Source: Calocera cornea HHB12733 (taxonomy: Eukaryota > Basidiomycota > Dacrymycetes > Dacrymycetales > Dacrymycetaceae). Taken from it: a DNA stretch of 64,000 nucleotides. Positions 1 through 64,000 of this stretch are shown here, one piece after another; position 1 is the first letter of the stretch; each line of letters starts with the position of its first letter. The notes below the pieces were generated by a model that saw only the letters and a program-made list of their open reading frames with translations, ran no database searches and was not told the DNA's origin. The translations under genes and the position numbers were made by a program. Location of the stretch: assembly GCA_001632435.1 (NCBI GenBank), contig KV423925.1:125839-189838 (forward strand), given 5' to 3'.

Positions 1-3000
1 AGTCAGTTTAGGGCAAGCACCTCTTACCTTTGCAGAATAGGGACGCTCTGTTGAGATGGTTTCAAGACTGTCAAGATGGGGTTTGTGCCTTTTCGGTTCA
101 AGATTCTATATCGTGAGGGGTCGGTTTTGGTGAGTCCTGACACAAGAACAACTTACCCACTTTGGACCAAACAGAGGCAGAGCAGATGACTGTAAACAAT
201 CAGGAACAAATAGTAAGAAAAGCTATATGTTCAAAGATAAGCAAGATGAATGCTGACATGCAACAAGCAAGGAGATGCAGGAGTACTGGTACCAGCTCAG
301 GAAGCCTGCAAGTAAGTCAGATGTGATGAAACCAGACAGAAGAAAGAGAAGACAATGCACTACACATACTGATGTAATTGAGTCACCAGACACAGATGCC
401 AAAGTAGCACAAGGAATAGAAACCTGGACCCACTCCATTAACAAGGAAGATGAAATGGTAGAGGCAGCATACCAGATTCATAAGTATATTGTCCGAAGAA
501 TCCTGAGACATGTGTTTGATCCTGTACACCAAAAGCCTGTCAACGCATTGCCAAATACAGAGCATGCACCCAACCTGCATAAACAAAAGCACAATATGCC
601 TCATCAGCACCAAACTTAGTACCTTGGTCCAAAGTAACAAAAGAAGTGGACTATGCAGGATCAACATATGTGAGGAAGAAAGAAAAGATGAACAAAACAT
701 ACCAAAGAAGCTGCTTCGGGCAAACAACCCAAAGGGAGAGGATCCGTTGAAGATGACTAAAGCTGACATGCATCAAGGAACAATACTATATACAGGGTTA
801 CACAGGAGGACATACTGAAGAAGTAGCCTTCCACCCTTTAACCAACGTCTGCTTGTTGGAAGATGGCTCATCATCATCCATAAACAGACCAGCCAACTGA
901 TAAATAATGAGCAGCAAACTCAAACACAGAATTGAACATCAAATAAAGTCCCCTGGCAAAGAGCGCAGCTCATCATTATTCAACCATTCCAGCTTGGCAC
1001 GGAGTTCTAACACGCACAACACATCTTTGAACTGCTGTTTTGCAACAGACGACTAGGTGTCGCCCATGAGACCGAGTAAACTGACCAATAAATATTGATA
1101 TTTTCAGGGGAAAGTCAAACATGCTCTTAGCAACAGCGGATTTGAAGGAGGCCAAACATTCTTCACCCAAGAGACTGAGGACCTTTGGTGTCAACAAATC
1201 ATACAGCAAGGAATCAGCATCTAGACAAGATTTCACAATAGACTTCAGAAGCATGATTAATGAAATGGATAAAATGAGAGAGAATGAACACACACCTTCA
1301 CAGAATCCACCAAGCCATCTGATTTTATCACCAACCAGTAAGCTTCTAGACCTGGGGAAGAGGTGCAGATGACATTGCTGAACTGCAGTATCAATGTAGA
1401 AACAACACCATGACCTTCGTCATGCAAGATGTCAACGACAGAATCCATAGCCATACAATAAGAAGATAAGAAAACAGATGATGCAACAGTGTTGCTGCCA
1501 ACAAAAGGAGTGAAGCAGCAACATAGTTGTAGATGATATATAGGAGATGAGTGACAGCTTGAAGGAAGACCGGCACCAATACTGTTGTGAGGGCACAACA
1601 GTCTAGCCATAGGTGGATCATCAATAGTGGCCCAAACAGTGGTTGATAACCAACCCAAATACGATAAGGAGGGCAACAGGGGGGCAATATAAGGGGTTGC
1701 CATGGCCAAGAGTCCATCTCAAGGTCTTGAGCGGCATATCGTGCATAGCCATAACCCAATAAGGAATGGTGGTGGTGATGAGAGGGGATCAAGATGATAT
1801 CAAGTACATCAGAGAAGCAAGACAGCAGTATCGGCTGTCATCAGATCTGTGATTGGTCAACTTGTCCACAGGTAAGGAGTGTCGGGGGGTATCAACAGGG
1901 TAAGGTGTCAAGCAGAAAGGGTTACTGTCCATGGCTTGCCATATTGAGAGTCTCGACTGTCCGCTCAGGAGGTTTGAGGAATAACGAAGAGGCTGCTCAT
2001 TGGGCGAGATTGAGGAACCAATCCGATAAGAGGTATTTTCAGCTGTTCGGTAGAACCGAAGGTCTGACATCTCCATATTGGTCTGTTGACCATGAGCTTG
2101 AGCTGTCCCAAAGGAGGACTCGGCATATCAGTGTCCAGCAGGTTGGGTTCTTGAGAAAGGGTAACCGAGTATAAACAGTATATAGCCAGGCTACTTGTCC
2201 AGTCGGTCAAACCGAGAGGGTTTCGCCAGCTGAGATTGGTGTCAACAGTGTTCTTGGGATTGATGCTAAGTTTTGACAAATTGGCTAAGATTGCGGGAAT
2301 CCTCAGAGATCAGATCTGAGGAGCATGGAAGGTGCACCTCAGGTCTATATACATGAAGAACAGGAAGCAAACTACTGTGGCTTGGATCTGTACAATACTC
2401 ACAAGCACAGCCGATATTACCCAAGACTCACGATGTAGCCGAGTCCCTACTCCGATTGCCACAATCAGCTTGCCGAGAGACCCTGGCCATCTCAAAATGT
2501 ACAATATTGCCCAAGGTCGCATATTGGGATATTGGAATACCAAAGACTGTTCAAGTGTCTCCAATACTTCAGAACCAATACCGAGACAGCAGCGATACTC
2601 TTCAAGTGAAACCAAGAGTGGGTTTGATACTGTCCGAGTATAATCCACCATGGTCGATCTTCAATCGACCAGTCTGCGAATACCATCGATACCCAAAGGT
2701 TGTGCTGAGATTGATACCGATAATCCGAAAGTCTCAAGACTAGACAAAGGGTCGAACTCCTTGCACCGAGATATACCAAGAGTCCACGATACAACCCCAA
2801 GCTCAGGGTGTAGTGGTGAGATGTCATCGAGATGCCCAATACTTGCAATAGCTGTCCAGGGGCTGAGCCCAATATCCTCGATAACTCTTGACTGTGCTTG
2901 CTTCCATCGAGATTGCACGGGATTGCCTCAAGACCTGGTATTGTGGTCACCAAGGGTCCACTCAATATTGTGCAGTGCATCCAATAATCATCTCGGTAGT

Positions 3001-3540
3001 CTTGTCCATATTGAAGGCACTTTGATATTGTCAATAACCCTTGAGGTCACATCAAGATGTCGATATGCTGGTGGCCATGGGTATCAGCCCATACTGCAAA
3101 TTATTGTCCAGAGTTCATAGCACTTTGAGGACAGTGCAGTCATCAATAGGGCTGTTCCCACTCGGTATGCAATTGATATGGCATTGAAATGGGTTGACTC
3201 CTGACAAATGTACAAGCCACCTGCACAGCCAGGGGAGACAAAGTGACAAGAGCTGGATCAATCAGCAAATATGAGGGAAGCAAAAGATTCAAACCCCGCC
3301 ATACATACCAAAATCACACAACAAGAAGCACGAAAACGTGCAACCCCAAAAAACGGCAGCAAACCTACAAAAGGGTAAGCAGTGAAAGGTTTCCCACGCA
3401 ATGTGCCACCGCTGAGAAAAAATCCATATCCAAGACATTTCCTGCAGAAAAGGTGCGTGCGCATTCCCAAGGAGAAATAGAACTAACTCTACAAGCTAGG
3501 TAATTCAAGCGTTGTCACTGGTTGCATGAAGCTACCGGTG
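1..3540. other. AT-richer gene-poor region, probably degenerate repeat DNA
   Basis: No protein family could be recognised on either strand. Reading frames are short, overlap on both strands and have no conserved motifs. The composition is clearly AT-richer than the rest of the window. Between about 1,850 and 3,120 short words such as atacc, caatatt, aagac and ccgag recur without a clear period. I infer decayed transposable-element or heterochromatic sequence, but found no terminal repeats, transposase or reverse-transcriptase motif. The boundary at about 3.2-3.5 kb is gradual. Confidence 0.4.
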
Positions 3541-3548
3541 TCAGCGAC

Positions 3549-3950
3549 GTTCTTTCACCATCGCTCCGGCAACCTGCAGTACCGCGTTATCGCACAGGGG
3601 TTGGACAGCGTCTGAAAGACTGTAAAGGACTCTGAGGGCCACTGTTATCACCGGACGAGCGCGGGTCAAGGCACGCTCAGTGCCACATTTTCCGCTTGAA
3701 AAGGTCCAAGCCGAGCACCACCGGCACGTGGATGGCAAAAATGCACTCTTGCTATCTTGCTCTTGTACACGCTTCTATCGGCTCCATCCCTGTCAGGAGT
3801 CTTTGACTAACTATCAACGATACCCACATAGTAAGACCATCATGTTTCAACCTGTGATATATGGCCTGAACAAGTCAATAGATCTCCTCCATACGTACAC
3901 CTTTACTGACGCGCCATACGTAGACCAGGGCTTGCACAACTGGTACGTAG
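3549..3950 (+). pseudogene. Truncated, frameshifted copy of the L-type lectin gene 5' end
   Basis: This stretch aligns base for base, with scattered substitutions and small indels, to the reverse complement of about 25,136-25,520: the promoter, start codon, signal-peptide exon and next short exon of the intact lectin gene. Shared landmarks include cacaggggttggac, gggccactgttatcaccgga, gatggcaaaaatg, tgctatcttgctcttgtac and cgccatacgtagaccagg. After the shared cttgtac the copy has four extra bases (acgc), which shift the frame inside the signal peptide. Homology stops near an intron donor (gtacgta), and the rest of the gene is absent. It is a non-functional 5' fragment in inverted orientation relative to its parent, about 21 kb away. 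Confidence 0.85.
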
Positions 3951-4263
3951 CGGTGGTGTTTTGCCCAACTTTCCTTGCGATTGCCAGGACCGCATTCCAG
4001 TTTGCAGCAGGAAGAGCAGAGAATATCTGGGGGATGATGTGTAGTCATTGGCACACATTAGACAAACCTACCCAGAGCACCTTGATCTGTTGCGACTCTG
4101 TACTGAATATCATACAGCCTGAACAATCAGCTGCTATATCGGTGGTATTTGCTCGGGCAGGGGTGAAAACAGCTTTTGCACATTGTTTGTGGGCCCGGTA
4201 GCACTTGATACATGATACAATTATGATATGCTATGCAAATGGTATTACAGTAAGGGCTGATCC
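3951..4263. other. Intergenic, 3' of SWR1
   Basis: About 310 bp between the lectin-derived fragment and the SWR1 stop codon. It probably holds the SWR1 3' UTR and terminator. No ORF or structured repeat was recognised. Confidence 0.5.
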
Positions 4264-7200
4264 TCACAGGCTTCCGAAATACTCCCAGTCGCGCTCGACA
4301 GAAGTTACCATATAGTCGATCGTCGTGCCACCAACGTCGTCGTCATCTGCCTCCCCATCCCCATCTGCCCCTCCAAGCCCCTCAGCTCGAAGGCTCCTTG
4401 GACCGCCTATTATGCGGTCTTCAAAATCAGCCACATCCTCTTTCTCCTCGTTGCGGGCAACACGGGCTGCCTCTGCATCGGCTTGGTCTTCCACTTCAGC
4501 CAGGGCCTGCTCCATCTGTAGGTCGTCCACAAGGATTTTGCGCCAGTCGAAGTCGCCTTGACGGATAACAACATCGTCAAGGGTGCGCTTGTGATTGGCA
4601 GTGAGGAGCATGTTCTCCTCTATCGTATGCTTCGTAATGAAGCGATAAATATGGACATCTCTCGTTTGCCCAATGCGGTGGGCACTGTAAAGACTCAGCT
4701 TCCGTTAAGTACCACAATTTGGGAACGTACCGATCTTCGCATTGGCGGTCCATCGCCGGGTTGAAGTCGCTGTCGTAGAAAATGACTGTGTCCGCTCCGG
4801 TTAAGCTAAGCCACTTCAGCTGAGACTACGTTCTCAATACACGGAGGAAGGGGTATGCTTACTTGATGCCGACACCCCCTGAGCGACTAGAGGCAATGAA
4901 AGCAAAGACTCGGGCATCGGCGTTGAATCTCTCAGTGATCAGTTGGCGTTGCTCCACCTTTGTTGCACCATCGAGACGGAGATAACGATAACCATGCAAG
5001 TTGAGGAAGATCTCCAGGATGTCCAACACTTTGGTCATTTGCGTGAAAATAAGGACGCGATGATTTCCGGCCTTGCGCTCTCGCAGAAGTACATCCAGCT
5101 CCTGCAATTTCCCACAATCGTACTGAAGAAGGCGGGCCTCTGGAAATGCGATTTGAAGCTTCACACTAGCAGCATGTAAAGTGTCGAAATCTGGTTTGAG
5201 AAGTTCTGGATGTTCTTCCACCTTCAGGCCAGGTAGGGCGATACTGGGAAGATCCAGCGCTACCGCCGCAGGAGTCGCGAAGGCGAACTGGTCGATGCAT
5301 TTTCCCATGGCGTCAATTCGCTGCTTGTAAGACTTGACTGCGGCATGGACCCGATCTAGCTTCTTCAACGAGTAACGCCTGTTCAATTCCGCTTCCTCGA
5401 GGGGCACGACTTGGTAGTGCATTTTGCGCAGTTGTCGCAGTAGTTCGAAGCCATAGATAGGCCGGCGCGCGCATCGAAGTGAGTTCAGGTAGCCCATGTG
5501 TCGCCAACGAGCGCGTAGAGCTTCCCGCTCCTGCCAGTCGATATATTTGTTGAATCCGGTGATCGTAACTGTATCACAGGGAGGCGGCTCCTCCGGGACA
5601 TCCGCAATGAATGGGAGCTTCGATGTAGCATCCAGAAAATTATTGTCCCAGCAGACGTGGGCTGAAAACCCCTCGTAACCAGTGAATACCAGTCCCAAGA
5701 CTTTCAAATCCACCTGCGGATCTTGATCCGCTATCATTCTTCTCCGAACCAGGAGCTCTTTGATCTCGAAGTCCGCTACAGCAGATCGTGAGGGTGCCAT
5801 TGCGAATGAGGTCAAAATCGGTCGAACTTCGAAAAGGTCGGGGTGATTGCAGATCTTGCGCAGCTGCATTAGGAGATTCACGACACTCAGGAAGCTGCCA
5901 GTCGCCAGAGTCTCCCGCGTGCTCGCACGCTGCATGAATTCGTCGTACAGCAGCCTCTGTCGCTTTGACAGACGGCACTCCACAATGTGCTCGTACTTGG
6001 CCGGTAATTGCTTCTCCACTTCGCTCTTCATACGTCGAAGGATGTACGGACGGAGCAGGGTATGTAGCTTGTTCACCGTTTCTTGCGTTTCTTCATCCAG
6101 CTCGGAACCATTACCGTTGTTAATCGCTTTGTCCATTGGGTCTATTCAGCAGGGTCAGCACAACGTGCAGCTTCCACATCACCGTGCTTACTTGAAAACC
6201 ACTCTGCAAATTGCTTCTGACCAGCAAATGTCCCAGCACTAAACTCCTCGGAAAGGCCACTCGGCATCAAGAAGTACAGCAACGACCACAATTCCATCAG
6301 GTTGTTCTGCAGAGGCGTGCCGGTAAGGAGAAGACGGCGCTGGGAGTGGAAGCCAAGCAAAGTCTGCCATCTCTGTGAGCGGAAGTTCTTGATGTTATGT
6401 GCTTCGTCAAGGATCATGTAACGCCATTGTTTTCGGCGAAAGATATGTTGATCTGCTAGCACTAACTGATAGGAGGTGATGCAGACGTTGAAGTGGAACT
6501 CCGTGTTCCATCCGTGTCGCTTTTCCTTGCGTTCTTTAATGCTGCCGTAGTACGTAAGGATCTTGAAGCCCGGTAAGAAACGCTTGAATTCCATCTCCCA
6601 ATTGAGGAGGACGCTTGTTGGAACAATGATCAGGTGAGGGCCCCAGATTCCACGATCGCAAGCTAGATGTGCGAGAAGGGCGATTGTCTGGATGGTTTTG
6701 CTAGAGATTAACGTAAGGTACTGCTGCTTCCACAATTGGAGCTCATAAACTCACCCTAAGCCCATTTCATCCCTGCAACAAGATAGTTGAGTGACGCCCA
6801 AAACATGTGCAAGCTTGACTTACGCAAGAATACCATTGAGCCCGTTGTTGTATAGGCTGACGAGCCACTCCAGACCAGCATGCTGGTAAGGCCGCAATGT
6901 CCCTCGTAGGAGGAAAGGATGGCGGATCCTACCATCGACGAATTGATCAGAAACCACTGAGGCCTCGGAGTCGACTTCGAATCGTTCATTGGACCCCACT
7001 TCCGATGCTCCTTCGGCATGATCTATGCCGTTCGCATCAACGGATTCCGTGTTCGCCTGCCAATCAGCAGGCTGTGACTTGCCATCTGGCGTCCCGCCAT
7101 CTGTATCTTCCGAGTTTGCAGACAACTCGAGAGATGTGGGGTGCTGCAACGATGGTGACTGTCGGACAGAGGTCACGTCTGTGCTGTTTGTGGAGTGGCC

Positions 7201-9832
7201 GACGCGCTGTTCCATTTGAGCACGGGAATCATCATCCGAACCGGTCGCGAAATCGGCCCGCTCCATCATCGCTTCATTCGTAGCAGTATCACTGCCATTG
7301 TCTGTGTCGGCCTCCTCTCCAGACAATACATAGCCATACTGACGCAGCAGCGCGTCGATTGGGACATCAGCATCTTCCTGAAGGCCACCCAGTTCTTCAT
7401 CACTGTCGTCATTGTGTTGTTCTTCCTCTTCCATAGCTTGCTCCATCTCACGATCCTGCTCGTCGAGATCTTCGGCAGCTTCCAGAAGGAATTCGGGATC
7501 ATCATCCTCTGGAGCCACAGTGCGTATGGCAGGCTTGACGATTGCGACCTGGATCGATCGTCGTGGACGAGTCTCCATGCTGACCACTAGCTCATCGGTT
7601 CGCTTGTCCAGGGGGAAAGGAAGATCACACCCATTTCCGTCGGCTGCAACACCGTTATTATCAGTCTGGAAAGGGTGCACATGGTTCTGAGGCAGATTCG
7701 CTTCATTGCCACGTGCGATGCCGCTGCATGAACTCGTAGCGCTTGACGTGCGATTCACTGCCGGCGATTGTTCCCAACCTGCGCTCTCAATCTCAGTCGG
7801 CGGTGCTTGATAATTCAAACTGGGGCGTTGCGCGATTGGTGGGAAGTGGCTTGGCATGTTGCCCTCTTCCATGATCTCCGCAGATTCGGAGAGACGTCCG
7901 CCGACTTCGTCTTGGCGATCGCCTCGACCGATTTGCCAGTTATGCATGCTAGCATCTTCACCGTCTGCTTCTCCAGAGGAATCATCGCCTAGTCGTTCTG
8001 TCTCATGACGTTCCTTGCCATCATCGGTTTCGTCGTCCGAGTCTTCATTCGCATCAGATCCATGATCTGTTTCTCTGTCGGATCCGGACCTCGAATCTGC
8101 CCAAGAGGCCGGCGTGCTGGCTGAACGAGAACGTCCAGCACGAGACAGATCCATATGCTGTGCTTCAAGTACCTGCGTTGATTGCTCGAGTATAGCGTTG
8201 AGCTGCTTCTTGCCTTGTCGGGCAAGCTCCTCCTTCTCTTGAGCAAGCTTCATCTCTCGTACATGCTGTGGACGATGTCAGTCAAGAAGGGAAGTACACC
8301 AGGATAGTGCACGCACGTTGATAGCCTCACGCCATTTCTTCAAGACCTCCCGCACGGTAAACTTCGCCAAAGCCCTGATGCGTTTCTCCTCCGCTTGCCT
8401 TTCACGATCTTCGGCTTGAGAGATTCGCTCGAAGTGGGCAACAACAGCTCTAGAAACGCGTCTTGCAGTGGTCTGTCGGACCCTAATATCGTCCTGAATT
8501 CGTTTCATCTGGATATTGGCCTGAGAGATGATCATATCCCAGTGCGAAGTGGGTCTCTTGGGCTCAGTCGACTTTGGCGCTGCTATAGGTCGCTCCGGGC
8601 GAGTCTGAAGGCGTCCTTCGGCCCGGAGAAGCGCTATTCGACCGTACAGTTCAGCATCTTGTTTTGCAGAGTTTTCCAGCGCGGATAGAGTAACGGGGTG
8701 GTCTTCGATGGATACGTAGGACTCCAAATAGGCATCGAGAGAATTGCCGAACTTCGGTCTGGGCGGTCGTTGGTCGGGAGTAGTGTACTGCGCAGGAGGC
8801 ACCTTGACAGTCAGACGTATTCGCTTGACTTTTGCGAATCTTGAGTCGAGTTCAATGGATCGCGGGCGTTTCATTGGCAGGATTATCGGAGATGTCGGCG
8901 TGACGGATGATGCAGGAGGTGTAAGGGAAGAGGAAGGGTGGGAAGTGTCCGGTTCGTCAGGCTGCTGCCGTCCCAAGCGACGGGTCGACTCATGCCCATT
9001 GGCATGAACGCCATTGGTTGGCTGAGAGGGATCACGTCGAGGAACGCGTGCACCGGCCGAGGTGGATGCGCGTCGACTTTGGTCGTTGCCATTGGGTTTG
9101 ACAACGTGTGGAAACTCCCCGTCTGTGACCCTTCCCTTCCCTTTCGAGGCCGATGTCTTATTGATCGAGGCAAGAGAGGCGAGCAATTCAGCGCTCTCCG
9201 TGGCTCGATTTCGCGTCTTCTTGCGAGAACGGTTCTCGTCAGCCGAATCAACGACATTTGTCAGATCGAACTCAGATTCAAACTGTCATGCAGATGTCAG
9301 CTAATGCTACCAGCCCACAACAGCCATGCATCACCTCTTGATATACGTTGCTCTTGTCTTGTTTGGCAACCTGTGCACATCGGTCATGGAAAGCCACACG
9401 TGAGGCGTTCAAAATGCTTGCCTCTGGATCATAGCCAATCATTGTCACGAAGTTTTCCAAGTGGAAAGCCTCCCGAACCTATAAGACATTGTGGTGAGCG
9501 GCGGAGGATCACCGCGGAGGTAGACACTGCGGACGCACCAAAGTGTCGTGCTCCTGGAAGACGTCTCTCAAATCCTTCGTCCTTTCGTGGACCAACGACC
9601 CACGTCTAGTGTCGATCGGATCCCTGATGTCAATCGGTAAATGAACGAGGGAGGATGATGGTGCATCGAAGTCCAAGCTTGAGGCTACAGCCTGGCTCGG
9701 CTGCGCACGTCTCGAGTTGCGCCTCTTGGTCGGTGCAGAGGAAGTCGCGGTGACTGACGGTTGATGGGCGGCGGTTCGAGTTCGTCTCGCATCTTCGGGC
9801 GTCGCCTGGCCCGACGCGCCTTCCTCGCCCAT
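4264..9832 (-). CDS. SWR1: SWR1-type Snf2 family ATP-dependent chromatin remodeller
   Basis: This is the catalytic subunit of the nuclear SWR1 complex, which exchanges H2A-H2B for H2A.Z-H2B dimers using ATP. The N-terminal exons (9,832 to about 8,280) end in an HSA domain (SHWDMIISQA ... VLKKWREAIN), where actin and Arp4 bind in this family. A long acidic, serine-rich linker follows. The ATPase lobes carry ADEMGLGKTIQT (Walker A, split by two introns), ILDEAHNIKN (DEAH box), LLLTGTPLQNNLMELWSLLYFLMP, and a large insertion before lobe 2, which is the hallmark of the INO80/SWR1 subfamily. Lobe 2 (RVLIFTQMTKVLDIL, LDGATKVEQRQ, SSRSGGVGIK) and the C-terminal TIEENMLLTANHKRTLDD segment complete the protein at roughly 1.65 kb of codons. 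At least seven short introns are visible. SWR1 fits better than INO80 because of the VLADQHIFRRKQWRY block. I see no break. Confidence 0.95.
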
Positions 9833-10419
9833 CTCTTACGCGCGGACCTAAAATGTGTTCCCAATTCCTTGCTCCCTCTTTCTTCCTCAAAGGCGGACCT
9901 CACAGACTCGTGCTACTTTTGGCCCTTCCCCTAGTCGAGCGTTGACATATCTGAGCTTCGACGACAAGACGTCACCGGCTGGACGGCGGGTGTTCGGATG
10001 GAAGTGCGCCGGCGGGCTACGTCCCCCCCGCGCGTCTCATCAGCCGTCTGGCACGCCCTCGCATCCGTTCGTCCTTGGCAATCTGGGATTACGTTGCGCT
10101 CCACTCCTCTTCTCAATCCAGTTTCGCAGTAATCTAACATCGAGCACGCAGTGTCGGTATCTCTAGTCGAGTTGCATTTACAGTCTTCAAGCAACATCGT
10201 GGACGCACAATCCTGCGTGTCTCGGAAGCATTTTTGGGTGGACTCCGTAGTAATGCTCTGCTAAGTACACTAGGCGTACGACAGTTCGCCTGCCGTACAG
10301 ACGGCTGTCTCGCTAGCGACAAGTGCGTCAAAGTTATGCGACTCCACCACGTCAATGCTCTTGAAGGTAGGGCAAAAGCTGGATCCATCTTTCATTCAAC
10401 ACCCCATTTGATATCTCCT
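9833..10419. other. Intergenic between SWR1 start and dehydrogenase stop
   Basis: About 590 bp serving as SWR1 promoter and downstream flank of the next gene; both genes are on the minus strand. Nothing recognisable is encoded. Confidence 0.5.
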
Positions 10420-11645
10420 TCAATAATCATAGAAGCCCTTGCCAGTCTGTGGACATCAGATACGCGTGGGATGACCTAGGAAAACCAGTGTCGCACCTTC
10501 CGACCTAACCAACCCGCAGCGACCATTCTGCCGAGGAGGACGCTAGGGCGATACTTGTCGTCGCCGGTCTCTCGATGTAGAGTCTGTTGGATTGCCAGGC
10601 AGGTGTCAAGTCCGATGCTGAAACAACTCATAAGCCATCTCATCTTCCAGAGAGACTTGCGTTTCTTACAAGTCCGCGAGCTGCAAAGGACCTGGTTGAT
10701 CGTTAAGCGCCGTTAAATTTCGCAGAGGACTGTAGGCTATGCATACCCATTGGGTGCGCCATTCCGAGTCGAAGTGTCTTGTCAATGTCGTCTCTGGTCG
10801 CGATGCCCTAAAGAGGTCATGTCCACTGCGCACTCTCAGCTTCGAGAATATGGCGGACCTTCTCCAAGCACATGATTGCCTCATTCAGAAAGGGCATCAA
10901 CAATGCATTGGAGACAAATCCTGGCACATCTGCGGATTGAGTAACGTCTGTCCCAGTCTTGAGCTGTAGAAAGAATACTACGGCAAGCATAGCTACCTTT
11001 GCCGCACGCCTCCGCGAAGACTCGTGCTCTTGCAAGGGTATCCGAGCTGGTTTGAAGGCCCGCGATGAGTTCAACCAATTTCTGTATGCGTTCTAGCCGC
11101 TTTTCATCTTCATCGTGGTAGTGGCTTACCATCACAGGAACAGGATTGAAGAAATGCAGTCCGACCACCATTTCGGGCTTGGCAGCAGACGCGGCTATCT
11201 TGGTGATGCTAATAGACGAGGTATTCGTGGCAAGGATGGTGGATGGAGGGCATATTTCGGACAATGAAGAGAATATGCTCTGCTTCACTTGTAGATTCTC
11301 CGCCGCAGCCTGCAGCCGGGGGGATATGCTTTTGCATGGTGTTACCCAACACCAATGATTACGTACCTCCACAACGAGATCGCAACCCTCCAAGTCATCC
11401 ATGCTGGATATGATGCTTATTCGGGCTTTGGTTGCCTTACTTTCGTCTTCTGAAATCTTCCCCTTATTCACGTCTTTGGCAAGAAGAGAGTCGACAAGCT
11501 TCAGTCCACGGTCAATTTGGATGGCAGAGTTGTCAAAAATCTTGACGGGCAGAGCGGCCTTAGCTGCGGTGGTCAAGGCAATACCCATGCCCATCTGGCC
11601 TGCCCCGATAACACCCACAGCTCGAATTGCTATGCCAGTAGCCAT
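10420..11645 (-). CDS. 3-hydroxyacyl-CoA (3-hydroxybutyryl-CoA) dehydrogenase
   Basis: Predicted to oxidise L-3-hydroxyacyl-CoA to 3-ketoacyl-CoA with NAD+ in fatty-acid oxidation. The N-terminal Rossmann motif is [14 protein letters not shown]. The substrate and catalytic region reads [15 protein letters not shown] followed by [11 protein letters not shown], which holds the family's catalytic His. The C-terminal dimerisation domain reads [65 protein letters not shown] and ends TGKGFYDY. At least five short introns are needed, and the last three exons are short. Position 11,645 begins [10 protein letters not shown]. The same frame stays open upstream to 11,846 through LPLRRASSTVQHIRD, so a longer form with a mitochondrial presequence is possible. 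Confidence 0.9.
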
Positions 11646-12164
11646 GTCGCGAATGTGTTGGACCGTCGATGAAGCTCGCCGCAAAGGAAGCAAGCAGTGT
11701 GGGAAGATTAAAGTGAGATGCCGTAAGCCACCAAGTTGGGGTGCAGTGGGTGTCTGAATTGCTCCCGCTTCCTCGCTTCCCGTGCTGCCTGCTGGATGAT
11801 CAAGTACTACTGGGCCAGCTTTGTTGACGGATGTAACTCCTGACACCCAACCTCATCGGTCCGGCCTCCGCCCGTTTGTGAACCTCCCTTTGTTACGCTG
11901 TGAGAAGGAGAAAGCATATTCTCATGTTGTACTCAATCGCAGTCTACTCGGAACAGCCTGACGAGTGACCGCGCTGGAATGCATTTGAACGCCCCGTTTC
12001 ACGCATGTTGTTTCATTAGACCTCTGATTGTCTCCATCCAAGATATCCAGATACACGTCAGAAGGTGTCAAAATCAAAGAGCCAGCAGATGTCTCAAAGC
12101 CATGACTGATTATCAGACACCAACGATAGTGGCGGTTCCTTCTTCCGCCGAGGTGTGCCGCGCT
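11646..12164. other. Intergenic
   Basis: About 520 bp between two minus-strand genes. The first 200 bp may instead encode an N-terminal extension of the dehydrogenase. Nothing else was recognised. Confidence 0.4.
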
Positions 12165-13103
12165 TCATCGCCAAGGCGCCCGTCCACTCCCAGCCCCGCC
12201 ACTTTCTTGTCCCTCCACACTAGAGGACCGTGACTCGTACCCATCATCGCTTTCATGCGGACGGTGTTCATTGCGAGGCTGTGGATGGATAGTGCCTGTA
12301 GATATCGGTTGAGGCGACGACATGGTGAGCAAATCGTCTGGACCGTTTGGATCGTGCGACTGTCGGATTGACCGCTGTGCTCCAAGCAGACTTGTCGGTT
12401 CCGACGTCAAACGCCGGCGTGTCGTGTGCGGAGGCGTAAGACTGGGTATGAAGTCTGACAGCGTCTCGACGATGAGTCGGTGGTCGTCGCAATGGGATAA
12501 GCCTGCCACGGTGATAGCTCCCAGGGCCGAGACAGGGGCGTTCTGGGGGGAGTCAACACACTCAGCACGGTTTCTCGGACATTCATTCGATGTTACAAAC
12601 TTGAAGGCAAATTGGAAACGCTGTGAGGCGGGATAAGCGGAGGTTCCGGAGAAGACATGAAAAGGAGAAGCACCTCCACCAGCAGCCACGTATTCGGGCC
12701 ACTTCAGCCCAGCTTCGGTAGGCGGCTTTCCAGTCGCGAGTAATCGACACTCAACAAACGCAGATGAGTGTCCAAATCGACGAACAATATTTGCCTTCGC
12801 TGTCGCCCAAATATTCAGATCCGCCGCATCTGGCGGGTCACCTCCCGCAACGCACTGGAACAAAATGGCGCCTGAAAACGTGGCGATGCATATGACGACT
12901 GGATTCTGCGGGCTGTCGGAAACAGACCACGAGATATGCCTTGCTCGTAGTGCGAGACCCAGATCGAACGCAACGGCGGAGGTGAAGTATGGGAAGCGAT
13001 ACTCCCGTTCTTCTTGTAGGTAGCCGGCTAGCTTCTCCAAGTATGGGTTCTCTGAAACGCGAGGATGCTTAGGCTGATCGTTGGCGCTGGTTGAGCCTGC
13101 CAT
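12165..13103 (-). CDS. UPF0303 / GlcG-HbpS-like (DUF336) domain protein
   Basis: The start is MAGSTSANDQPKHPRVS. The body matches the UPF0303 fold: YRFPYFTSAVAFDLGLALR, ISWSVSDSPQNPVVICIATFSGAILF, ANIVRRFGHSSAFVECRLLATG, WPEYVAAGGGASPFHV, then GAITVAGLSHCDDHRLIVETL. Family members are about 160-200 residues; yeast YBR137W is associated with the GET/Sgt2 system, while bacterial relatives bind heme or small ligands. The function here is not established. A 54-bp in-frame stretch with intron-like ends (gtaaca...cccag) splits the domain and is probably spliced out. After the domain about 90 residues are polar and low-complexity, longer than usual. Confidence 0.75.
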   Translation of the reverse strand: MAGSTSANDQPKHPRVSENPYLEKLAGYLQEEREYRFPYFTSAVAFDLGLALRARHISWSVSDSPQNPVVICIATFSGAILFQCVAGGDPPDAADLNIWATAKANIVRRFGHSSAFVECRLLATGKPPTEAGLKWPEYVAAGGGASPFHVFSGTSAYPASQRFQFAFKFVTSNECPRNRAECVDSPQNAPVSALGAITVAGLSHCDDHRLIVETLSDFIPSLTPPHTTRRRLTSEPTSLLGAQRSIRQSHDPNGPDDLLTMSSPQPISTGTIHPQPRNEHRPHESDDGYESRSSSVEGQESGGAGSGRAPWR

Positions 13104-14285
13104 GTCCCGCTGGTGGACGGGGGACTGGTGGGGGCACAGCGTATGATGGTGGCATGGGGTATAAAAGTCCGTAGAGGCCGCAGTGAGAACAGAAGATGGG
13201 GAACAGAAACGAGCACGTCGTGGCAGAATTACGCAACGGGTAGAGAATCCATTCATAGGGGTATACGTAGTAATGGGACAATCAATGGGAACAGCGGGCG
13301 AGCCGCGGCTATGGGTGGATGTTTGGGAATGGGGGCGAGGGGAAGGTTCAGCCGGTGGAAAACTGGCACGGTGAGTTCTGAGAAGAGGATGCTAGCGACG
13401 ACACTGGCTGCCACCGTCTGAATTCAACTGTCCCGGGTCCGCGGTCGCAAATTTCAGAACTCGGATGTTTACTTCCGTCTACCACGCGCGCGCTTTTGCA
13501 ACCGTCGCCTTCTCGTGCCCGTGCAGCACTAGTACTTTGGAACCTGCGTAGACATTAAGCAAGTCCATGAAAATGCCCACACCATTCACAGTGGAATCCC
13601 TAGTCGTCTCAATATGGGTCTCACGGAGAGACTGGGCGTTGATCCTGCTCATCTCGTCGCAGCCAGCCACTCCGCTTCTGGAAGTGCAACTGCGGCGGAG
13701 TGATCATCAGGCACTTCAAGCCCAACCCCCTTTGTCAATCGACCGGCGATGAGTCTTGTTCGACCCCTCCTGCTCCATCGTCAAATCTGCCTCGTGACGT
13801 TCCCAACTAGCTCTCGTATCTTACTTGCCGCCGTGCACTCCGTCATGCTTTCCCAAGGTGAACCTTGTTGCACATTGTTGGTTCTTGGTAATCGCTTATA
13901 GGGAACGCGGCACGACACAGACTATGCATACTCGGTGATACATTACTTACACTTACGGCGGCAAGAAATAATCGGAATGCGTCCAATGCGAGAATTGCCG
14001 CAATAGCAGATCAAATCGGCAGAGCTCGAGAGGTTGGAGCAAGAGCAATCTGGCAACTACTGCTCTGCACACCTCGGCAAACTCGGCGCACCCCTGACTA
14101 TGAGCCCCATCCTTTCGTAGATCCCTCCGTGAAGCAACAGCGACTGATCCAAGGACCACAACTGGTTGCACACGTCTCGGCGCGCGCAAGCGTTGTATGC
14201 GGTTGCCGATGATTCTTGTGCTGACCCTGCCCACCCGTGACCATCCAGAAGAGCAGGCTCGGTCTCTTCACCGTAGTTTAGACCT
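13104..14285. other. Intergenic, no gene recognised
   Basis: About 1.2 kb between two minus-strand genes. Short frames of 60-100 codons exist on both strands (for example 13,479-13,670 and 13,953-14,234 minus), but none shows a family motif or supported splice pattern. It presumably holds the promoter of the UPF0303 gene and the 3' region of the permease. Confidence 0.4.
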
Positions 14286-16270
14286 CTAGTATGCAACGTA
14301 GAGCTGCCCGATGAGTACCGTACAAGCGGAAGTCATTGCAACGGCGATGACTGCCAAGTTGAGCTTTGTGAATTGGAGAGTCCGGAGCTCGATACCCTTC
14401 TGATAGAGGATGCTTCTCCAGAGCAGCCCGGCAAGTGAGGCCGGAAAAGTGATGCTGAACGCCCCGAAGTTCGAGCCTATCGCCAAGGCGTAGAGGGCAC
14501 CTGCGCTCATTCTCGCAGGCGGGCTGTACCGGTCGATCCAGGATTGCAGGATGCTGGCAAGGAGAATGGTGGCTCCAATGTTCGTCCCACAAAACTATGA
14601 AACATCAGAAAGGAATTTCCCCTAGAAAGAAGGCAGCATACGTTGCACAGAAGCACAGAGATAAGACCCATGAGAAAAACGACCCCCACTGGCCCTGTTT
14701 TCTCGGCGTATTCCGCCCACCAATGCGTGAAGACAGCCAACCAACCAGTGACGCTGACTCCTTGAACAAGCGTGAACATCGAGAATGCAAATGGTAACAG
14801 CGCCAGTGGCAAGCGAGGCATAACGGCAGCGACGGTCGGCATTTGATGTTCCAGACCCGACAAGAGTGATTGCAATGTCTTCTGGCTCATCGTGCGCACG
14901 GTCGTCGTGATCGGCCCTAAATCTTCTTGAGCTGATTGTGCGGGGGAGCGTTGCCTTCCTGTCGAAATGTCGATTATCTCGATATGATCCTCAGCCGCTT
15001 GCACTTCGTCCGCCGTGTTCTCCAGCACTCTTCCATCGGAAGCATCCGCTTGATCCAGAGCGACCAATTCATCTCTCTCTTGTGAGAGTAGCATTCTCAG
15101 GATGGCGGATACATGTAGATCGTGCGCGATGTCCCTTGCAAGCATGAGAAGACCGGCAGGGATGGTCACCTGCCAGACCGAGACGTGCAAGCCTGCGGTG
15201 CTGGTGCTTACCAGCACCGCTAGGGCAGTAATAAGAAGCACGCTTCCGAATATGGCGCCGCTTTTGTCGATGAGCGCCACTCGGGGGTCCACGTCCGGTT
15301 GATTGACCATACGGGGGACATACTTTGGTGTCGGGAACGTCCAGAATGTCAAAATCGGGAAGACGCAAACAGCAGCAGCGAGAAACGGGAGGACCGTGTT
15401 AGCAGAGTACGTCAGGAAAGACAGTGAATAAGCGCCGGCAAGGACGAGGTTGGTCGGGTTTGAGGAGACGAGCACAAGTGACGCTGGTTGGATTTAAACG
15501 ATCATGAGCGGCGTCATATATGCTTGACTCACCCATGTTACAGGCGGCAAACTGGGAGAATATCCAGGCGGTCGGCTCCATATCCGCCACACGTGTGAGG
15601 TAGGCGAGAAAAGGTGTGCCACTCAGTATGACCGGATCGTTGCCGACGACGAGGCCGTACGCAAGGAAGAAGAGATACAGTAGTAGGTACAATCTTCGCT
15701 GTTTCGAAGTCAGGCAGCCGTTTGGGCTGAACATCGTCGGTCACTCACTCCTGAGGTACCACCGCGTTTAGCCACCCAAAAAGCAAGAAAGCGTAGCAGA
15801 CCGGTGGCGTCGAGAGAGATGGAGATGTATGCCTGTTCCATGCATCAGACCACGCCATGTGACCAGAAGGGGAATGGCCATACCAGCGAAATGAACAGAC
15901 ACATAATGTCATATGGCTTGATACCGTTCGACCCAACGATACCCTTGTATACGTCTTCTCCACCAATACATCTTGTGGCAAGGAGAAGAAGCACGGCTAT
16001 GACGGGGACTGTACTGAAGTCGAACCGAAACCTTGGGGCCGCACGGTATCCACGAGCTGGCTCCAGCGCGCGCAAATAGATCAGTGTTTGCCGAGCGCCA
16101 GTCCAGACACGTAATGGTATTGGGACAGAGACGGGCGCGATGATAATGATGTCTGGATGTCCCATGTCAGCCTGTAGCTATAAGGAGAGCGTGACGAGTA
16201 TACTAGTCGCCAAGAAGACGATGAGGGTGAAGACGCTCCTCCCGTCGATCGCCCTGTCTACCATGGCCAT
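14286..16270 (-). CDS. ArsB/citrate-transporter-like (IT superfamily) permease
   Basis: A polytopic plasma- or organelle-membrane anion permease of the fungal ArsB-like / citrate transporter-like family; the substrate cannot be told from sequence. Recognisable segments are FTLIVFLATSILV (first helix), YDIMCLFISLAYISISLDATGLLRFLAFW, LYLLLYLFFLAYGLVVGNDP, NPTNLVLAGAYSLSFLTY, LLPFAFSMFTLVQGV, and the C-terminal ALAIGSNFGAFSITFPASLAGLLW, which is characteristic of the family. A hydrophilic loop sits between the two halves around 14,900-15,090. Several introns of about 50 bp are evident. The likely start is the Met pair at 16,264/16,270; the first exon junction near 16,150-16,190 is the least certain. 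Confidence 0.8.
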
Positions 16271-17544
16271 AGCTTGCCACAGTAATGTTACAATATAGAC
16301 ATATTGTTTGATGAGGTTTATCGAGAGCAGAGCATAGAACCGAAGGCTGGCAGATTGTTGTAACAGCGAACGCGTGCCGTCGGCGGGACTCGCCTCTGAC
16401 GTAACAGGGGGGGGGGGGGGGGTGCGGTACACCGCATCTCCTGACATCCCATCCGACAAGTGCTAACACGGTCCCAATCATTTATCTCAATTGAAATCTG
16501 ACTTAACAAATCGACTCCTCCGAACGAGAGGCTCCTCTCTATCCACAAAGATATGAGCTTGAAGGTCTCCTGGCAGAGATATAATTTCTGAGCTCGGCAA
16601 CTTGGACAAATGCGGGCCTACATGGGCAAAATCTATATATTTCGCTTCCATCCTCTGCAGTTAACCGACTTATACACGACCTATTCTACTATGTGTGACC
16701 TTGGAAACGGTGTTTTCGAGTGACTTACGACTAGCAGAACCTGTTAGAGGCCTGCGCCAGCATGGTTCAAAGCTTTTCTGAATATCAAATTTCAAAAGAA
16801 AATTGGACAGGGGTGCGGTAGTTTTGGGACTTGCACCATAGCATCGGGCGTTGTCCTCGGGAGGGCCCAAGGCAAGCCGTGCGTCCTGGCGACCGAAGGG
16901 AGCTGCGCGAGCAACGCGAGGCGCGAAGCGCAACACCTTCCCGGGCCATCTCTCGCGAGCGCGCAGCGCGAGCACAGCGAGCCATGTCCCTCGACGGCGC
17001 GTCCAACTACCGCGCGCTCCGGCTCGTGAAGCATGGCGTATTCGAACAGATACTGCTTGATCTGTAGGCTGAGATACGGCGGTGTAGGCAGCGTCACAGA
17101 AGTACTTTACTTGTCGCCTGTGCAGGGTGACATCAGCTAGCCCTTGCTCGTCCGACGGACCGAGAATGACACCGGATTCCCTTCCCGGCCCTGACCAGAA
17201 AAGCCTTGTCTCAAAGGAATTGCTTTTCTCTGCGTACCAGCGTGCCTGGGCGACCTTGTGGGGAACCCAAATCATCCTTTGGCTGTCCCTTTTCCAGAAC
17301 GGCAGCAAAGAGTTCCAGGATTGAATTACCATATAGGTATCCTCCGAAACGAGGGCGAACAATGATAGCCACGTTCAACGGCTGCGTGGCAAGACATTTG
17401 GTTCAGCGGTCAAGCTGCGCGACCTTGCCTCTCAAGTTGCACAACGTGCGATGAGCCTTCTGTTGAGTGCTGCAAGAAGGTCCAGAGAGCCCAACCTTCC
17501 TACAGTAGCATGAACTGAATGACTGATGAGAGCCCCGTGTGGGA
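16271..17544. other. Upstream region of the permease; poly-G tract and an unassigned ORF
   Basis: This 1.27-kb region holds a run of 16 G residues (16,407-16,422) and a CpG-rich stretch with nested GCGC/CGCG words (about 16,860-17,000). A 230-codon minus-strand frame (16,670-17,362) starts MFALVSEDTYMVIQSWN. Its first third has a protein-like composition, but the rest is an arginine/alanine-rich translation of the CpG-rich stretch. I cannot assign it to a family and doubt that it is a gene as it stands. Confidence 0.35.
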
Positions 17545-17554
17545 CGACGGACTT
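17545..17554. repeat. Left target-site duplication (10 bp)
   Basis: The bases cgacggactt lie immediately outside the left end of the inverted-repeat element and are repeated exactly at 18,083-18,092. Confidence 0.85.
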
Positions 17555-17656
17555 GAGGTAATTCCTCCGGTGACCCCTCTACGGAGGCAGCATCCCCGCC
17601 ATGACCCCTCCGGGTGCAAATCCTCCAATTGACCCCTTCTTAGCCGGTGCCGAGGG
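17555..17656 (+). repeat. Left terminal inverted repeat
   Basis: About 100 bp that pair with 17,982-18,082 with only a few mismatches near the inner end (cttagccggtgccgag against ctcggctccggctagg). It contains the words tgacccctctacgg and ccgccatgacccctcc. Confidence 0.88.
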
Positions 17657-17981
17657 ACAACGTGCCTCGGAGTTGTAACATCCTGATGTTAGAACATAAT
17701 AAACAGTTTCCAGCATGTTTCGGCTGTTGCGTGCTCCAGTAGGAGGTAAAAAAAGTTATTACAGCCAATATTTGTGTTGACTGAGAGAGTTGGCATATGG
17801 TAAACTGCATTTCTGCGTGATGTACACAAATGGGCTGTACGTGATGGATTATGGAGTGGAATTGGATTCAACTATCTACAGCAGTACATTAGTGCTTAAG
17901 CTCCAGAACGGTGACTTGAAAAGCACTTTGAAACCACTTTATTGTTCGACTGACGGAATAGTGTACATTACTCCGAGTGTT

Positions 17982-18082
17982 CCTCGGCTCCGGCTAGGCA
18001 GGGGTCAATTGGAGGATTTGCACCCGGAGGGGTCATGGCGGGGATGCTGCCTCCGTAGAGGGGTCACCGGAGGAATTACCTC
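17982..18082 (-). repeat. Right terminal inverted repeat
   Basis: Reverse complement of the left terminal repeat, ending ggaggaattacctc. Confidence 0.88.
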
Positions 18083-18092
18083 CGACGGACTT
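18083..18092. repeat. Right target-site duplication (10 bp)
   Basis: Exact copy of cgacggactt from the left flank, immediately outside the right inverted repeat. Confidence 0.85.
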
Positions 18093-18281
18093 TCTATGCG
18101 GGTGGCTATGCTCCGAATCGCTTCCGTTATCTCGCCATTCACGCGACCCCTGTTGCGCAGTGCTACAAGAGGGCCGCGTCAACTCCCCCGTCCCTCTCTA
18201 CTTAACCCCACCGGTCCCCTTTCCCAAGTGCGGCGGGCCTCTCACTCTCTCACCTCTCAATCCCCTTGCATCCCCTTCAGC

Positions 18282-19928
18282 ATGTTATCTTCCATCCTTC
18301 TCGCCGCTCTCGCGCTCACATCTGTGACCCTCGCGTCGCCGCTGTCCACCGGGCACCATCCCGATGCCCCATCGCAAGCCTCGCTTGCCTTCGCTCCCTT
18401 GATGGCTGATCCGCCCCAGCCAATCCAAGACTCGTACATCGTGGTCTTCAAGAAGGAGGCATCTGTCGACCAGATCACTTCTCATCTATCTCTGCTGCAG
18501 CAGTTCACCAGCAGGAATCCTCTGACCGCCGAGGACGAGGGTGGCATTCAACACTTCTGGGATGGCTCGGCTGGCGTCAAAGGTTACGCAGGTCGCTTCT
18601 CCGAGGCCACCCTGGATAGCATTCGCATGCAGCCAGAGATTGACTACGTCGAGAAGGACCAGGTCGTCCACACCCAGGGTGACGTGGTCAAGGAGCGTAA
18701 TGCGCCATGGGTGAGTTGACAACCCCTAGTCCCTATTCGCTTATCTCACATGGTCCATCCCGATAAGGGTCTCGCGAGAATCTCTCATCGGCCGGCTCTT
18801 CGCTTGAGCACATTCAAGGAATACATTTACGATGAAGATGGCGGAGCTGGTGTTGATGTCTATGTTATTGACACGGGTGTTCGTATCGATCACGTCGAGT
18901 TTGAAGGCCGTGCAAAGTGGGGCCAGACATTCGTCGACGACGGCGACTACGATGGCAACGGCCACGGTACGGTACTACACCTCCGAGAGTTCTGCACATA
19001 TTGAGTGAATCTGCAGGAACTCACTGCTCTGGCACAATCGCCTCCCGCACTTACGGTGTCGCGAAGTCCGCCAACATCATCGCTGTCAAGGTCCTTGGAG
19101 CCAACGGTTCGGGTTCCATGTCTGGAGTTGTCAGTGGTGTCAATTGGGCAGCGTCTCAGGCATCCAAGAAGCTGGCGGAAGCCAAGGCTGAGCTGATCAA
19201 GACCGGCTCCACCAAGCACAAGGGTAGCGTTGCCAACATGTCTCTTGGTGGCGGCAAGAGCAAGGTTCTTGATGCTGCTGTCAACGGCGCCGTTGAAGCT
19301 GGCATGCACTTCGCCGTGGCTGCAGGGAACGACAACAAGGATGCGTGTGACTATTCTCCCGCAGCTGCTGAACTTGCGGTTACTGTTGGCGCGAGTAGTG
19401 AGTCGTGTTTTTCCATTGATGATGGATGGCCCTTCCTCACCACCCATCTCAGCTCTCGCCGATCAAAGGGCATACTTCTCCAACTTTGGCAAGTGCGTTG
19501 ACGTGTTCGCTCCCGGCTTGAACATCCTCTCGACTTGGGCGACGTCCAACATTTCCACGAACACTATTAGCGGTACTTCCATGGCTTCGCCTCACACCGC
19601 TGGCCTTCTGGCTTACCTCCTATCCATCTATCCTTCATCGTCGTTCGATCCCGTCATCGGAGACCACGTTCCAAAGGCGCTGGTTTCCGTTACTTCCAAG
19701 CACACCACCATATCGTATTTGACATCCATCCTGGGTCGTTTCCTGCCTTTCCCTCTCCTTCCCGTGGAGCAGCTGCTGGATCCGCAAAGCGCACCCGTTC
19801 CTACCCTTATCACCCCAGCTCAGCTGAAGAAAGCGCTTATCAAGCTTTCTACCGATGGCGTGCTCACCGATCTTCCTGCCGGCACCGTGAACAAGCTCAT
19901 CTACAACAACGCCACGATCGCAAAGTAA
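18282..19928 (+). CDS. Subtilisin-like serine protease (proteinase K type, S8) preproenzyme
   Basis: A secreted or vacuolar endopeptidase. [21 protein letters not shown] is followed by an inhibitor I9 propeptide ([16 protein letters not shown] ... DYVEKDQVV). The catalytic domain has the Asp motif [19 protein letters not shown], the His motif [14 protein letters not shown] (assembled across an intron), the oxyanion/Asn region AVAAGNDN, and the Ser motif [19 protein letters not shown]. Three introns fit: about 18,713-18,767, 18,966-19,017 and 19,397-19,452. A frame also runs upstream through the transposon to 17,790, but the signal peptide fixes the start at 18,282. The C-terminal ~110 residues after the Ser motif are longer than in proteinase K. 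PRB1-type vacuolar protease is an alternative name. The MITE in its promoter could alter expression. Confidence 0.93.
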
Positions 19929-20337
19929 GAAGCAGAGTCGTCGGAAGGTGTTGTGGAGGTTGATCGTAGTTCCCTTCCCATCATTCGTGTAGTCTATCCA
20001 GCACTTGCACTCATTACATCGTCCCCCTTCCCCCATCGTCCCAAGTCACCTTTCCATATGCACTGTGGATCAATATATATTGTTATGCGACGCGCGAAGA
20101 TGTCATGTCACCCTGTAGGTCGGACAGAGGTTTATCTATGGGCACATTCCTCAGGCAACGCGGCTGAAAATGACGGAGCCAAATTGTCGCCACCGGAGCG
20201 CGTGGGTTGGGGGTAAAGTCTGCGCTTGTGCAAGTTGTGAGTCCCTTAGCAGCGCGTGTCGACGCGATCACTACACACTTTCTGTTACTGGCTGGATCTT
20301 TGACGACATCTGTCTTCAACAAGCAACTATCGTGACG
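19929..20337. other. Intergenic between subtilase and transportin
   Basis: About 410 bp: subtilase 3' UTR and transportin promoter, both plus strand. No further feature was recognised. Confidence 0.5.
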
Positions 20338-23300
20338 ATGGCCGAACAATGGGTGCCGCAGGCAGCAGGCTTGCAGCAGCTTATCGAACTGCTGAAAAAC
20401 TCGTCAAGTTCCGATTCAGAGGTGCAGCGGCAGGTTGCTCAGGTGCGCACCAGGGCCCGTCGATGGGAGTGGGAGTCGGCGCGCTAACAAGCTGTCCTGT
20501 GTAGCAACTTGAACAATTTCAAACAATCCCGGATTATCCATGCTATCTCGTGTACATTCTGACTCATGGTAAAAGCGAGTCGGAAACGACGAGGACCGTC
20601 GCAGCCCTCATCCTGAAGAACAATGCGCGGATGCTGCTGAAGAGTCCAACCTCTGTGGTCGAATATGTGAAGGCCAACGTCTTGGATGCTGTCAGAGATC
20701 CATCACCGATGATTCGAACTAATTCCGGAACTCTGATTGCTTCTCTTCTTGCGCTTTTCGAACCACAAAACTGGCCGCAAGGCCTTTTCTACCTAGTTAC
20801 TGCGCTGGATTCGACCGACACAGGGGCACGCGAAGTACGTAAACTTGCTTTTATTGCTGAGTACCATGCTGAAGGTGATTACAGGGTGCTATCGACGCTC
20901 TGGACAAGCTCTGTCAAGACTTTCCTCGCAAACTCGACGTCGAAATTGGAGGGCAGCGACCTCTGGACTACATGGTTCCAAAGTTCATCTCGATGACGAG
21001 TGATGCATCACCTCGAATACGACAGCACGCATTGAGTGCAATCTCACAGTTTGCCTCTATCGAATCCCAATCTTTCAATGCCAACATCGACGGCTTCATG
21101 GCATGCCTCTTCCGCTCCGCGGCGGATCCGAACCCGGATGTACGCCGAATGGTCTGTACTTGCCTGTCAGTGTTGCTTCGTGAGCGTAGCGATAAACTCG
21201 TTCCGGAGCTCTCCAATGTGGCATCCTTCATGCTTTACTCGATGCAAGACAAGGAAGAAACTGTTGCCCTGGAGGCTTGCGAGTTCTGGTTAACGTTCGC
21301 CGAGGATATCGAATTGGTGGACTCTCTACGGCCACTCCTCGATAACCTTATTCCAGCATTGCTGCAATGCATGATCTACACAGAAGATGATCTTGCGATG
21401 CTAGAAGCCGACATCGATGATACCAACGTACCAGACAGGGACAGTGATATCCGTCCTCAACACTATGGTGGGAAGGCCCATGGCGTGGGAGATGGGCATC
21501 AAGACGCGCAGCACGCATTCAAGTCACGCGATGCGTCCGGTGATGATGAGGAGGATGAATTCGAGGACTATGACTATGACGACGACTTGGACGACGACTT
21601 CGCTTCGGAATGGAACAAGAGGAAGTGTGCTGCGGCTGCCTTGGATGTGCTGGCAGTTCGATTTGGGGCGGACTGCTTGGGTGCGCTGTTGCCGCTCTTG
21701 AAAGATCGTCTGTGGCACCAAGATTGGCTCATTCGAGAGTCAGCCGTGTTGGCTCTTGGTGCGATTGCAGAAGGTGACGAGGCTAAGACAACCTAGCGTA
21801 GATATCTGACATGTTCTCTGATAGGCTGCATGGATCCGCTGGAGCCTCATCTTCCAACCATTCTACCCTATCTTTGCACTCAGCTGCAGGATCCTAAGGT
21901 AATTCAGCTCGGTCAAATGGTGACACTTGTGATTGATCCATTACTTAGCCTTTATTGCGATCGATCGCATGCTGGTCATTAGGAAGATATGCCCACTGGT
22001 GTACAGTGAATATCGAGCAGAACCAGTACTTCATTCCCGCTCTCGAAGGGGTAGGTCACTCATTCAGATGTTGTCCATATGCGTGCTCATTTCACCAAGC
22101 TATTGCGGACGGTACTGGACAACAATAAGAAGGTGCAAGAAGCTGGCTGCAGTGCGCTAGCAACTTTGGAAGAGGAAGCCGGACCAGGTTTAGCGCCTTT
22201 TCTGGAGCCCATCGTGCAAAATCTCGTGGCGGCTTTCTCAAAATACCAGCACAAGAATCTCCTCATTCTTTATGATGCGATTGGAACCTTGGCGGATTCC
22301 GTTGGAGAAGCTTTGAATCGTCCTGCCTGTATTGAGGTTCTTCTACCAGCCTTGGAACAAAAGTGGAGCGCGCTGCAGGACGATGACGATGATCTTATCC
22401 CGCTTATGGAGGTGAGTTGTTAATACCGCAGTGTCATGTGTTGACTTGACCTATCTACTAGTGCTTATCATCTGTCACGGTTGCAACCGGTCCGGGTTTT
22501 TCGCCTTACGCTCCTGCGGTATTCCAGCGCTGTCTTCGCATTGTTCACGAGTCTCTGGTGCGGTACCAGGCGTACATGCAGAATCCTGATATGGACGAAC
22601 CAGAAAAGTCATACTTGATTGTATCCCTCGACCTTCTCAGTGGACTGGTGCAGGCGTTGGGAGAACTTTTAGCTCCCATGATAACCAACAGTGATCCATC
22701 CTTCATGAATCTGCTAGCTGCTAGCCTTCAGGTACCTATTGTCTTCTCCAATAGGAGATCTTTACTGAACGCTTTCTGGTCTAGTACCCTCAACCAGCTG
22801 TACAGCAGTCCGCGTTTGCTCTGATCGGAGATCTTGCCATTTACTGCTTCAGTGTATTGAAGCCTTTCTTGCCTTCAATTATGCCGGAATTGATCAGTCA
22901 AATATCGGGCGAACCGCGTGCCGAATACGTCAGCGTGTGCAACAACGCCGCTTGGTCCATCGGCGAAGTCGCAATTCGTTGCGGTCCAGGTAGATATTGC
23001 GCTTGACTTACAGCAAGCATATGACTCAATTCTGACCTCCTGCATCAGACCCGGACTTCGTTCAATATGTTCAGCCTCTCCTCCAAAGTCTGGTTCCCAT
23101 CTTACTGCATCCCAAATCACCGAAGTCGCTCACCGAAAATGCTGCTGTAACGATCGGACGACTCGGCTACATATTCCCTTCGGTGGTCGCCCCGCATCTC
23201 GAAGTCTTTGCCGACCCTTGGTACGCGAAGGGGCGTGTTACTTTAACCTATACTCAACAATGGCACAGGTGTCAAGCGCTGGGCGACATCAAGGATAATG

Positions 23301-23650
23301 CAGAGAAAGACTCCGCTTTCAAAGGCTTCTGTTCCCTGATTCTCAACAATGCATCTGGGATATCGAAAGTAGGCACACTCCTACGGTTCCCGACGCTTAG
23401 CTGACAATCGTCAGGCTTTCCTTCCATTCTGCCATGCTACTGCCAAGTGGCAGGCTCCTTCTTTAGAACTCAATTCGATGTTTCAACAGGTACGAGCTAC
23501 ACCTATTCGTTATGGCCTGAAACTCACTTCTAGCACGTTTATCAGATATTCAGCGGTCTGAAGGCCATGTTGGGGTCATCTTGGGAAGGGCAAATGGCTC
23601 AAGTTCCAGAGCCAACTCGGTCTATCATACGGCAGCGATATGGTGTATGA
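20338..23650 (+). CDS. KAP104: Transportin / karyopherin beta-2 (Kap104-like) nuclear import receptor
   Basis: Carries PY-NLS cargo such as hnRNP-type RNA-binding proteins through nuclear pores, and is released by Ran-GTP. The sequence is a chain of HEAT repeats beginning [20 protein letters not shown]. The family's acidic H8 loop ([20 protein letters not shown]) is followed directly by [18 protein letters not shown] and [19 protein letters not shown]. Later blocks are [58 protein letters not shown] and [13 protein letters not shown], ending [12 protein letters not shown]. About ten short introns interrupt it. The acidic loop plus [21 protein letters not shown] distinguish it from importin-4/Kap123. 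Confidence 0.94.
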
Positions 23651-23863
23651 GCACTTGACAGGCTGAGGTCTGGATTCCGGTGTCTAACATAGGAAGCTAC
23701 TGCTTGCACACTCTCGATTATACCATCGCATGTGATATTATATACAACGTCTTTTGAGTTCCAACGCATAGACATTGAACGTCCAGCGTATCACAGAAGG
23801 TAGGAAGCCTTCCAGCGAGCCGACCTCGATAGCAGGCTGTCTTACTCAGCACCGCCAAGTCTG

Positions 23864-25346
23864 CTAGAACCGCTTCGATGCTACCTTCTCTTTATACATC
23901 CTGTATCCAATGAACGCCCCAAGACAGGCAAGGCAAAACAACGTCATCTTGAACAACAAGCTACCCCAGCCTTTCTTCGCCTTTTGTTTGGAAGTGGCGT
24001 GTCGTCTGCTTGCGTTGTATGGGGTCTGCACCACGAACGAGTTCGCCTGAATAGAAACGATGCTGATAGCTGTGAACATTCCTATTTATCACGGAAGAGA
24101 ACCTCGCTTACTCATGAGCATCGGAAACATCGCCAGTCAAAGCGGAGAATCCTAGGTAAGGCCGGGGTGGCAAGGCGACATTCGGAATAGTGAAGCATGG
24201 TGTCCACTCATCCCCTACAGCACATCGTGAGCACAAGCAGCGTATTGTTGCTCTCATTCTCACAGGTCTTATAGTGGAGTGCGACCTGATATGGTTATCA
24301 GCATTTCGGAACTTTCTAAGGGGTAACGACGGACCTTCAAGTAGTCATTCTTCACGTATGTGATACGCATCTTAGTAGTCACTTCAGCGCCGCGTACTGC
24401 AGCAGAACATGCTCCAGCTTCGTTACTTGCACCATCATTGATGGAATCATAGGCACTTGCGGAATATCAGATTGGGCGCTTCTTGTATATGATTGGCTCA
24501 CGTCTTTCCATCACCTAGCATGCCAACAATGCGAGGAAATGAATACGGGTGCTTCGCGTTCGGGAACCTATTGCCTAGTGAGTATACGTAGTGCCGAAGT
24601 GCTAAGAAGACCTCTTACGTGTCGATCATTATACCCAGGCCCTCAAACTTGTCTGGTGAGACAACTCAGATTGCCTGTCTTTCTGCGTCTGGATAAACTG
24701 ACCAATCGACCCAAATACAGGGCCAGGCTGAGCTCGCGTGGAAGTGAGCCAGAAAGCCATACCATCCCCGAAAAGGTGAGCATGTTGTCCGTCGACGGAG
24801 AAAGCTATCTCAAGCTCGAAGTTGCTAGAAGTAGGGACACGTCAGCTGTGTTAGGCGGAAGACCACCAGGACCGACTCCGATGATAGAGGCAATCGTGAC
24901 CAGAGCCAGCCCATTTGATGGGGGCGATCCTGAGTCAACTGGTGTATGGTGTAAGTGGCAGTAAATTCGGCCTGAGATGTAGGCGTACGCGGATATGTTT
25001 GTTCGTGTTCTGGTTTATCAATAAGTGTCTGTCAGTTTGGTTTCAGCCACGAGAACGCACCACAATGGCATCGGCCCCAAAATCAAACCATCTGAACCTT
25101 GTTAGTTCGGTGCTTGAAAGCTAAGAAGTTTGGTTACGTACCGGTTCTGCAAGTCCTGGTCTACGTATGGCGCATACAGGGAATGTGTACGTATGGGTAC
25201 CTATTGACTCTATTCAGGCCATGTATCACAGGTTGAAAGTATAACGGACTCACTGTATGCGTGTCGTTGGTGGCAGCAAATACTCCCGGTAGGGATAGAG
25301 CCGATAGAAGTACAAGAGCAAGATAGCAAGAGTACATTTTTGCCAT
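23864..25346 (-). CDS. L-type (legume-like) lectin, ER-Golgi cargo receptor (VIP36/Emp47 family)
   Basis: A type I membrane lectin predicted to bind high-mannose glycoproteins and cycle between ER and Golgi. The first exon encodes the signal peptide MAKMYSCYLALVLLSALSL, cleaved near PGVFA. The carbohydrate domain, spread over many small exons, shows GDGMAFWLTSTRAQPGPVFGS, DGLGIMIDTFPNAKHP, GACSAAVRG, KMRITYVKNDYLKV, WTPCFTIPNVALPP and PYLGFSALTGDVSDAHE, in the family order. The end is a stalk, a transmembrane helix (LLFKMTLFCLACLGAFIGY) and a short cytosolic tail finishing SKRF. Tail residues of this kind govern sorting in the family. The promoter and first two exons are duplicated, broken, at 3,549-3,950, and an 18-bp-unit array begins about 480 bp upstream. 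Confidence 0.88.
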
Positions 25347-25828
25347 CCAGGTGTGGTGCTTGGACCTTCTCAGCCTGACAGAAGAGGTGGTACTGAGCGT
25401 GTGTTGAATCACGCTCGATCCGGTGATAACAGTGGCCCTCAGACTTCAATTATTTCAGACGTCGTCCAACCCCTGTACGATAAGGCGGCGTTGCAGGTTG
25501 TTGGAGGTTGGTGAAAGACAGTCGGGACAACCAGCTTGCAGCTGAAGACAGTACGCGTTTGGCGAGACATCTGAATGTCGGGGACCCTGAGAAGACGACT
25601 ACCACCACTACCAAGCGCCACCTAACATGTCGACTAGCACTATGCGGCGCTGCCTTTGAAGCACAAGATCAAGCCCGTTCTCATTTCCTCACTACTTCTG
25701 ATGTGATCCCCCACACCATGGCGCCGACCCTCCTGTCTCCGTCTCGCTCTCTCTTGCACCTCACTCTGAATTCCAGGCAGGATGACTCTGGACGGACGAT
25801 ATCAGCATCATAGAAGCACGCTGCCAAG
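25347..25828. other. Lectin promoter region
   Basis: About 480 bp 5' of the lectin gene. The proximal ~175 bp (to about 25,520) is duplicated at 3,549-3,737. No gene was recognised. Confidence 0.5.
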
Positions 25829-26360
25829 CGGAATCAAAGCTGTACAGCGGATGCAGACTGGAAAGCGGAACCAGATTCTACCACGGGAGCAGACTAAGAA
25901 AAGGAAGTAAAGCTCACAGCGGAAGCAGCCCCTATCGCGGAAGTTAATATTGGGGCGGATGCAAAATTGGGGGGAAGCAAAATTTGGCGGCAGCAAAATA
26001 TTGGGCGGAAACAAAATGAAAGACGGAATTAACCTAAAAGGCGGAACCAAATAACCCAGCTGAAGCAATACGGTGGGCGGAGGCAATAATTAGAACGGAA
26101 GCAACCCGGGGCCGCGGGGGCAGGAGAGCTTTGACTGGAGGCAAACACTCGGCGGGACCAAACTTCTAAGGTGAAGTTACCCATCCAGCAGACAAACTGA
26201 GACGCGGAAGTAGACTAAAAGCGGAAGCAAACTCCCAAAGGGAAGTACTAGTTGTGGCCGAATCAAAAGAAGGAGCGGAAACAGAACACCATGCGGAAAC
26301 CGGATGCGGGAGCGGACCCCTAAGCGGGAGCCGAAACGCTTGAAACCGAAAGCAAGGAGC
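25829..26360 (+). repeat. Array A of the 18-bp core-plus-variable repeat family
   Basis: About 29 units, each with a variant of CGGAAGCAAA followed by about 8 unrelated bases. Examples are cggaaacaaaatgaaaga, cggaattaacctaaaagg and cggaagcaaactcccaaag. The modal unit is 18 bp, with more length noise than in array C. It lies between the lectin promoter and the 3' end of the CCT-theta gene. Minus-strand frames across it are low-complexity translations, not genes. Confidence 0.85.
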
Positions 26361-26477
26361 CCAAGGAATCTATTGATCCAGTGGTGTCACAGATAGATGT
26401 TGGCTCAATCGTTGCATTAGATATACTGTTGCTACGGTATGTATCTCGAGTAGCCGGTCAGCGGAGCCACCCCTTCC

Positions 26478-28375
26478 TCAATCCTCATCCCAATCCTGTC
26501 CGCCAGCTTGCTGTGGAATCTTCGGACCACCCGCCTGCTTGGACATGATTATGCTATCCACCCGTAAAACAGCAACCGCAGCCTCGGTAGCAAGGCGAAT
26601 TGCCCACGACTTCGCAGCCAAAGAATCGAAGATCTCAGCTGTTGTGGCGTCCAGTGTCCCATCATTCTCCCCCTGTATAACTGGTAAGACAGACAACCGG
26701 GCCAATTGGCTAAGAGACATACACCGATATCAACACCCCAAGAAGCACCACCGTCCGCATGTCTTGCATATAGCCGGCTGACAACCTCACTCGTTTCAAG
26801 CCCCGCGTTCTCCCCCAGCGTATTCACTACCACCTCCAGGGCCGTCGCATATCGCCTGACGGCGTGCTGGTTCAATCCTCTCAGACCAGATCCGTACGTT
26901 TCCACTCGTCGCGCCAACTCCAGCTCGGTCGCACCGGCCCCGGGAACCATCCGCCCGTCTTTGACCAAAGCCTTGATGACATTGACACCGTCATCCACCG
27001 CTCGCTCCAAGTCATCGAGGAGGTTTGTGGTTGCGCCGCGAAGGACGATGGTGGCGGTCTTGGTTGTCTCTCCTTTCTCCTGTCGGAGTACTGTTACCCG
27101 GTCAGAGCCAATCTCGGTTGTCTCCATTACATCGACAAAGCCAGCTTCTTCTGCGGTAGGTGCACCAAGCCGTGCGAGCGGGGTGGCGCCAACTACACGG
27201 CATAACCTGCGTAGATCGAACTTCGATAGAACTTTCAACACCGCGATGTTGAGGCGATCGAGATAATGAAGAGCGAGCTCTCCCACCCCGGCACCGGCGA
27301 TGATCATTTTGACCCCCGATTCAGCAATCTCCTTCAGTATCTACAAGAAACCGTGAGGACAATAATCATGTGCAGAGCTGATCGGACTGACCTTCTCCAT
27401 ATGCTTCTCTTCCCCCGTCGAGAAGTTCAGAAGTTGATCGGCGTTCTTGAGCAGGACCGTCCCCTTCGTTTCGGTCTGTGCAATGTCGATACCACAGGTA
27501 AACACGGCGACCTTTGCCTTGTCCAGATTCTTCACGATGCCCTCGGTCTCGCGACCAAACACCATGCCGCGGACGACTCGAGAGCTGGACAGACTTCCGC
27601 CAAGAATCTTGACCACTCGAACGTTGTCGACATTGAAGTTGGAAGGATTGGGGGGCATGACAATGAGAGCTGCCTCTGCGACGAGGGACGATAGGGTGTC
27701 TTCCGTGCCATACTGCTTGGACGCAATAGCTGGCTTCAGGGCAACAGTAAGAGAGTCGAGCGTTGGGGGACTCGGCACAGTGTGTGCGGTCAGATCTATA
27801 CACTCGATCAGCAAGTCATCAGGCAAGTATACCTGAAACCCGCACTCTCCAACTCTGACAGTGCCTTCACACAAGCGAGTTCGTACCCCTGAATGACCTC
27901 GCTGGGATGCAGACCCATAATCAGAAGATGCTCCGCCTTCTTCAGGAGCTCTCCAGCCAAGATCAAAACCAGGTTTGTCGAATCGCCCATTTCAGCTTCC
28001 TGTGCTTGAGACGCCATCACGAGTAGCTTTGCGGCCGGGTGAACTACCTCGATCTCCCGCAGGATCGTCGCAGCATCGGAAGTGACGAAGAGCTTGGACA
28101 GATGATTGATGATCAGCTTGTTTCGCCCTGGCAGGATGTTAGACCGTTCCAGTTGATTTATACAGGATAAACGCACCATTGGGACCGAAGCTTGTTCTAA
28201 CGGTGTCGGATAGTTCAGAGACGGCCTCGATATTTCTCAGAACCGCCTCGTCGATGCCCGACGACACCTAACACGGTATTGAGAGGATGGAAGTGGTGGC
28301 GCCCTGATAGGAACTCACCTTGTAGCCATCCTTGAACAGCTGGAGATTGTTAGCCTTTGGCACTCTCAGAGCCAT
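26478..28375 (-). CDS. CCT8: T-complex protein 1 subunit theta (CCT8) chaperonin
   Basis: One of eight subunits of the cytosolic CCT/TRiC chaperonin that folds actin and tubulin. Start MALRVPKANNLQLFKDGYK is diagnostic of the theta subunit. The equatorial domain shows NKLIINHLSKLFVTSDAAT and MGDSTNLVLILAGELL (ATP-site GD-T/S region). The apical domain region includes CGIDIAQTETKGTVLL and GAGVGELALHYLDRLNIAVLK. The return equatorial domain has GATTNLLDDLERAVDDGVNV and VPGAGATELELARRV. It ends GGQDWDED. About five short introns are visible (for example near 26,690, 27,340, 27,800 and 28,160). I see no disruption. Confidence 0.95.
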
Positions 28376-28667
28376 TTTTGAGATAGATTGATGAGAGAGA
28401 AAGAGAGGTGGAAAGAGGACGGTGGCTCACACTACGCGGACTGCTGGGCGCGCACGACTTTTGGCCCTTCGTGAGTACGCGTCTCTGCGCGCAATTTTGC
28501 ATCCGACGAATTCCCCAAAGGGCATTCCCGCGTTTGAAATCAGGGACCTCATGGCCACTGCTCGTGCCAGTGCGATTCATGGATGCGTCTATTATAGAGA
28601 GCAACTACGGGTATGGAGCCAAGCTCAACACTAAATGAACGAGAGAGTTAGATCTGCAGAGATACGA

Positions 28668-30661
28668 TCAAGGAGTCGCACGACCCATCCAGCGCGGGTA
28701 GAGCGAGCATTCCCGGACCGTGAAGCGCTTCGTGAGCCAAGCGAGGAAGCGCTCAACCCCCAGTCCGTAACCACCGTGCTCACATGTACCGTACTTCCTC
28801 TGGTCTGTGAACCAGTAGTATGGCGCTGGGTCAATACCCTCACGCTTGTATCCCTCGAGAAGCTCTTGCATGTCTGCGATCCTCATGCTGCCCCCGACAA
28901 TCTCTCCGACACCAGGCATGAGCAGGTCGACGCTCTCCGTGAAGCCGGGGTCGCCTGGAACCTTCTTCATGTAGAAGGCCTTGATTTCTTTCGGAAACTT
29001 GTTGAGGAAAATTGGCACGCCGAGCTGGTCAGTCATCTGACGCTCGGCGGCTTCCGCGATATCGTCACCAATAACGTGATCGCCTATTTCACCCGTTTCC
29101 TCGTCCGGACGCTGGATGCCATGTTCGTTCAAGTATTTAATGGCGTCCTTGTAGTCCAGCCGCATGAAAGGGCGCTTTGGTGGCTTGAATCCGGGGTTCA
29201 ATGTCTGGATGAGCTCGGCCATGCGGGGATCCGCAAGGAGGAGGTCGATTGTTTCGCAGATCTTCGGAAGATGTAAGCACCGCACGAGTCAAGAGGTAAC
29301 AGACATACGATGCTCTCGATGTGCGTCATCAAATCGTCGAAGTTGATGAACGCCAGCTCTGCCTCGAGATGGGTGTACTCGCTCAGATGGCGCCTCGTCA
29401 AGCTTCGCCATAGCATGAGCACTAGCACCTGAGATGAGCACGCGCTACTCACCTCTTCTCTGCGCGGAAACTCTCCTGGATGCAGAAAACGTCTCCCAAG
29501 CTAGGCAAGCACGTCTCCAGATACAGCTGACTACTCTGGGTCAGGTATGCTTTCTCGCCGTAGTAGTTGAACTCGAAGAGTGTGCTGCCACCTTCAACTT
29601 GCGTCTGGACCATGCAGGGTGGGGTGACCTCGGTCAGGCTGTGCTTCGCATAAGTGGCACGGAAGGCGCTCAGCACGCCTGCGCGGACATGGAGAACCGC
29701 AGCGGCAGTCTCTCCTCGGAGCGTGAGGTGACGGAGATCGGCAAGGACGGAGGGATCCGAATGCTCGTTGAACTTGTTGGTGAAAGCATCGTCACCGCCT
29801 GGTGCAGCACCCAATGTATGCCAGTAGTCGACGATCAGCTCATGACCTCCTGGCGCGGTCTTCCCTTCTGGCACAGCCTGGACCGTCCCAACGAGCTCCA
29901 CGGTCGATTCGGTAGTCAGCATCAGCGCGTCGTACGTTTGCGCCTGCGATATGAGATGTTAGCCTGCGGACTTTGCGACTGTTTCGACCTTGACGTACGC
30001 ATTTGCCGGCAAGAATACATTGTAAGAAGCCAGTTCCGTCACGAAGCACAATGAATGTCATGTCCTTCTGCTGACGCAACCGATGCACCCAGCCAAAGAC
30101 GCGGACACGTTTCCCTCTCAGCGCCGCAAGGCCCTCAAGCTTGCTCTGCATCTTGATGAGCCCAGATGTTCCCCAGCAACTAAGACGAACGCACCCTTGT
30201 AGCCTTCGGCAGGCTGGGATCCTCCACAAGGATGACCTTCTTGCTCTCCTCAATCCTCTTCTCCTCCCTTGCCTTTGCCTCTGCCGCAGCCTTGGCATTC
30301 TTCTCCGCTTCCTCACCCGCCCTCTTCGCTTTCCTCTCGTTGTTATCGACAGCCTTCTTGGCGGACTTCAGGCCTGACTTGGTGATCTGCTGAAACTCAT
30401 CCGCAGTCTTTTTGCGAGTAAGGATGTTGACATCCTGGCCCTTCACTGTCAGCGCATGGATGGCAGTGGCATACGGCGCCTCGGCAGTGCCTGTGCCGGT
30501 TTCATCAGAGCCGGTCTCTTCATCGACATAGACGTCTGGGCCTGCGTGATTTCGTCAGTAACCCGCTACACCCTGACTTGACATTGTTATCTCTCACCCT
30601 TCTCGCCCGTGAGTCCGAGATCGGCGATCTTGTCCGTGACCTTTTCGACAATGGACGCCAT
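28668..30661 (-). CDS. DED81: Asparaginyl-tRNA synthetase, cytoplasmic (class IIb)
   Basis: Charges tRNA-Asn with asparagine. The start is [17 protein letters not shown]. An N-terminal extension with lysine-rich helix ([20 protein letters not shown]) precedes the OB-fold anticodon domain ([33 protein letters not shown]). The catalytic domain contains [31 protein letters not shown], motif 2 ([11 protein letters not shown] ... [13 protein letters not shown]) and motif 3 ([13 protein letters not shown]). It ends [12 protein letters not shown], close to the usual AsnRS ending. Several short introns split it. [12 protein letters not shown] and the lysine-rich N terminus support cytosolic AsnRS over AspRS. 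Confidence 0.94.
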
Positions 30662-30996
30662 GTTTTCTCTCAAGGGTCAAAGTAGAATAACGTGGGTCGT
30701 TCTGAATGCGTTGAGAAGGTGCAAGGGCTGAGCACTTCCAGTGATATAGGCTGTGGTTGCGCGGGTCGAGTCAGTCGGCACTTTTCTCATCGCCACGAAG
30801 GCAACGCGACACCAAACTTGGTGCCCCAGGGGCTGTGCAGCGATGTTCCTGGCAACATCGGCGAGTCAGGTGCCGGAACTTCCTTCGCCTCTTTCAGCCT
30901 TTGTCCGTGTAAGGCTCGTTACCAGGTACCTGCATGACTCGTTTCGCAAGCTCAACAACCACCCTCGGCTAAATAGATAATATACAACTTGTGATG
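30662..30996. other. AsnRS promoter region
   Basis: About 335 bp upstream of the AsnRS start and downstream of the calpain stop. No gene was recognised. Confidence 0.5.
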
Positions 30997-33900
30997 TTAC
31001 ACCTGTCTTGACTTGATCGAGCATGCAGTGCTGTACAGTTGGATGATGAAGTCTGCTTTTACATGGGCTGAAACGATGGAAGGCACGAGGAGATACGTGC
31101 CAGCATCTAGTCTGATGTTCTGGATCAGAGCACCGGCGATCGAGTCACTGAAGCTTCCAGAGTTGGCCAGCTCGGCTTGGGTGGTATCGTGAGGTCCGGG
31201 TATGCTGAGGGAAAGCTTGACTGGAGTGATGGAAGCCGGCGGGACAAGCTGTAGCCTTGCACTGGACCTGAATCAGTTCGCGTGCTTCCACGCATGGAGA
31301 ACAAGCGCACGTGAAGGTAGTTGGTTTTGCGAGAGTCACCTCATATCTCGGAATTTGAGGGATTCGTTCCGAGGCCACTCCGCTCCTGGACGAAAACATG
31401 AGAGCGGTCGGATGATGCAGCGCTTCCCTTACCATCGCCCTTGCAGTCGCCTGCTGAACATGCCAGCCCCCTCCTGAGGGATGGGCTTGATCTCGAAAGC
31501 TTGCGAGCACTCGATCTGCAGCTTGTACTGGCCAAGCGTGTCGGGCTCGAACGACGATACGATGACTGTGTAAGTCCCAGGGCGGACTTGATCCTCGCAC
31601 AGCCCAAAGCCATAGTTGTAAGTCCCGGAGTCTTTGATAGTTTTCGTCTGGCGAATACTGCAGAATACGTATCAGTGTGCCGCGCTAGTGTTCGGAGATG
31701 GAGAGCCGTACTCAAACACCCTCTCTCCTCGGCCCCATACAAGCTGGACGTGTAGGGGCAAATCCTTCGACCCATGCACGGACAGGCGCAGCTGAGCACC
31801 GTTTGGACTCGAAGCGCCAGTGGGACCAGGTTTCAGAGTGAGCGCATACTGCGGATTCCGCATGAACGTCGGCTGCAGAGCGTTGCCGCCCGCTGTGGCT
31901 GCCGTAAACTCGCCGTCGACCCATTGGGAGAAGGCGTAGACATGCGCCGGCTCGCTGAGCGTGAAGGGTGACGCGGAAAAGACGGAGAGCGTGTAGGTGG
32001 CGTCTGCTGTGCCGGTGCCGTGTCGAGAGGCTATGATGGACAGCGCGCTTTCGTCGGGGAAGCGGGATGTGCGCACGAGAACATGCGGGCTGTCGGTGTA
32101 CGTCGCCTTCCCAGGAGTCAGTCACTGTTTGCGCATCTTTTGTCCTTTACGTACCTCTAAGGAGGGCCGGCCGACTGATAGTGAGTCGACCTCGGTGGCA
32201 TGAAACACATGGGCAGCGATGAAGCTCTGGTCTACGTCCCTTCCAGTGATGTGCCGAGATAGCAACACCCAGACGTCTGCTTCCTCACTCAACGCGCCGG
32301 AGAGCGTCAGGTTGTACTGATGATTCGACGCTGAAGACTTGTCAGTCACCGGGCAGGCAAGGCGGAGAGGAAAAGCGCCAACTCCACGGCTCGTCGCCAT
32401 TCTGAGCTTGGTTGGGTTGCCATGTGCTGCGCCACTGTTAGAGCAGGACAGCCGGTAAAGTGTGCAGTGACCCACCTATGCACAACCGCTTTGTGCGGGA
32501 AGATGCCCGGGTCCCAATTGAGGTATATGCTGTCGAAGATCCCACAAAGGTCATCCCACTCCATGCGTATCGGTCCCTCTGCCTCCCTCAGCCCGCTTCC
32601 TTCCTGCGCAGGGCGCTCACGAGCAGCAGCATACTCGTCTGACGGCACGCCCTCCCGCCGCCGGCCCCATGGGTTCCACAGGCTCACGGTGCGCGCATGG
32701 TCCTGTTCGGAGAGGCCGATCACCGCGTACGCGTGGTACGGCGTGAGCTGGTGCATGCCGAAGGTGCCGGGCGACCTGCCCGTGCCGACGGTCATGAGGC
32801 ACTTGCCCTCGTTGAAGGCGCGGCTGAGGCGACGCCAGGCTCTTTCGCGTTGAAACTTCGCGCTGTGGATCGTCAGTACGGCCGTCTTACGGCTTAGAGA
32901 GGCAAGGCATACTCGACGATGCGCAGATGCTCTGGTATCCACCCCGTGATCGCACTTCGCCTCATCAGCCCAAGCAACGCAACGCAGAAACGGGAGCGAA
33001 CTCACTGCAGATCGATCGATCCGTTGCTCCCCTCGAAATCATATCCGCCCATCACCTTCAGATACGCCTTCTCGACCAAGCTGGGCCAGAGCGCCTTGCT
33101 TCCCCGCGTGCTCACGCACAGCAGGCACCCGCTCCCGCGCACGGGCAGACGGTCGTCCACCGCCACCCGCCGCTCCGCGCCGTTCAGCACCAGGCGCACC
33201 TCGTACCTCCCCTGCGGGCTGCGCGCGGGCCACCCGTCCGCATCCTGGGGATAGAGGGTGCCGAGGGCGAGCCGGCCGCCGAACCGCGCGTTGTGCTCCA
33301 CGCATACGGTCAGCGCAGCCACCACAGAGCAGTCCGTGATCGTCTCCTGGACGAGGTCGCACGGGTCCAGCTCGGGCGAGTGCAGCGGCGTGGACGGGCG
33401 CTGCCAGGAGGCGAGAGCGGTGTGCTGCGCCACCGAGAGCGACAGCAGGCCGTCGGGGTCCTCCCACACCCCCGCGCTCCCCGCAGCAGGAGCACCAGTG
33501 GCACCGGTGGAGGACGGCCCCTCCCAGAGGGCGTACCGCCGGCCCCTCACCGACCCCGCGCGGTCCAGCACATCCGCCTGGGCAGCCTTCCCGAGCCTCT
33601 CGCGGGCGACGGGCCGCACGTCCCGCTTGTGCGCCTTGATCTTCTCTGCGCGGTCGAGGGCGCGCTTGGCCAGGGCTTTGTAGCGCGCTTGGTCCGCGGG
33701 CGACGGGTTGGCAGCATTGGCATTGGCATTGGAAGATGGGGATGGGGGCGATGTGGGGGATGTGGCGAGAGCGGACGAGGTTGGCGGGCGTGAGAGGTGG
33801 AGGAAGGACTGCGCGCTCGTGACGTACAGCCGGAACGCGTCATCGTACTTGCCTGCGAGCTCGAGCTGGGCTGCTCTGTTGAGGGCGGCCTGAACGAAGG

Positions 33901-34032
33901 GCGATGATGTGAGTACTGTAAGCAGTTGGGCGGGAGGAGTGAGAGGCATACCTCTGCGGCCTTTGCCTCCTCCGTCGTGGTGGTTTGGTGAGAGGGGGCA
34001 GAGCCAGAGCCAGCTGCGGGGCGGGGAGGCAT
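30997..34032 (-). CDS. RIM13: PalB/Rim13-type calpain-like cysteine protease
   Basis: Predicted processing protease of the fungal alkaline-pH signalling pathway (Pal/Rim), which cleaves the PacC/Rim101 transcription factor on ESCRT-III-bearing membranes. The start is MPPRPAAGSGSAPSHQ. An MIT domain follows (EEAKAAEAALNRAAQLELAGKYDDAF across the first intron), the usual ESCRT-III binding module. The protease core has the catalytic Cys in ETITDCSVVAAL, His in TPYHAYAVIGL and Asn in SLWNPWG. Downstream beta-rich domains (calpain domain III-like) run to about 31,000 and end in the LIQNIRLDAGTYLLVPSIVS block. Several short introns are present, and the C-terminal exon joins are the least certain part. 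A frame open to 34,218 allows a longer N terminus. Confidence 0.87.
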
Positions 34033-34713
34033 CCACCCTCTGCTGCTCTGAGAGGGCGTCGACGGCAAGGAGCAGGACCACCCAAGGTCACGGGTCGATC
34101 TCGTGCAGTTCCCGATCCCAGGCGAAGGGTGCGATTGCAGGGGCGAAGCAGGCTGCGGATGCCGGTGCGGCTCAGAATCGTGCTCCCCCTGTGCAGGTCC
34201 GTGCTCCGGCGATGTCAAACAAGCAGGAAGCGCTCATGCACACGAAGGGCTGCCAGGCGCCCGTCCAGGGTCCCTCAGCAATAGTTTCTGGGCGGGGGAG
34301 ATCAGGGATCGCTGTGTGGCATGGGCGGTGGACGGGCGAGCGATGGGGTGCTTTTGCTGGCGGACTGAATGGGTGCTCACAAGTGTGCTAATATCACGGC
34401 GTTGGCCGGGAATGGCAAGGTGGGGGCCGGGTCGTGTATCTGGCAGATCGATGTCGCCGCCCCCGCGGCGGTGCTTCAAGTTGTTACGTTTGATGGCCCG
34501 GTGCGGCGCGCATGCATGCTGTCAGGGCGGCTTACGCCCGGCGCCGGCGGGAGCAGAAGGGCCCGGCGGGGGCGCCGACGCCGCGTTTGGACCGAGGCGA
34601 GCGCAGGCGCGCCATTCAGTCGTCCCTCCTCGGTGTGGCTCCGGGCGGCCACTCTGTCCCTCTCCCGCGCCCACCCACTCGCATACACTCAGCCTTGCCT
34701 CCCACCCTCAACC
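34033..34713. other. Divergent promoter between calpain and methyltransferase genes
   Basis: About 680 bp between two divergently transcribed genes. Very GC-rich; long frames on both strands reflect composition only. Confidence 0.5.
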
Positions 34714-36269
34714 ATGCCTCTCCCACAACCATCCCCCACGGCCACAGCCGCCCCGCCGCCCTCCTCCTCCACAGCGCCCTCCGACCCTCCCCCGCCCGCC
34801 GCCCAAGAGATCAGGATGGAAGACGTCCTGCCCCCCTCCTACTTCACCGAGCCGCCCCTCTCAGCCCGCACCGTCATCCACTCCCACGGTGACCCCCACG
34901 GGCCCTCCGTCTTCCTCGGCGAGATCCCGAGCTCGACCAGCATCCTCCCCTTGCGCACCCCGACGGGTGCCGAGATGGACCTGGATGACGACGCTGCGAG
35001 CGACGCGGGGAGCATAGCCACGACACCGGCGCTCACCCACGACGACGGCACGGCGAGCATCGAGAGCCGCAGCATCCGGAGCTCGAGCCCGACGCGGAGC
35101 GTCTACTCGCTCACGAGCAGCCTCAGGGAGCGTGCGTTCAGAGAGGTCCACGGGAGGAGCGTCAATGCCCACAGTGATGTGTACCTACTGCCGGCGGACG
35201 ACGCGGAGACGCAGGTGGGTCTTTTGTCTCTTTGTTCGTTATTTATGGGCGTGAGGGCGCTAACGGAGCATGTGCCTGCAGCGGCTGGACATTCAGCACC
35301 ACATGCTCAAACGCCTGGTCCCCGGCATCCTAGGCCCCCTCGACGAGGTCCTGCGGGAAGAAGAAGGCAAGCAAAAGTGCGTGCTCGACCTGGGCACGGG
35401 CAGCGCGATCTGGGCGATCGAGCTGGCGCTGGACTATCCGCACGTAGAGGTCGTCGGCGTCGACCTAGCGCCGATGCAGACGCGCGAGTTCCCGCCGAAC
35501 TGCAGGGTCGAGGTGGACGACATCAACCTAGGCATGCCGCACTTTCATGGCCAGTTCGACGTTGTGCACGCGAGGCTGATCTCCTCTGGGGTGAGTCCTG
35601 TTGGAGTGGGCGACGAAAGCAAAGGCTGATGTAGTGAGTGCAGATCAAGGACTACTGTGGGCTCATCCACGAGATCGCCCGCGTCCTCCGCCCGGGCGGG
35701 ATGATCCTCGTCGAAGAGTGGGATTTCCGGATGTACCGCTCCGTGAATTCGCAGGACGGCCCCAACGCGTCCTACGAGCTCGCCCCGCCCAGCACGGAGG
35801 AGAAGCCGTACTGGTCCGCCCTGGCCGAGTGGATCAAGCTGCTCGGCTTCGCCGTGCGGCAGCGGGGCGGAGACGTGGATGCCGCTGCCTTTGTCAACAT
35901 GTGGGTGAAGCAACATGGGCAGTTCGAGGATGTCGGCTACCAGGACGTGTGGATCGCCACCCAGCCGCATTTCACGGGTGCGTCCTCCTTCCCTTCCCTC
36001 CCCCGCCGAAGTAGCTGCTGATCCATGCCTGTGCTGTTGCAGGGAAGGACCGCTGGGCGCGCTTCCGCAACGAGCTGGCGACCATGATGCGCCTGGACAC
36101 GCACCAGTTCTTGCAGTCCGGCCAGCCGCTCCTCCGCAGCTATACGGACGACCACGCGTACATCGACCGGCTGACCAAGGAGGCCGAGCAGGACCTCGTC
36201 GACTGCAAGAAGCATCATTATGTTAGGCTGCAGTGTACCTGGGCCACGCTCAAGGATCCAGAACGGTAG
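34714..36269 (+). CDS. Class I SAM-dependent methyltransferase (LaeA-like superfamily), paralogue 1
   Basis: Start MPLPQPSPTATAAPPPSS, then about 150 disordered Pro/Ser-rich residues. The Rossmann domain follows: DIQHHMLKRL, motif I VLDLGTGSAIWAIELA, post-I VEVVGVDLAP, DDINLGMPHFHGQFDVVHAR, and LRPGGMILVEEWDFRMY. The C-terminal cap includes WIKLLGFAVRQRGGDVDAAAFV and ends LQCTWATLKDPER. Three introns fit, lying after the AETQ, LISSG and PHFT residues. The substrate is unknown; proteins like this in basidiomycetes are usually annotated only as methyltransferase-domain proteins. A paralogue follows at 37,960 on the same strand. Confidence 0.85.
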
Positions 36270-37868
36270 CGTGCTGCCAGCTGCCAGCTGCTCCAGGCGA
36301 GAAGCGGCTCGAGAAGAGGCAGGGGAGGCGGAGGTGGAAGGAACGAGGACGACGACGGTAACGACAACACAGCAACAACACCATATTTGGACCAGCACTC
36401 TTGTATCCACCTGCGTTGGGCAGTGCGCATATGCGTACTCCTGTTCCGGTGACTTCCTTCCAGGCGGGATTCGCCTAGGCTTGGGAAGCGTTTTCGCCGC
36501 ATCGCGCACAAATCTTGTCACATCTAATCTCCCTCGCGTCCTCCAGTGCAGGACGCTTACGATACAGTATGTACCATACTAATGCCACATTACCTCAACT
36601 GGTCCCACCAATGGGCGCCGGTGACTTCACCTCGCCGCCGCAGCGATCCGCTCTCCCGCTGCCCATCCCGCGTCTTCGCCCAAATTGCGTGACCTTCCGA
36701 ACGGGGACTCCGTTTATTAGCGTTGCCATTTGCGCCGGGGCACGGCATGCGCGCCGGATGGCCATCGATATCATCAACGATCTGAACCCTGCGGCGGAAA
36801 CACGTCTCTTCGGGGCCCTGTGTCGGGCGCCGTGACGCACTCTTCTGATCCTAGGATCAACCGCCCATCTACCCGTTTAGCCGCTTTAGCCTTGCAGCAC
36901 GCTGAACAGAGAGAGATATCTATGGCTGCTGCCGCTGTCACTGAACGCCCGAGACAGCTGTTCAGACGGGACACCGTGTCGTTCCCCTCCGCACACGCAG
37001 CACACGCTGCTCATGAGGAGCAATACAGCTCGCTTGGCAGGGCCCATACGCCCAGCCCGGGGGGTCACGCCACGCCCCCTGAACCGCTCAGCCATGGCGC
37101 TATGTAGGAGTAATGACGGTAATGACGGCAATGAGCGGAAAGAAGCTCGGCGCGTCCAGGCCGTATGCCCCAGAAGGGGGTCAGCCAGAGCCTGGGAGTG
37201 GGAACTTGTCCCGGCGCTGTTCGCCCGTGGACGAACGCGAGCTTCGAATTCGGCGCCTCGGGTATGAGGCGGCTCGCGCGGGGATCAGCTTATCTTGATA
37301 CAGCTCCCCACCAGTATTGCACTCCCCCTGACTGCGCTCATGCGTGCATCAGCGCATGATGGACCGTGTACCATGCAGCAAACAAGGGCTGAAGGTAACG
37401 CGGGCCGTATACTACTCCAGCACAGGAGTCGCGTGCCGTGTTTGGTAATCGCCGAAAGAACGCCTCGCCACTCCGTGGGAGGCCCCGGCGACGACGTGCA
37501 GACCTCTTTCCCATCGCCTGGCATGCTTCCACAGAACCCTTCCTTCCCGCCTCGAGGCGGCTTTCCGCACAGCTGCCAGGGCCATTCCACGCACCGCTTC
37601 CGCCTCGCCGGGTGCAGCAGGGCCACCGCATCACCAGTACCACATCACCGTATCATGGTATGGTACGGCCCTGTAACCGGTTGCCGAGCCGGCGCCGGTT
37701 TGCCGCCCTTGCATCGGGCAGTCCATGTCCGGCTGAGTGAGCTGATAGCCTGAGGTGCGGAGGGCAACAGGGACCTCCATCTGTTTACGTACGCGCCCAT
37801 TACGTGACGGCCTGGATGGGGCGCGTCGCACTTGGCAAGCGTGTGGGGTAGGGGTGGCAAGCAAAGGG
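36270..37868. other. Intergenic between the two methyltransferase genes
   Basis: About 1.6 kb with no recognisable gene. Frames of 60-150 codons on both strands lack motifs and credible splice partners. Confidence 0.4.
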
Positions 37869-37874
37869 TATATA
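37869..37874 (+). promoter_or_regulatory. Possible TATA box of methyltransferase 2
   Basis: The word tatata (in gggtatatagcc) lies about 85-90 bp upstream of the start codon at 37,960, a suitable place for a fungal core promoter. Judged on position only. Confidence 0.45.
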
Positions 37875-37959
37875 GCCAAGTGCGGAGTAGACTGCGAATG
37901 CTACTAGCTGTCGCTCCCTGAGCTTGTGGTTGTTGGATCTCCTCACCGCTGCGAGCAGT

Positions 37960-39285
37960 ATGGCAACCGCAATCGAGCCCCGCGGCGAGCTGCCCTCCCC
38001 TCCCAAGCACGCACCCTCCGCCCCCGCCCCCACCCCCGCCCCGGCACCTGCCGCAGGCGCAACCCCAAGTGTAGCATACCTTTGGACGGCGGACGACCTC
38101 GAGAACTCGCGCCTTGATGCGCAGCACCACATGCTCTCTGACTGCGCCTGGTCCGGCAAGCCGTACATCGCCCCCGTCGAGTCTGTGCTCGGCCCCGAGG
38201 GGCCAGAGGGAGGCGAGGGGAAGGCCGTCCTGGACTTGGGCACGGGCAGTGGGATATGGGCGATCGATATCGCGCTTAGGTGGCCCAAGGCAAGGGTGCT
38301 TGGTGTGGATCTGGGGCCCAAGCTGAGGCCCACGCCGCCGAACTGCTCGTGAGCCGCTCTCCCAGCCCGTGTGGAGCCGTGTTGACCGTTCTGCAGACTA
38401 GAAGGTCTGTTCCACTACGCCCAAGAAGGGCAGAGGGCAAGGCGCTGACTGAGCTTCGTAGTACACGACATCAATAGTGGCCTGTCGCAGTGGAACGGGC
38501 AGTTCGATTACGTGCACACCCGGCTGATCTCCTCCGGTGTATGCTTCCCCCTTGTTTCCCCTGCCTTCCACTAACGCCTACGTCTGCCGTACCGTAGATC
38601 CACGACTACCCCCTTATGCTCTCACGCATACTGCCTCTCCTGCGCCCCGGCGGCCTGCTCGACCTTTCCGAATGGGACTTCCGGATATACTCCGCCTCGC
38701 ACCAGCCCCTGCCGCTTGTCCCCCACGGGCAGGAGGGCCACAGCTGGACCGCGGAGTGGCTCTGGGCGCTGAGGGAGGCGGGGGCGCGGAGGGGCGGGCA
38801 GATGGACGCGGCGAGCTTTATGGAGGGGTGGGTGAGGGAGAGCGGCGTCTGGGATGACGTGGGGTATCGTGACACTTGGATCGCCATTTCTGCGCCCACT
38901 GGTGGTGCGTTCTTCCCAACCCTTCCCAACCGCTCCAACGACTTCTGCTGATTGAGCATTCGCGTCTACAGAGACGGACGAAGAGCGCAGGCACAACACG
39001 GAATTGTGGCTGCGTATGAAGGAGGATGTGAAGCACTTTGCCGCTGCGGCACGCCCGGCACTTGCCCAGCGCATGGGGCCCGAAGAGCTGGAGGAGCTCA
39101 TGAAGGGCTTGCAGTGGGAGGTGGACGAGGGAAGCGTGCCGATGTACGTGCGTATGCAGACGGTGTGGGGGAGAAAGCGGGCTGAGCGCGAGGGCGAGCC
39201 CGAGCCTGTCAGCACTGTGCCCCATGAAGCACAAGCACCCAAGGAGGGAACCAAGGAGGAGAAGCTCGAGGTCAGCTCGAAGTGA
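37960..39285 (+). CDS. Class I SAM-dependent methyltransferase (LaeA-like superfamily), paralogue 2
   Basis: Start MATAIEPRGELPSPPKHA with a short Ala/Pro-rich lead. The Rossmann domain has RLDAQHHMLSDC, motif I VLDLGTGSGIWAIDIA, post-I ARVLGVDLGPKLRP, HDINSGLSQWNGQFDYVHTR and LRPGGLLDLSEWDFRIYS. The cap domain has QMDAASFMEGWVRESGVWDDV and ends KEEKLEVSSK. Two introns, after LISSG and after the SAPTG segment, lie at the same positions as in the upstream paralogue, which shows common descent. It has one extra, longer intron after PPNCS (about 38,350-38,452) and lacks paralogue 1's long N-terminal extension. The substrate is unknown. Confidence 0.85.
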
Positions 39286-39585
39286 GCGACCATGCCGGCC
39301 TCGTGGTCTTTGTGCGCCCCTCGCGGTGTATTGTACAGTACGATCCGTCTCTTTCATCCACCAGCCAGCCGTCGCCGTTAGTGCGGTCGTACGGTCCAGT
39401 TGCGTTACGTTATTTATGCTCTCGGTCCTTCTTCGTTGCGTTGTACGCATGCCCTTATAGACTCGTCCCTTCTGATGGGCCTCCCCGCGCTATTGGAGAC
39501 CCTGAGCCGTGGAGGCATTTCGCCATAACGTCACTTTGCATCCGCCGGAAGACGCAGCGCGGCCCCTACTTTGAATAGGTGGAAA

Positions 39586-40526
39586 CGGGAGCAAGAAATC
39601 GGCTAATTCGGAGCAACGAAGCTTTCAGCTGGATGCAAAGGGAGCCCAAGGCTGGAGCAACAGGACCCCAAACAGCCCGCATAGCGGAAGTAACGACCTT
39701 CTCAAGCGGAAGCAAAGACACTCTCGGACCCCAAGTACATAGCGTTGAGCGGAAGTAAATGCGCCATTACCGGAAGCAAATACAGCATGGGGAGTCTGGT
39801 ATGACAAGCGGAAGCAGATAGGCCAGGGGAAACTTGATATACCAAACGGATGCTAAAGTGGCCGGGCGGAGCCCAAGTCCCCACTGGAAGTGAATACCTC
39901 AGCAGAGAATAATGGAAACAAACTTAAAAGCGGAAACAGATACTTGAGCGGAGGCAAGCGGTGTGAAGGCGAAGCAAATAAAGGAGTGGAAGCACAGTTC
40001 TGCACGGAGGCAAAGCCTCCACAGATGCAAAGGCTGTGGCGGATGTAAATCCTTCCACGGAATTAGAAAACACAGCGGATGCGAAAAAAAACTCAGCGGA
40101 GGCGAAATGTAGCGGAAACACATTCCTGAGCGGAAGCAAACAAAGCAGCGGAATCAGATCTGGCCGATACAAAAGGCTGAGGGGAGGCAGAGATCACTAC
40201 GGAAGGTAAAGATCGTAGCGGAATCAAAATATTGAGCGGGACTAAATACACCAGCGGAGGCAGAAGCTGTCCCGGAAAAGGCTGAAGCGGAAGCAACCTA
40301 TTCCTCGGGAGCACAATTCTCCACGTATGCAAACGTCCCAGCGGAAGCAAGTCAAGTACTGATACACAGCCAAACTACCTGATAGAAACGGAGAAATAGA
40401 CGGAGGTAAAGGTGACACGGAAACAAACACTACCGCGGAAGCTAATTATCTTGAATGAACGGAAGTTAAAACATAAAGCGGAGGCAGAAATGGGCGGGGA
40501 CAGAAACATGTGCCCGAAGCAGGGCC
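39586..40526 (+). repeat. Array B of the 18-bp core-plus-variable repeat family
   Basis: The largest array, about 50 units over 0.94 kb. The left third is more decayed, with unit spacing of 19-22 bp; the rest runs at 16-20 bp with a mode of 18. Clear units include agcggaagcaaacaaagc, agcggaatcaaaatattg and agcggaagcaacctattc. It lies between the end of methyltransferase 2 and the panB-type gene, ending about 220 bp upstream of the panB start codon. Confidence 0.85.
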
Positions 40527-40749
40527 GCTGGCCGTTCCGAGTGCCGGGCTTGGGGAGGTCAGGGTCCTGATGACGCCGTTACATAGCCGGTGAACAGGAA
40601 CTTTCATTCCTGTCCATTCTGTGGGGTTATTACTCAGGCACATCACTACCCAACCACTGAGCTGCTTGCACCGTATACACACCGCACACCCTCCCTGCTG
40701 GACAGCACAACATTAGACGATACGACGACACAGCACACTAGACGACACA

Positions 40750-41801
40750 ATGTTCCGACCTTTCCCACCTCGAATACCCCGTTACCCCAGACAGTGTGCC
40801 GCACCCCACTGCGCTGGCCCATCAACAGGCGCACGGTGGATGAGCGTGCGGCCAGAGGAGCACGCGAGTGCTCTCATGCGTGCGTCTCCCTCCGCTCCCA
40901 CGGCCTCACACCCGCTGACCCCGCCCAAGCCCGGAAGAAAGTGACCATCCAGCGTCTGCACCAGCTCCGTGCTTCCCGCACGCCCATCACCATGCTAACA
41001 GCGTACGACTACCCCTCGGCGCGCCGGGCCGAGGGCGCGGACATCGACATCTGCCTCGTGGGTGACTCGCTCGCCCAGGTTGCCCTCGGCTACAGCAGCA
41101 CCACGCAGCTCACCCTCGACGAGATGCTGTACCACTGCCGCGCCGTCTCCCGGGGTGCCAAGACGCCGCTCCTGGTCGCGGACATGCCTTTCGGGACGTA
41201 CCAGCTCGGCGTACGGGATGCATTAGAGACAGCGGTGCGACTCGTCCGAGAGGGGCAGATGGAGGCGGTCAAGTTGGAGGGTAACGAAGAGATCATACCA
41301 CACGTGCAAGCACTCACCGGCTTCGGCATACCCGTCATGGGCCACATCGGCCTGTTACCCCAACGACACGCAAGTCTCTCGGGGTACAAAGTCCAGGGTC
41401 GCTCCGCGCAACACGCCTTACAGATCTTGCGCTCCGCACAGGCGCTACAAGATGCGGGCGCGTTCTCCATTGTGCTCGAGGCGATCCCCGCGCAACTCGC
41501 AGCGCACATTACCGGGCAGCTGCAGATTCCCACGATTGGCATCGGCGCTGGGAAAGGATGCGCAGGGCAAGTACTGGTACAGGACGATGCCATTGGGTTG
41601 TGGGCGGGGCACAAGGCCAAGTTCGTGAGACGGTTTGCGGAGGTGGGGAAGGAGGCGGCGATTGGCGTGACAGGGTACGCGAGGGCCGTTAGGGAGGGTA
41701 CATTCCCTAGAGACGGCGACGAGGGCTATTCCATGGAGGAGGAGGAGTTCGAGAGGTTTCTGAAAGCGGAGGAGGAGGCGGACGCCGTGCAAAGCAGTTG
41801 A
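40750..41801 (+). CDS. panB: Ketopantoate hydroxymethyltransferase (3-methyl-2-oxobutanoate hydroxymethyltransferase)
   Basis: First step of pantothenate synthesis: adds a hydroxymethyl group from methylene-tetrahydrofolate to alpha-ketoisovalerate. The arginine-rich N terminus MFRPFPPRIPRYPRQCA suggests mitochondrial import. A single 50-bp intron (40,880-40,929, gtgcgt...cccaag) joins EEHASALM to PRKKVTIQRLHQL. The TIM-barrel motifs are TMLTAYDYPSA, DICLVGDSLAQVALGY (metal-binding Asp), LVADMPFGTYQ, VKLEGNEEI, VMGHIGLLPQ and FSIVLEAIPAQLA (catalytic Glu region), then PTIGIGAGKGCAGQVLV. Length (about 330 codons) is normal for fungi. I chose 40,750 over earlier in-frame Met codons because only this frame splices cleanly. 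Confidence 0.93.
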
Positions 41802-41937
41802 GGAGGAACAGATGGTGGCGGAGGTTGGCTCGGATGGACGGCTGTAGACTGGTGCAACAGGTATTTATAGGATAGTTGAACGAAACAAAGCACACCTTGC
41901 AATCTCGACAAGCTCATTCAACATCAAGTACGATTCT

Positions 41938-43200
41938 CTACTGGCGAGGCTGTGGAACGTATGAAGCCTTGGTCCAATGGCTCTCATCTCCGTCCTGCCT
42001 GAGGTGATATCTTATGTACGAACCTCCTGTGCTGCGCACTTCTGCTTCGTATAAGAATACTTCGCTTATTTGGCAGTAGCGAGACCAGCGAGCGAAGATG
42101 TCGGTATAATCATCTTCCACAGCGGCCTCACAGTACCCCACCGACAAGAACATCCGTCGTAGCTGCGTCAGCTTCTTCATGCCTTCAAGAGTTGTCTCGG
42201 AGGTAAACCAACTTCTGAGCTGGTCACTGCCATCACTATGTTGCTTCAATCGCTGTACCAATCATGGGCCACTCACCTGTGTACGCACAAGATCGACGTT
42301 GCTGTTAGAGTTCTGGACACAGGCGCTGAACCATCGTAAGTCCGGGAGACATGTCGCGATCTCTATGAAGATCTCCGGATTCCATTCGCTGATAGATATC
42401 GAGAACCGTTGGAGAGGGCCAGTCGAGAGCCCGATGTAACGAAGAGCCATGGGAACTACCGGCCTTTGGATCGAACACAATATCCAATACTCCTCGACGG
42501 GCCGGCCTGGAATCAGCCACATCCCTTCATTCAGACTTCCGTACAATTCTTGAAGATTTGGTAGAGCGTCGGCAGCAAGTTTCACGTTCCGATGGTCAAA
42601 GACTGTGTGGGGGTATGTGACGGAAATCTTGCGGAGAGCGGGTTGCAGTTCCAGGAAACTTGCATGCTCGTGGAGATCTCTACCGACAGCCAGACTTCGG
42701 AGCTGAAAGGTGCAGGTGCAAAGATTTCGATAGTACCATGTAGGCATTCCTTGCAGAAATGGAGTACCCCAATACCATAAGTTGTGCTTGAGCCCTGTCA
42801 ATAGGCGCATCGTCCGGAATAGAAGACGCGTGTAGCCGGGTAAGAATATCTTCTCCTTGGCCAGTCCGACTTCGGAAAGGGTGAAAAGCAGTCCAATTGT
42901 ACGAACATGCATTCCAAGCTCGGGACGACGTAGTATGGTGTGACAGAAGCGGACACAGCATGCTTTATCGGTTGGGCGATCTACGTGCCAGTATGTGCCC
43001 TCGTCGTCGCGCTCGTCATCTTGTTGCCGAACGCCCAGTAGACCCACGTGTGTATGAAGAACTTTCTGCGCCACTTCCCGCAAGGCTTTGTTGGAGAGTG
43101 ACAGGCTTCGCAGATCCACATGTTCGGTGACGTGTTCAACGATGCATTGCAGCACGTCATAGGGAAGAACAGGAAGCATGGCGTCAGACTGAGTGTACAA
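41938..43200 (-). CDS. F-box domain protein
   Basis: Near the N terminus, LPVLPYDVLQCIVEHVTEHVDLRSLSLSNKA fits an F-box, the Skp1-binding part of SCF ubiquitin ligase substrate receptors. The rest (about 380 residues) is leucine-rich and LRR-like, without a nameable substrate domain. Such proteins are very numerous and variable in agaricomycetes. The start may be 43,200 (MYTQSDAMLPV) or 43,179 (MLPVLPYD). One intron is needed near 42,250-42,300 to reach the final exon (LRSWFTSETTLEGMKKL ... YVPQPRQ); I could not settle its exact ends. Array C begins about 125 bp upstream of the start codon. Confidence 0.72.
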
Positions 43201-43326
43201 AAGAGTTTCGGAAATGAGAAATTGGCGCTCCCCACTTCGGAGACAAATTGTCGGGGACTGAAGTTCGAGTTCTATGTAAGTATCTCACGGCAATTTGGGA
43301 GGACGCAGACGCCTGATTTCAACAGG

Positions 43327-43925
43327 CGGAAGTGGGAGCGAAAGGATTTTCGCGGAACCAAACTACGCAACGGAAGTAAATACCATAGCGGAAGCAATCC
43401 GGATCCCGGAGGCTAAGCCTTCGGGCGGATGCAACAAATGAAGTGGGAGTAGATTCATGGACGGAGGTAAACAAGGAAGCGGAAACAAATATTGGAGCGG
43501 AAGCAAACATTGAAACGGATGCAAAGATGGTTACGGAAGCAAATGATTGGGCGGGCGCAAAGTGCAACGGAAGCAAATAGGGAGCCGGAGGTAAATGGGA
43601 AGATGGAAGCAAGCCTTCTGCGGAAGCAAAGATGATACAGGAAGCAAATAGGATAGCGGATGTAAACATGGTGACGGAAGCAAGCAAAATAGCGGAAGCA
43701 ATGATTAGGACGGAAGTAAAACTGCAGCCGGGAGCAAAGGCGAGGACGGAGTGAAATGCATGAGCGGAGGCAGATTTTATGGGCGACACAGATACTGCAG
43801 CGGAAGCACATATAAAAACCGAAGCAACCACATCCGCGGAAAGAGAATCAAGCGGAAGCAACAATCGGGGCCGGAGACAAATAATAGAGGGGAAGCAAAG
43901 ATCTAGACGGAAGCAACAAAGCGAC
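43327..43925 (+). repeat. Array C of the 18-bp core-plus-variable repeat family (most regular copy)
   Basis: About 32 units. By eye, roughly 25 of 31 intervals between successive cores are exactly 18 bp, and the others differ by 1-2 bp. Consecutive units include cggaaacaaatattggag, cggaagcaaacattgaaa, cggatgcaaagatggtta and cggaagcaaatgattggg. The core is CGGAAGCAAA with variation mainly at positions 5-8, and the last 7-8 bases differ in nearly every unit. Because 18 is six codons, long frames stay open on the minus strand and repeat patterns like FASVxx, which mimics coding. Confidence 0.9.
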
Positions 43926-44384
43926 ACCGCTGCCGCCAAAAGAAAGGCATCTCAATGCGGGAGCAGAACTTCCCGTCAAACCGAAGCAACATATCGCCAA
44001 ACTCTGGAGTCCCTTTCAAAGTTGCTCCGCCCGCACGGGCTTTTTGCTTTCGCTTGGGCATTTCATCACTCCGGCTTCGACCTGGTGTCGGGGTCTGCCC
44101 GCCCGCGGGCACAAGTTAACGTGGAGCTAAGGCTTACATATGTAGCATGGCCAAAATCCTGGCTGTCCGCTAGATGCCTCCGTAGAAGGCGTAGAGTCAT
44201 CATGATCTACCCTTCAAGCAATGCACCACGCTCGCACACGCACATGTTTGAATAGCCCTGGACAGCACATCAAGTTTCGAGGTGCAGACCTGCGCTAAAC
44301 ATAGCGATACATTGGAATGCATATCCACAGCTCTCATTGAGAAACATCTCCGAGTCATATTGTAGCTACCACCGATCCACATGG
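43926..44384. other. Intergenic
   Basis: About 460 bp between array C and the 3' end of the next minus-strand gene. No gene or motif was recognised. Confidence 0.45.
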
Positions 44385-46422
44385 TTAGGGCACCGTTTTT
44401 GGAGTGGGAAGGCACAACTTACCCACGCTCTGTGAATCTGTCGTCCCATCAGCTCTCCACCATGTTGTCCTGCCTGTGAAAACATTGTCGTGCAGCCACC
44501 TCCAATCTCCGTGCCGATATTCACACTGGAATATCTGTTCGGTGCCATTGCGTTGAGACGGCATAACAAAGGAACCGTTCGGGTGCCCAGCAGATCCGGG
44601 ACGGTACCACATGGACGGTGGCAGAAGACAGTACCCCACCTCGAGATCTTCAGCCGAGTTGAAAGTGATTACTGCAACGCGGCGCTGAGGATAGAACGTC
44701 GGATGGTCATCAAGAATGGATATGTGGGTAGGGAAAGGGGCGCTGGTCGTGCGCGAAGTTACCAACTCGTCGGGTGTCGGATGCGGAGGATCGTCCTGGA
44801 AGGTAGCGGTCGATGATGCGTTGAGACCCGAGGTCGAAGAGACAAGGTCATTGGGGGATCCATTAGAGGGCGCGACAGACATCGGAGCGGCGGGAAGTGA
44901 CACGATCGGCGGTGTAGTGTAGACCTTGACTATCTCGTCCAGGAATATGTCATCGGGCAGGCCCATAAGCGCGACGGAGGTGCGTTGGCGGGGTATAGCA
45001 GATGCTCTGCGCTCGCTCACTGGAAATCGCCTGATCCTGCGGCTGCTGGGTACGAATCGTTCTCGCCCTGACCAAGTATCGTCCAATGCGTCGCCAAGGA
45101 ACTCAGCTTTAGGTTCGATCTTGGGAGGTGGCCAAAACTCGGCGTTCCGGATGGATTCAGTGTAGCCCCACCAGTCGCCAGACTTGAACTCCACCTTGCA
45201 CTTCTTCGGTATGGCCGAGGCAGACGTTATGTCAAAGAAGCAGCGAGCGCCTCCCGCAGAGCCCTTGTATGGTTCGAGCAAGAGGGTTTCGTAGCCGGAG
45301 AGGATGCCCATTGCGCGATCAGCAACTACAGCATCCACATATTGCAGGACACAGCACGGCAGGAAGATTGTATGAGCAGCGAGGTCCGGCAGCAGTACAA
45401 TACGTAGAGGTTTTGGGACATCTTCGGGTGCGTTGTCTACGAAGAGATCGACCAAATCCTTTAGGCGAACTTGCGCAGGCAGCGGAGTGACAAGAATGGT
45501 AGTGATCAAATCTACAAGTCTCATCAATGACGTTGACGGGAGTAGAAGAGATGGAAGACAAACCTGAAGCAGCCTGTTTGATTGTAGCAAGTGGTTGAGC
45601 TCCGCTGATGTTGTCCTTTCTGAGCCATTCCGCGACCCAGAGGAGACCCTTGCCTTCTTCACCCTTTTCCACTTCTTCATCACTGCAAAGGACAACGTCC
45701 AAGTCCAGAAGCCAGAACCAGGACTCGCCGTCCTCTTCCATCTGCACGAGCTGGTGCTTCATCCAGTCAAACATCTCCGCAAGAGAAGCTGCATCCTCCG
45801 GGTTGAGGAACCGAACAAGAGCAGTGCTGCGCGTGGTGTCGCCTGGTTCCATGCTGCACATTGCGGGCCGTAAGCTAATCCATAGAGGAACGGGAATGCG
45901 GCTGGTATAGCGGAAGCGAGTCGAGGCGGTTTTGGTGAGAATATTAACGAGATCATCGAGAGTCTGATATTGAGGGAGGTTCAGGAGTCTGACGAGCGTG
46001 AATGGTTGGGCGGAGGAATCGGAGATGGGAAGCTGCAGAAGGGGTGGCGATCGAGGTCGCGGCGTATGTGGGGGAGTGTAAGCCGCCGATGACGGATACA
46101 TGAGTGGCGGAGATGGAGAACGGGAGGAAGACGAGGAGACATTCGAGGAGTTGCCCTCTGGATTGGAGGAGAATACGGAAGAAGTACGAGATTCGCTGCC
46201 ATGGACTTGACGCTGGATGAAGCCCCAATCGCGCTCTGAGCCACTGACGCTGTGCACGTCAAGTCCATTTATATCCTCGCCGCCTATGTCATCATCGCTA
46301 GCGAAGTCCAGATCGGAGGGCGGGTCAAGCGTACGAGCAGACGAGACGAGGGAGAACGGGGAGGAGGGTGGCGATGAGCCGTCCTCTGGCTCGCTTGCCA
46401 TCAACTCATAGTCGGAGAGCAT
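44385..46422 (-). CDS. Unknown fungal protein (about 660 residues)
   Basis: Not recognised. The N-terminal ~150 residues (MLSDYELMASEPEDG...) are disordered, rich in Ser, Pro and Asp. Two regions then look folded: FTLVRLLNLPQYQTLDDLVNILT with STALVRFLNPEDAASLAEMFDWM (about residues 140-240), and ITTILVTPLPAQVRLKDLVDLFVD with LRIVLLPDLAAHTIFLPCCVLQYVD (about 310-390). These alternate beta-strands and helices and resemble RNA-recognition-type or other ferredoxin-like folds, but no RNP motif is clear. A further beta-rich part includes FQCEYRHGDWRWLHDNVF and WWGYTESIRNAEFWPPPK. One intron (about 45,517-45,568) joins the two long frames. The coding call is firm because both long frames join in phase; the function is open. 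Confidence 0.72.
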
Positions 46423-47195
46423 GGTGGAGGAGGGTTAAGGAGGGCGAAGAGGGCGACACAGGCACTGGGCGTCTTTATATGCGCGGTGGTGCCGCCTTGT
46501 GGTGAATTGATGGGGTCAAAGGCGTGGAAGGGTGCATACCCGAAATCACGGGTCCAGCGCATCTCCAGCACAGTTGCGTCCAAACCCGAGAGGGGCCGAG
46601 GCGCGTGTCGACTGCGCTCGCAGTCTTCGGATCCGCACTGTTCGCCCTAACAGGAACTCGAGGCGCTTTTTCCGAAGAAGCGTGCGTGAGTCACCTCCTA
46701 TGTGGGGCTGGACGGGATCGACTTGTCGGCTTCCCGTGACTTGACTCCTGGTTGAAAGAAATCCATCCCGTCCCCGCGACGCGGTCGTTCAGTACAGATG
46801 CCTGTTCGGCTTTCCACTATCGGAGCAGCGTCGTCGACCTCAATGGTGCATACGTGCACCATTGGATGAAGTATGAAGCGCAATTGTGAAGGAATGGGTA
46901 GGATGTGTGCAGAAACGAACACGTAAGTAGTAATTGGAGCGTCGGTCAATGCCGGGAAGCAGATCAAGGTTGACTCTTCCCACTGGCCGCCCCATTTTGT
47001 GCCGACACCATCGGAAGCAAACGTTGAGGTGCTTGGCATGCCCATTCACGCTCCGGTCGTATCGCTCAGACCTCCCCGCTCCTCGTCTTCTCCTCCTCCT
47101 CGTTACCACTTACAAAGCGCTGGCGCTCCCTCCCTCCCGTTCAGACCGGCGAGCCAACGTTGTTGTCGCACTAGTGTGGCCCGCCGCTGTCGGCG
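46423..47195. other. Divergent intergenic region
   Basis: About 770 bp between divergent genes, acting as promoter DNA for both. On the minus strand a TATAAAG word at 46,474-46,480 lies about 55 bp upstream of the 46,422 start codon. No gene was seen. Confidence 0.45.
46474..46480 (-). promoter_or_regulatory. Possible TATA box of the 44.4-46.4 kb gene
   Basis: The minus strand reads catataaagac about 55 bp upstream of the start codon. Assigned from word and position only. Confidence 0.45.
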
Positions 47196-48621
47196 ATGAT
47201 TATCATTGAGGACGACCCGTTTCTCGACGAGAAGGACCCCCTCCTCGGCATCCTCAGCAGCCCACGAGATGTCGACCTCGCTCTCCCTCCGCCTGTCCCC
47301 CCTGGGCCTCCCCAGACGGTCAATATCCAACTACCTCCGATGAGTAGATGGATGCAGAAGAAGTTGAGATGGTGGAGAACATGGTACGACGCGTTGTTAC
47401 CTCGCGCGGATCACAAGCGCTCATGGTCATTGCGCAGGAAATTACTGCGAAACGTTGGGACCTTGCTGGCAGTTGTCGTTGTTACAACAGTCATAGTCTT
47501 TCTCGCGATACATTTGGCGCAGTACAGGATTGTACCGGTGCGTAATCTCTCCTGCATGTCTCTGCAATCTACTGATGCGGTAGTAGGCCATCCCCCCGTC
47601 CCGAAAGTATTCATGGGATGTACGACGGCATGGCAAGAAGAGGAACGAATACCCACTCGGCATGGGTCAACCTCCGCCGATGGATCTTCCCGATCTATCT
47701 TATCTCCCACCGCCTCGTATTCCTCCGCCAAAAGATCGAATAAGCGCCAACTACGGCTCTCCAACATCATGCAATGCGTCCGAAGCCTTGTTCACCATCG
47801 ACGACCCGCTACGCTATGCCCTCAACGACACAGAGGTGCTGTCCATCCAAGTTCTGGGTACAATAAATGGGACGGTTAGAGTGGAGGTTGGAGAGGGCTT
47901 GTTGCCCGAGATTGCGTTGGTCGTAAATGGAGTCGCGGATGGGTTGAGTGCGTGTCTGTTGGCAAACGAAGGTCCACATCAAGGGTTGGGTATCTGGACA
48001 ACGCCCTTCACTCTCTCGAAGGACGGAACCGGGTTAGTGAAAGCGAAGAACTGCACGAAGAGCCAGCTGGGCGCAGCCTTGGAGATCACCCACTCTGTCG
48101 ACATCGTGATGCGTCTTCCCCACAACGCATCTGTGAAGACATTGGACGTCTGGATCCCCTACATGGGCTTTGAAGTGTCACATCCTATCGAGGCATTTGC
48201 ATTCGACGACGTCGTCATCACCGCCGGTGGAAGCCTCACTTTGCAGGTACGCACCTTCAGAGCCTCCAGCCCCGCATGAACTAATATCGCCCCGATCAGG
48301 GATTGCAATCCCAAAACATATGGGCGACGACCCGCTTTGCACCCATACAAGGCAATATATCGGCATCAGCCGTCTATCTCGCTTCAGATCTCGGGGAGAT
48401 TTGGACTAATATCACAGTCACTGAGCCACAAAACGGCACGGTGCCGTCCATAACGCTTTCCACTTGTAACGCGTACGTTCAGCCATGTAATCTATCTCGC
48501 TCGAACTGACCTTGACGTACCACGCAGGACAATCAACGCGAACATCATGAACCCACAGCCGGGGATGCGGGTGAAGACACGGACAACCAATGCTCCCGCT
48601 GACGTTTTCTACTTGTTTTGA
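47196..48621 (+). CDS. Single-pass (type II) membrane protein of unknown function
   Basis: The start is MIIIEDDPFLDEKDPLLG. A basic stretch (MQKKLRWWRTW ... RSWSLRRKLLR) precedes one strong transmembrane segment (LLAVVVVTTVIVFLAIHLA, about residues 95-115), predicting a cytosolic N terminus and luminal or extracellular C terminus. The C-terminal ~300 residues are beta-rich with many N-glycosylation sites (NDT, NGT, NCT, NAS, NIS, NIT) and repeated LQVLGTINGTVRVEV-like strands. Introns fit at about 47,539-47,587, 48,247-48,298 and 48,477-48,528. It ends ADVFYLF. Glycan-rich luminal domains of this kind are common in fungal hypothetical cell-surface proteins; no family was recognised. Confidence 0.78.
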
Positions 48622-48762
48622 ATCTGTCGGACTACTTCGCATACGCACACATCACCTTGTATAGTAGCGCATCTGTACAAATACACATGGAATGGATCAA
48701 GGAGCTCCCGAGCAGCTGCCGATTTTAATCGCATGGAAGAAAACATGTCACCGCAACGCATT

Positions 48763-49849
48763 TTATTGATCTAGTTGACATCCATAAACTTGCTTCGCGA
48801 CTCGTCTCCATTCAGCCTTGTTGATTGCCCATTCCTCTGCGTATTCTGCTTCTAAGGGATGTAACCTCTTCCCAACGATTACGAGACTGTGCAGCGGCGG
48901 GCCAAAGATATCCTCCGCGTCGTTGAGCTCTTCCAGGGTACCAGCAACAATGCGTTGCTCCGAGGATCCCACCCTGGACATGCCAATGGCCAGTGTTTCT
49001 TTGGGCGAAAGAATGCTCTGCTGGCGCTGAGATTCCGTGTAGAGCAGCTGCTCAACCGCCAGCGGGATTGACATGTATCGTGGCGGCTCATAGATTTTGC
49101 GACCCCTGCCAGCGCACATATCAGCAGCCGTAAGCTTTGAGTACAGCACAGCAGTGATCATACCTGGCCAGATTCTCCTCGCTCTGCTCTTTCACTTTGA
49201 TGTCCAGAAGCACAAGGGTGTGCATTCCCAGATCCGCATTCTCCTTCACGCGATCATAGAAGCTGTCCGGCTTCCAGTTATCGGTAAAGAATACCAGAGA
49301 GACAGCCTGGCCAAAGTTGTAGAGCTGTAGACCACAAGCGCCGATCGCGTTCATGATCGATGCGTTGTGGATGACTCGGCTCGGAATCCCCAACGCCCTT
49401 GCGCGTAGAAGAAGATCGGTATGCGTTGTCGCACTAAGAATGGTCAACGGTACGCTCAGTCATGGGAGGAAGAACCCTCACCCAAAAGGATCTCCAACGA
49501 CGAGGAAAGCGACATCGATGTCTTTGGCACCTTCTAGGATCGCATCGCTCTCCGTCTCCACCATGTCCCGATCAGCTACGATCACGGCTTTGCCATAGAA
49601 AGCTTCCTTGTAGTTACAGTCAGTCTATTTCTCGGAGTATTTCAATCAATTAGGGCATACCAGCTGCTCCTTCGGCACAAGGAGAATGCTCGTATAGGCT
49701 TCCAGGTACACTCGACTGCAAGCTTTGACCGCCTAGATCTCATCAGGGTGAGGCAAGTGAAAGGTTCAGAGAAGCGCTATGAGTACCTCCAGTCCACGAA
49801 GCGTGATGTCCCTTTCGTCGGCGAGCCCGAGTCCAATCACGTATAACAT
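48763..49849 (-). CDS. DPH5: Diphthine (methyl ester) synthase, DPH5
   Basis: SAM-dependent methyltransferase that acts on the modified histidine of eEF2 during diphthamide synthesis, in the cytosol. Start [21 protein letters not shown] is canonical. The central exon carries [50 protein letters not shown] and [22 protein letters not shown]. The last exon has [39 protein letters not shown] and [22 protein letters not shown], ending GCQLDQ. Three or four short introns separate the exons. It is divergent from the Erv2-like gene, with only about 185 bp between start codons. Confidence 0.94.
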
Positions 49850-50034
49850 GTCTGTGTACGCCTCAGTCGAGCTGCAGAAGCAGGTCGAGTGAGTGAGTGG
49901 CCGGCTACAAATGCGGGGCGAGGGCGTGATGTAAGAACCCGTCGCCCTGCCAAGGGTCCTGGCGACCTTTTTGAGTTCCTGGTCGTGCGCCACACCGCTT
50001 CTCAGCGACCTGCCTCTGCTTGTCCACGAGCTGA

Positions 50035-50931
50035 ATGCCGATGGTGTCGCGGTTCACCCGCGTCTTCCTCGCCGTATCTCTGCTACTCACGGTAAGCAGG
50101 CGCCTCTCCTCGTCAACCGTTTACTCACCTCATGCGTCAGCTTGCTCTCGTTTCAGTCTTCTTCAACCCGCCTGTGCGAACATACTTCGACCCATGGACC
50201 GGCGTAGAGCTCAGTGAGGGCGGCGTTGAGCACCGCGGGACCGATGACATGCTTGATTTGGAGAGGGTCATGGGAGGAGATGTGATCATGGGGAAGCTTG
50301 CAAATGAAACAGCAAAGTGCGGCTTGACCATGCGCTGTGCCCGATGAAGTGCTGATCAGGAACAGGGCTGAGTTGGGAAGGGCTGCTTGGAGAGTCCTGC
50401 ACTTGGTGACCTTGAGATATCCCGATGTAAGGACTTCTTCGAGAGAACGTTGATCTTGCGGATATCTCAACTGGGTATCAGAAACCTACCCCGGACCAAC
50501 GCGACACACTGCGGTCGTTCTTCTATCTATTCGCTCGCCTATACCCCTGTGGACAGTGCGCACAGGAGTTTCAGCAGCTCCTGAAAGAGTATCCTCCTCA
50601 GGTCGGTGCTCTTTCCTCCGTGGGCTTGCAATAGACTCATGTTTGCGGTAGACATCATCCCGCAAGACAGCGTCGTTATGGTGTGTCCTGTGCCCTCCGG
50701 TCGTTGTCAAGGAGTACTGAAGCAGAATCCAGGCTATGTCACGTCCACAACCTCGTCAACGAACGTCTTGAAAAGCCCGCATTTGATTGCACGAAGCTCG
50801 ACGAGGCGTATGATTGCGGCTGCGGAACAGACAAAGACAACGAAGATGACGACGACGATCCTTTGATTGAAGGCTTGGCGAGGGATAGGGTCACAAATGA
50901 GGCGCTCCAGAAAGGCGGTATTGGGCTCTAA
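50035..50931 (+). CDS. ERV2: Erv1/Alr-family FAD sulfhydryl oxidase, Erv2-like (ER)
   Basis: Catalyses disulfide formation using FAD and oxygen. The N terminus MPMVSRFTRVFLAVSLLLT is a signal or anchor segment, which fits the ER Erv2 type rather than mitochondrial Erv1. The FAD-binding domain has RAELGRAAWRVLHLVTLRYPD, DQRDTLRSFFYLFARLYPCGQCAQEF (active CxxC), LLKEYPPQ, TSSRKTASLWLCHVHNLVNERLEKPAFDC and YDCGCG. It ends EALQKGGIGL. Five introns fit well: gtaagc...gcgtcag, gtgcgg...gatcag, gtaagg...tatcag, gtcggt...cggtag and gtgtgt...tccag. A second Met at 50,041 is also possible. The acidic tail (DNEDDDDDP) is typical of disordered C termini. Confidence 0.9.
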
Positions 50932-51235
50932 TGCCTGCAATTTACATTTATTTGGGACAGTGTAAGATATTTATCGACTAGATACCCACCAGCAATGACT
51001 CAAGTGATATGCTCTGTTTGCGGCCTCCCATTGCACACGCATAAAGTCGGTGTGCTAGAGGAGGCACAGCTCTATCCCTGCAGACAACGACGTATGCAGA
51101 TCGGTATAACGCGTGTTTATCAATCTCAGACAGAAATTACAACAGAGTACACGGGCACAACAGACAGCATACGGAAAGTCGCAATTTGGCACTACTTCTA
51201 CAAGGTGCCAGAATCCACGTCTTGAGACCACTCGA
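50932..51235. other. Convergent 3' region
   Basis: About 300 bp between convergent genes. A 76-codon plus-strand frame (50,995-51,225) lacks motifs and is more likely UTR. Confidence 0.4.
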
Positions 51236-52584
51236 TCAGATAACCAGTTCCTCTTCGAGATTGTAGCTCTCCAAGTCTTTGTATAGTTTCATACGCTGCT
51301 CGCGCGCTTGAAGAACGCCCTGCACGCTGAAAGTCAACAATCGTGTAGCAATATAAACGGAACGGAACAAGTAACAGACCTCCTCAGGCTCACTCTCCTC
51401 ATCGACTTGATCCGTTTTCTGCCGCTTGCGAAGGTCGGCCTTTGTCCCTTTCGGCGCGGCTTTGGACACTTTTCGCGCTGTCTTCCGAGGCATGGGGTCC
51501 CTTGAAGTATTCTCCTGGTCATTTTTCTTGGTCCTGGCGGCAGAGCGTGGTTTCCGCTTTGGCAGGCGAGCAACAAGATCGTCCGCACCACCAGTTGTGG
51601 CAGCCTTCGATCGTGGCTTGCGGGCCCTCTTAGGGGCTTCAACTTGCTCCACCTCTTCCAATTCTTCTGCCTCTTCCTCCTCCACAGGTTCGAATGCATT
51701 CGTGACGTCTGCGAGTGCGGCATCAACCTCAGCCATGCTCTGCTCTTCCTGCATCCTCCTGCGCATCGGTGAGGCGAAAGGTACGCCATCGGAGAACTGC
51801 ACACTGGGCTCGTCTGCCATGATCTCCGCTTCATGCTGGATCTGCTCCTCCATCCGGTGGATAGCTTCCGACTTCGATGGTCTAAGGCGTTTCTCGAGAG
51901 CGAAGAAGCCGAATGGGTCTGACGACGGAGAGAGAGAGGCATCGCGCGGAGGCTCTGGTTGTGCAGTTGTTTGAGGCCGCGGCCGGATCATCCCAGGACG
52001 GCGCAAGGGTCGTCCAAGACGCTTGGACGGCGGGAGAAGCGCTTGAGTATTGGCATTGGCCTCTCCTGAGTCGGTCGATGACGAGGGCAAACGAGATGGT
52101 GGTGACGAAGGTGGTAGATGGGTAGGCAAGTCATTCTTTGGGGAAGGCGTGACATCCAGAGGCATACTGGGAGGCTCCAGGATGTCCTGCGAGACCGATA
52201 CTGACGCGAGGCTTTCATTGGCGCCCGCATTCAGGATGTCTTCCACACGGTCTTCTGACGTGTCGAGGTTGTTGTTTGGGGTTCGCGGGGAGGAGACCGC
52301 CAACGGCTCGAACACGGGCTGCTCTGTCGATGACACGGTACCTAGCCATTCACCATGAGCGTTTGTCATGCAAGAAAGCCGCATATATGCTCACCTTGAG
52401 GGCTCTCCTGCTCGTCCTGCACCTCGTTCCGCTTGGCCCTGGTAGCACGGCCGCGTGGGGCCCTGGCAGCCGCCGCCTTCGGCGCGCTTGAGCTAGTGGT
52501 TCGGGTCGTCCGACGGGGTCGCTGAGGTGGGCTGTCGCTGGAATCTGTCGTTTGGGTCGCTTGTCTACGCGTGCGGGGCGCCAT
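51236..52584 (-). CDS. Disordered, basic, probably nuclear protein of unknown function
   Basis: Start MAPRTRRQATQTTDSSDSPP. Exon 1 is Arg/Thr/Ala-rich (KAAAARAPRGRATRAKRN) and joins the main exon near QEQESPQ. The body is low-complexity with Pro/Ser segments. One conserved-looking island, DPFGFFALEKRLRPSKSEA, is followed by an acidic helix (EEEEAEELEEVEQVEAP) and several basic clusters (KRARKPRSKAA, KRKPRSAARTKK, RKTARKVSKAAPKGTKA). A final exon ends EQRMKLYKDLESYNLEEELVI. The basic clusters suggest nuclear localisation and nucleic-acid or chromatin contact. I do not recognise the family. Array D begins about 120 bp upstream of its start codon. Confidence 0.72.
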
Positions 52585-52706
52585 GGTGGTGGTGATCTCG
52601 GACGAAGGCGTGCCTGAGGGAAGCGCGGCGCCGGGAGGGGATGACGACGGACTCTGACCAACATCGACGCCGACACACGCGCTGGTCACGTGTCTGACTT
52701 ACTTCA

Positions 52707-52985
52707 CGGGAGCAAATACTTCAGCGGATGCACACATAAGCGGATGTAAAAACGCGGATGCAACACGGGGGCGGCAGTAGAAAAGAGGCCCCGGACGCAA
52801 AATGAGTGATCGGAGGCAAATGTTCGACGGATGCAAGGAAAATTGAGCAGAAGCAAGTATTTTAGCGGAAGCAGAGACGAAAGGGAAGCAAACCCCTCAG
52901 CGGAAGCAAGCCGCTTCGGAAGTAAAGGTTGAAGCATACGACGGAGGCAAATGCAATAACGGAAGAAAGTATCCGAAAATATCCG
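52707..52985 (+). repeat. Array D of the 18-bp core-plus-variable repeat family
   Basis: The shortest and noisiest array, about 16 units, for example cgggagcaaatacttcag, cggaagcagagacgaaag and cggaggcaaatgcaataa. Spacing ranges 14-20 bp. It has the same orientation as the other three arrays and lies between the divergent disordered-protein and monooxygenase genes. Confidence 0.8.
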
Positions 52986-53583
52986 ACAGCAGGATAGATC
53001 CAGAGGGCTGGGCGGCCAGCGGGATGTCGGAGACGCTCGCCTGTTCCTGGCACGGAAGCGGTTGCAGTAACTTAGCACGGGACTGCTTTGCTGCCAGGTT
53101 ACTGTACTTCACCTTGAGTTTGGCCTCGACATACTGTACAGTGCGGCACCAACAATTCCGGTCGGTCAAGGTCAACCCCAGGCAGTCCTCGATCGTCCTA
53201 AATGTTTAGCCTTCGCTTGTTCCGCTCTATGGCGCTGTGGAGAGAACGGTACATTTACTCGCGTGGTTATTCATGAGCAGGCGGCTGTGCTGCGGGGATC
53301 TCCGCATCCACATCAGGGGGACGGACCCGCAGACGGCTAAATGGTTCACCCTCGCAGGGGGTCGATCGAGTCTGTTGGCCGTGGCCGCTGTGGCAGAACC
53401 ATGTGCCAATTCCACATCGATTCCAGCTTGTACTGTCCTGGGCATTCCGCCCCATGACACGCCTCCAGTGCCGGGATGTCAGCCCTCAAAAGGGCAGTCG
53501 CACACACGGCCCGCTTCGTGAGCCTTTAGCCTCTCGCTTCCCTCAGTTTCAAGTCGTGCCAGTCCTCTCTCCTACGCTCCATC
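52986..53583. other. Monooxygenase promoter region
   Basis: About 600 bp between array D and the monooxygenase start. No gene was recognised. Confidence 0.45.
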
Positions 53584-55465
53584 ATGTCCTCCTCCTGGGA
53601 CCAACCTCCTCACGACCCAAACCACCCACCCGACTACGGTCATGATTCGTACCTTTACAAGGTCCCGGCCAAGGTGCCTCTCATCGAGAAGCCCATCGAT
53701 GACTATCGCAAGATGAAGGTTATCGTCAGTGCGTGCCTTGCTTCTCTACCGACATTAACGTAATCACTGATGTTTCCACTCAGTCGGCGCTGGCTTCTCA
53801 GGGATCACCGCTGCAATCCGTCTGCCCCAGCGCGTTCCCAACGTTGACTTTGTCGTGTACGAGAAGAATCCCTCCGTCGGTGGGACGTGGTATGAGAACC
53901 ACTACCCTGGCCTTGCCTGTGACATGTGCGTCCTATACACTCTTCCTAGTACTCATGTACTGAAGTTTCCCAGCCCTGCACATACCTATCAGCTCACTTT
54001 CGAGCCAAATCCCAACTGGAGCGCGTTCTATGCTCCCGGCCCCGAGATCCGAGCGTACCTGGAGGGTGTCACCAAGAAGTACAAGTTGGACCGTCACATC
54101 AAGTTCAACCACAAAGTCACTCGCGCCGAGTGGAACGAGGAGACCGGCAAGTGGACCGTGACCGGCGAGATCCCTGGCTCTGAGGAGAAGTGGGAGGACA
54201 CGGCCGACGCAGTCATTTCCGGCATGGGCTTCCTCAACAAGTGGAAGTATCCTAATATCCCGGGATTGAAGGACTTCAAGGGGAAGATGTGCCATACTGG
54301 CCATTGGTCCCTCGAGCCGGCGGGGGAGGCGTGGAAGGGCCGTCGTGTTGCGGTCGTTGGTGTTGGCTCCAGCGCGATCCAAGTCGTGCCGGCTCTCCAA
54401 CCGTGGGCGGCGCAGGTCGATAACTACGTCCGCGGCAAGACATGGATCGCCGCCCCGATCGCCGCCCCAGTCCTGCAATCCCTCACCGCGTCTGACGGTT
54501 CCGCAAAGGGCAACTACTACTTCACGGAAGAAGAAAGAGCCGAGTTCTCCAAGGACAACGCGAAGCTGTTCGAGTTCCGCTTGAAGCTCGAGGACGAGCT
54601 CAATGCGGTCCATGGTGCGACGATCCGGAACAGCGAGATGCAAAACGGTGCTCGCGCCGCCTTCAAAGAGCTCATGCAGAGGAAGCTGGCGAAGAAACCC
54701 GAGATTGCCGAGCATCTGATACCCAACTTCCCTGTTGCGTGCCGCCGGCTTACGCCTGGTCCCGGTTATCTCGAGTCCCTCACCCAGGACAACGTTGGAT
54801 TTGTTACTTCCGAAATCAAGCGCATCACCGAGACCGGGATCGAGACGGCGGACGGCGAGCACCGTGAATACGACGTGATCGTGATGGCCACCGGATTCGA
54901 CACCACGCACGTTCCGGCCTTCCCCATCATCGCCAACGGCGTTAATGTTCAGGATGCATGGCGCGAGAAGCCCATCACGTACCTCTCTGTCTGCTCGGCC
55001 AATGTGCCGAACTGGTTCAACTCGCTAGGGCCCAACTCGGCCGTCGGCTCCGGATCGCTGCTTGTGCTCCTGGAGAAAGAACTGGAGTACGCCCTCAAGG
55101 CGATCGGCAAGATGCAGCGTGAAGGCATCAAGTCGATGGTCCCCAAGGCACAGGCGGTCGAGGCGTGGACCAACTACATGGACGCCTACTTCCCGCGCAC
55201 GGTGTATTCCGAAAAGTGTCGGTCGTGGTACAAGGGCGGCAAGGAGGAGGGTCGCGTGACCGGTCTGTGGCCGGGCTCGTGCCTGCATGCCGTCTTCGCT
55301 CTGGAGCACCCGCGCTGGGAGGATTTCGACTACGAGTTCCTGCCGGATCACAAGAGCATCCTGAGCTGGCTCGGTAACGGCTGGACGACGATGGAGTACG
55401 AGGAGAAGGTCGGACACCGTGCCTTCTACCTGGAAAACATTGACTATCCCCCGGTGCCCGAGTGA
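53584..55465 (+). CDS. FAD-dependent Baeyer-Villiger-type monooxygenase
   Basis: Predicted to insert an oxygen atom next to a ketone carbonyl using FAD and NADPH; the substrate is unknown. After MSSSWDQPPHDPNHPPDYG, the first dinucleotide fold is KVIVIGAGFSGITAAIRL, then [28 protein letters not shown]. The type I fingerprint FxGxxxHxxxW is present as FKGKMCHTGHW (about residue 210). The NADPH fold is VAVVGVGSSAIQVVPAL, and the ATG motif is VIVMATGFDTTH. It ends IDYPPVPE, with a total of about 590 residues, normal for the family. Two introns fit (about 53,727-53,783 and 53,926-53,973). It is convergent with the glucosidase II gene. Related flavin monooxygenases such as steroid or ketone hydroxylases are alternatives. 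Confidence 0.9.
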
Positions 55466-55682
55466 ATGCGAGGTGAAGTGGAGGTGTGGATGGGTGTATC
55501 TATACGGGCGGCGTGTACCCCCTCTAGGAATCTGGGACGGAATGAATTCATTGGTTAGATACTGTGCTATCCTTTTTGAGTCCAAGTCGGACCGATAAAG
55601 TGTCCTCGACACATCTATGGGCGGCTCTCTCCGTGCCACCTCGGAGCTGGTGCAAGCACCAGGCTTGACAACCGTGTCTCGC

Positions 55683-58600
55683 CTACTCTATGACGATCTC
55701 CCAATCCTTCGTGATGCCCACGCCGGGGTCCTTGACGACGAGTACGCTGGCGACGCCTTCCTGGTTCTTCTTTCCCTCCGCGTGGCTGCCCTTTGTCCAC
55801 TTGAACTCGAGCGCAACCTTGGCGCTGCCTGACACGGCGTGCACGGTCGAAGGCGCGGCGGACAGTCCGAGGACGACGATGCGCTCCACACGCACATCCT
55901 CGATGCTCTTCGCATACTCGTTCTGCGCACTGTACTTGCTCGACAGGTCGACGTCGTACACGGTCTCTGTGGGGTGCGTGGGGACCTTGTCCAGGCTGGC
56001 GATCCTGATGCCCTTCTTGCCCGCCTTGGTAGCGGTGAACTGGCGCCAGACGAGCTCGCCCTGCTGGTACGCGAACGACTCCCCGTCGTCGAGGTAGAGC
56101 TCGCCTTGGGCGGTGCGCTTCGTGGACAGAGCGACGACGAGGGTGAACGGATCGTGCGCCATGAGTGGGGAGGAGCGGCGCGGGCGAAGGCGGAGGGGGA
56201 CGATATGGCCCCCGCGGTAGAACAGGGGGATCGTGTCCAGTGGGCTGGCGACGGTGATGTGCGTGCCGGAGGCAGAGCCGCGGTGGAGCGTGTAGTCGCT
56301 GTAGGAGTAGTAGACCTGGTCCTCGGGCAGGTAGACGGCCGTCTCCGTCACGCCTGCGTCCGTGACGGGCTTGACGAGCATGGCGTCTCCGATGTAGAAC
56401 TGGTCGTCGATGGCGAAGCCGCCCTCGTGCTTGGGGAAGACGACGTAATGTGGGCTGGTGGAGGTCAGCTGGGGTAGCTGCTGCGGACGGAAGGGCTTAC
56501 CGGATAGGCGGGGTGCCGCTGACGCTCGCCTCGTGCATGAGCGTGTACCAGACGGGAAGCATGGCGTATCTGAGCTCGAGGGCGTCGCGCACGATGCTCC
56601 TGTACGGGTCCTCGAGGAGGTAGGGCTCCCTCCTCTTGGTGTCGATGTGGGCATGGCCCCGGAAGAAGGTGGCAAAGATGCCGAGCTGGTACCAGCGCGT
56701 GAGCATCTCGGGGGACGGGTTGCCGAAGAAGCCGCCGACGTCCGCGCCGGCGAAGGACATGCCCGTGACGGCCAGGGTGAGCGTCATGGGTATGCCGACC
56801 TTCATGTGGGCCCAGGTGCCGCCGTTGTCGCCCGTCCAGACGGCGCCGTACTTCTGGCTGCCCGGGTAGAAGCTGCGGGAGAGGACAAAGGGCCGCTTGG
56901 CCGGGTGCTCCCGCTCGGTCAGGGCGAGCGCGGTCTGTTTCTGGAAGAGCATCCCGTTGATGTTGTGCACGTCCCGGTGCTCCCACCCGCCGTGGTGGAG
57001 GTTGTCCTTGGGCATGGTGATCTCGGGGCCGTTGAAGACGCTCGGCTGGGACGGGGCCGGGGCCGGGGTGAGCACTGTGTGGGTGAAGGCATAACGCAGC
57101 TCACCTCGTTCATGTCGTTCCAGATGAACAGATCCTTGGTGGAGTCGGTCCAGCCCTCGCCCTCCTTGGCATCCCCGAGCCTGAACAGGCCCCGCCACCA
57201 CGCCCAGCTGTCCGGGTGGAAGAAGTCGGCGTACGCGCTGGCGCCGGGCCAGCACCAGCCCTCGTACTCCTGGCCGTTGGACTTTTTGATGAGGACGTCC
57301 CGTTGCTGTGCCTGGGTGTACACAAAGTAGCTCGCCGTCTTCTTCAGGTGCGGGTCGACGATGGCGACCATCTTGCGGCGGGGCTCGGCGACGGCGGCGA
57401 GCATTGCGCGCGGGTCGGGGAAGTTTGCCTTGTCCCAGACAAAGTACTTCTTCTCCTCGGCGTACTCGACGTCGAGCCAGGTGACGTCGAGCGGCATGCG
57501 CGCGTCGTCGAAGCGGCGCTGCACGTCCAGCACGTCCCTGCTGGAGATGTAGTTCCAGCGGCACTGGTGGTAGCCGAGCGCGAAGAGCTGGGGGAGCGCC
57601 GAGGGCCCCGTGAGCGCGGTGTACTGCTTGAAGAGGGCGGCGGGGGACGGGCCGGGGAGGAGGAAGAGGTCGAGGATGCCGCTCTCGGTCACCCAGTGCG
57701 TGCTCATCCCCGCGCCCGCGCCCCGCTCGGGCCGCGCCACGTCGATCCACGTCTCCGCGCCGGTGAGGAAGAGCACGGCGACGGTGCCGGCGGCGCTGTG
57801 GGCATGCATGAGCGGGATGCTCCCGTAGAGGGCCATGGGCGAGTCCGGGAGGTACTCGAACACATCGAGGTTGTACAGCCGGTACGGCTCGGTGTATGCG
57901 TTCCCCGGCGGCTGCGTCGTCGGGAGGGAGAGCGGGGCGGCGTGCTCGGGGATGCCGTAGACGTGCTGGGCGTGCGGGAAGGTGATGTCGAGAGAGAGCG
58001 ACTCGGGGCCCTTGGGCTTGGAGTCCGTGTGCCCGCCGAAGGACTCGCTCCAGTACCCGTCCTCCTCCGCGCCCTCGAACCACGCTGTGGGCCGCTGGGC
58101 AGGCGCGGGCGGCTCGAGCACGGCCTGCTCGCCCGAGGGGGGCGCGGGGTCGACCGCCGGCACCGGCACCGGCGCCGGCGCGTCCTCCTTGACGCGGAAG
58201 TGCTCCATGTGCAGCAGGCCGCGGCCGTTCAGGCTGACCGTCTCCTTGCCGTCCTGCCACAGGCTGATGCGGAGGGGCGCGTACTGGATGTGGAGCTCGA
58301 CCTCGCCCCCCTCGCTCGTCGTGGACCGGGCGATGATGTGCCGCTCGCCGCGTGACCACTTGGCGGTGCCGAGGGGCGGGTCGCGGTGGAGGGCCCAGCG
58401 GGCGGCCTCGTCGTAGCGTTTCCTGAGGCCGTCTACTTGGTCCATGCTGATTCTGAAGAGGCCGTCGGGGAGGACATGGACGTGGAGGGAGAAGGATATG
58501 TGCGGGTAGAGAGCGCTGTGGACGCGCCCGCGGAGAGTGCTGCCCGCGCTGTCGATGTCGAGCCCGTCGTGGAGGAGGGAGTAGGGCGACTGCCAGGCGT

Positions 58601-58754
58601 CGCCTGCGTCTGCCGCGCGTGCTGCGAGGGCGCGTCCGCGCCTGCAGAATGCGGACTGTGCGCAGGTCTTGAAGTCATGTGACTTTACTGCGTGTGCGGG
58701 TGGGAGGAGGGCGACGAGGGCGAGCAGGGCGAGGGCGACGACGGCGAACGTCAT
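55683..58754 (-). CDS. GLS2: Glucosidase II alpha subunit (GH31), ER
   Basis: Removes the inner alpha-1,3-glucoses from N-glycans in the ER and so controls the calnexin cycle and glycoprotein folding. The signal peptide MTFAVVALALLALVALLPPAHA is followed by the diagnostic HDFKTCAQSAFCRRGRALAA. The barrel has YHQCRWNY and DVTWLDVEYAEEKKYF. The nucleophile Asp lies in IWNDMNEPSVFNGPE (across an intron), and the acid/base Asp in YGAVWTGDNGG. FAGADVGGFFGNPSPEML, TFFRGHAHIDTKRREPYL and ALELRYAMLPVWY complete the catalytic region. The beta-sandwich C terminus ends GITKDWEIVIE. Two introns (about 57,045-57,103 and 56,457-56,504) join three long exons. Its beta partner would carry the ER-retrieval signal. 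Confidence 0.95.
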
Positions 58755-58923
58755 CGTGGCCTGTGGGAGGTCAGCTGTGACGCGGAACAGCCTAAGGGCG
58801 GACCACAGTCGCGACGGTCCCGGACTGACGGTGCTCGGCTCCGAACACGCGACCCGGTTCCGATTTGGGGCTCGCGCTTCCCTCCGCCGTTTGCTGTCGC
58901 CCTTCACTCTCGCCGTGCCGACG

Positions 58924-59407
58924 ATGCTCCCCCGCGGCGGCCCGCGCAGCTACTACGTCGCGCTCGCACTCGCCGCCTGCGCCCTCACCTCCCTCGGCAT
59001 AAACTCGATCACGCAGCGGGAGCAGCACACCCAGCTCCGCCTCCGCCTCACCACCCAGCGCACAGTCCTGCGCGACCTCATCGCACGCTATCGCGCCGGC
59101 GAGCACGTCCCCCAGAACGAGGAGCATCGCCTCCTCCGCCTCGCCCAGATCAGCCTCACGCCCGGGCACCCAGCCACAGACGCGCACAAGCCGACGTCCG
59201 TCATGCAGGCCGTGTTCGGCCGGCCCGTCCCCGCCGAGGACGAGGCGCGCGAGCTGGCCAAGCTCCGGGAGATATGGGACCAAGGTGCGCCCCCACCCGC
59301 CGCGGCAGCCGTATTTGGCCGTCCCCTAGCCTTATATACTCACTCTCCCTCTTGCGCTAGCACTCCGTGACGACGAGCAGCAGCAGCAGAAGCGCGCTCT
59401 TGCCTGA
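58924..59407 (+). CDS. Small single-pass membrane protein, unknown
   Basis: Start MLPRGGPRSYYVALALAACA. One transmembrane or signal-anchor segment (YYVALALAACALTSLGINSI) is followed by a soluble, helical, charged region (EHRLLRLAQISLT, EDEARELAKLREIW). A 76-bp intron (59,285-59,360) joins EIWDQ to ALRDDEQQQQKRALA and a stop at 59,407; read without splicing the frame would end at 59,370. About 135 residues. It shares a divergent promoter of about 170 bp with glucosidase II. No family was recognised; the layout fits a small mitochondrial or ER membrane protein. Confidence 0.7.
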
Positions 59408-60673
59408 TCCGGCAGCACCCCCGCGCCCACGCCCACGCCCCTATCAGCACCCCCGGCGAATCCAACATGCCCCCCTTCGCCAGAGCCGCCCGTCCGGCGA
59501 AGACCGCAACCCCGGGCCCGGGCCGCGCATGCGCGCCCGCCCAGTAAGGGCATCCCCGCCGCACCCCATGCCCATCCCATCCCATCCCATCCCATCGCCC
59601 CCTGCTCCCTCCCGGATCTGTGCAATCTCCTCACTCAACCGACGATGACGCCTTCCCAGCCACCCAGCGCCGATCCTCCCGGCATATTCCAGTGCACAGC
59701 GTACAGTGCACAGCGTACAGTGTACGGCAATCTTCGGACCATCCCCCCCCGCACCATGTTGGGCCATACGCCTCCCATCATACCCTCGGCCCACCGCACC
59801 GCACCGCAGCGCGATCCCGTCTCCCGTTTCCCAGGAAGGCACAACGCCCCAACCGGCCCCTTCCCCCTTCCCCCGTCCCCGCCCCACGCGAAGCGCATCC
59901 CCGCGCACGGCCGACATGGACATGGACATCGATTCCCATCGCACCGCCCGCCCTCCGAGCACGCACCGCAAGCGGGTCCTCCTATCTCTCCAGTACTCCT
60001 GTCCCCCGCGCCCGCACCCGCACCCGCCAACTCCTGACCAACGCCAGGCGAGGTGCTGCGATGCGATACCCGGAACGACCGGAATGCCCGGTGCTGCATC
60101 ATCCATCGGCCCCCTGGCCAAGAAGGGTAACAGCGGCCCCCATATCCGGCAGCATGCAGCATGCAGCATGCAGGGTGCAGGCCTCAAGCGCGAACCGAAC
60201 CGAACCGGACCGGCCGGCGGCAACCACTATCTTATCAATGATCAATGATAATGATCAATGATCACCAATCACCAATCACCAACTCAGGTGCCCCGAGCGG
60301 GGCGGGAGCCGCGTGTCGCACTCCATACCCGCTGCCCAGTAGGTGTAGAAGCCGAAAACTGCCCTCCGGGGGGACCAAATCTGCACATTGCACATTGCAC
60401 ATTGCACACGGCGGCATTCCCAGCCAGCCCATCAGCGGCACCGCCTGACCTGATCGGCCGGGTCGGGTGCGGGTGCGCTCACCGACAGACAAGCGCGCAC
60501 CGCACAAGCACACAGCCCACAGCCCACAGTACACAGTACACAGTATATATCTATCTGCCTTGGACGCTCGCCGGCACAGGGCCGCCCCGCTGTGCCCTGC
60601 TTTGCTCTGCCGCCGCCGTTTCCCCGCCCGCCCCCCAGCCCCAGCCCACAGCCTAGCGCGAACGACGACAGCG
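59408..60673. repeat. Intergenic region rich in short tandem repeats
   Basis: About 1.27 kb with no recognised gene but several distinct microsatellite-like tracts: CCCAT units (about 59,571-59,596), a 14-bp unit gtgcacagcgtaca repeated (about 59,692-59,721), cagcatg units (about 60,151-60,174), atgatca/accaatc units (about 60,238-60,285), gcacatt units (about 60,382-60,407) and cacagccca/cagtaca units (about 60,506-60,546). Long open frames in all six phases reflect high GC and repeats, not genes. Confidence 0.6.
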
Positions 60674-61498
60674 ATGGCATGCCGCGATATCCGGACGGTG
60701 ATCCCCCTTCCCCATCCCCATCCCCTCCGCACCCCCGGCTCCGGCTCCGGCTCCGGCTCCGGGTCGCCGTCGCCCTCGCTGGCCGCCCACGCCCAAGCCT
60801 GGCTCCTCCACCTCCCGGCAGACTACTACCTGCCCCTCCCGCGCCGGCTGCTCAAGCCCGGCAGCAGCAGCGGCGGGGGCGGCGGCGGCGGCGGGGGCTT
60901 CCCGCGCCGGCTGCTCGACCCGCACGCCGGGATCCGGCTCGACCACGGCCTGGCGGTGCAGGCTGCGCAAGCGGCCGGGGCGGACCAGCAGTGGTACTAC
61001 CATTACCGGCTGACGTTCGGTCGGTCCCTTCCCTTCCCTCTCTCCACTCCACTGCTCCGCTCCACTCCGCTCCGCGCAGTTGGGCCAGGCGGGCGATGCG
61101 GGCTGCTGGCTGACTGCACCACAGGCCTCTCGCCCCCCGGCCCCGGCCCCGGCCACCAGCCGCAGCCGCAGCCGCAAGAGCCCGTCGTGAAGCACCTGCA
61201 CGTGCCCCTCCCGGCCCTGTACTCCGAGGCGCCCCTCTGCCTGTCCGAGCTCGAGGCCGCGCTTCGCCTCCTGACCGTCGCCGGCTCGCGCTGCGAGGGC
61301 GCGGCCCCCACGCGCCCCCGGGTCACGGCCGCGTTCGTGCGCAAGGACCCCGCGTGCGGGTGGAGAGTCGTGTTCCGGTCCGAGGAGGGGCACGGCGCGG
61401 GCTCGTTCCCCCTCCGGTCGTACGCCCAGAGGCAGCATGGCGAGCTGGCGGTGTGGGAAGGGCTGCGAAGGACTGGGGAGCGGAGCGGAGAGGACTGA
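60674..61498 (+). CDS. Unknown protein (about 230-275 residues)
   Basis: The start is MACRDIRTVIPLPHPHPLR. Short Gly/Ser runs (GSGSGSGSGSPSPS, SSSGGGGGGGGGF) surround a conserved-looking core: HAQAWLLHLPADYYLPLPRRLL, DHGLAVQAAQAAG and WYYHYRLTFG. A second part has VVKHLHVPLPALYSEAPLC, LSELEAALRLLTVAGSRCEG and CGWRVVFRSEEGHGAGSFP, ending RTGERSGED. A 60-bp in-frame pyrimidine-rich segment (gtcggt...cgcag, about 61,020-61,079) looks like an intron. The core looks folded, but I do not recognise it. It is convergent with the Sld7-like gene. Confidence 0.55.
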   Translation: MACRDIRTVIPLPHPHPLRTPGSGSGSGSGSPSPSLAAHAQAWLLHLPADYYLPLPRRLLKPGSSSGGGGGGGGGFPRRLLDPHAGIRLDHGLAVQAAQAAGADQQWYYHYRLTFGRSLPFPLSTPLLRSTPLRAVGPGGRCGLLADCTTGLSPPGPGPGHQPQPQPQEPVVKHLHVPLPALYSEAPLCLSELEAALRLLTVAGSRCEGAAPTRPRVTAAFVRKDPACGWRVVFRSEEGHGAGSFPLRSYAQRQHGELAVWEGLRRTGERSGED

Positions 61499-61631
61499 GA
61501 GGGTTGGATTAATGTTAACTAGCCATGTCTATATTACAACATTGCGGTGGTGTGATCAAAGTGGGGTGTTGTACATGGATCCAGAGGTAGCGAGTGGGAA
61601 TGGGAATGGGGCGACCGGGCGGCAGTAGACT

Positions 61632-62990
61632 CTACGCCCACATGCCCTCCTCGTCCGCCTCCTCTAGCGGTTCGCGGGGCTTGCTTCGTGGCGCCTTGAC
61701 GGGGGAGTCGGCGATGAAGTACATGCCCACGTGCGTGCCAACGAGGCGGATGACTTCCTCCCGCTCTACTCTCCGCTTCCTCATCGATCTCCTCTGGCAC
61801 GACGATGAGCGCCAGCAGACATCGTCGTCGTGCGAAAGCAACTCACCAGAGCGAACACGACGCCGCGGTTGATAGTCGCGAAGCAGTCCTTGAACTCGGC
61901 GTGCGAGCGCGGGCACCCCGCGCTCGTGAGCAGGCTCAGGATGTGCTTCCTGATCAGGGCCTTGTTCTGCTCCTCGAGCGTCGGGGGCTCCGCCGACTTG
62001 GCCGGCACCAGGGGCGGGGGCATCTCCCTGTCCGCGTCCTTCCCGTCGCGCAGCAGGTTCTCCTTGCCGCCTTTCTCCACAGCGGCTTTGCTCGCCTTGC
62101 GGCGCAGGACGGGGGGCCGCCCGGGTTTCTCCGCGTCAGCTTCGTCGGAAAGGCGCCGCCGCTTCGCGCCCGGGTCGGAGAAGACGTCGTCGGTGAGGAG
62201 TTGTCTCAGGCTGACGCTGCTCGCCGTGCGCGCGAGGGCGAGCGGGCGCTTGACGCCCCTCGCCTCGCGCTTCGGCTCGAGGGTGAGTGCGCGCAGGTCC
62301 TGCACGCGCCGGGGGAGCGGGTCGTCCGGCCTCGGCAGGCGCTTGGGCTTGGTGGGCGCGGGCCGCGCGCGGCCGACGAGGATCTCGAGCTTGCTCGGGG
62401 TGAAGGCGGACGGGGAGGGGAAGAGGAGCACCTCGTCTTCTGACGCTGAGTCGGGGGAGGAGCCGAGGGAGATGCGCAGGCAGGTGTGGTGCTTGGGCGG
62501 TGCGGGCTGGGAGGGGGAAGGGGAGGCCGAGGTGGCGGAGGGGGGAGATGTGCAGAAGAGACGCGTGAAGTAGGCGACGGTCAGCTGGCAGGAGGGGTTG
62601 ATGTGCCTGTATGCACGGCGTACTGTCAGCTCGCCGCTCGGGCGCCGCGCACAGGGGAGGCACGGGTACGCACATCCTGATGCCGTGCTCGACGTCGACG
62701 TCGCCCGACCACGTGCCGATGACGGGGAGGGTCGGGCGCCCTCTGAGCGTCTCCAGTGCGAGCGCGACGGGGGAGTCGAGCGCGTGCAGTGTCTTGCCGG
62801 GCGTGGTGGCCGTGCCAGTGTTGTTTGCTGGTGTGGAGCCGGAGGCGGCCTTCGCTGTTGCTGCTGCTGCTGTTGCTGCTGCTGCTGTGGGGGAGGGGGC
62901 GGGGAGCTGGGCGACGAATGCGATGCCGTCGAGCGGGGTGAATGGGTGGGAGAGCGCGCCGCGCCAGAGCAGTCGGTGGGAGGGCGCCAT
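61632..62990 (-). CDS. Protein with Sld7-like C-terminal domain
   Basis: The start is MAPSHRLLWRGALSHPF. The N-terminal part has short strands (VALALETLRGRPTLPVIGTWSGDVDV) and an alanine run encoded by gct/gtt repeats. After an intron near 62,605-62,670 come NPSCQLTVAYFTRLFC, a long disordered basic linker (KRRRLSDEAD, KPGRPPVLRRKASKAA), and a folded C-terminal block: EEQNKALIRKHILSLLTSAG, HAEFKDCFATINRGVVFALRR and EEVIRLVGTHVGMYF. The block resembles the helical C-terminal domain of Sld7/MTBP-type replication-initiation factors (the EFK-F--I-RG--FALR pattern). By family, Sld7 works with Sld3 in CDK/DDK-dependent origin firing. I infer this from pattern only. The last intron (gtgagt...tgccag) is well supported. 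Confidence 0.55.
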
Positions 62991-63468
62991 CGCGGAGGGG
63001 AGCGGAGGGGAGGGGAGGGGGGCAGTCAGTCAGTCCTGGGAGGGAGAGCGGGTGCGGACGCGTGCATCCACAGTCACGTGATGTGATTGGCCTCCATCCC
63101 GGGCCAGGGCCAGGGCCGCGTCCTCACTGGGCCGTCTCGAGTCCCCGCTCAGGCTCGAGGATGTGCATCAGAGGTGGGGTGACGCCATGCACATACACCG
63201 TCTGATACGCTGCCACTCCAGAGAGGCATGAAGCGACCATCACCTCGCCCGAGCAACCGAGCGGTGCACCACCGGGCCTTGGGACAAAAGGGCGGGAGCA
63301 ATACACCACCACCGGGCCCAGGCGGGGTGGACAATCCCACCCGGACGTTCACCGTCCTGCCTGCAATGGCGCCTTATAAGCACAGAGCTCTACAGACATC
63401 ATGCGCACACATCCCATCGAGCGCTCTCTTGTCGGCACAGAGCAAAGTGGTTCTTGCCCTCCGCCGCA
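62991..63468. other. Divergent promoter region
   Basis: About 480 bp between divergent genes, including G-rich runs just upstream of 62,990. A ttataag word near 63,374 is a possible TATA box for the gene at 63,469. Confidence 0.45.
63374..63380 (+). promoter_or_regulatory. Possible TATA box of the last gene
   Basis: The word ttataag (in gccttataagc) lies about 95 bp before the start codon at 63,469. Assigned from position only. Confidence 0.4.
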
Positions 63469-64000
63469 ATGCCCAGGCCGTACATCCCCTCTCTCTACTT
63501 CACCAAGCGCGGGTCGGCCGCCAGCTGGTACATCGACACAGACACGGAGATGCAAATCCTGGTGCGCCCCCTCACACCCGACTACAGTACGCGCTCACCG
63601 CTAACCCGCCATTGATGCAGAACGGCATCCGAGTTCGTGCCCAAGGCCAAGGCCAAGCGGCGCACGGGCACGACCTGAGCGTCCTGGACGAGGACGCGGA
63701 CGCGGACCCGGACGATGCGGACACGGACGCTGACTCGGCGTACGAACCCATCTGCAAGCCCGTCTATTCCCACCAGGGTGTGCCCAGCGGCCTGCCGCGC
63801 GTGGATCACGACTGCCCCTGCACGTGCCACGACTCGCCCGAGCCCCCTCACGACCACGGGCATGGGCACGGGAGCGCCGCTGCCCAGCCTCCCAAGGCGG
63901 GCAGCAGCCGGTCATCCCTCGAGAGCACTAGCCCCACAGCACTCGTGCATGTACCGTTGGATGATGATGAGACGCGCGTCGTCTCCCCCGGCAGGACACC
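63469..64000 (+). CDS. Unknown protein, 5' part only (runs off the window)
   Basis: The start is MPRPYIPSLYFTKRGSAAS. The first exon ends DTDTEMQIL, and a 59-bp intron (about 63,562-63,620, gtgcgc...gatgcag) leads into NGIRVRAQGQGQAAH. The second exon is hydrophilic with an Asp/Ala run (DEDADADPDDADTDADSA), a Cys/His cluster (HDCPCTCHDSPEPPHDHGHGHG) and a Ser-rich stretch. The Cys/His cluster could bind metal, but no family is recognisable. The gene continues past base 64,000. Confidence 0.55.

What the first reader, a model, noticed from the sequence alone, without database searches (positions are those of the whole stretch)
25829..52985. Family of four intergenic arrays built from an 18-bp unit with a fixed core and a hypervariable remainder
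Seen directly: four stretches (25,829-26,360; 39,586-40,526; 43,327-43,925; 52,707-52,985) consist of tandem units of the form CGGAAGCAAA plus about 8 bases, roughly 125 units in all. The core is recognisable in almost every unit (common variants: cggatgcaaa, cggaggcaaa, cggaagtaaa, cgggagcaaa), but the other 7-8 bases are different from unit to unit, both within and between arrays. Ordinary minisatellites spread by unequal exchange or slippage and keep whole units alike. Here only part of the unit is kept alike at a constant spacing, which suggests selection on the core and its pitch, or an unusual way of adding units. I know of no fungal repeat class with this design.
Basis: partly seen in the sequence, partly recalled or inferred. 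Interest (0 to 1): 0.9.

Follow-up and report, generated by a model that had tools for sequence, protein, structure and literature searches.

The report
Centromere-pointing DNA arrays in a fungus
In a jelly fungus, short repeated DNA motifs with a fixed core and a random remainder lie around presumed centromeres, often between ordinary genes, and most of them point away from the centromere, like direction signs for machinery moving along the chromosome.

Summary
In detail: the four arrays hold 125 units, and all 72 exact-18 units differ in their variable 8 bases while the core is kept. The unit is [A][G]CGGAAGCAAA[Y]N5. The organism is Calocera cornea HHB12733. Core dimers at 18-bp pitch number 619 genome-wide (<=2 mismatches) against 2 for the reversed pattern. 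Two repeat searches mark one centromere-like centre on each of 26 contigs. The core reads away from that centre in 97 of 116 listed arrays (p=9e-14); in 25 of the 34 added by a second pattern (p=0.009); and in 59 of 66 unpaired arrays >20 kb away. All lie within 122 kb. The window's arrays lie 50-76 kb right of their centre and point outward. Core quality does not fall with distance, and surrounding DNA has no overall strand skew. Best reading: selectively maintained, polar binding-site arrays that stall or direct a machine moving along pericentromeric DNA (loop extruder or replication fork). Core conservation and polarity are shown; centromere identity, bound protein and machine are inferred.

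The parts
25811..26364 (+). Array 1: 31 units; core CGGAAGCAAA on + strand, reading away from the C12 centre (~49.6 kb to its left)
39586..40531 (+). Array 2: 43 called units from 39685, with looser units from 39586; outward; ~63.6 kb from centre
43327..43998 (+). Array 3: 36 units; outward; ~67.1 kb from centre. The open frame on the other strand (43319-43939) has no homologue found
52707..52985 (+). Array 4: 15 units, loosest pitch of the four (29% exactly 18); outward; ~76.3 kb from centre
26549..27307 (-). Neighbouring ordinary gene: TCP-1/cpn60 chaperonin open frame, 3' side towards array 1
40590..41801 (+). Neighbouring ordinary gene: ketopantoate hydroxymethyltransferase, downstream of array 2; identifies the organism

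Best explanation
The arrays are polar binding platforms laid out around centromeres. Each 18-bp unit is a ~13-bp recognition site for one sequence-specific DNA-binding protein plus ~5 bp of unconstrained linker. Some eight to fifty sites in a row make a dense, one-way protein tract. Such tracts, up to several per arm and in part between normal genes, lie within ~120 kb on both sides of the centromere and mostly face outward, so a machine moving along the chromosome from or towards the centromere meets them mostly from the same side. The most likely machine is centromere-loaded cohesin or condensin doing loop extrusion, stalled or anchored by the tracts to build the pericentromeric domain; a polar replication-fork barrier is the next choice. 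SHOWN from sequence: fixed core with near-random remainder, outward polarity about independently located centres, absence of listed convergent pairs, no decay with distance, no overall strand skew of surrounding DNA. INFERRED: that the centres are the functional centromeres, that a protein binds the core, that polarity is what is selected, and which machine is affected.
For: Core columns 1-10 carry 0.7-1.6 bits while columns 12-16 carry 0.01-0.05 bits in 423 units; in the window core pair identity is 0.69 against 0.26. If units arose by duplication, the free columns are near saturation while the core is not, which needs purifying selection. Centres were located with two DNA queries that hold no array (the query loci C37 and C73 were themselves picked for their arrays, the other 24 contigs were not) and then used to score arrays. 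72 of 82 arrays (<=1 mismatch) read outward, p=1e-12. A second, degenerate pattern gave 34 further arrays, 25 outward, p=0.009; union 97 of 116; 23 of 25 contigs mostly outward, 2 ties, 0 mostly inward; beyond 20 kb 67 of 82, and 59 of 66 when paired arrays are set aside; local opposite pairs <1.5 kb in the listings are 10 divergent, 0 convergent. Within-contig shuffling of strands never reached the observed (-,+) excess in 20,000 trials. Core mismatch does not rise with distance (rho -0.19, p 0.31, 32 arrays). GC and AT skew of non-array DNA is ~0 on both sides. The window arrays lie among ordinary genes (chaperonin, class II tRNA synthetase, panB).
Against: 19 of 116 listed arrays point inward; 10 of these have an opposite-strand partner within 1.5 kb, 9 do not. 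The out-of-sample test alone is only p=0.009. Two weakly scored chains (C8:205323, score 27.6; C200:44987, score 16.6) would make convergent neighbours, though such scores also occur on reversed sequence. Of the 100 listed single 13-bp motifs, 11 lie on contigs without a listed array. No CENP-A, protein-binding, Hi-C or replication data were available. Some arrays carry partly inverted flanking sequence that looks like the ends of a mobile element. No second species could be examined.
Confidence: 0.5

Rival explanations
1. The arrays are the sub-terminal repeats of a decayed DNA-transposon-like or centromere-flanking module (inverted ends, divergent arrays inside). Copies landed in pericentromeres; what remains is mostly relic, and the core may once have bound a transposase.
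For: Outer flanks of arrays in C143, C37, C13, C39, C65 and C21 are alike, and the C13 pair at 202 kb has the flank at both outer ends. Inner flanks resemble the outer flank inverted: a profile from eight such pieces gives 13 hits, none on reversed sequence; 8 of the 13 are the seeds, 2 their copies in inverted arms and 3 new but weak. Listed local pairs are always divergent, as in an element with inverted ends. A pogo-like DDE_1 transposase and a chromodomain Ty3/gypsy element sit in the centres.
Against: None of the four window arrays matches the flank profiles. Relics should not keep the core while linker and flank are lost, nor keep it equally well at 50-76 kb. Random insertion gives no outward polarity of solo arrays (59 of 66). 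The DDE_1 element read at C73 has its own 44-bp inverted ends without the motif.
Confidence: 0.2
2. Polarity reflects a strand-biased insertion or expansion process (for example onto the lagging-strand template of forks leaving an early-firing centromeric origin) and has no function of its own.
For: Orientation equals the direction of forks that would move out from a centre, and divergent pairs could mark local origins.
Against: Non-array DNA shows no overall skew difference between sides. This does not explain selective conservation of the core or why listed dimers lie on only 41 of 302 contigs. Of the 34 arrays analysed only C8:199691 shows clear recent expansion; C105:90318 has one repeated unit.
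Confidence: 0.15
3. The arrays are promoters, enhancers or RNA-processing sites of outward-transcribed pericentromeric RNAs that feed heterochromatin or RNA interference.
For: Strand-asymmetric, purine-rich units near centromere-like centres.
Against: An 18-bp pitch is not expected of RNA sites (reasoning, not tested). The arrangement of open frames next to the arrays differs from array to array in the window. No RNA data.
Confidence: 0.1
4. An ordinary old minisatellite decayed by mutation, or a coding repeat.
For: A slight excess of similarity within arrays (1.43 of 5 identical in columns 12-16 against 1.27 between arrays); one young homogeneous array.
Against: Core kept while the rest is near random; outward polarity; no homologue of the frame through array 3.
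Confidence: 0.05

Closest known systems
KOPS (FtsK-orienting polar sequences) of bacteria
   Same: Short motifs oriented along each arm from one reference point to another, read by a moving machine (abstract of PMC2680272; listing).
   Different: KOPS are 8-bp sequences oriented from origin to terminus on bacterial chromosome arms. Here there are dense 18-bp-pitch arrays in a eukaryote, seen only within ~122 kb of a centre.
CTCF sites / cohesin loop anchors
   Same: Long, directional, protein-binding motifs whose orientation matters to an extruding machine (orientation rule recalled).
   Different: Different motif, tight tandem arrays, centromere-centred layout. A passage of PMC8856730 says CTCF is absent in yeast and convergent genes are found at loop boundaries. 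A preprint titled 'CTCF maintains pericentromere function and mitotic fidelity' (PMC12157408) was seen only in the listing.
Budding-yeast pericentromere borders (convergent genes)
   Different: There the stop is convergent genes at the flanking boundaries. Here it would be motif arrays, up to several per side.
Retrotransposon-rich fungal regional centromeres (Cryptococcus)
   Same: Centres rich in LTR elements, with transposons shared between centromeres (passages of PMC11185503).
   Different: No polar motif array outside the centromere is mentioned in the passages that I read.
Mucor circinelloides centromeres (41-bp motif plus pericentric Grem-LINE1)
   Same: A DNA motif shared by all centromeres and elements in the pericentric regions (passages of PMC9089191 and PMC7377519).
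   Different: That motif is in the core centromere. Any orientation of Grem-LINE1 is recalled only; the paper on it is not held.

Membership tests
Ordinary minisatellite | Whole units stay alike within an array | tested here: not met
   72 of 72 distinct 8-mers in the window; 410 distinct among 424 exact-18 units outside the young C8 array. Met in C8:199691.
Coding tandem repeat | Frame kept and a homologous protein exists | tested here: not met
   Spacings of 16, 17, 19, 20 and others break the frame; no homologue for the frame through array 3. Frames through the other arrays were not searched.
DNA transposon with sub-terminal repeats / MITE | Terminal inverted repeats at both ends of each copy | tested here: inconclusive
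   Flank profile: 13 hits in 290 kb, 8 of them its own seeds; none at the window arrays.
DNA transposon with sub-terminal repeats / MITE | Insertion orientation independent of the distant centromere | tested here: not met
   97 of 116 listed arrays outward.
DNA transposon with sub-terminal repeats / MITE | Target-site duplication, empty sites | not tested
   No second strain or species at hand.
KOPS-like polar guide sequence | Orientation switches at one reference locus | tested here: met
   23 of 25 contigs mostly outward, 2 ties.
KOPS-like polar guide sequence | Spread over the whole arm | tested here: not met
   No listed array on a centre contig lies beyond 122 kb of the centre; listed dimers lie on 41 of 302 contigs. 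The assembly is fragmented and listings favour well-kept arrays.
KOPS-like polar guide sequence | Recognised by a translocase | not testable with these tools
   Needs biochemistry.
Centromeric satellite bound by CENP-B | Lies in the gene-free centromere array | tested here: not met
   Window arrays lie among genes 50-76 kb away, although other arrays lie right beside centres.
Centromeric satellite bound by CENP-B | CENP-B box present | not tested
   No pattern search was made for it.
Cohesin loop anchor (CTCF type) | Bound by an anchor protein, loop visible in Hi-C | not testable with these tools
   No such data.

The most novel reading that the evidence does not exclude
A eukaryotic counterpart of bacterial polar guide sequences: a dedicated DNA-binding protein and its 18-bp-pitch arrays give the pericentromeres of this fungus a built-in outward direction, written into gene-bearing chromosome arms, which a loop extruder or replication fork reads.
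Probability: 0.35. Interest if true: 0.95.

Novelty: categorically new. Interest (0 to 1): 0.85.

Why it matters
If the polarity is functional, this would be a DNA-encoded compass around eukaryotic centromeres. It offers a natural, sequence-defined system to ask whether motif direction alone can steer or stop SMC complexes or forks near centromeres. It could also give a way to find centromeres and their orientation in relatives of this fungus from raw sequence, if relatives share it (untested). Nothing like it was seen in the nine full-text searches made here, judged from listed titles and abstract starts; that library holds only openly licensed papers.

Tried and rejected
Ordinary minisatellite: rejected. 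Coding repeat: disfavoured. Known RNA family: no match in the window at gathering thresholds. Two mixed organisms as the reason for array-free contigs: the RNA polymerase second-subunit family has matches on three contigs (C1, C41, C45), as one haploid genome should. Age layers (older arrays pushed outward): not supported, no decay with distance. Directional growth from one end: not supported, units are poorest at both ends. General replication strand skew: not seen overall. Pogo-type transposase as owner of the motif: the 44-bp inverted ends of the C73 copy do not resemble it. Dyad centres: nine were read side by side by eye and no shared element stood out.
Full report
WHAT WAS CHECKED. The four arrays exist as described. 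Of 72 units with a neighbour at exactly 18 bp, all 72 have different variable 8-mers; core columns are 0.69 identical between pairs of units and columns 12-16 only 0.26. Over 34 arrays with 723 units (arrays scoring at least 60 with at least 8 units; two arrays in duplicate inverted arms were dropped), the 423 exact-18 units give 0.7-1.6 bits in columns 1-10, 0.25 in column 11, 0.01-0.05 in columns 12-16, and 0.36 and 0.63 in columns 17 and 18. So the unit is a 13-bp motif AGCGGAAGCAAAY and five nearly free bases. The pitch is 18 in 423 of 689 steps, 17 in 68, 19 in 52, with a caller that favours 18. At score 45 the caller gives 45 arrays in 290 kb, 4 on reversed and 0 on resampled sequence.

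ORGANISM AND GENOME. The panB product beside array 2 is 100% identical, over the 72% of the query that aligns, to a protein of Calocera cornea HHB12733 on a 343,492-base contig; the window's contig C12 has exactly that length. The genome held is 32.1 Mb in 302 contigs and the window is C12:125839-189838. The RNA polymerase second-subunit family matches three contigs, as one haploid genome should.

GENOME-WIDE. The dimer of the core at 18-bp pitch occurs 329 + 290 times with up to two mismatches, against 1 + 1 for the reversed pattern (100 places listed). Listings of dimers with up to one mismatch (one place was not shown) group into 103 arrays on 39 contigs; searches added two contigs. The single 13-bp motif occurs 118 times against 3; of the 100 places listed, 11 are on contigs without a listed array.

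CENTRES. At C37 and C143 the same array occurs twice in large inverted arms (3,064 bp at 99.8%; 3,899 bp at 100%). Identical dimers on opposite strands indicate the same layout at C8, C65 and C73, of which only part was fetched. In all five the left copy is on the minus and the right copy on the plus strand. Inside lie tandem repeats of 161-162 bp (for C8, C65, C73) and pieces shared between chromosomes at about 64-98% identity, among them Ty3/gypsy pieces with reverse transcriptase, integrase and chromodomain and a pogo-like DDE_1 transposase. A 1.6-kb piece of the retrotransposon core finds 23 places on 18 contigs, and a 570-bp piece of the 162-bp repeat finds 54 places on 18 contigs; these counts are lower bounds. 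Together they mark one spot on each of 26 contigs, 10 of them by both. These look like centromeres; this is inference, since no chromatin data exist here. The window's own centre is at C12 ~102.3 kb: a 34-unit minus-strand array ends ~0.4 kb left of the 162-bp repeats.

POLARITY. With centres defined by those two searches, whose queries contain no array, 72 of 82 arrays read outward (p = 1e-12), 42 of 44 within 40 kb, and none lies beyond 122 kb. Because this pattern was noticed in that first set, I ran a different, degenerate pattern. It gave 34 arrays on centre contigs that were not in the first set: 25 outward, 9 inward (p = 0.009); five of the nine inward ones have an opposite-strand neighbour within 1.5 kb. 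Union: 97 of 116; beyond 20 kb 67 of 82; unpaired beyond 20 kb 59 of 66; paired beyond 20 kb 8 of 16, as must be for pairs. Of the 19 inward arrays 10 are paired. Of 25 centre contigs with arrays, 23 are mostly outward, 2 tied, 0 mostly inward; C127 has a centre and no listed array. Of the four window arrays only array 3 is in these listings; the other three come from the caller and also read outward. Opposite-strand neighbours within 1.5 kb are divergent in 10 of 10 in the listings; in the caller's output two weak chains (scores 27.6 and 16.6) would be convergent with a neighbour. Of seven pairs with a known centre and both halves scoring at least 45, the outward half has more units in six; C5 (332836 and 333428) is the exception. 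Contigs without a recognised centre were not scored. For three of them the length is known (C48, C51, C200): each has a minus-strand array near its right end, as expected if the centre lies beyond it, but C200 and C51 also have a smaller plus-strand array there.

WHAT THE POLARITY IS NOT. It is not a by-product of overall strand composition: outside arrays the GC skew is -0.001 left and +0.001 right of centres, the AT skew 0.002 and 0.003 (~192 kb; single loci range from about -0.05 to +0.05; C48, C51 and C200 were counted as left by assumption). Contigs are in arbitrary orientation, so assembly does not create it. Neighbouring genes do not obviously explain it: from open frames alone, array 1 lies on the 3' side of a chaperonin gene, arrays 2 and 4 upstream of panB and of an FMO-like gene, array 3 beyond the 5' end of an unnamed frame (gene models were not verified).

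SELECTION. Units in a tandem array were probably once copies of each other. Here the linker columns have lost almost all likeness (1.4-1.5 of 5 identical within arrays against 1.27 between arrays, chance about 1.25) while the core has not. Core mismatch does not increase with distance from the centre (rho -0.19, p 0.31, 32 arrays on centre contigs). Several arrays share decayed flanks, partly inverted; the window arrays, at 50-76 kb, have no match to them but equally good cores. This fits maintenance of the core. One array, C8:199691, holds runs of identical units, so units can multiply by ordinary tandem duplication.

MECHANISM. An orientation that matters over tens of kilobases relative to one distant point is, in known biology, the mark of elements read by something that travels: KOPS with FtsK (abstract), CTCF with cohesin and Tus/Ter-type fork barriers (both recalled). 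A 13-bp asymmetric site at 18-bp pitch, repeated some 8-50 times, would make a dense one-way protein tract. [quoted passage not shown] I therefore put loop-extrusion stalling first and polar fork barriers second. The protein is unknown.

LIMITS. Array-level statistics rest on pattern listings that favour well-conserved arrays, and most sampled loci were chosen for perfect dimers. There was no second species or strain, and no expression or chromatin data. Nine full-text searches listed nothing that describes such arrays, judged from titles and abstract starts; most subscription papers are not in that library. For PMC2680272 I read the abstract; for PMC8856730, PMC9089191, PMC7377519 and PMC11185503 only passages.

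Noticed in passing
G000 C8:199691-199907 (L018): Array with recently amplified identical units (dimer rows repeat four times and three times); C105:90318 has one repeated unit.
   Followed up: partly
C37:168386-182998 and C143 ~39.0-53.6 kb: Near-perfect inverted arms (99.8% and 100%) around transposon-rich cores: recent gene conversion or duplication across the presumed centromere.
   Followed up: partly
L036 1296-1694, L037 665-1082, L038 3196-3765: A 161-162 bp tandem repeat (9 x 18; near a nucleosome repeat length, recalled) on the inner side of the arrays at these centres.
   Followed up: partly
L038:6384-8236: Pogo-like DDE_1 element of ~1.85 kb with 44-bp inverted ends (86% complementary) inside a centre; related pieces at the C37, C8 and C21 centres.
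   Followed up: partly
window 3545-3949 and 25135-25524: Inverted repeat pair of ~410 bp, 78% identical, the right copy just left of array 1.
   Followed up: no
window 17555-17659 and 17978-18082: Inverted pair of 105 bp, 96% identical.
   Followed up: no
window 1-142: Repeat piece also found at C48 (94%) and beside the C37 arms (81%).
   Followed up: no
L016 (C48) 5825-7755 and L017 (C200) 4599-6529: A 1.9-kb duplicate (99.8%) near two contig ends, with a short array beside it.
   Followed up: no
window 56001-63000: G+C rises to 67-72% on the right side of the window.
   Followed up: no
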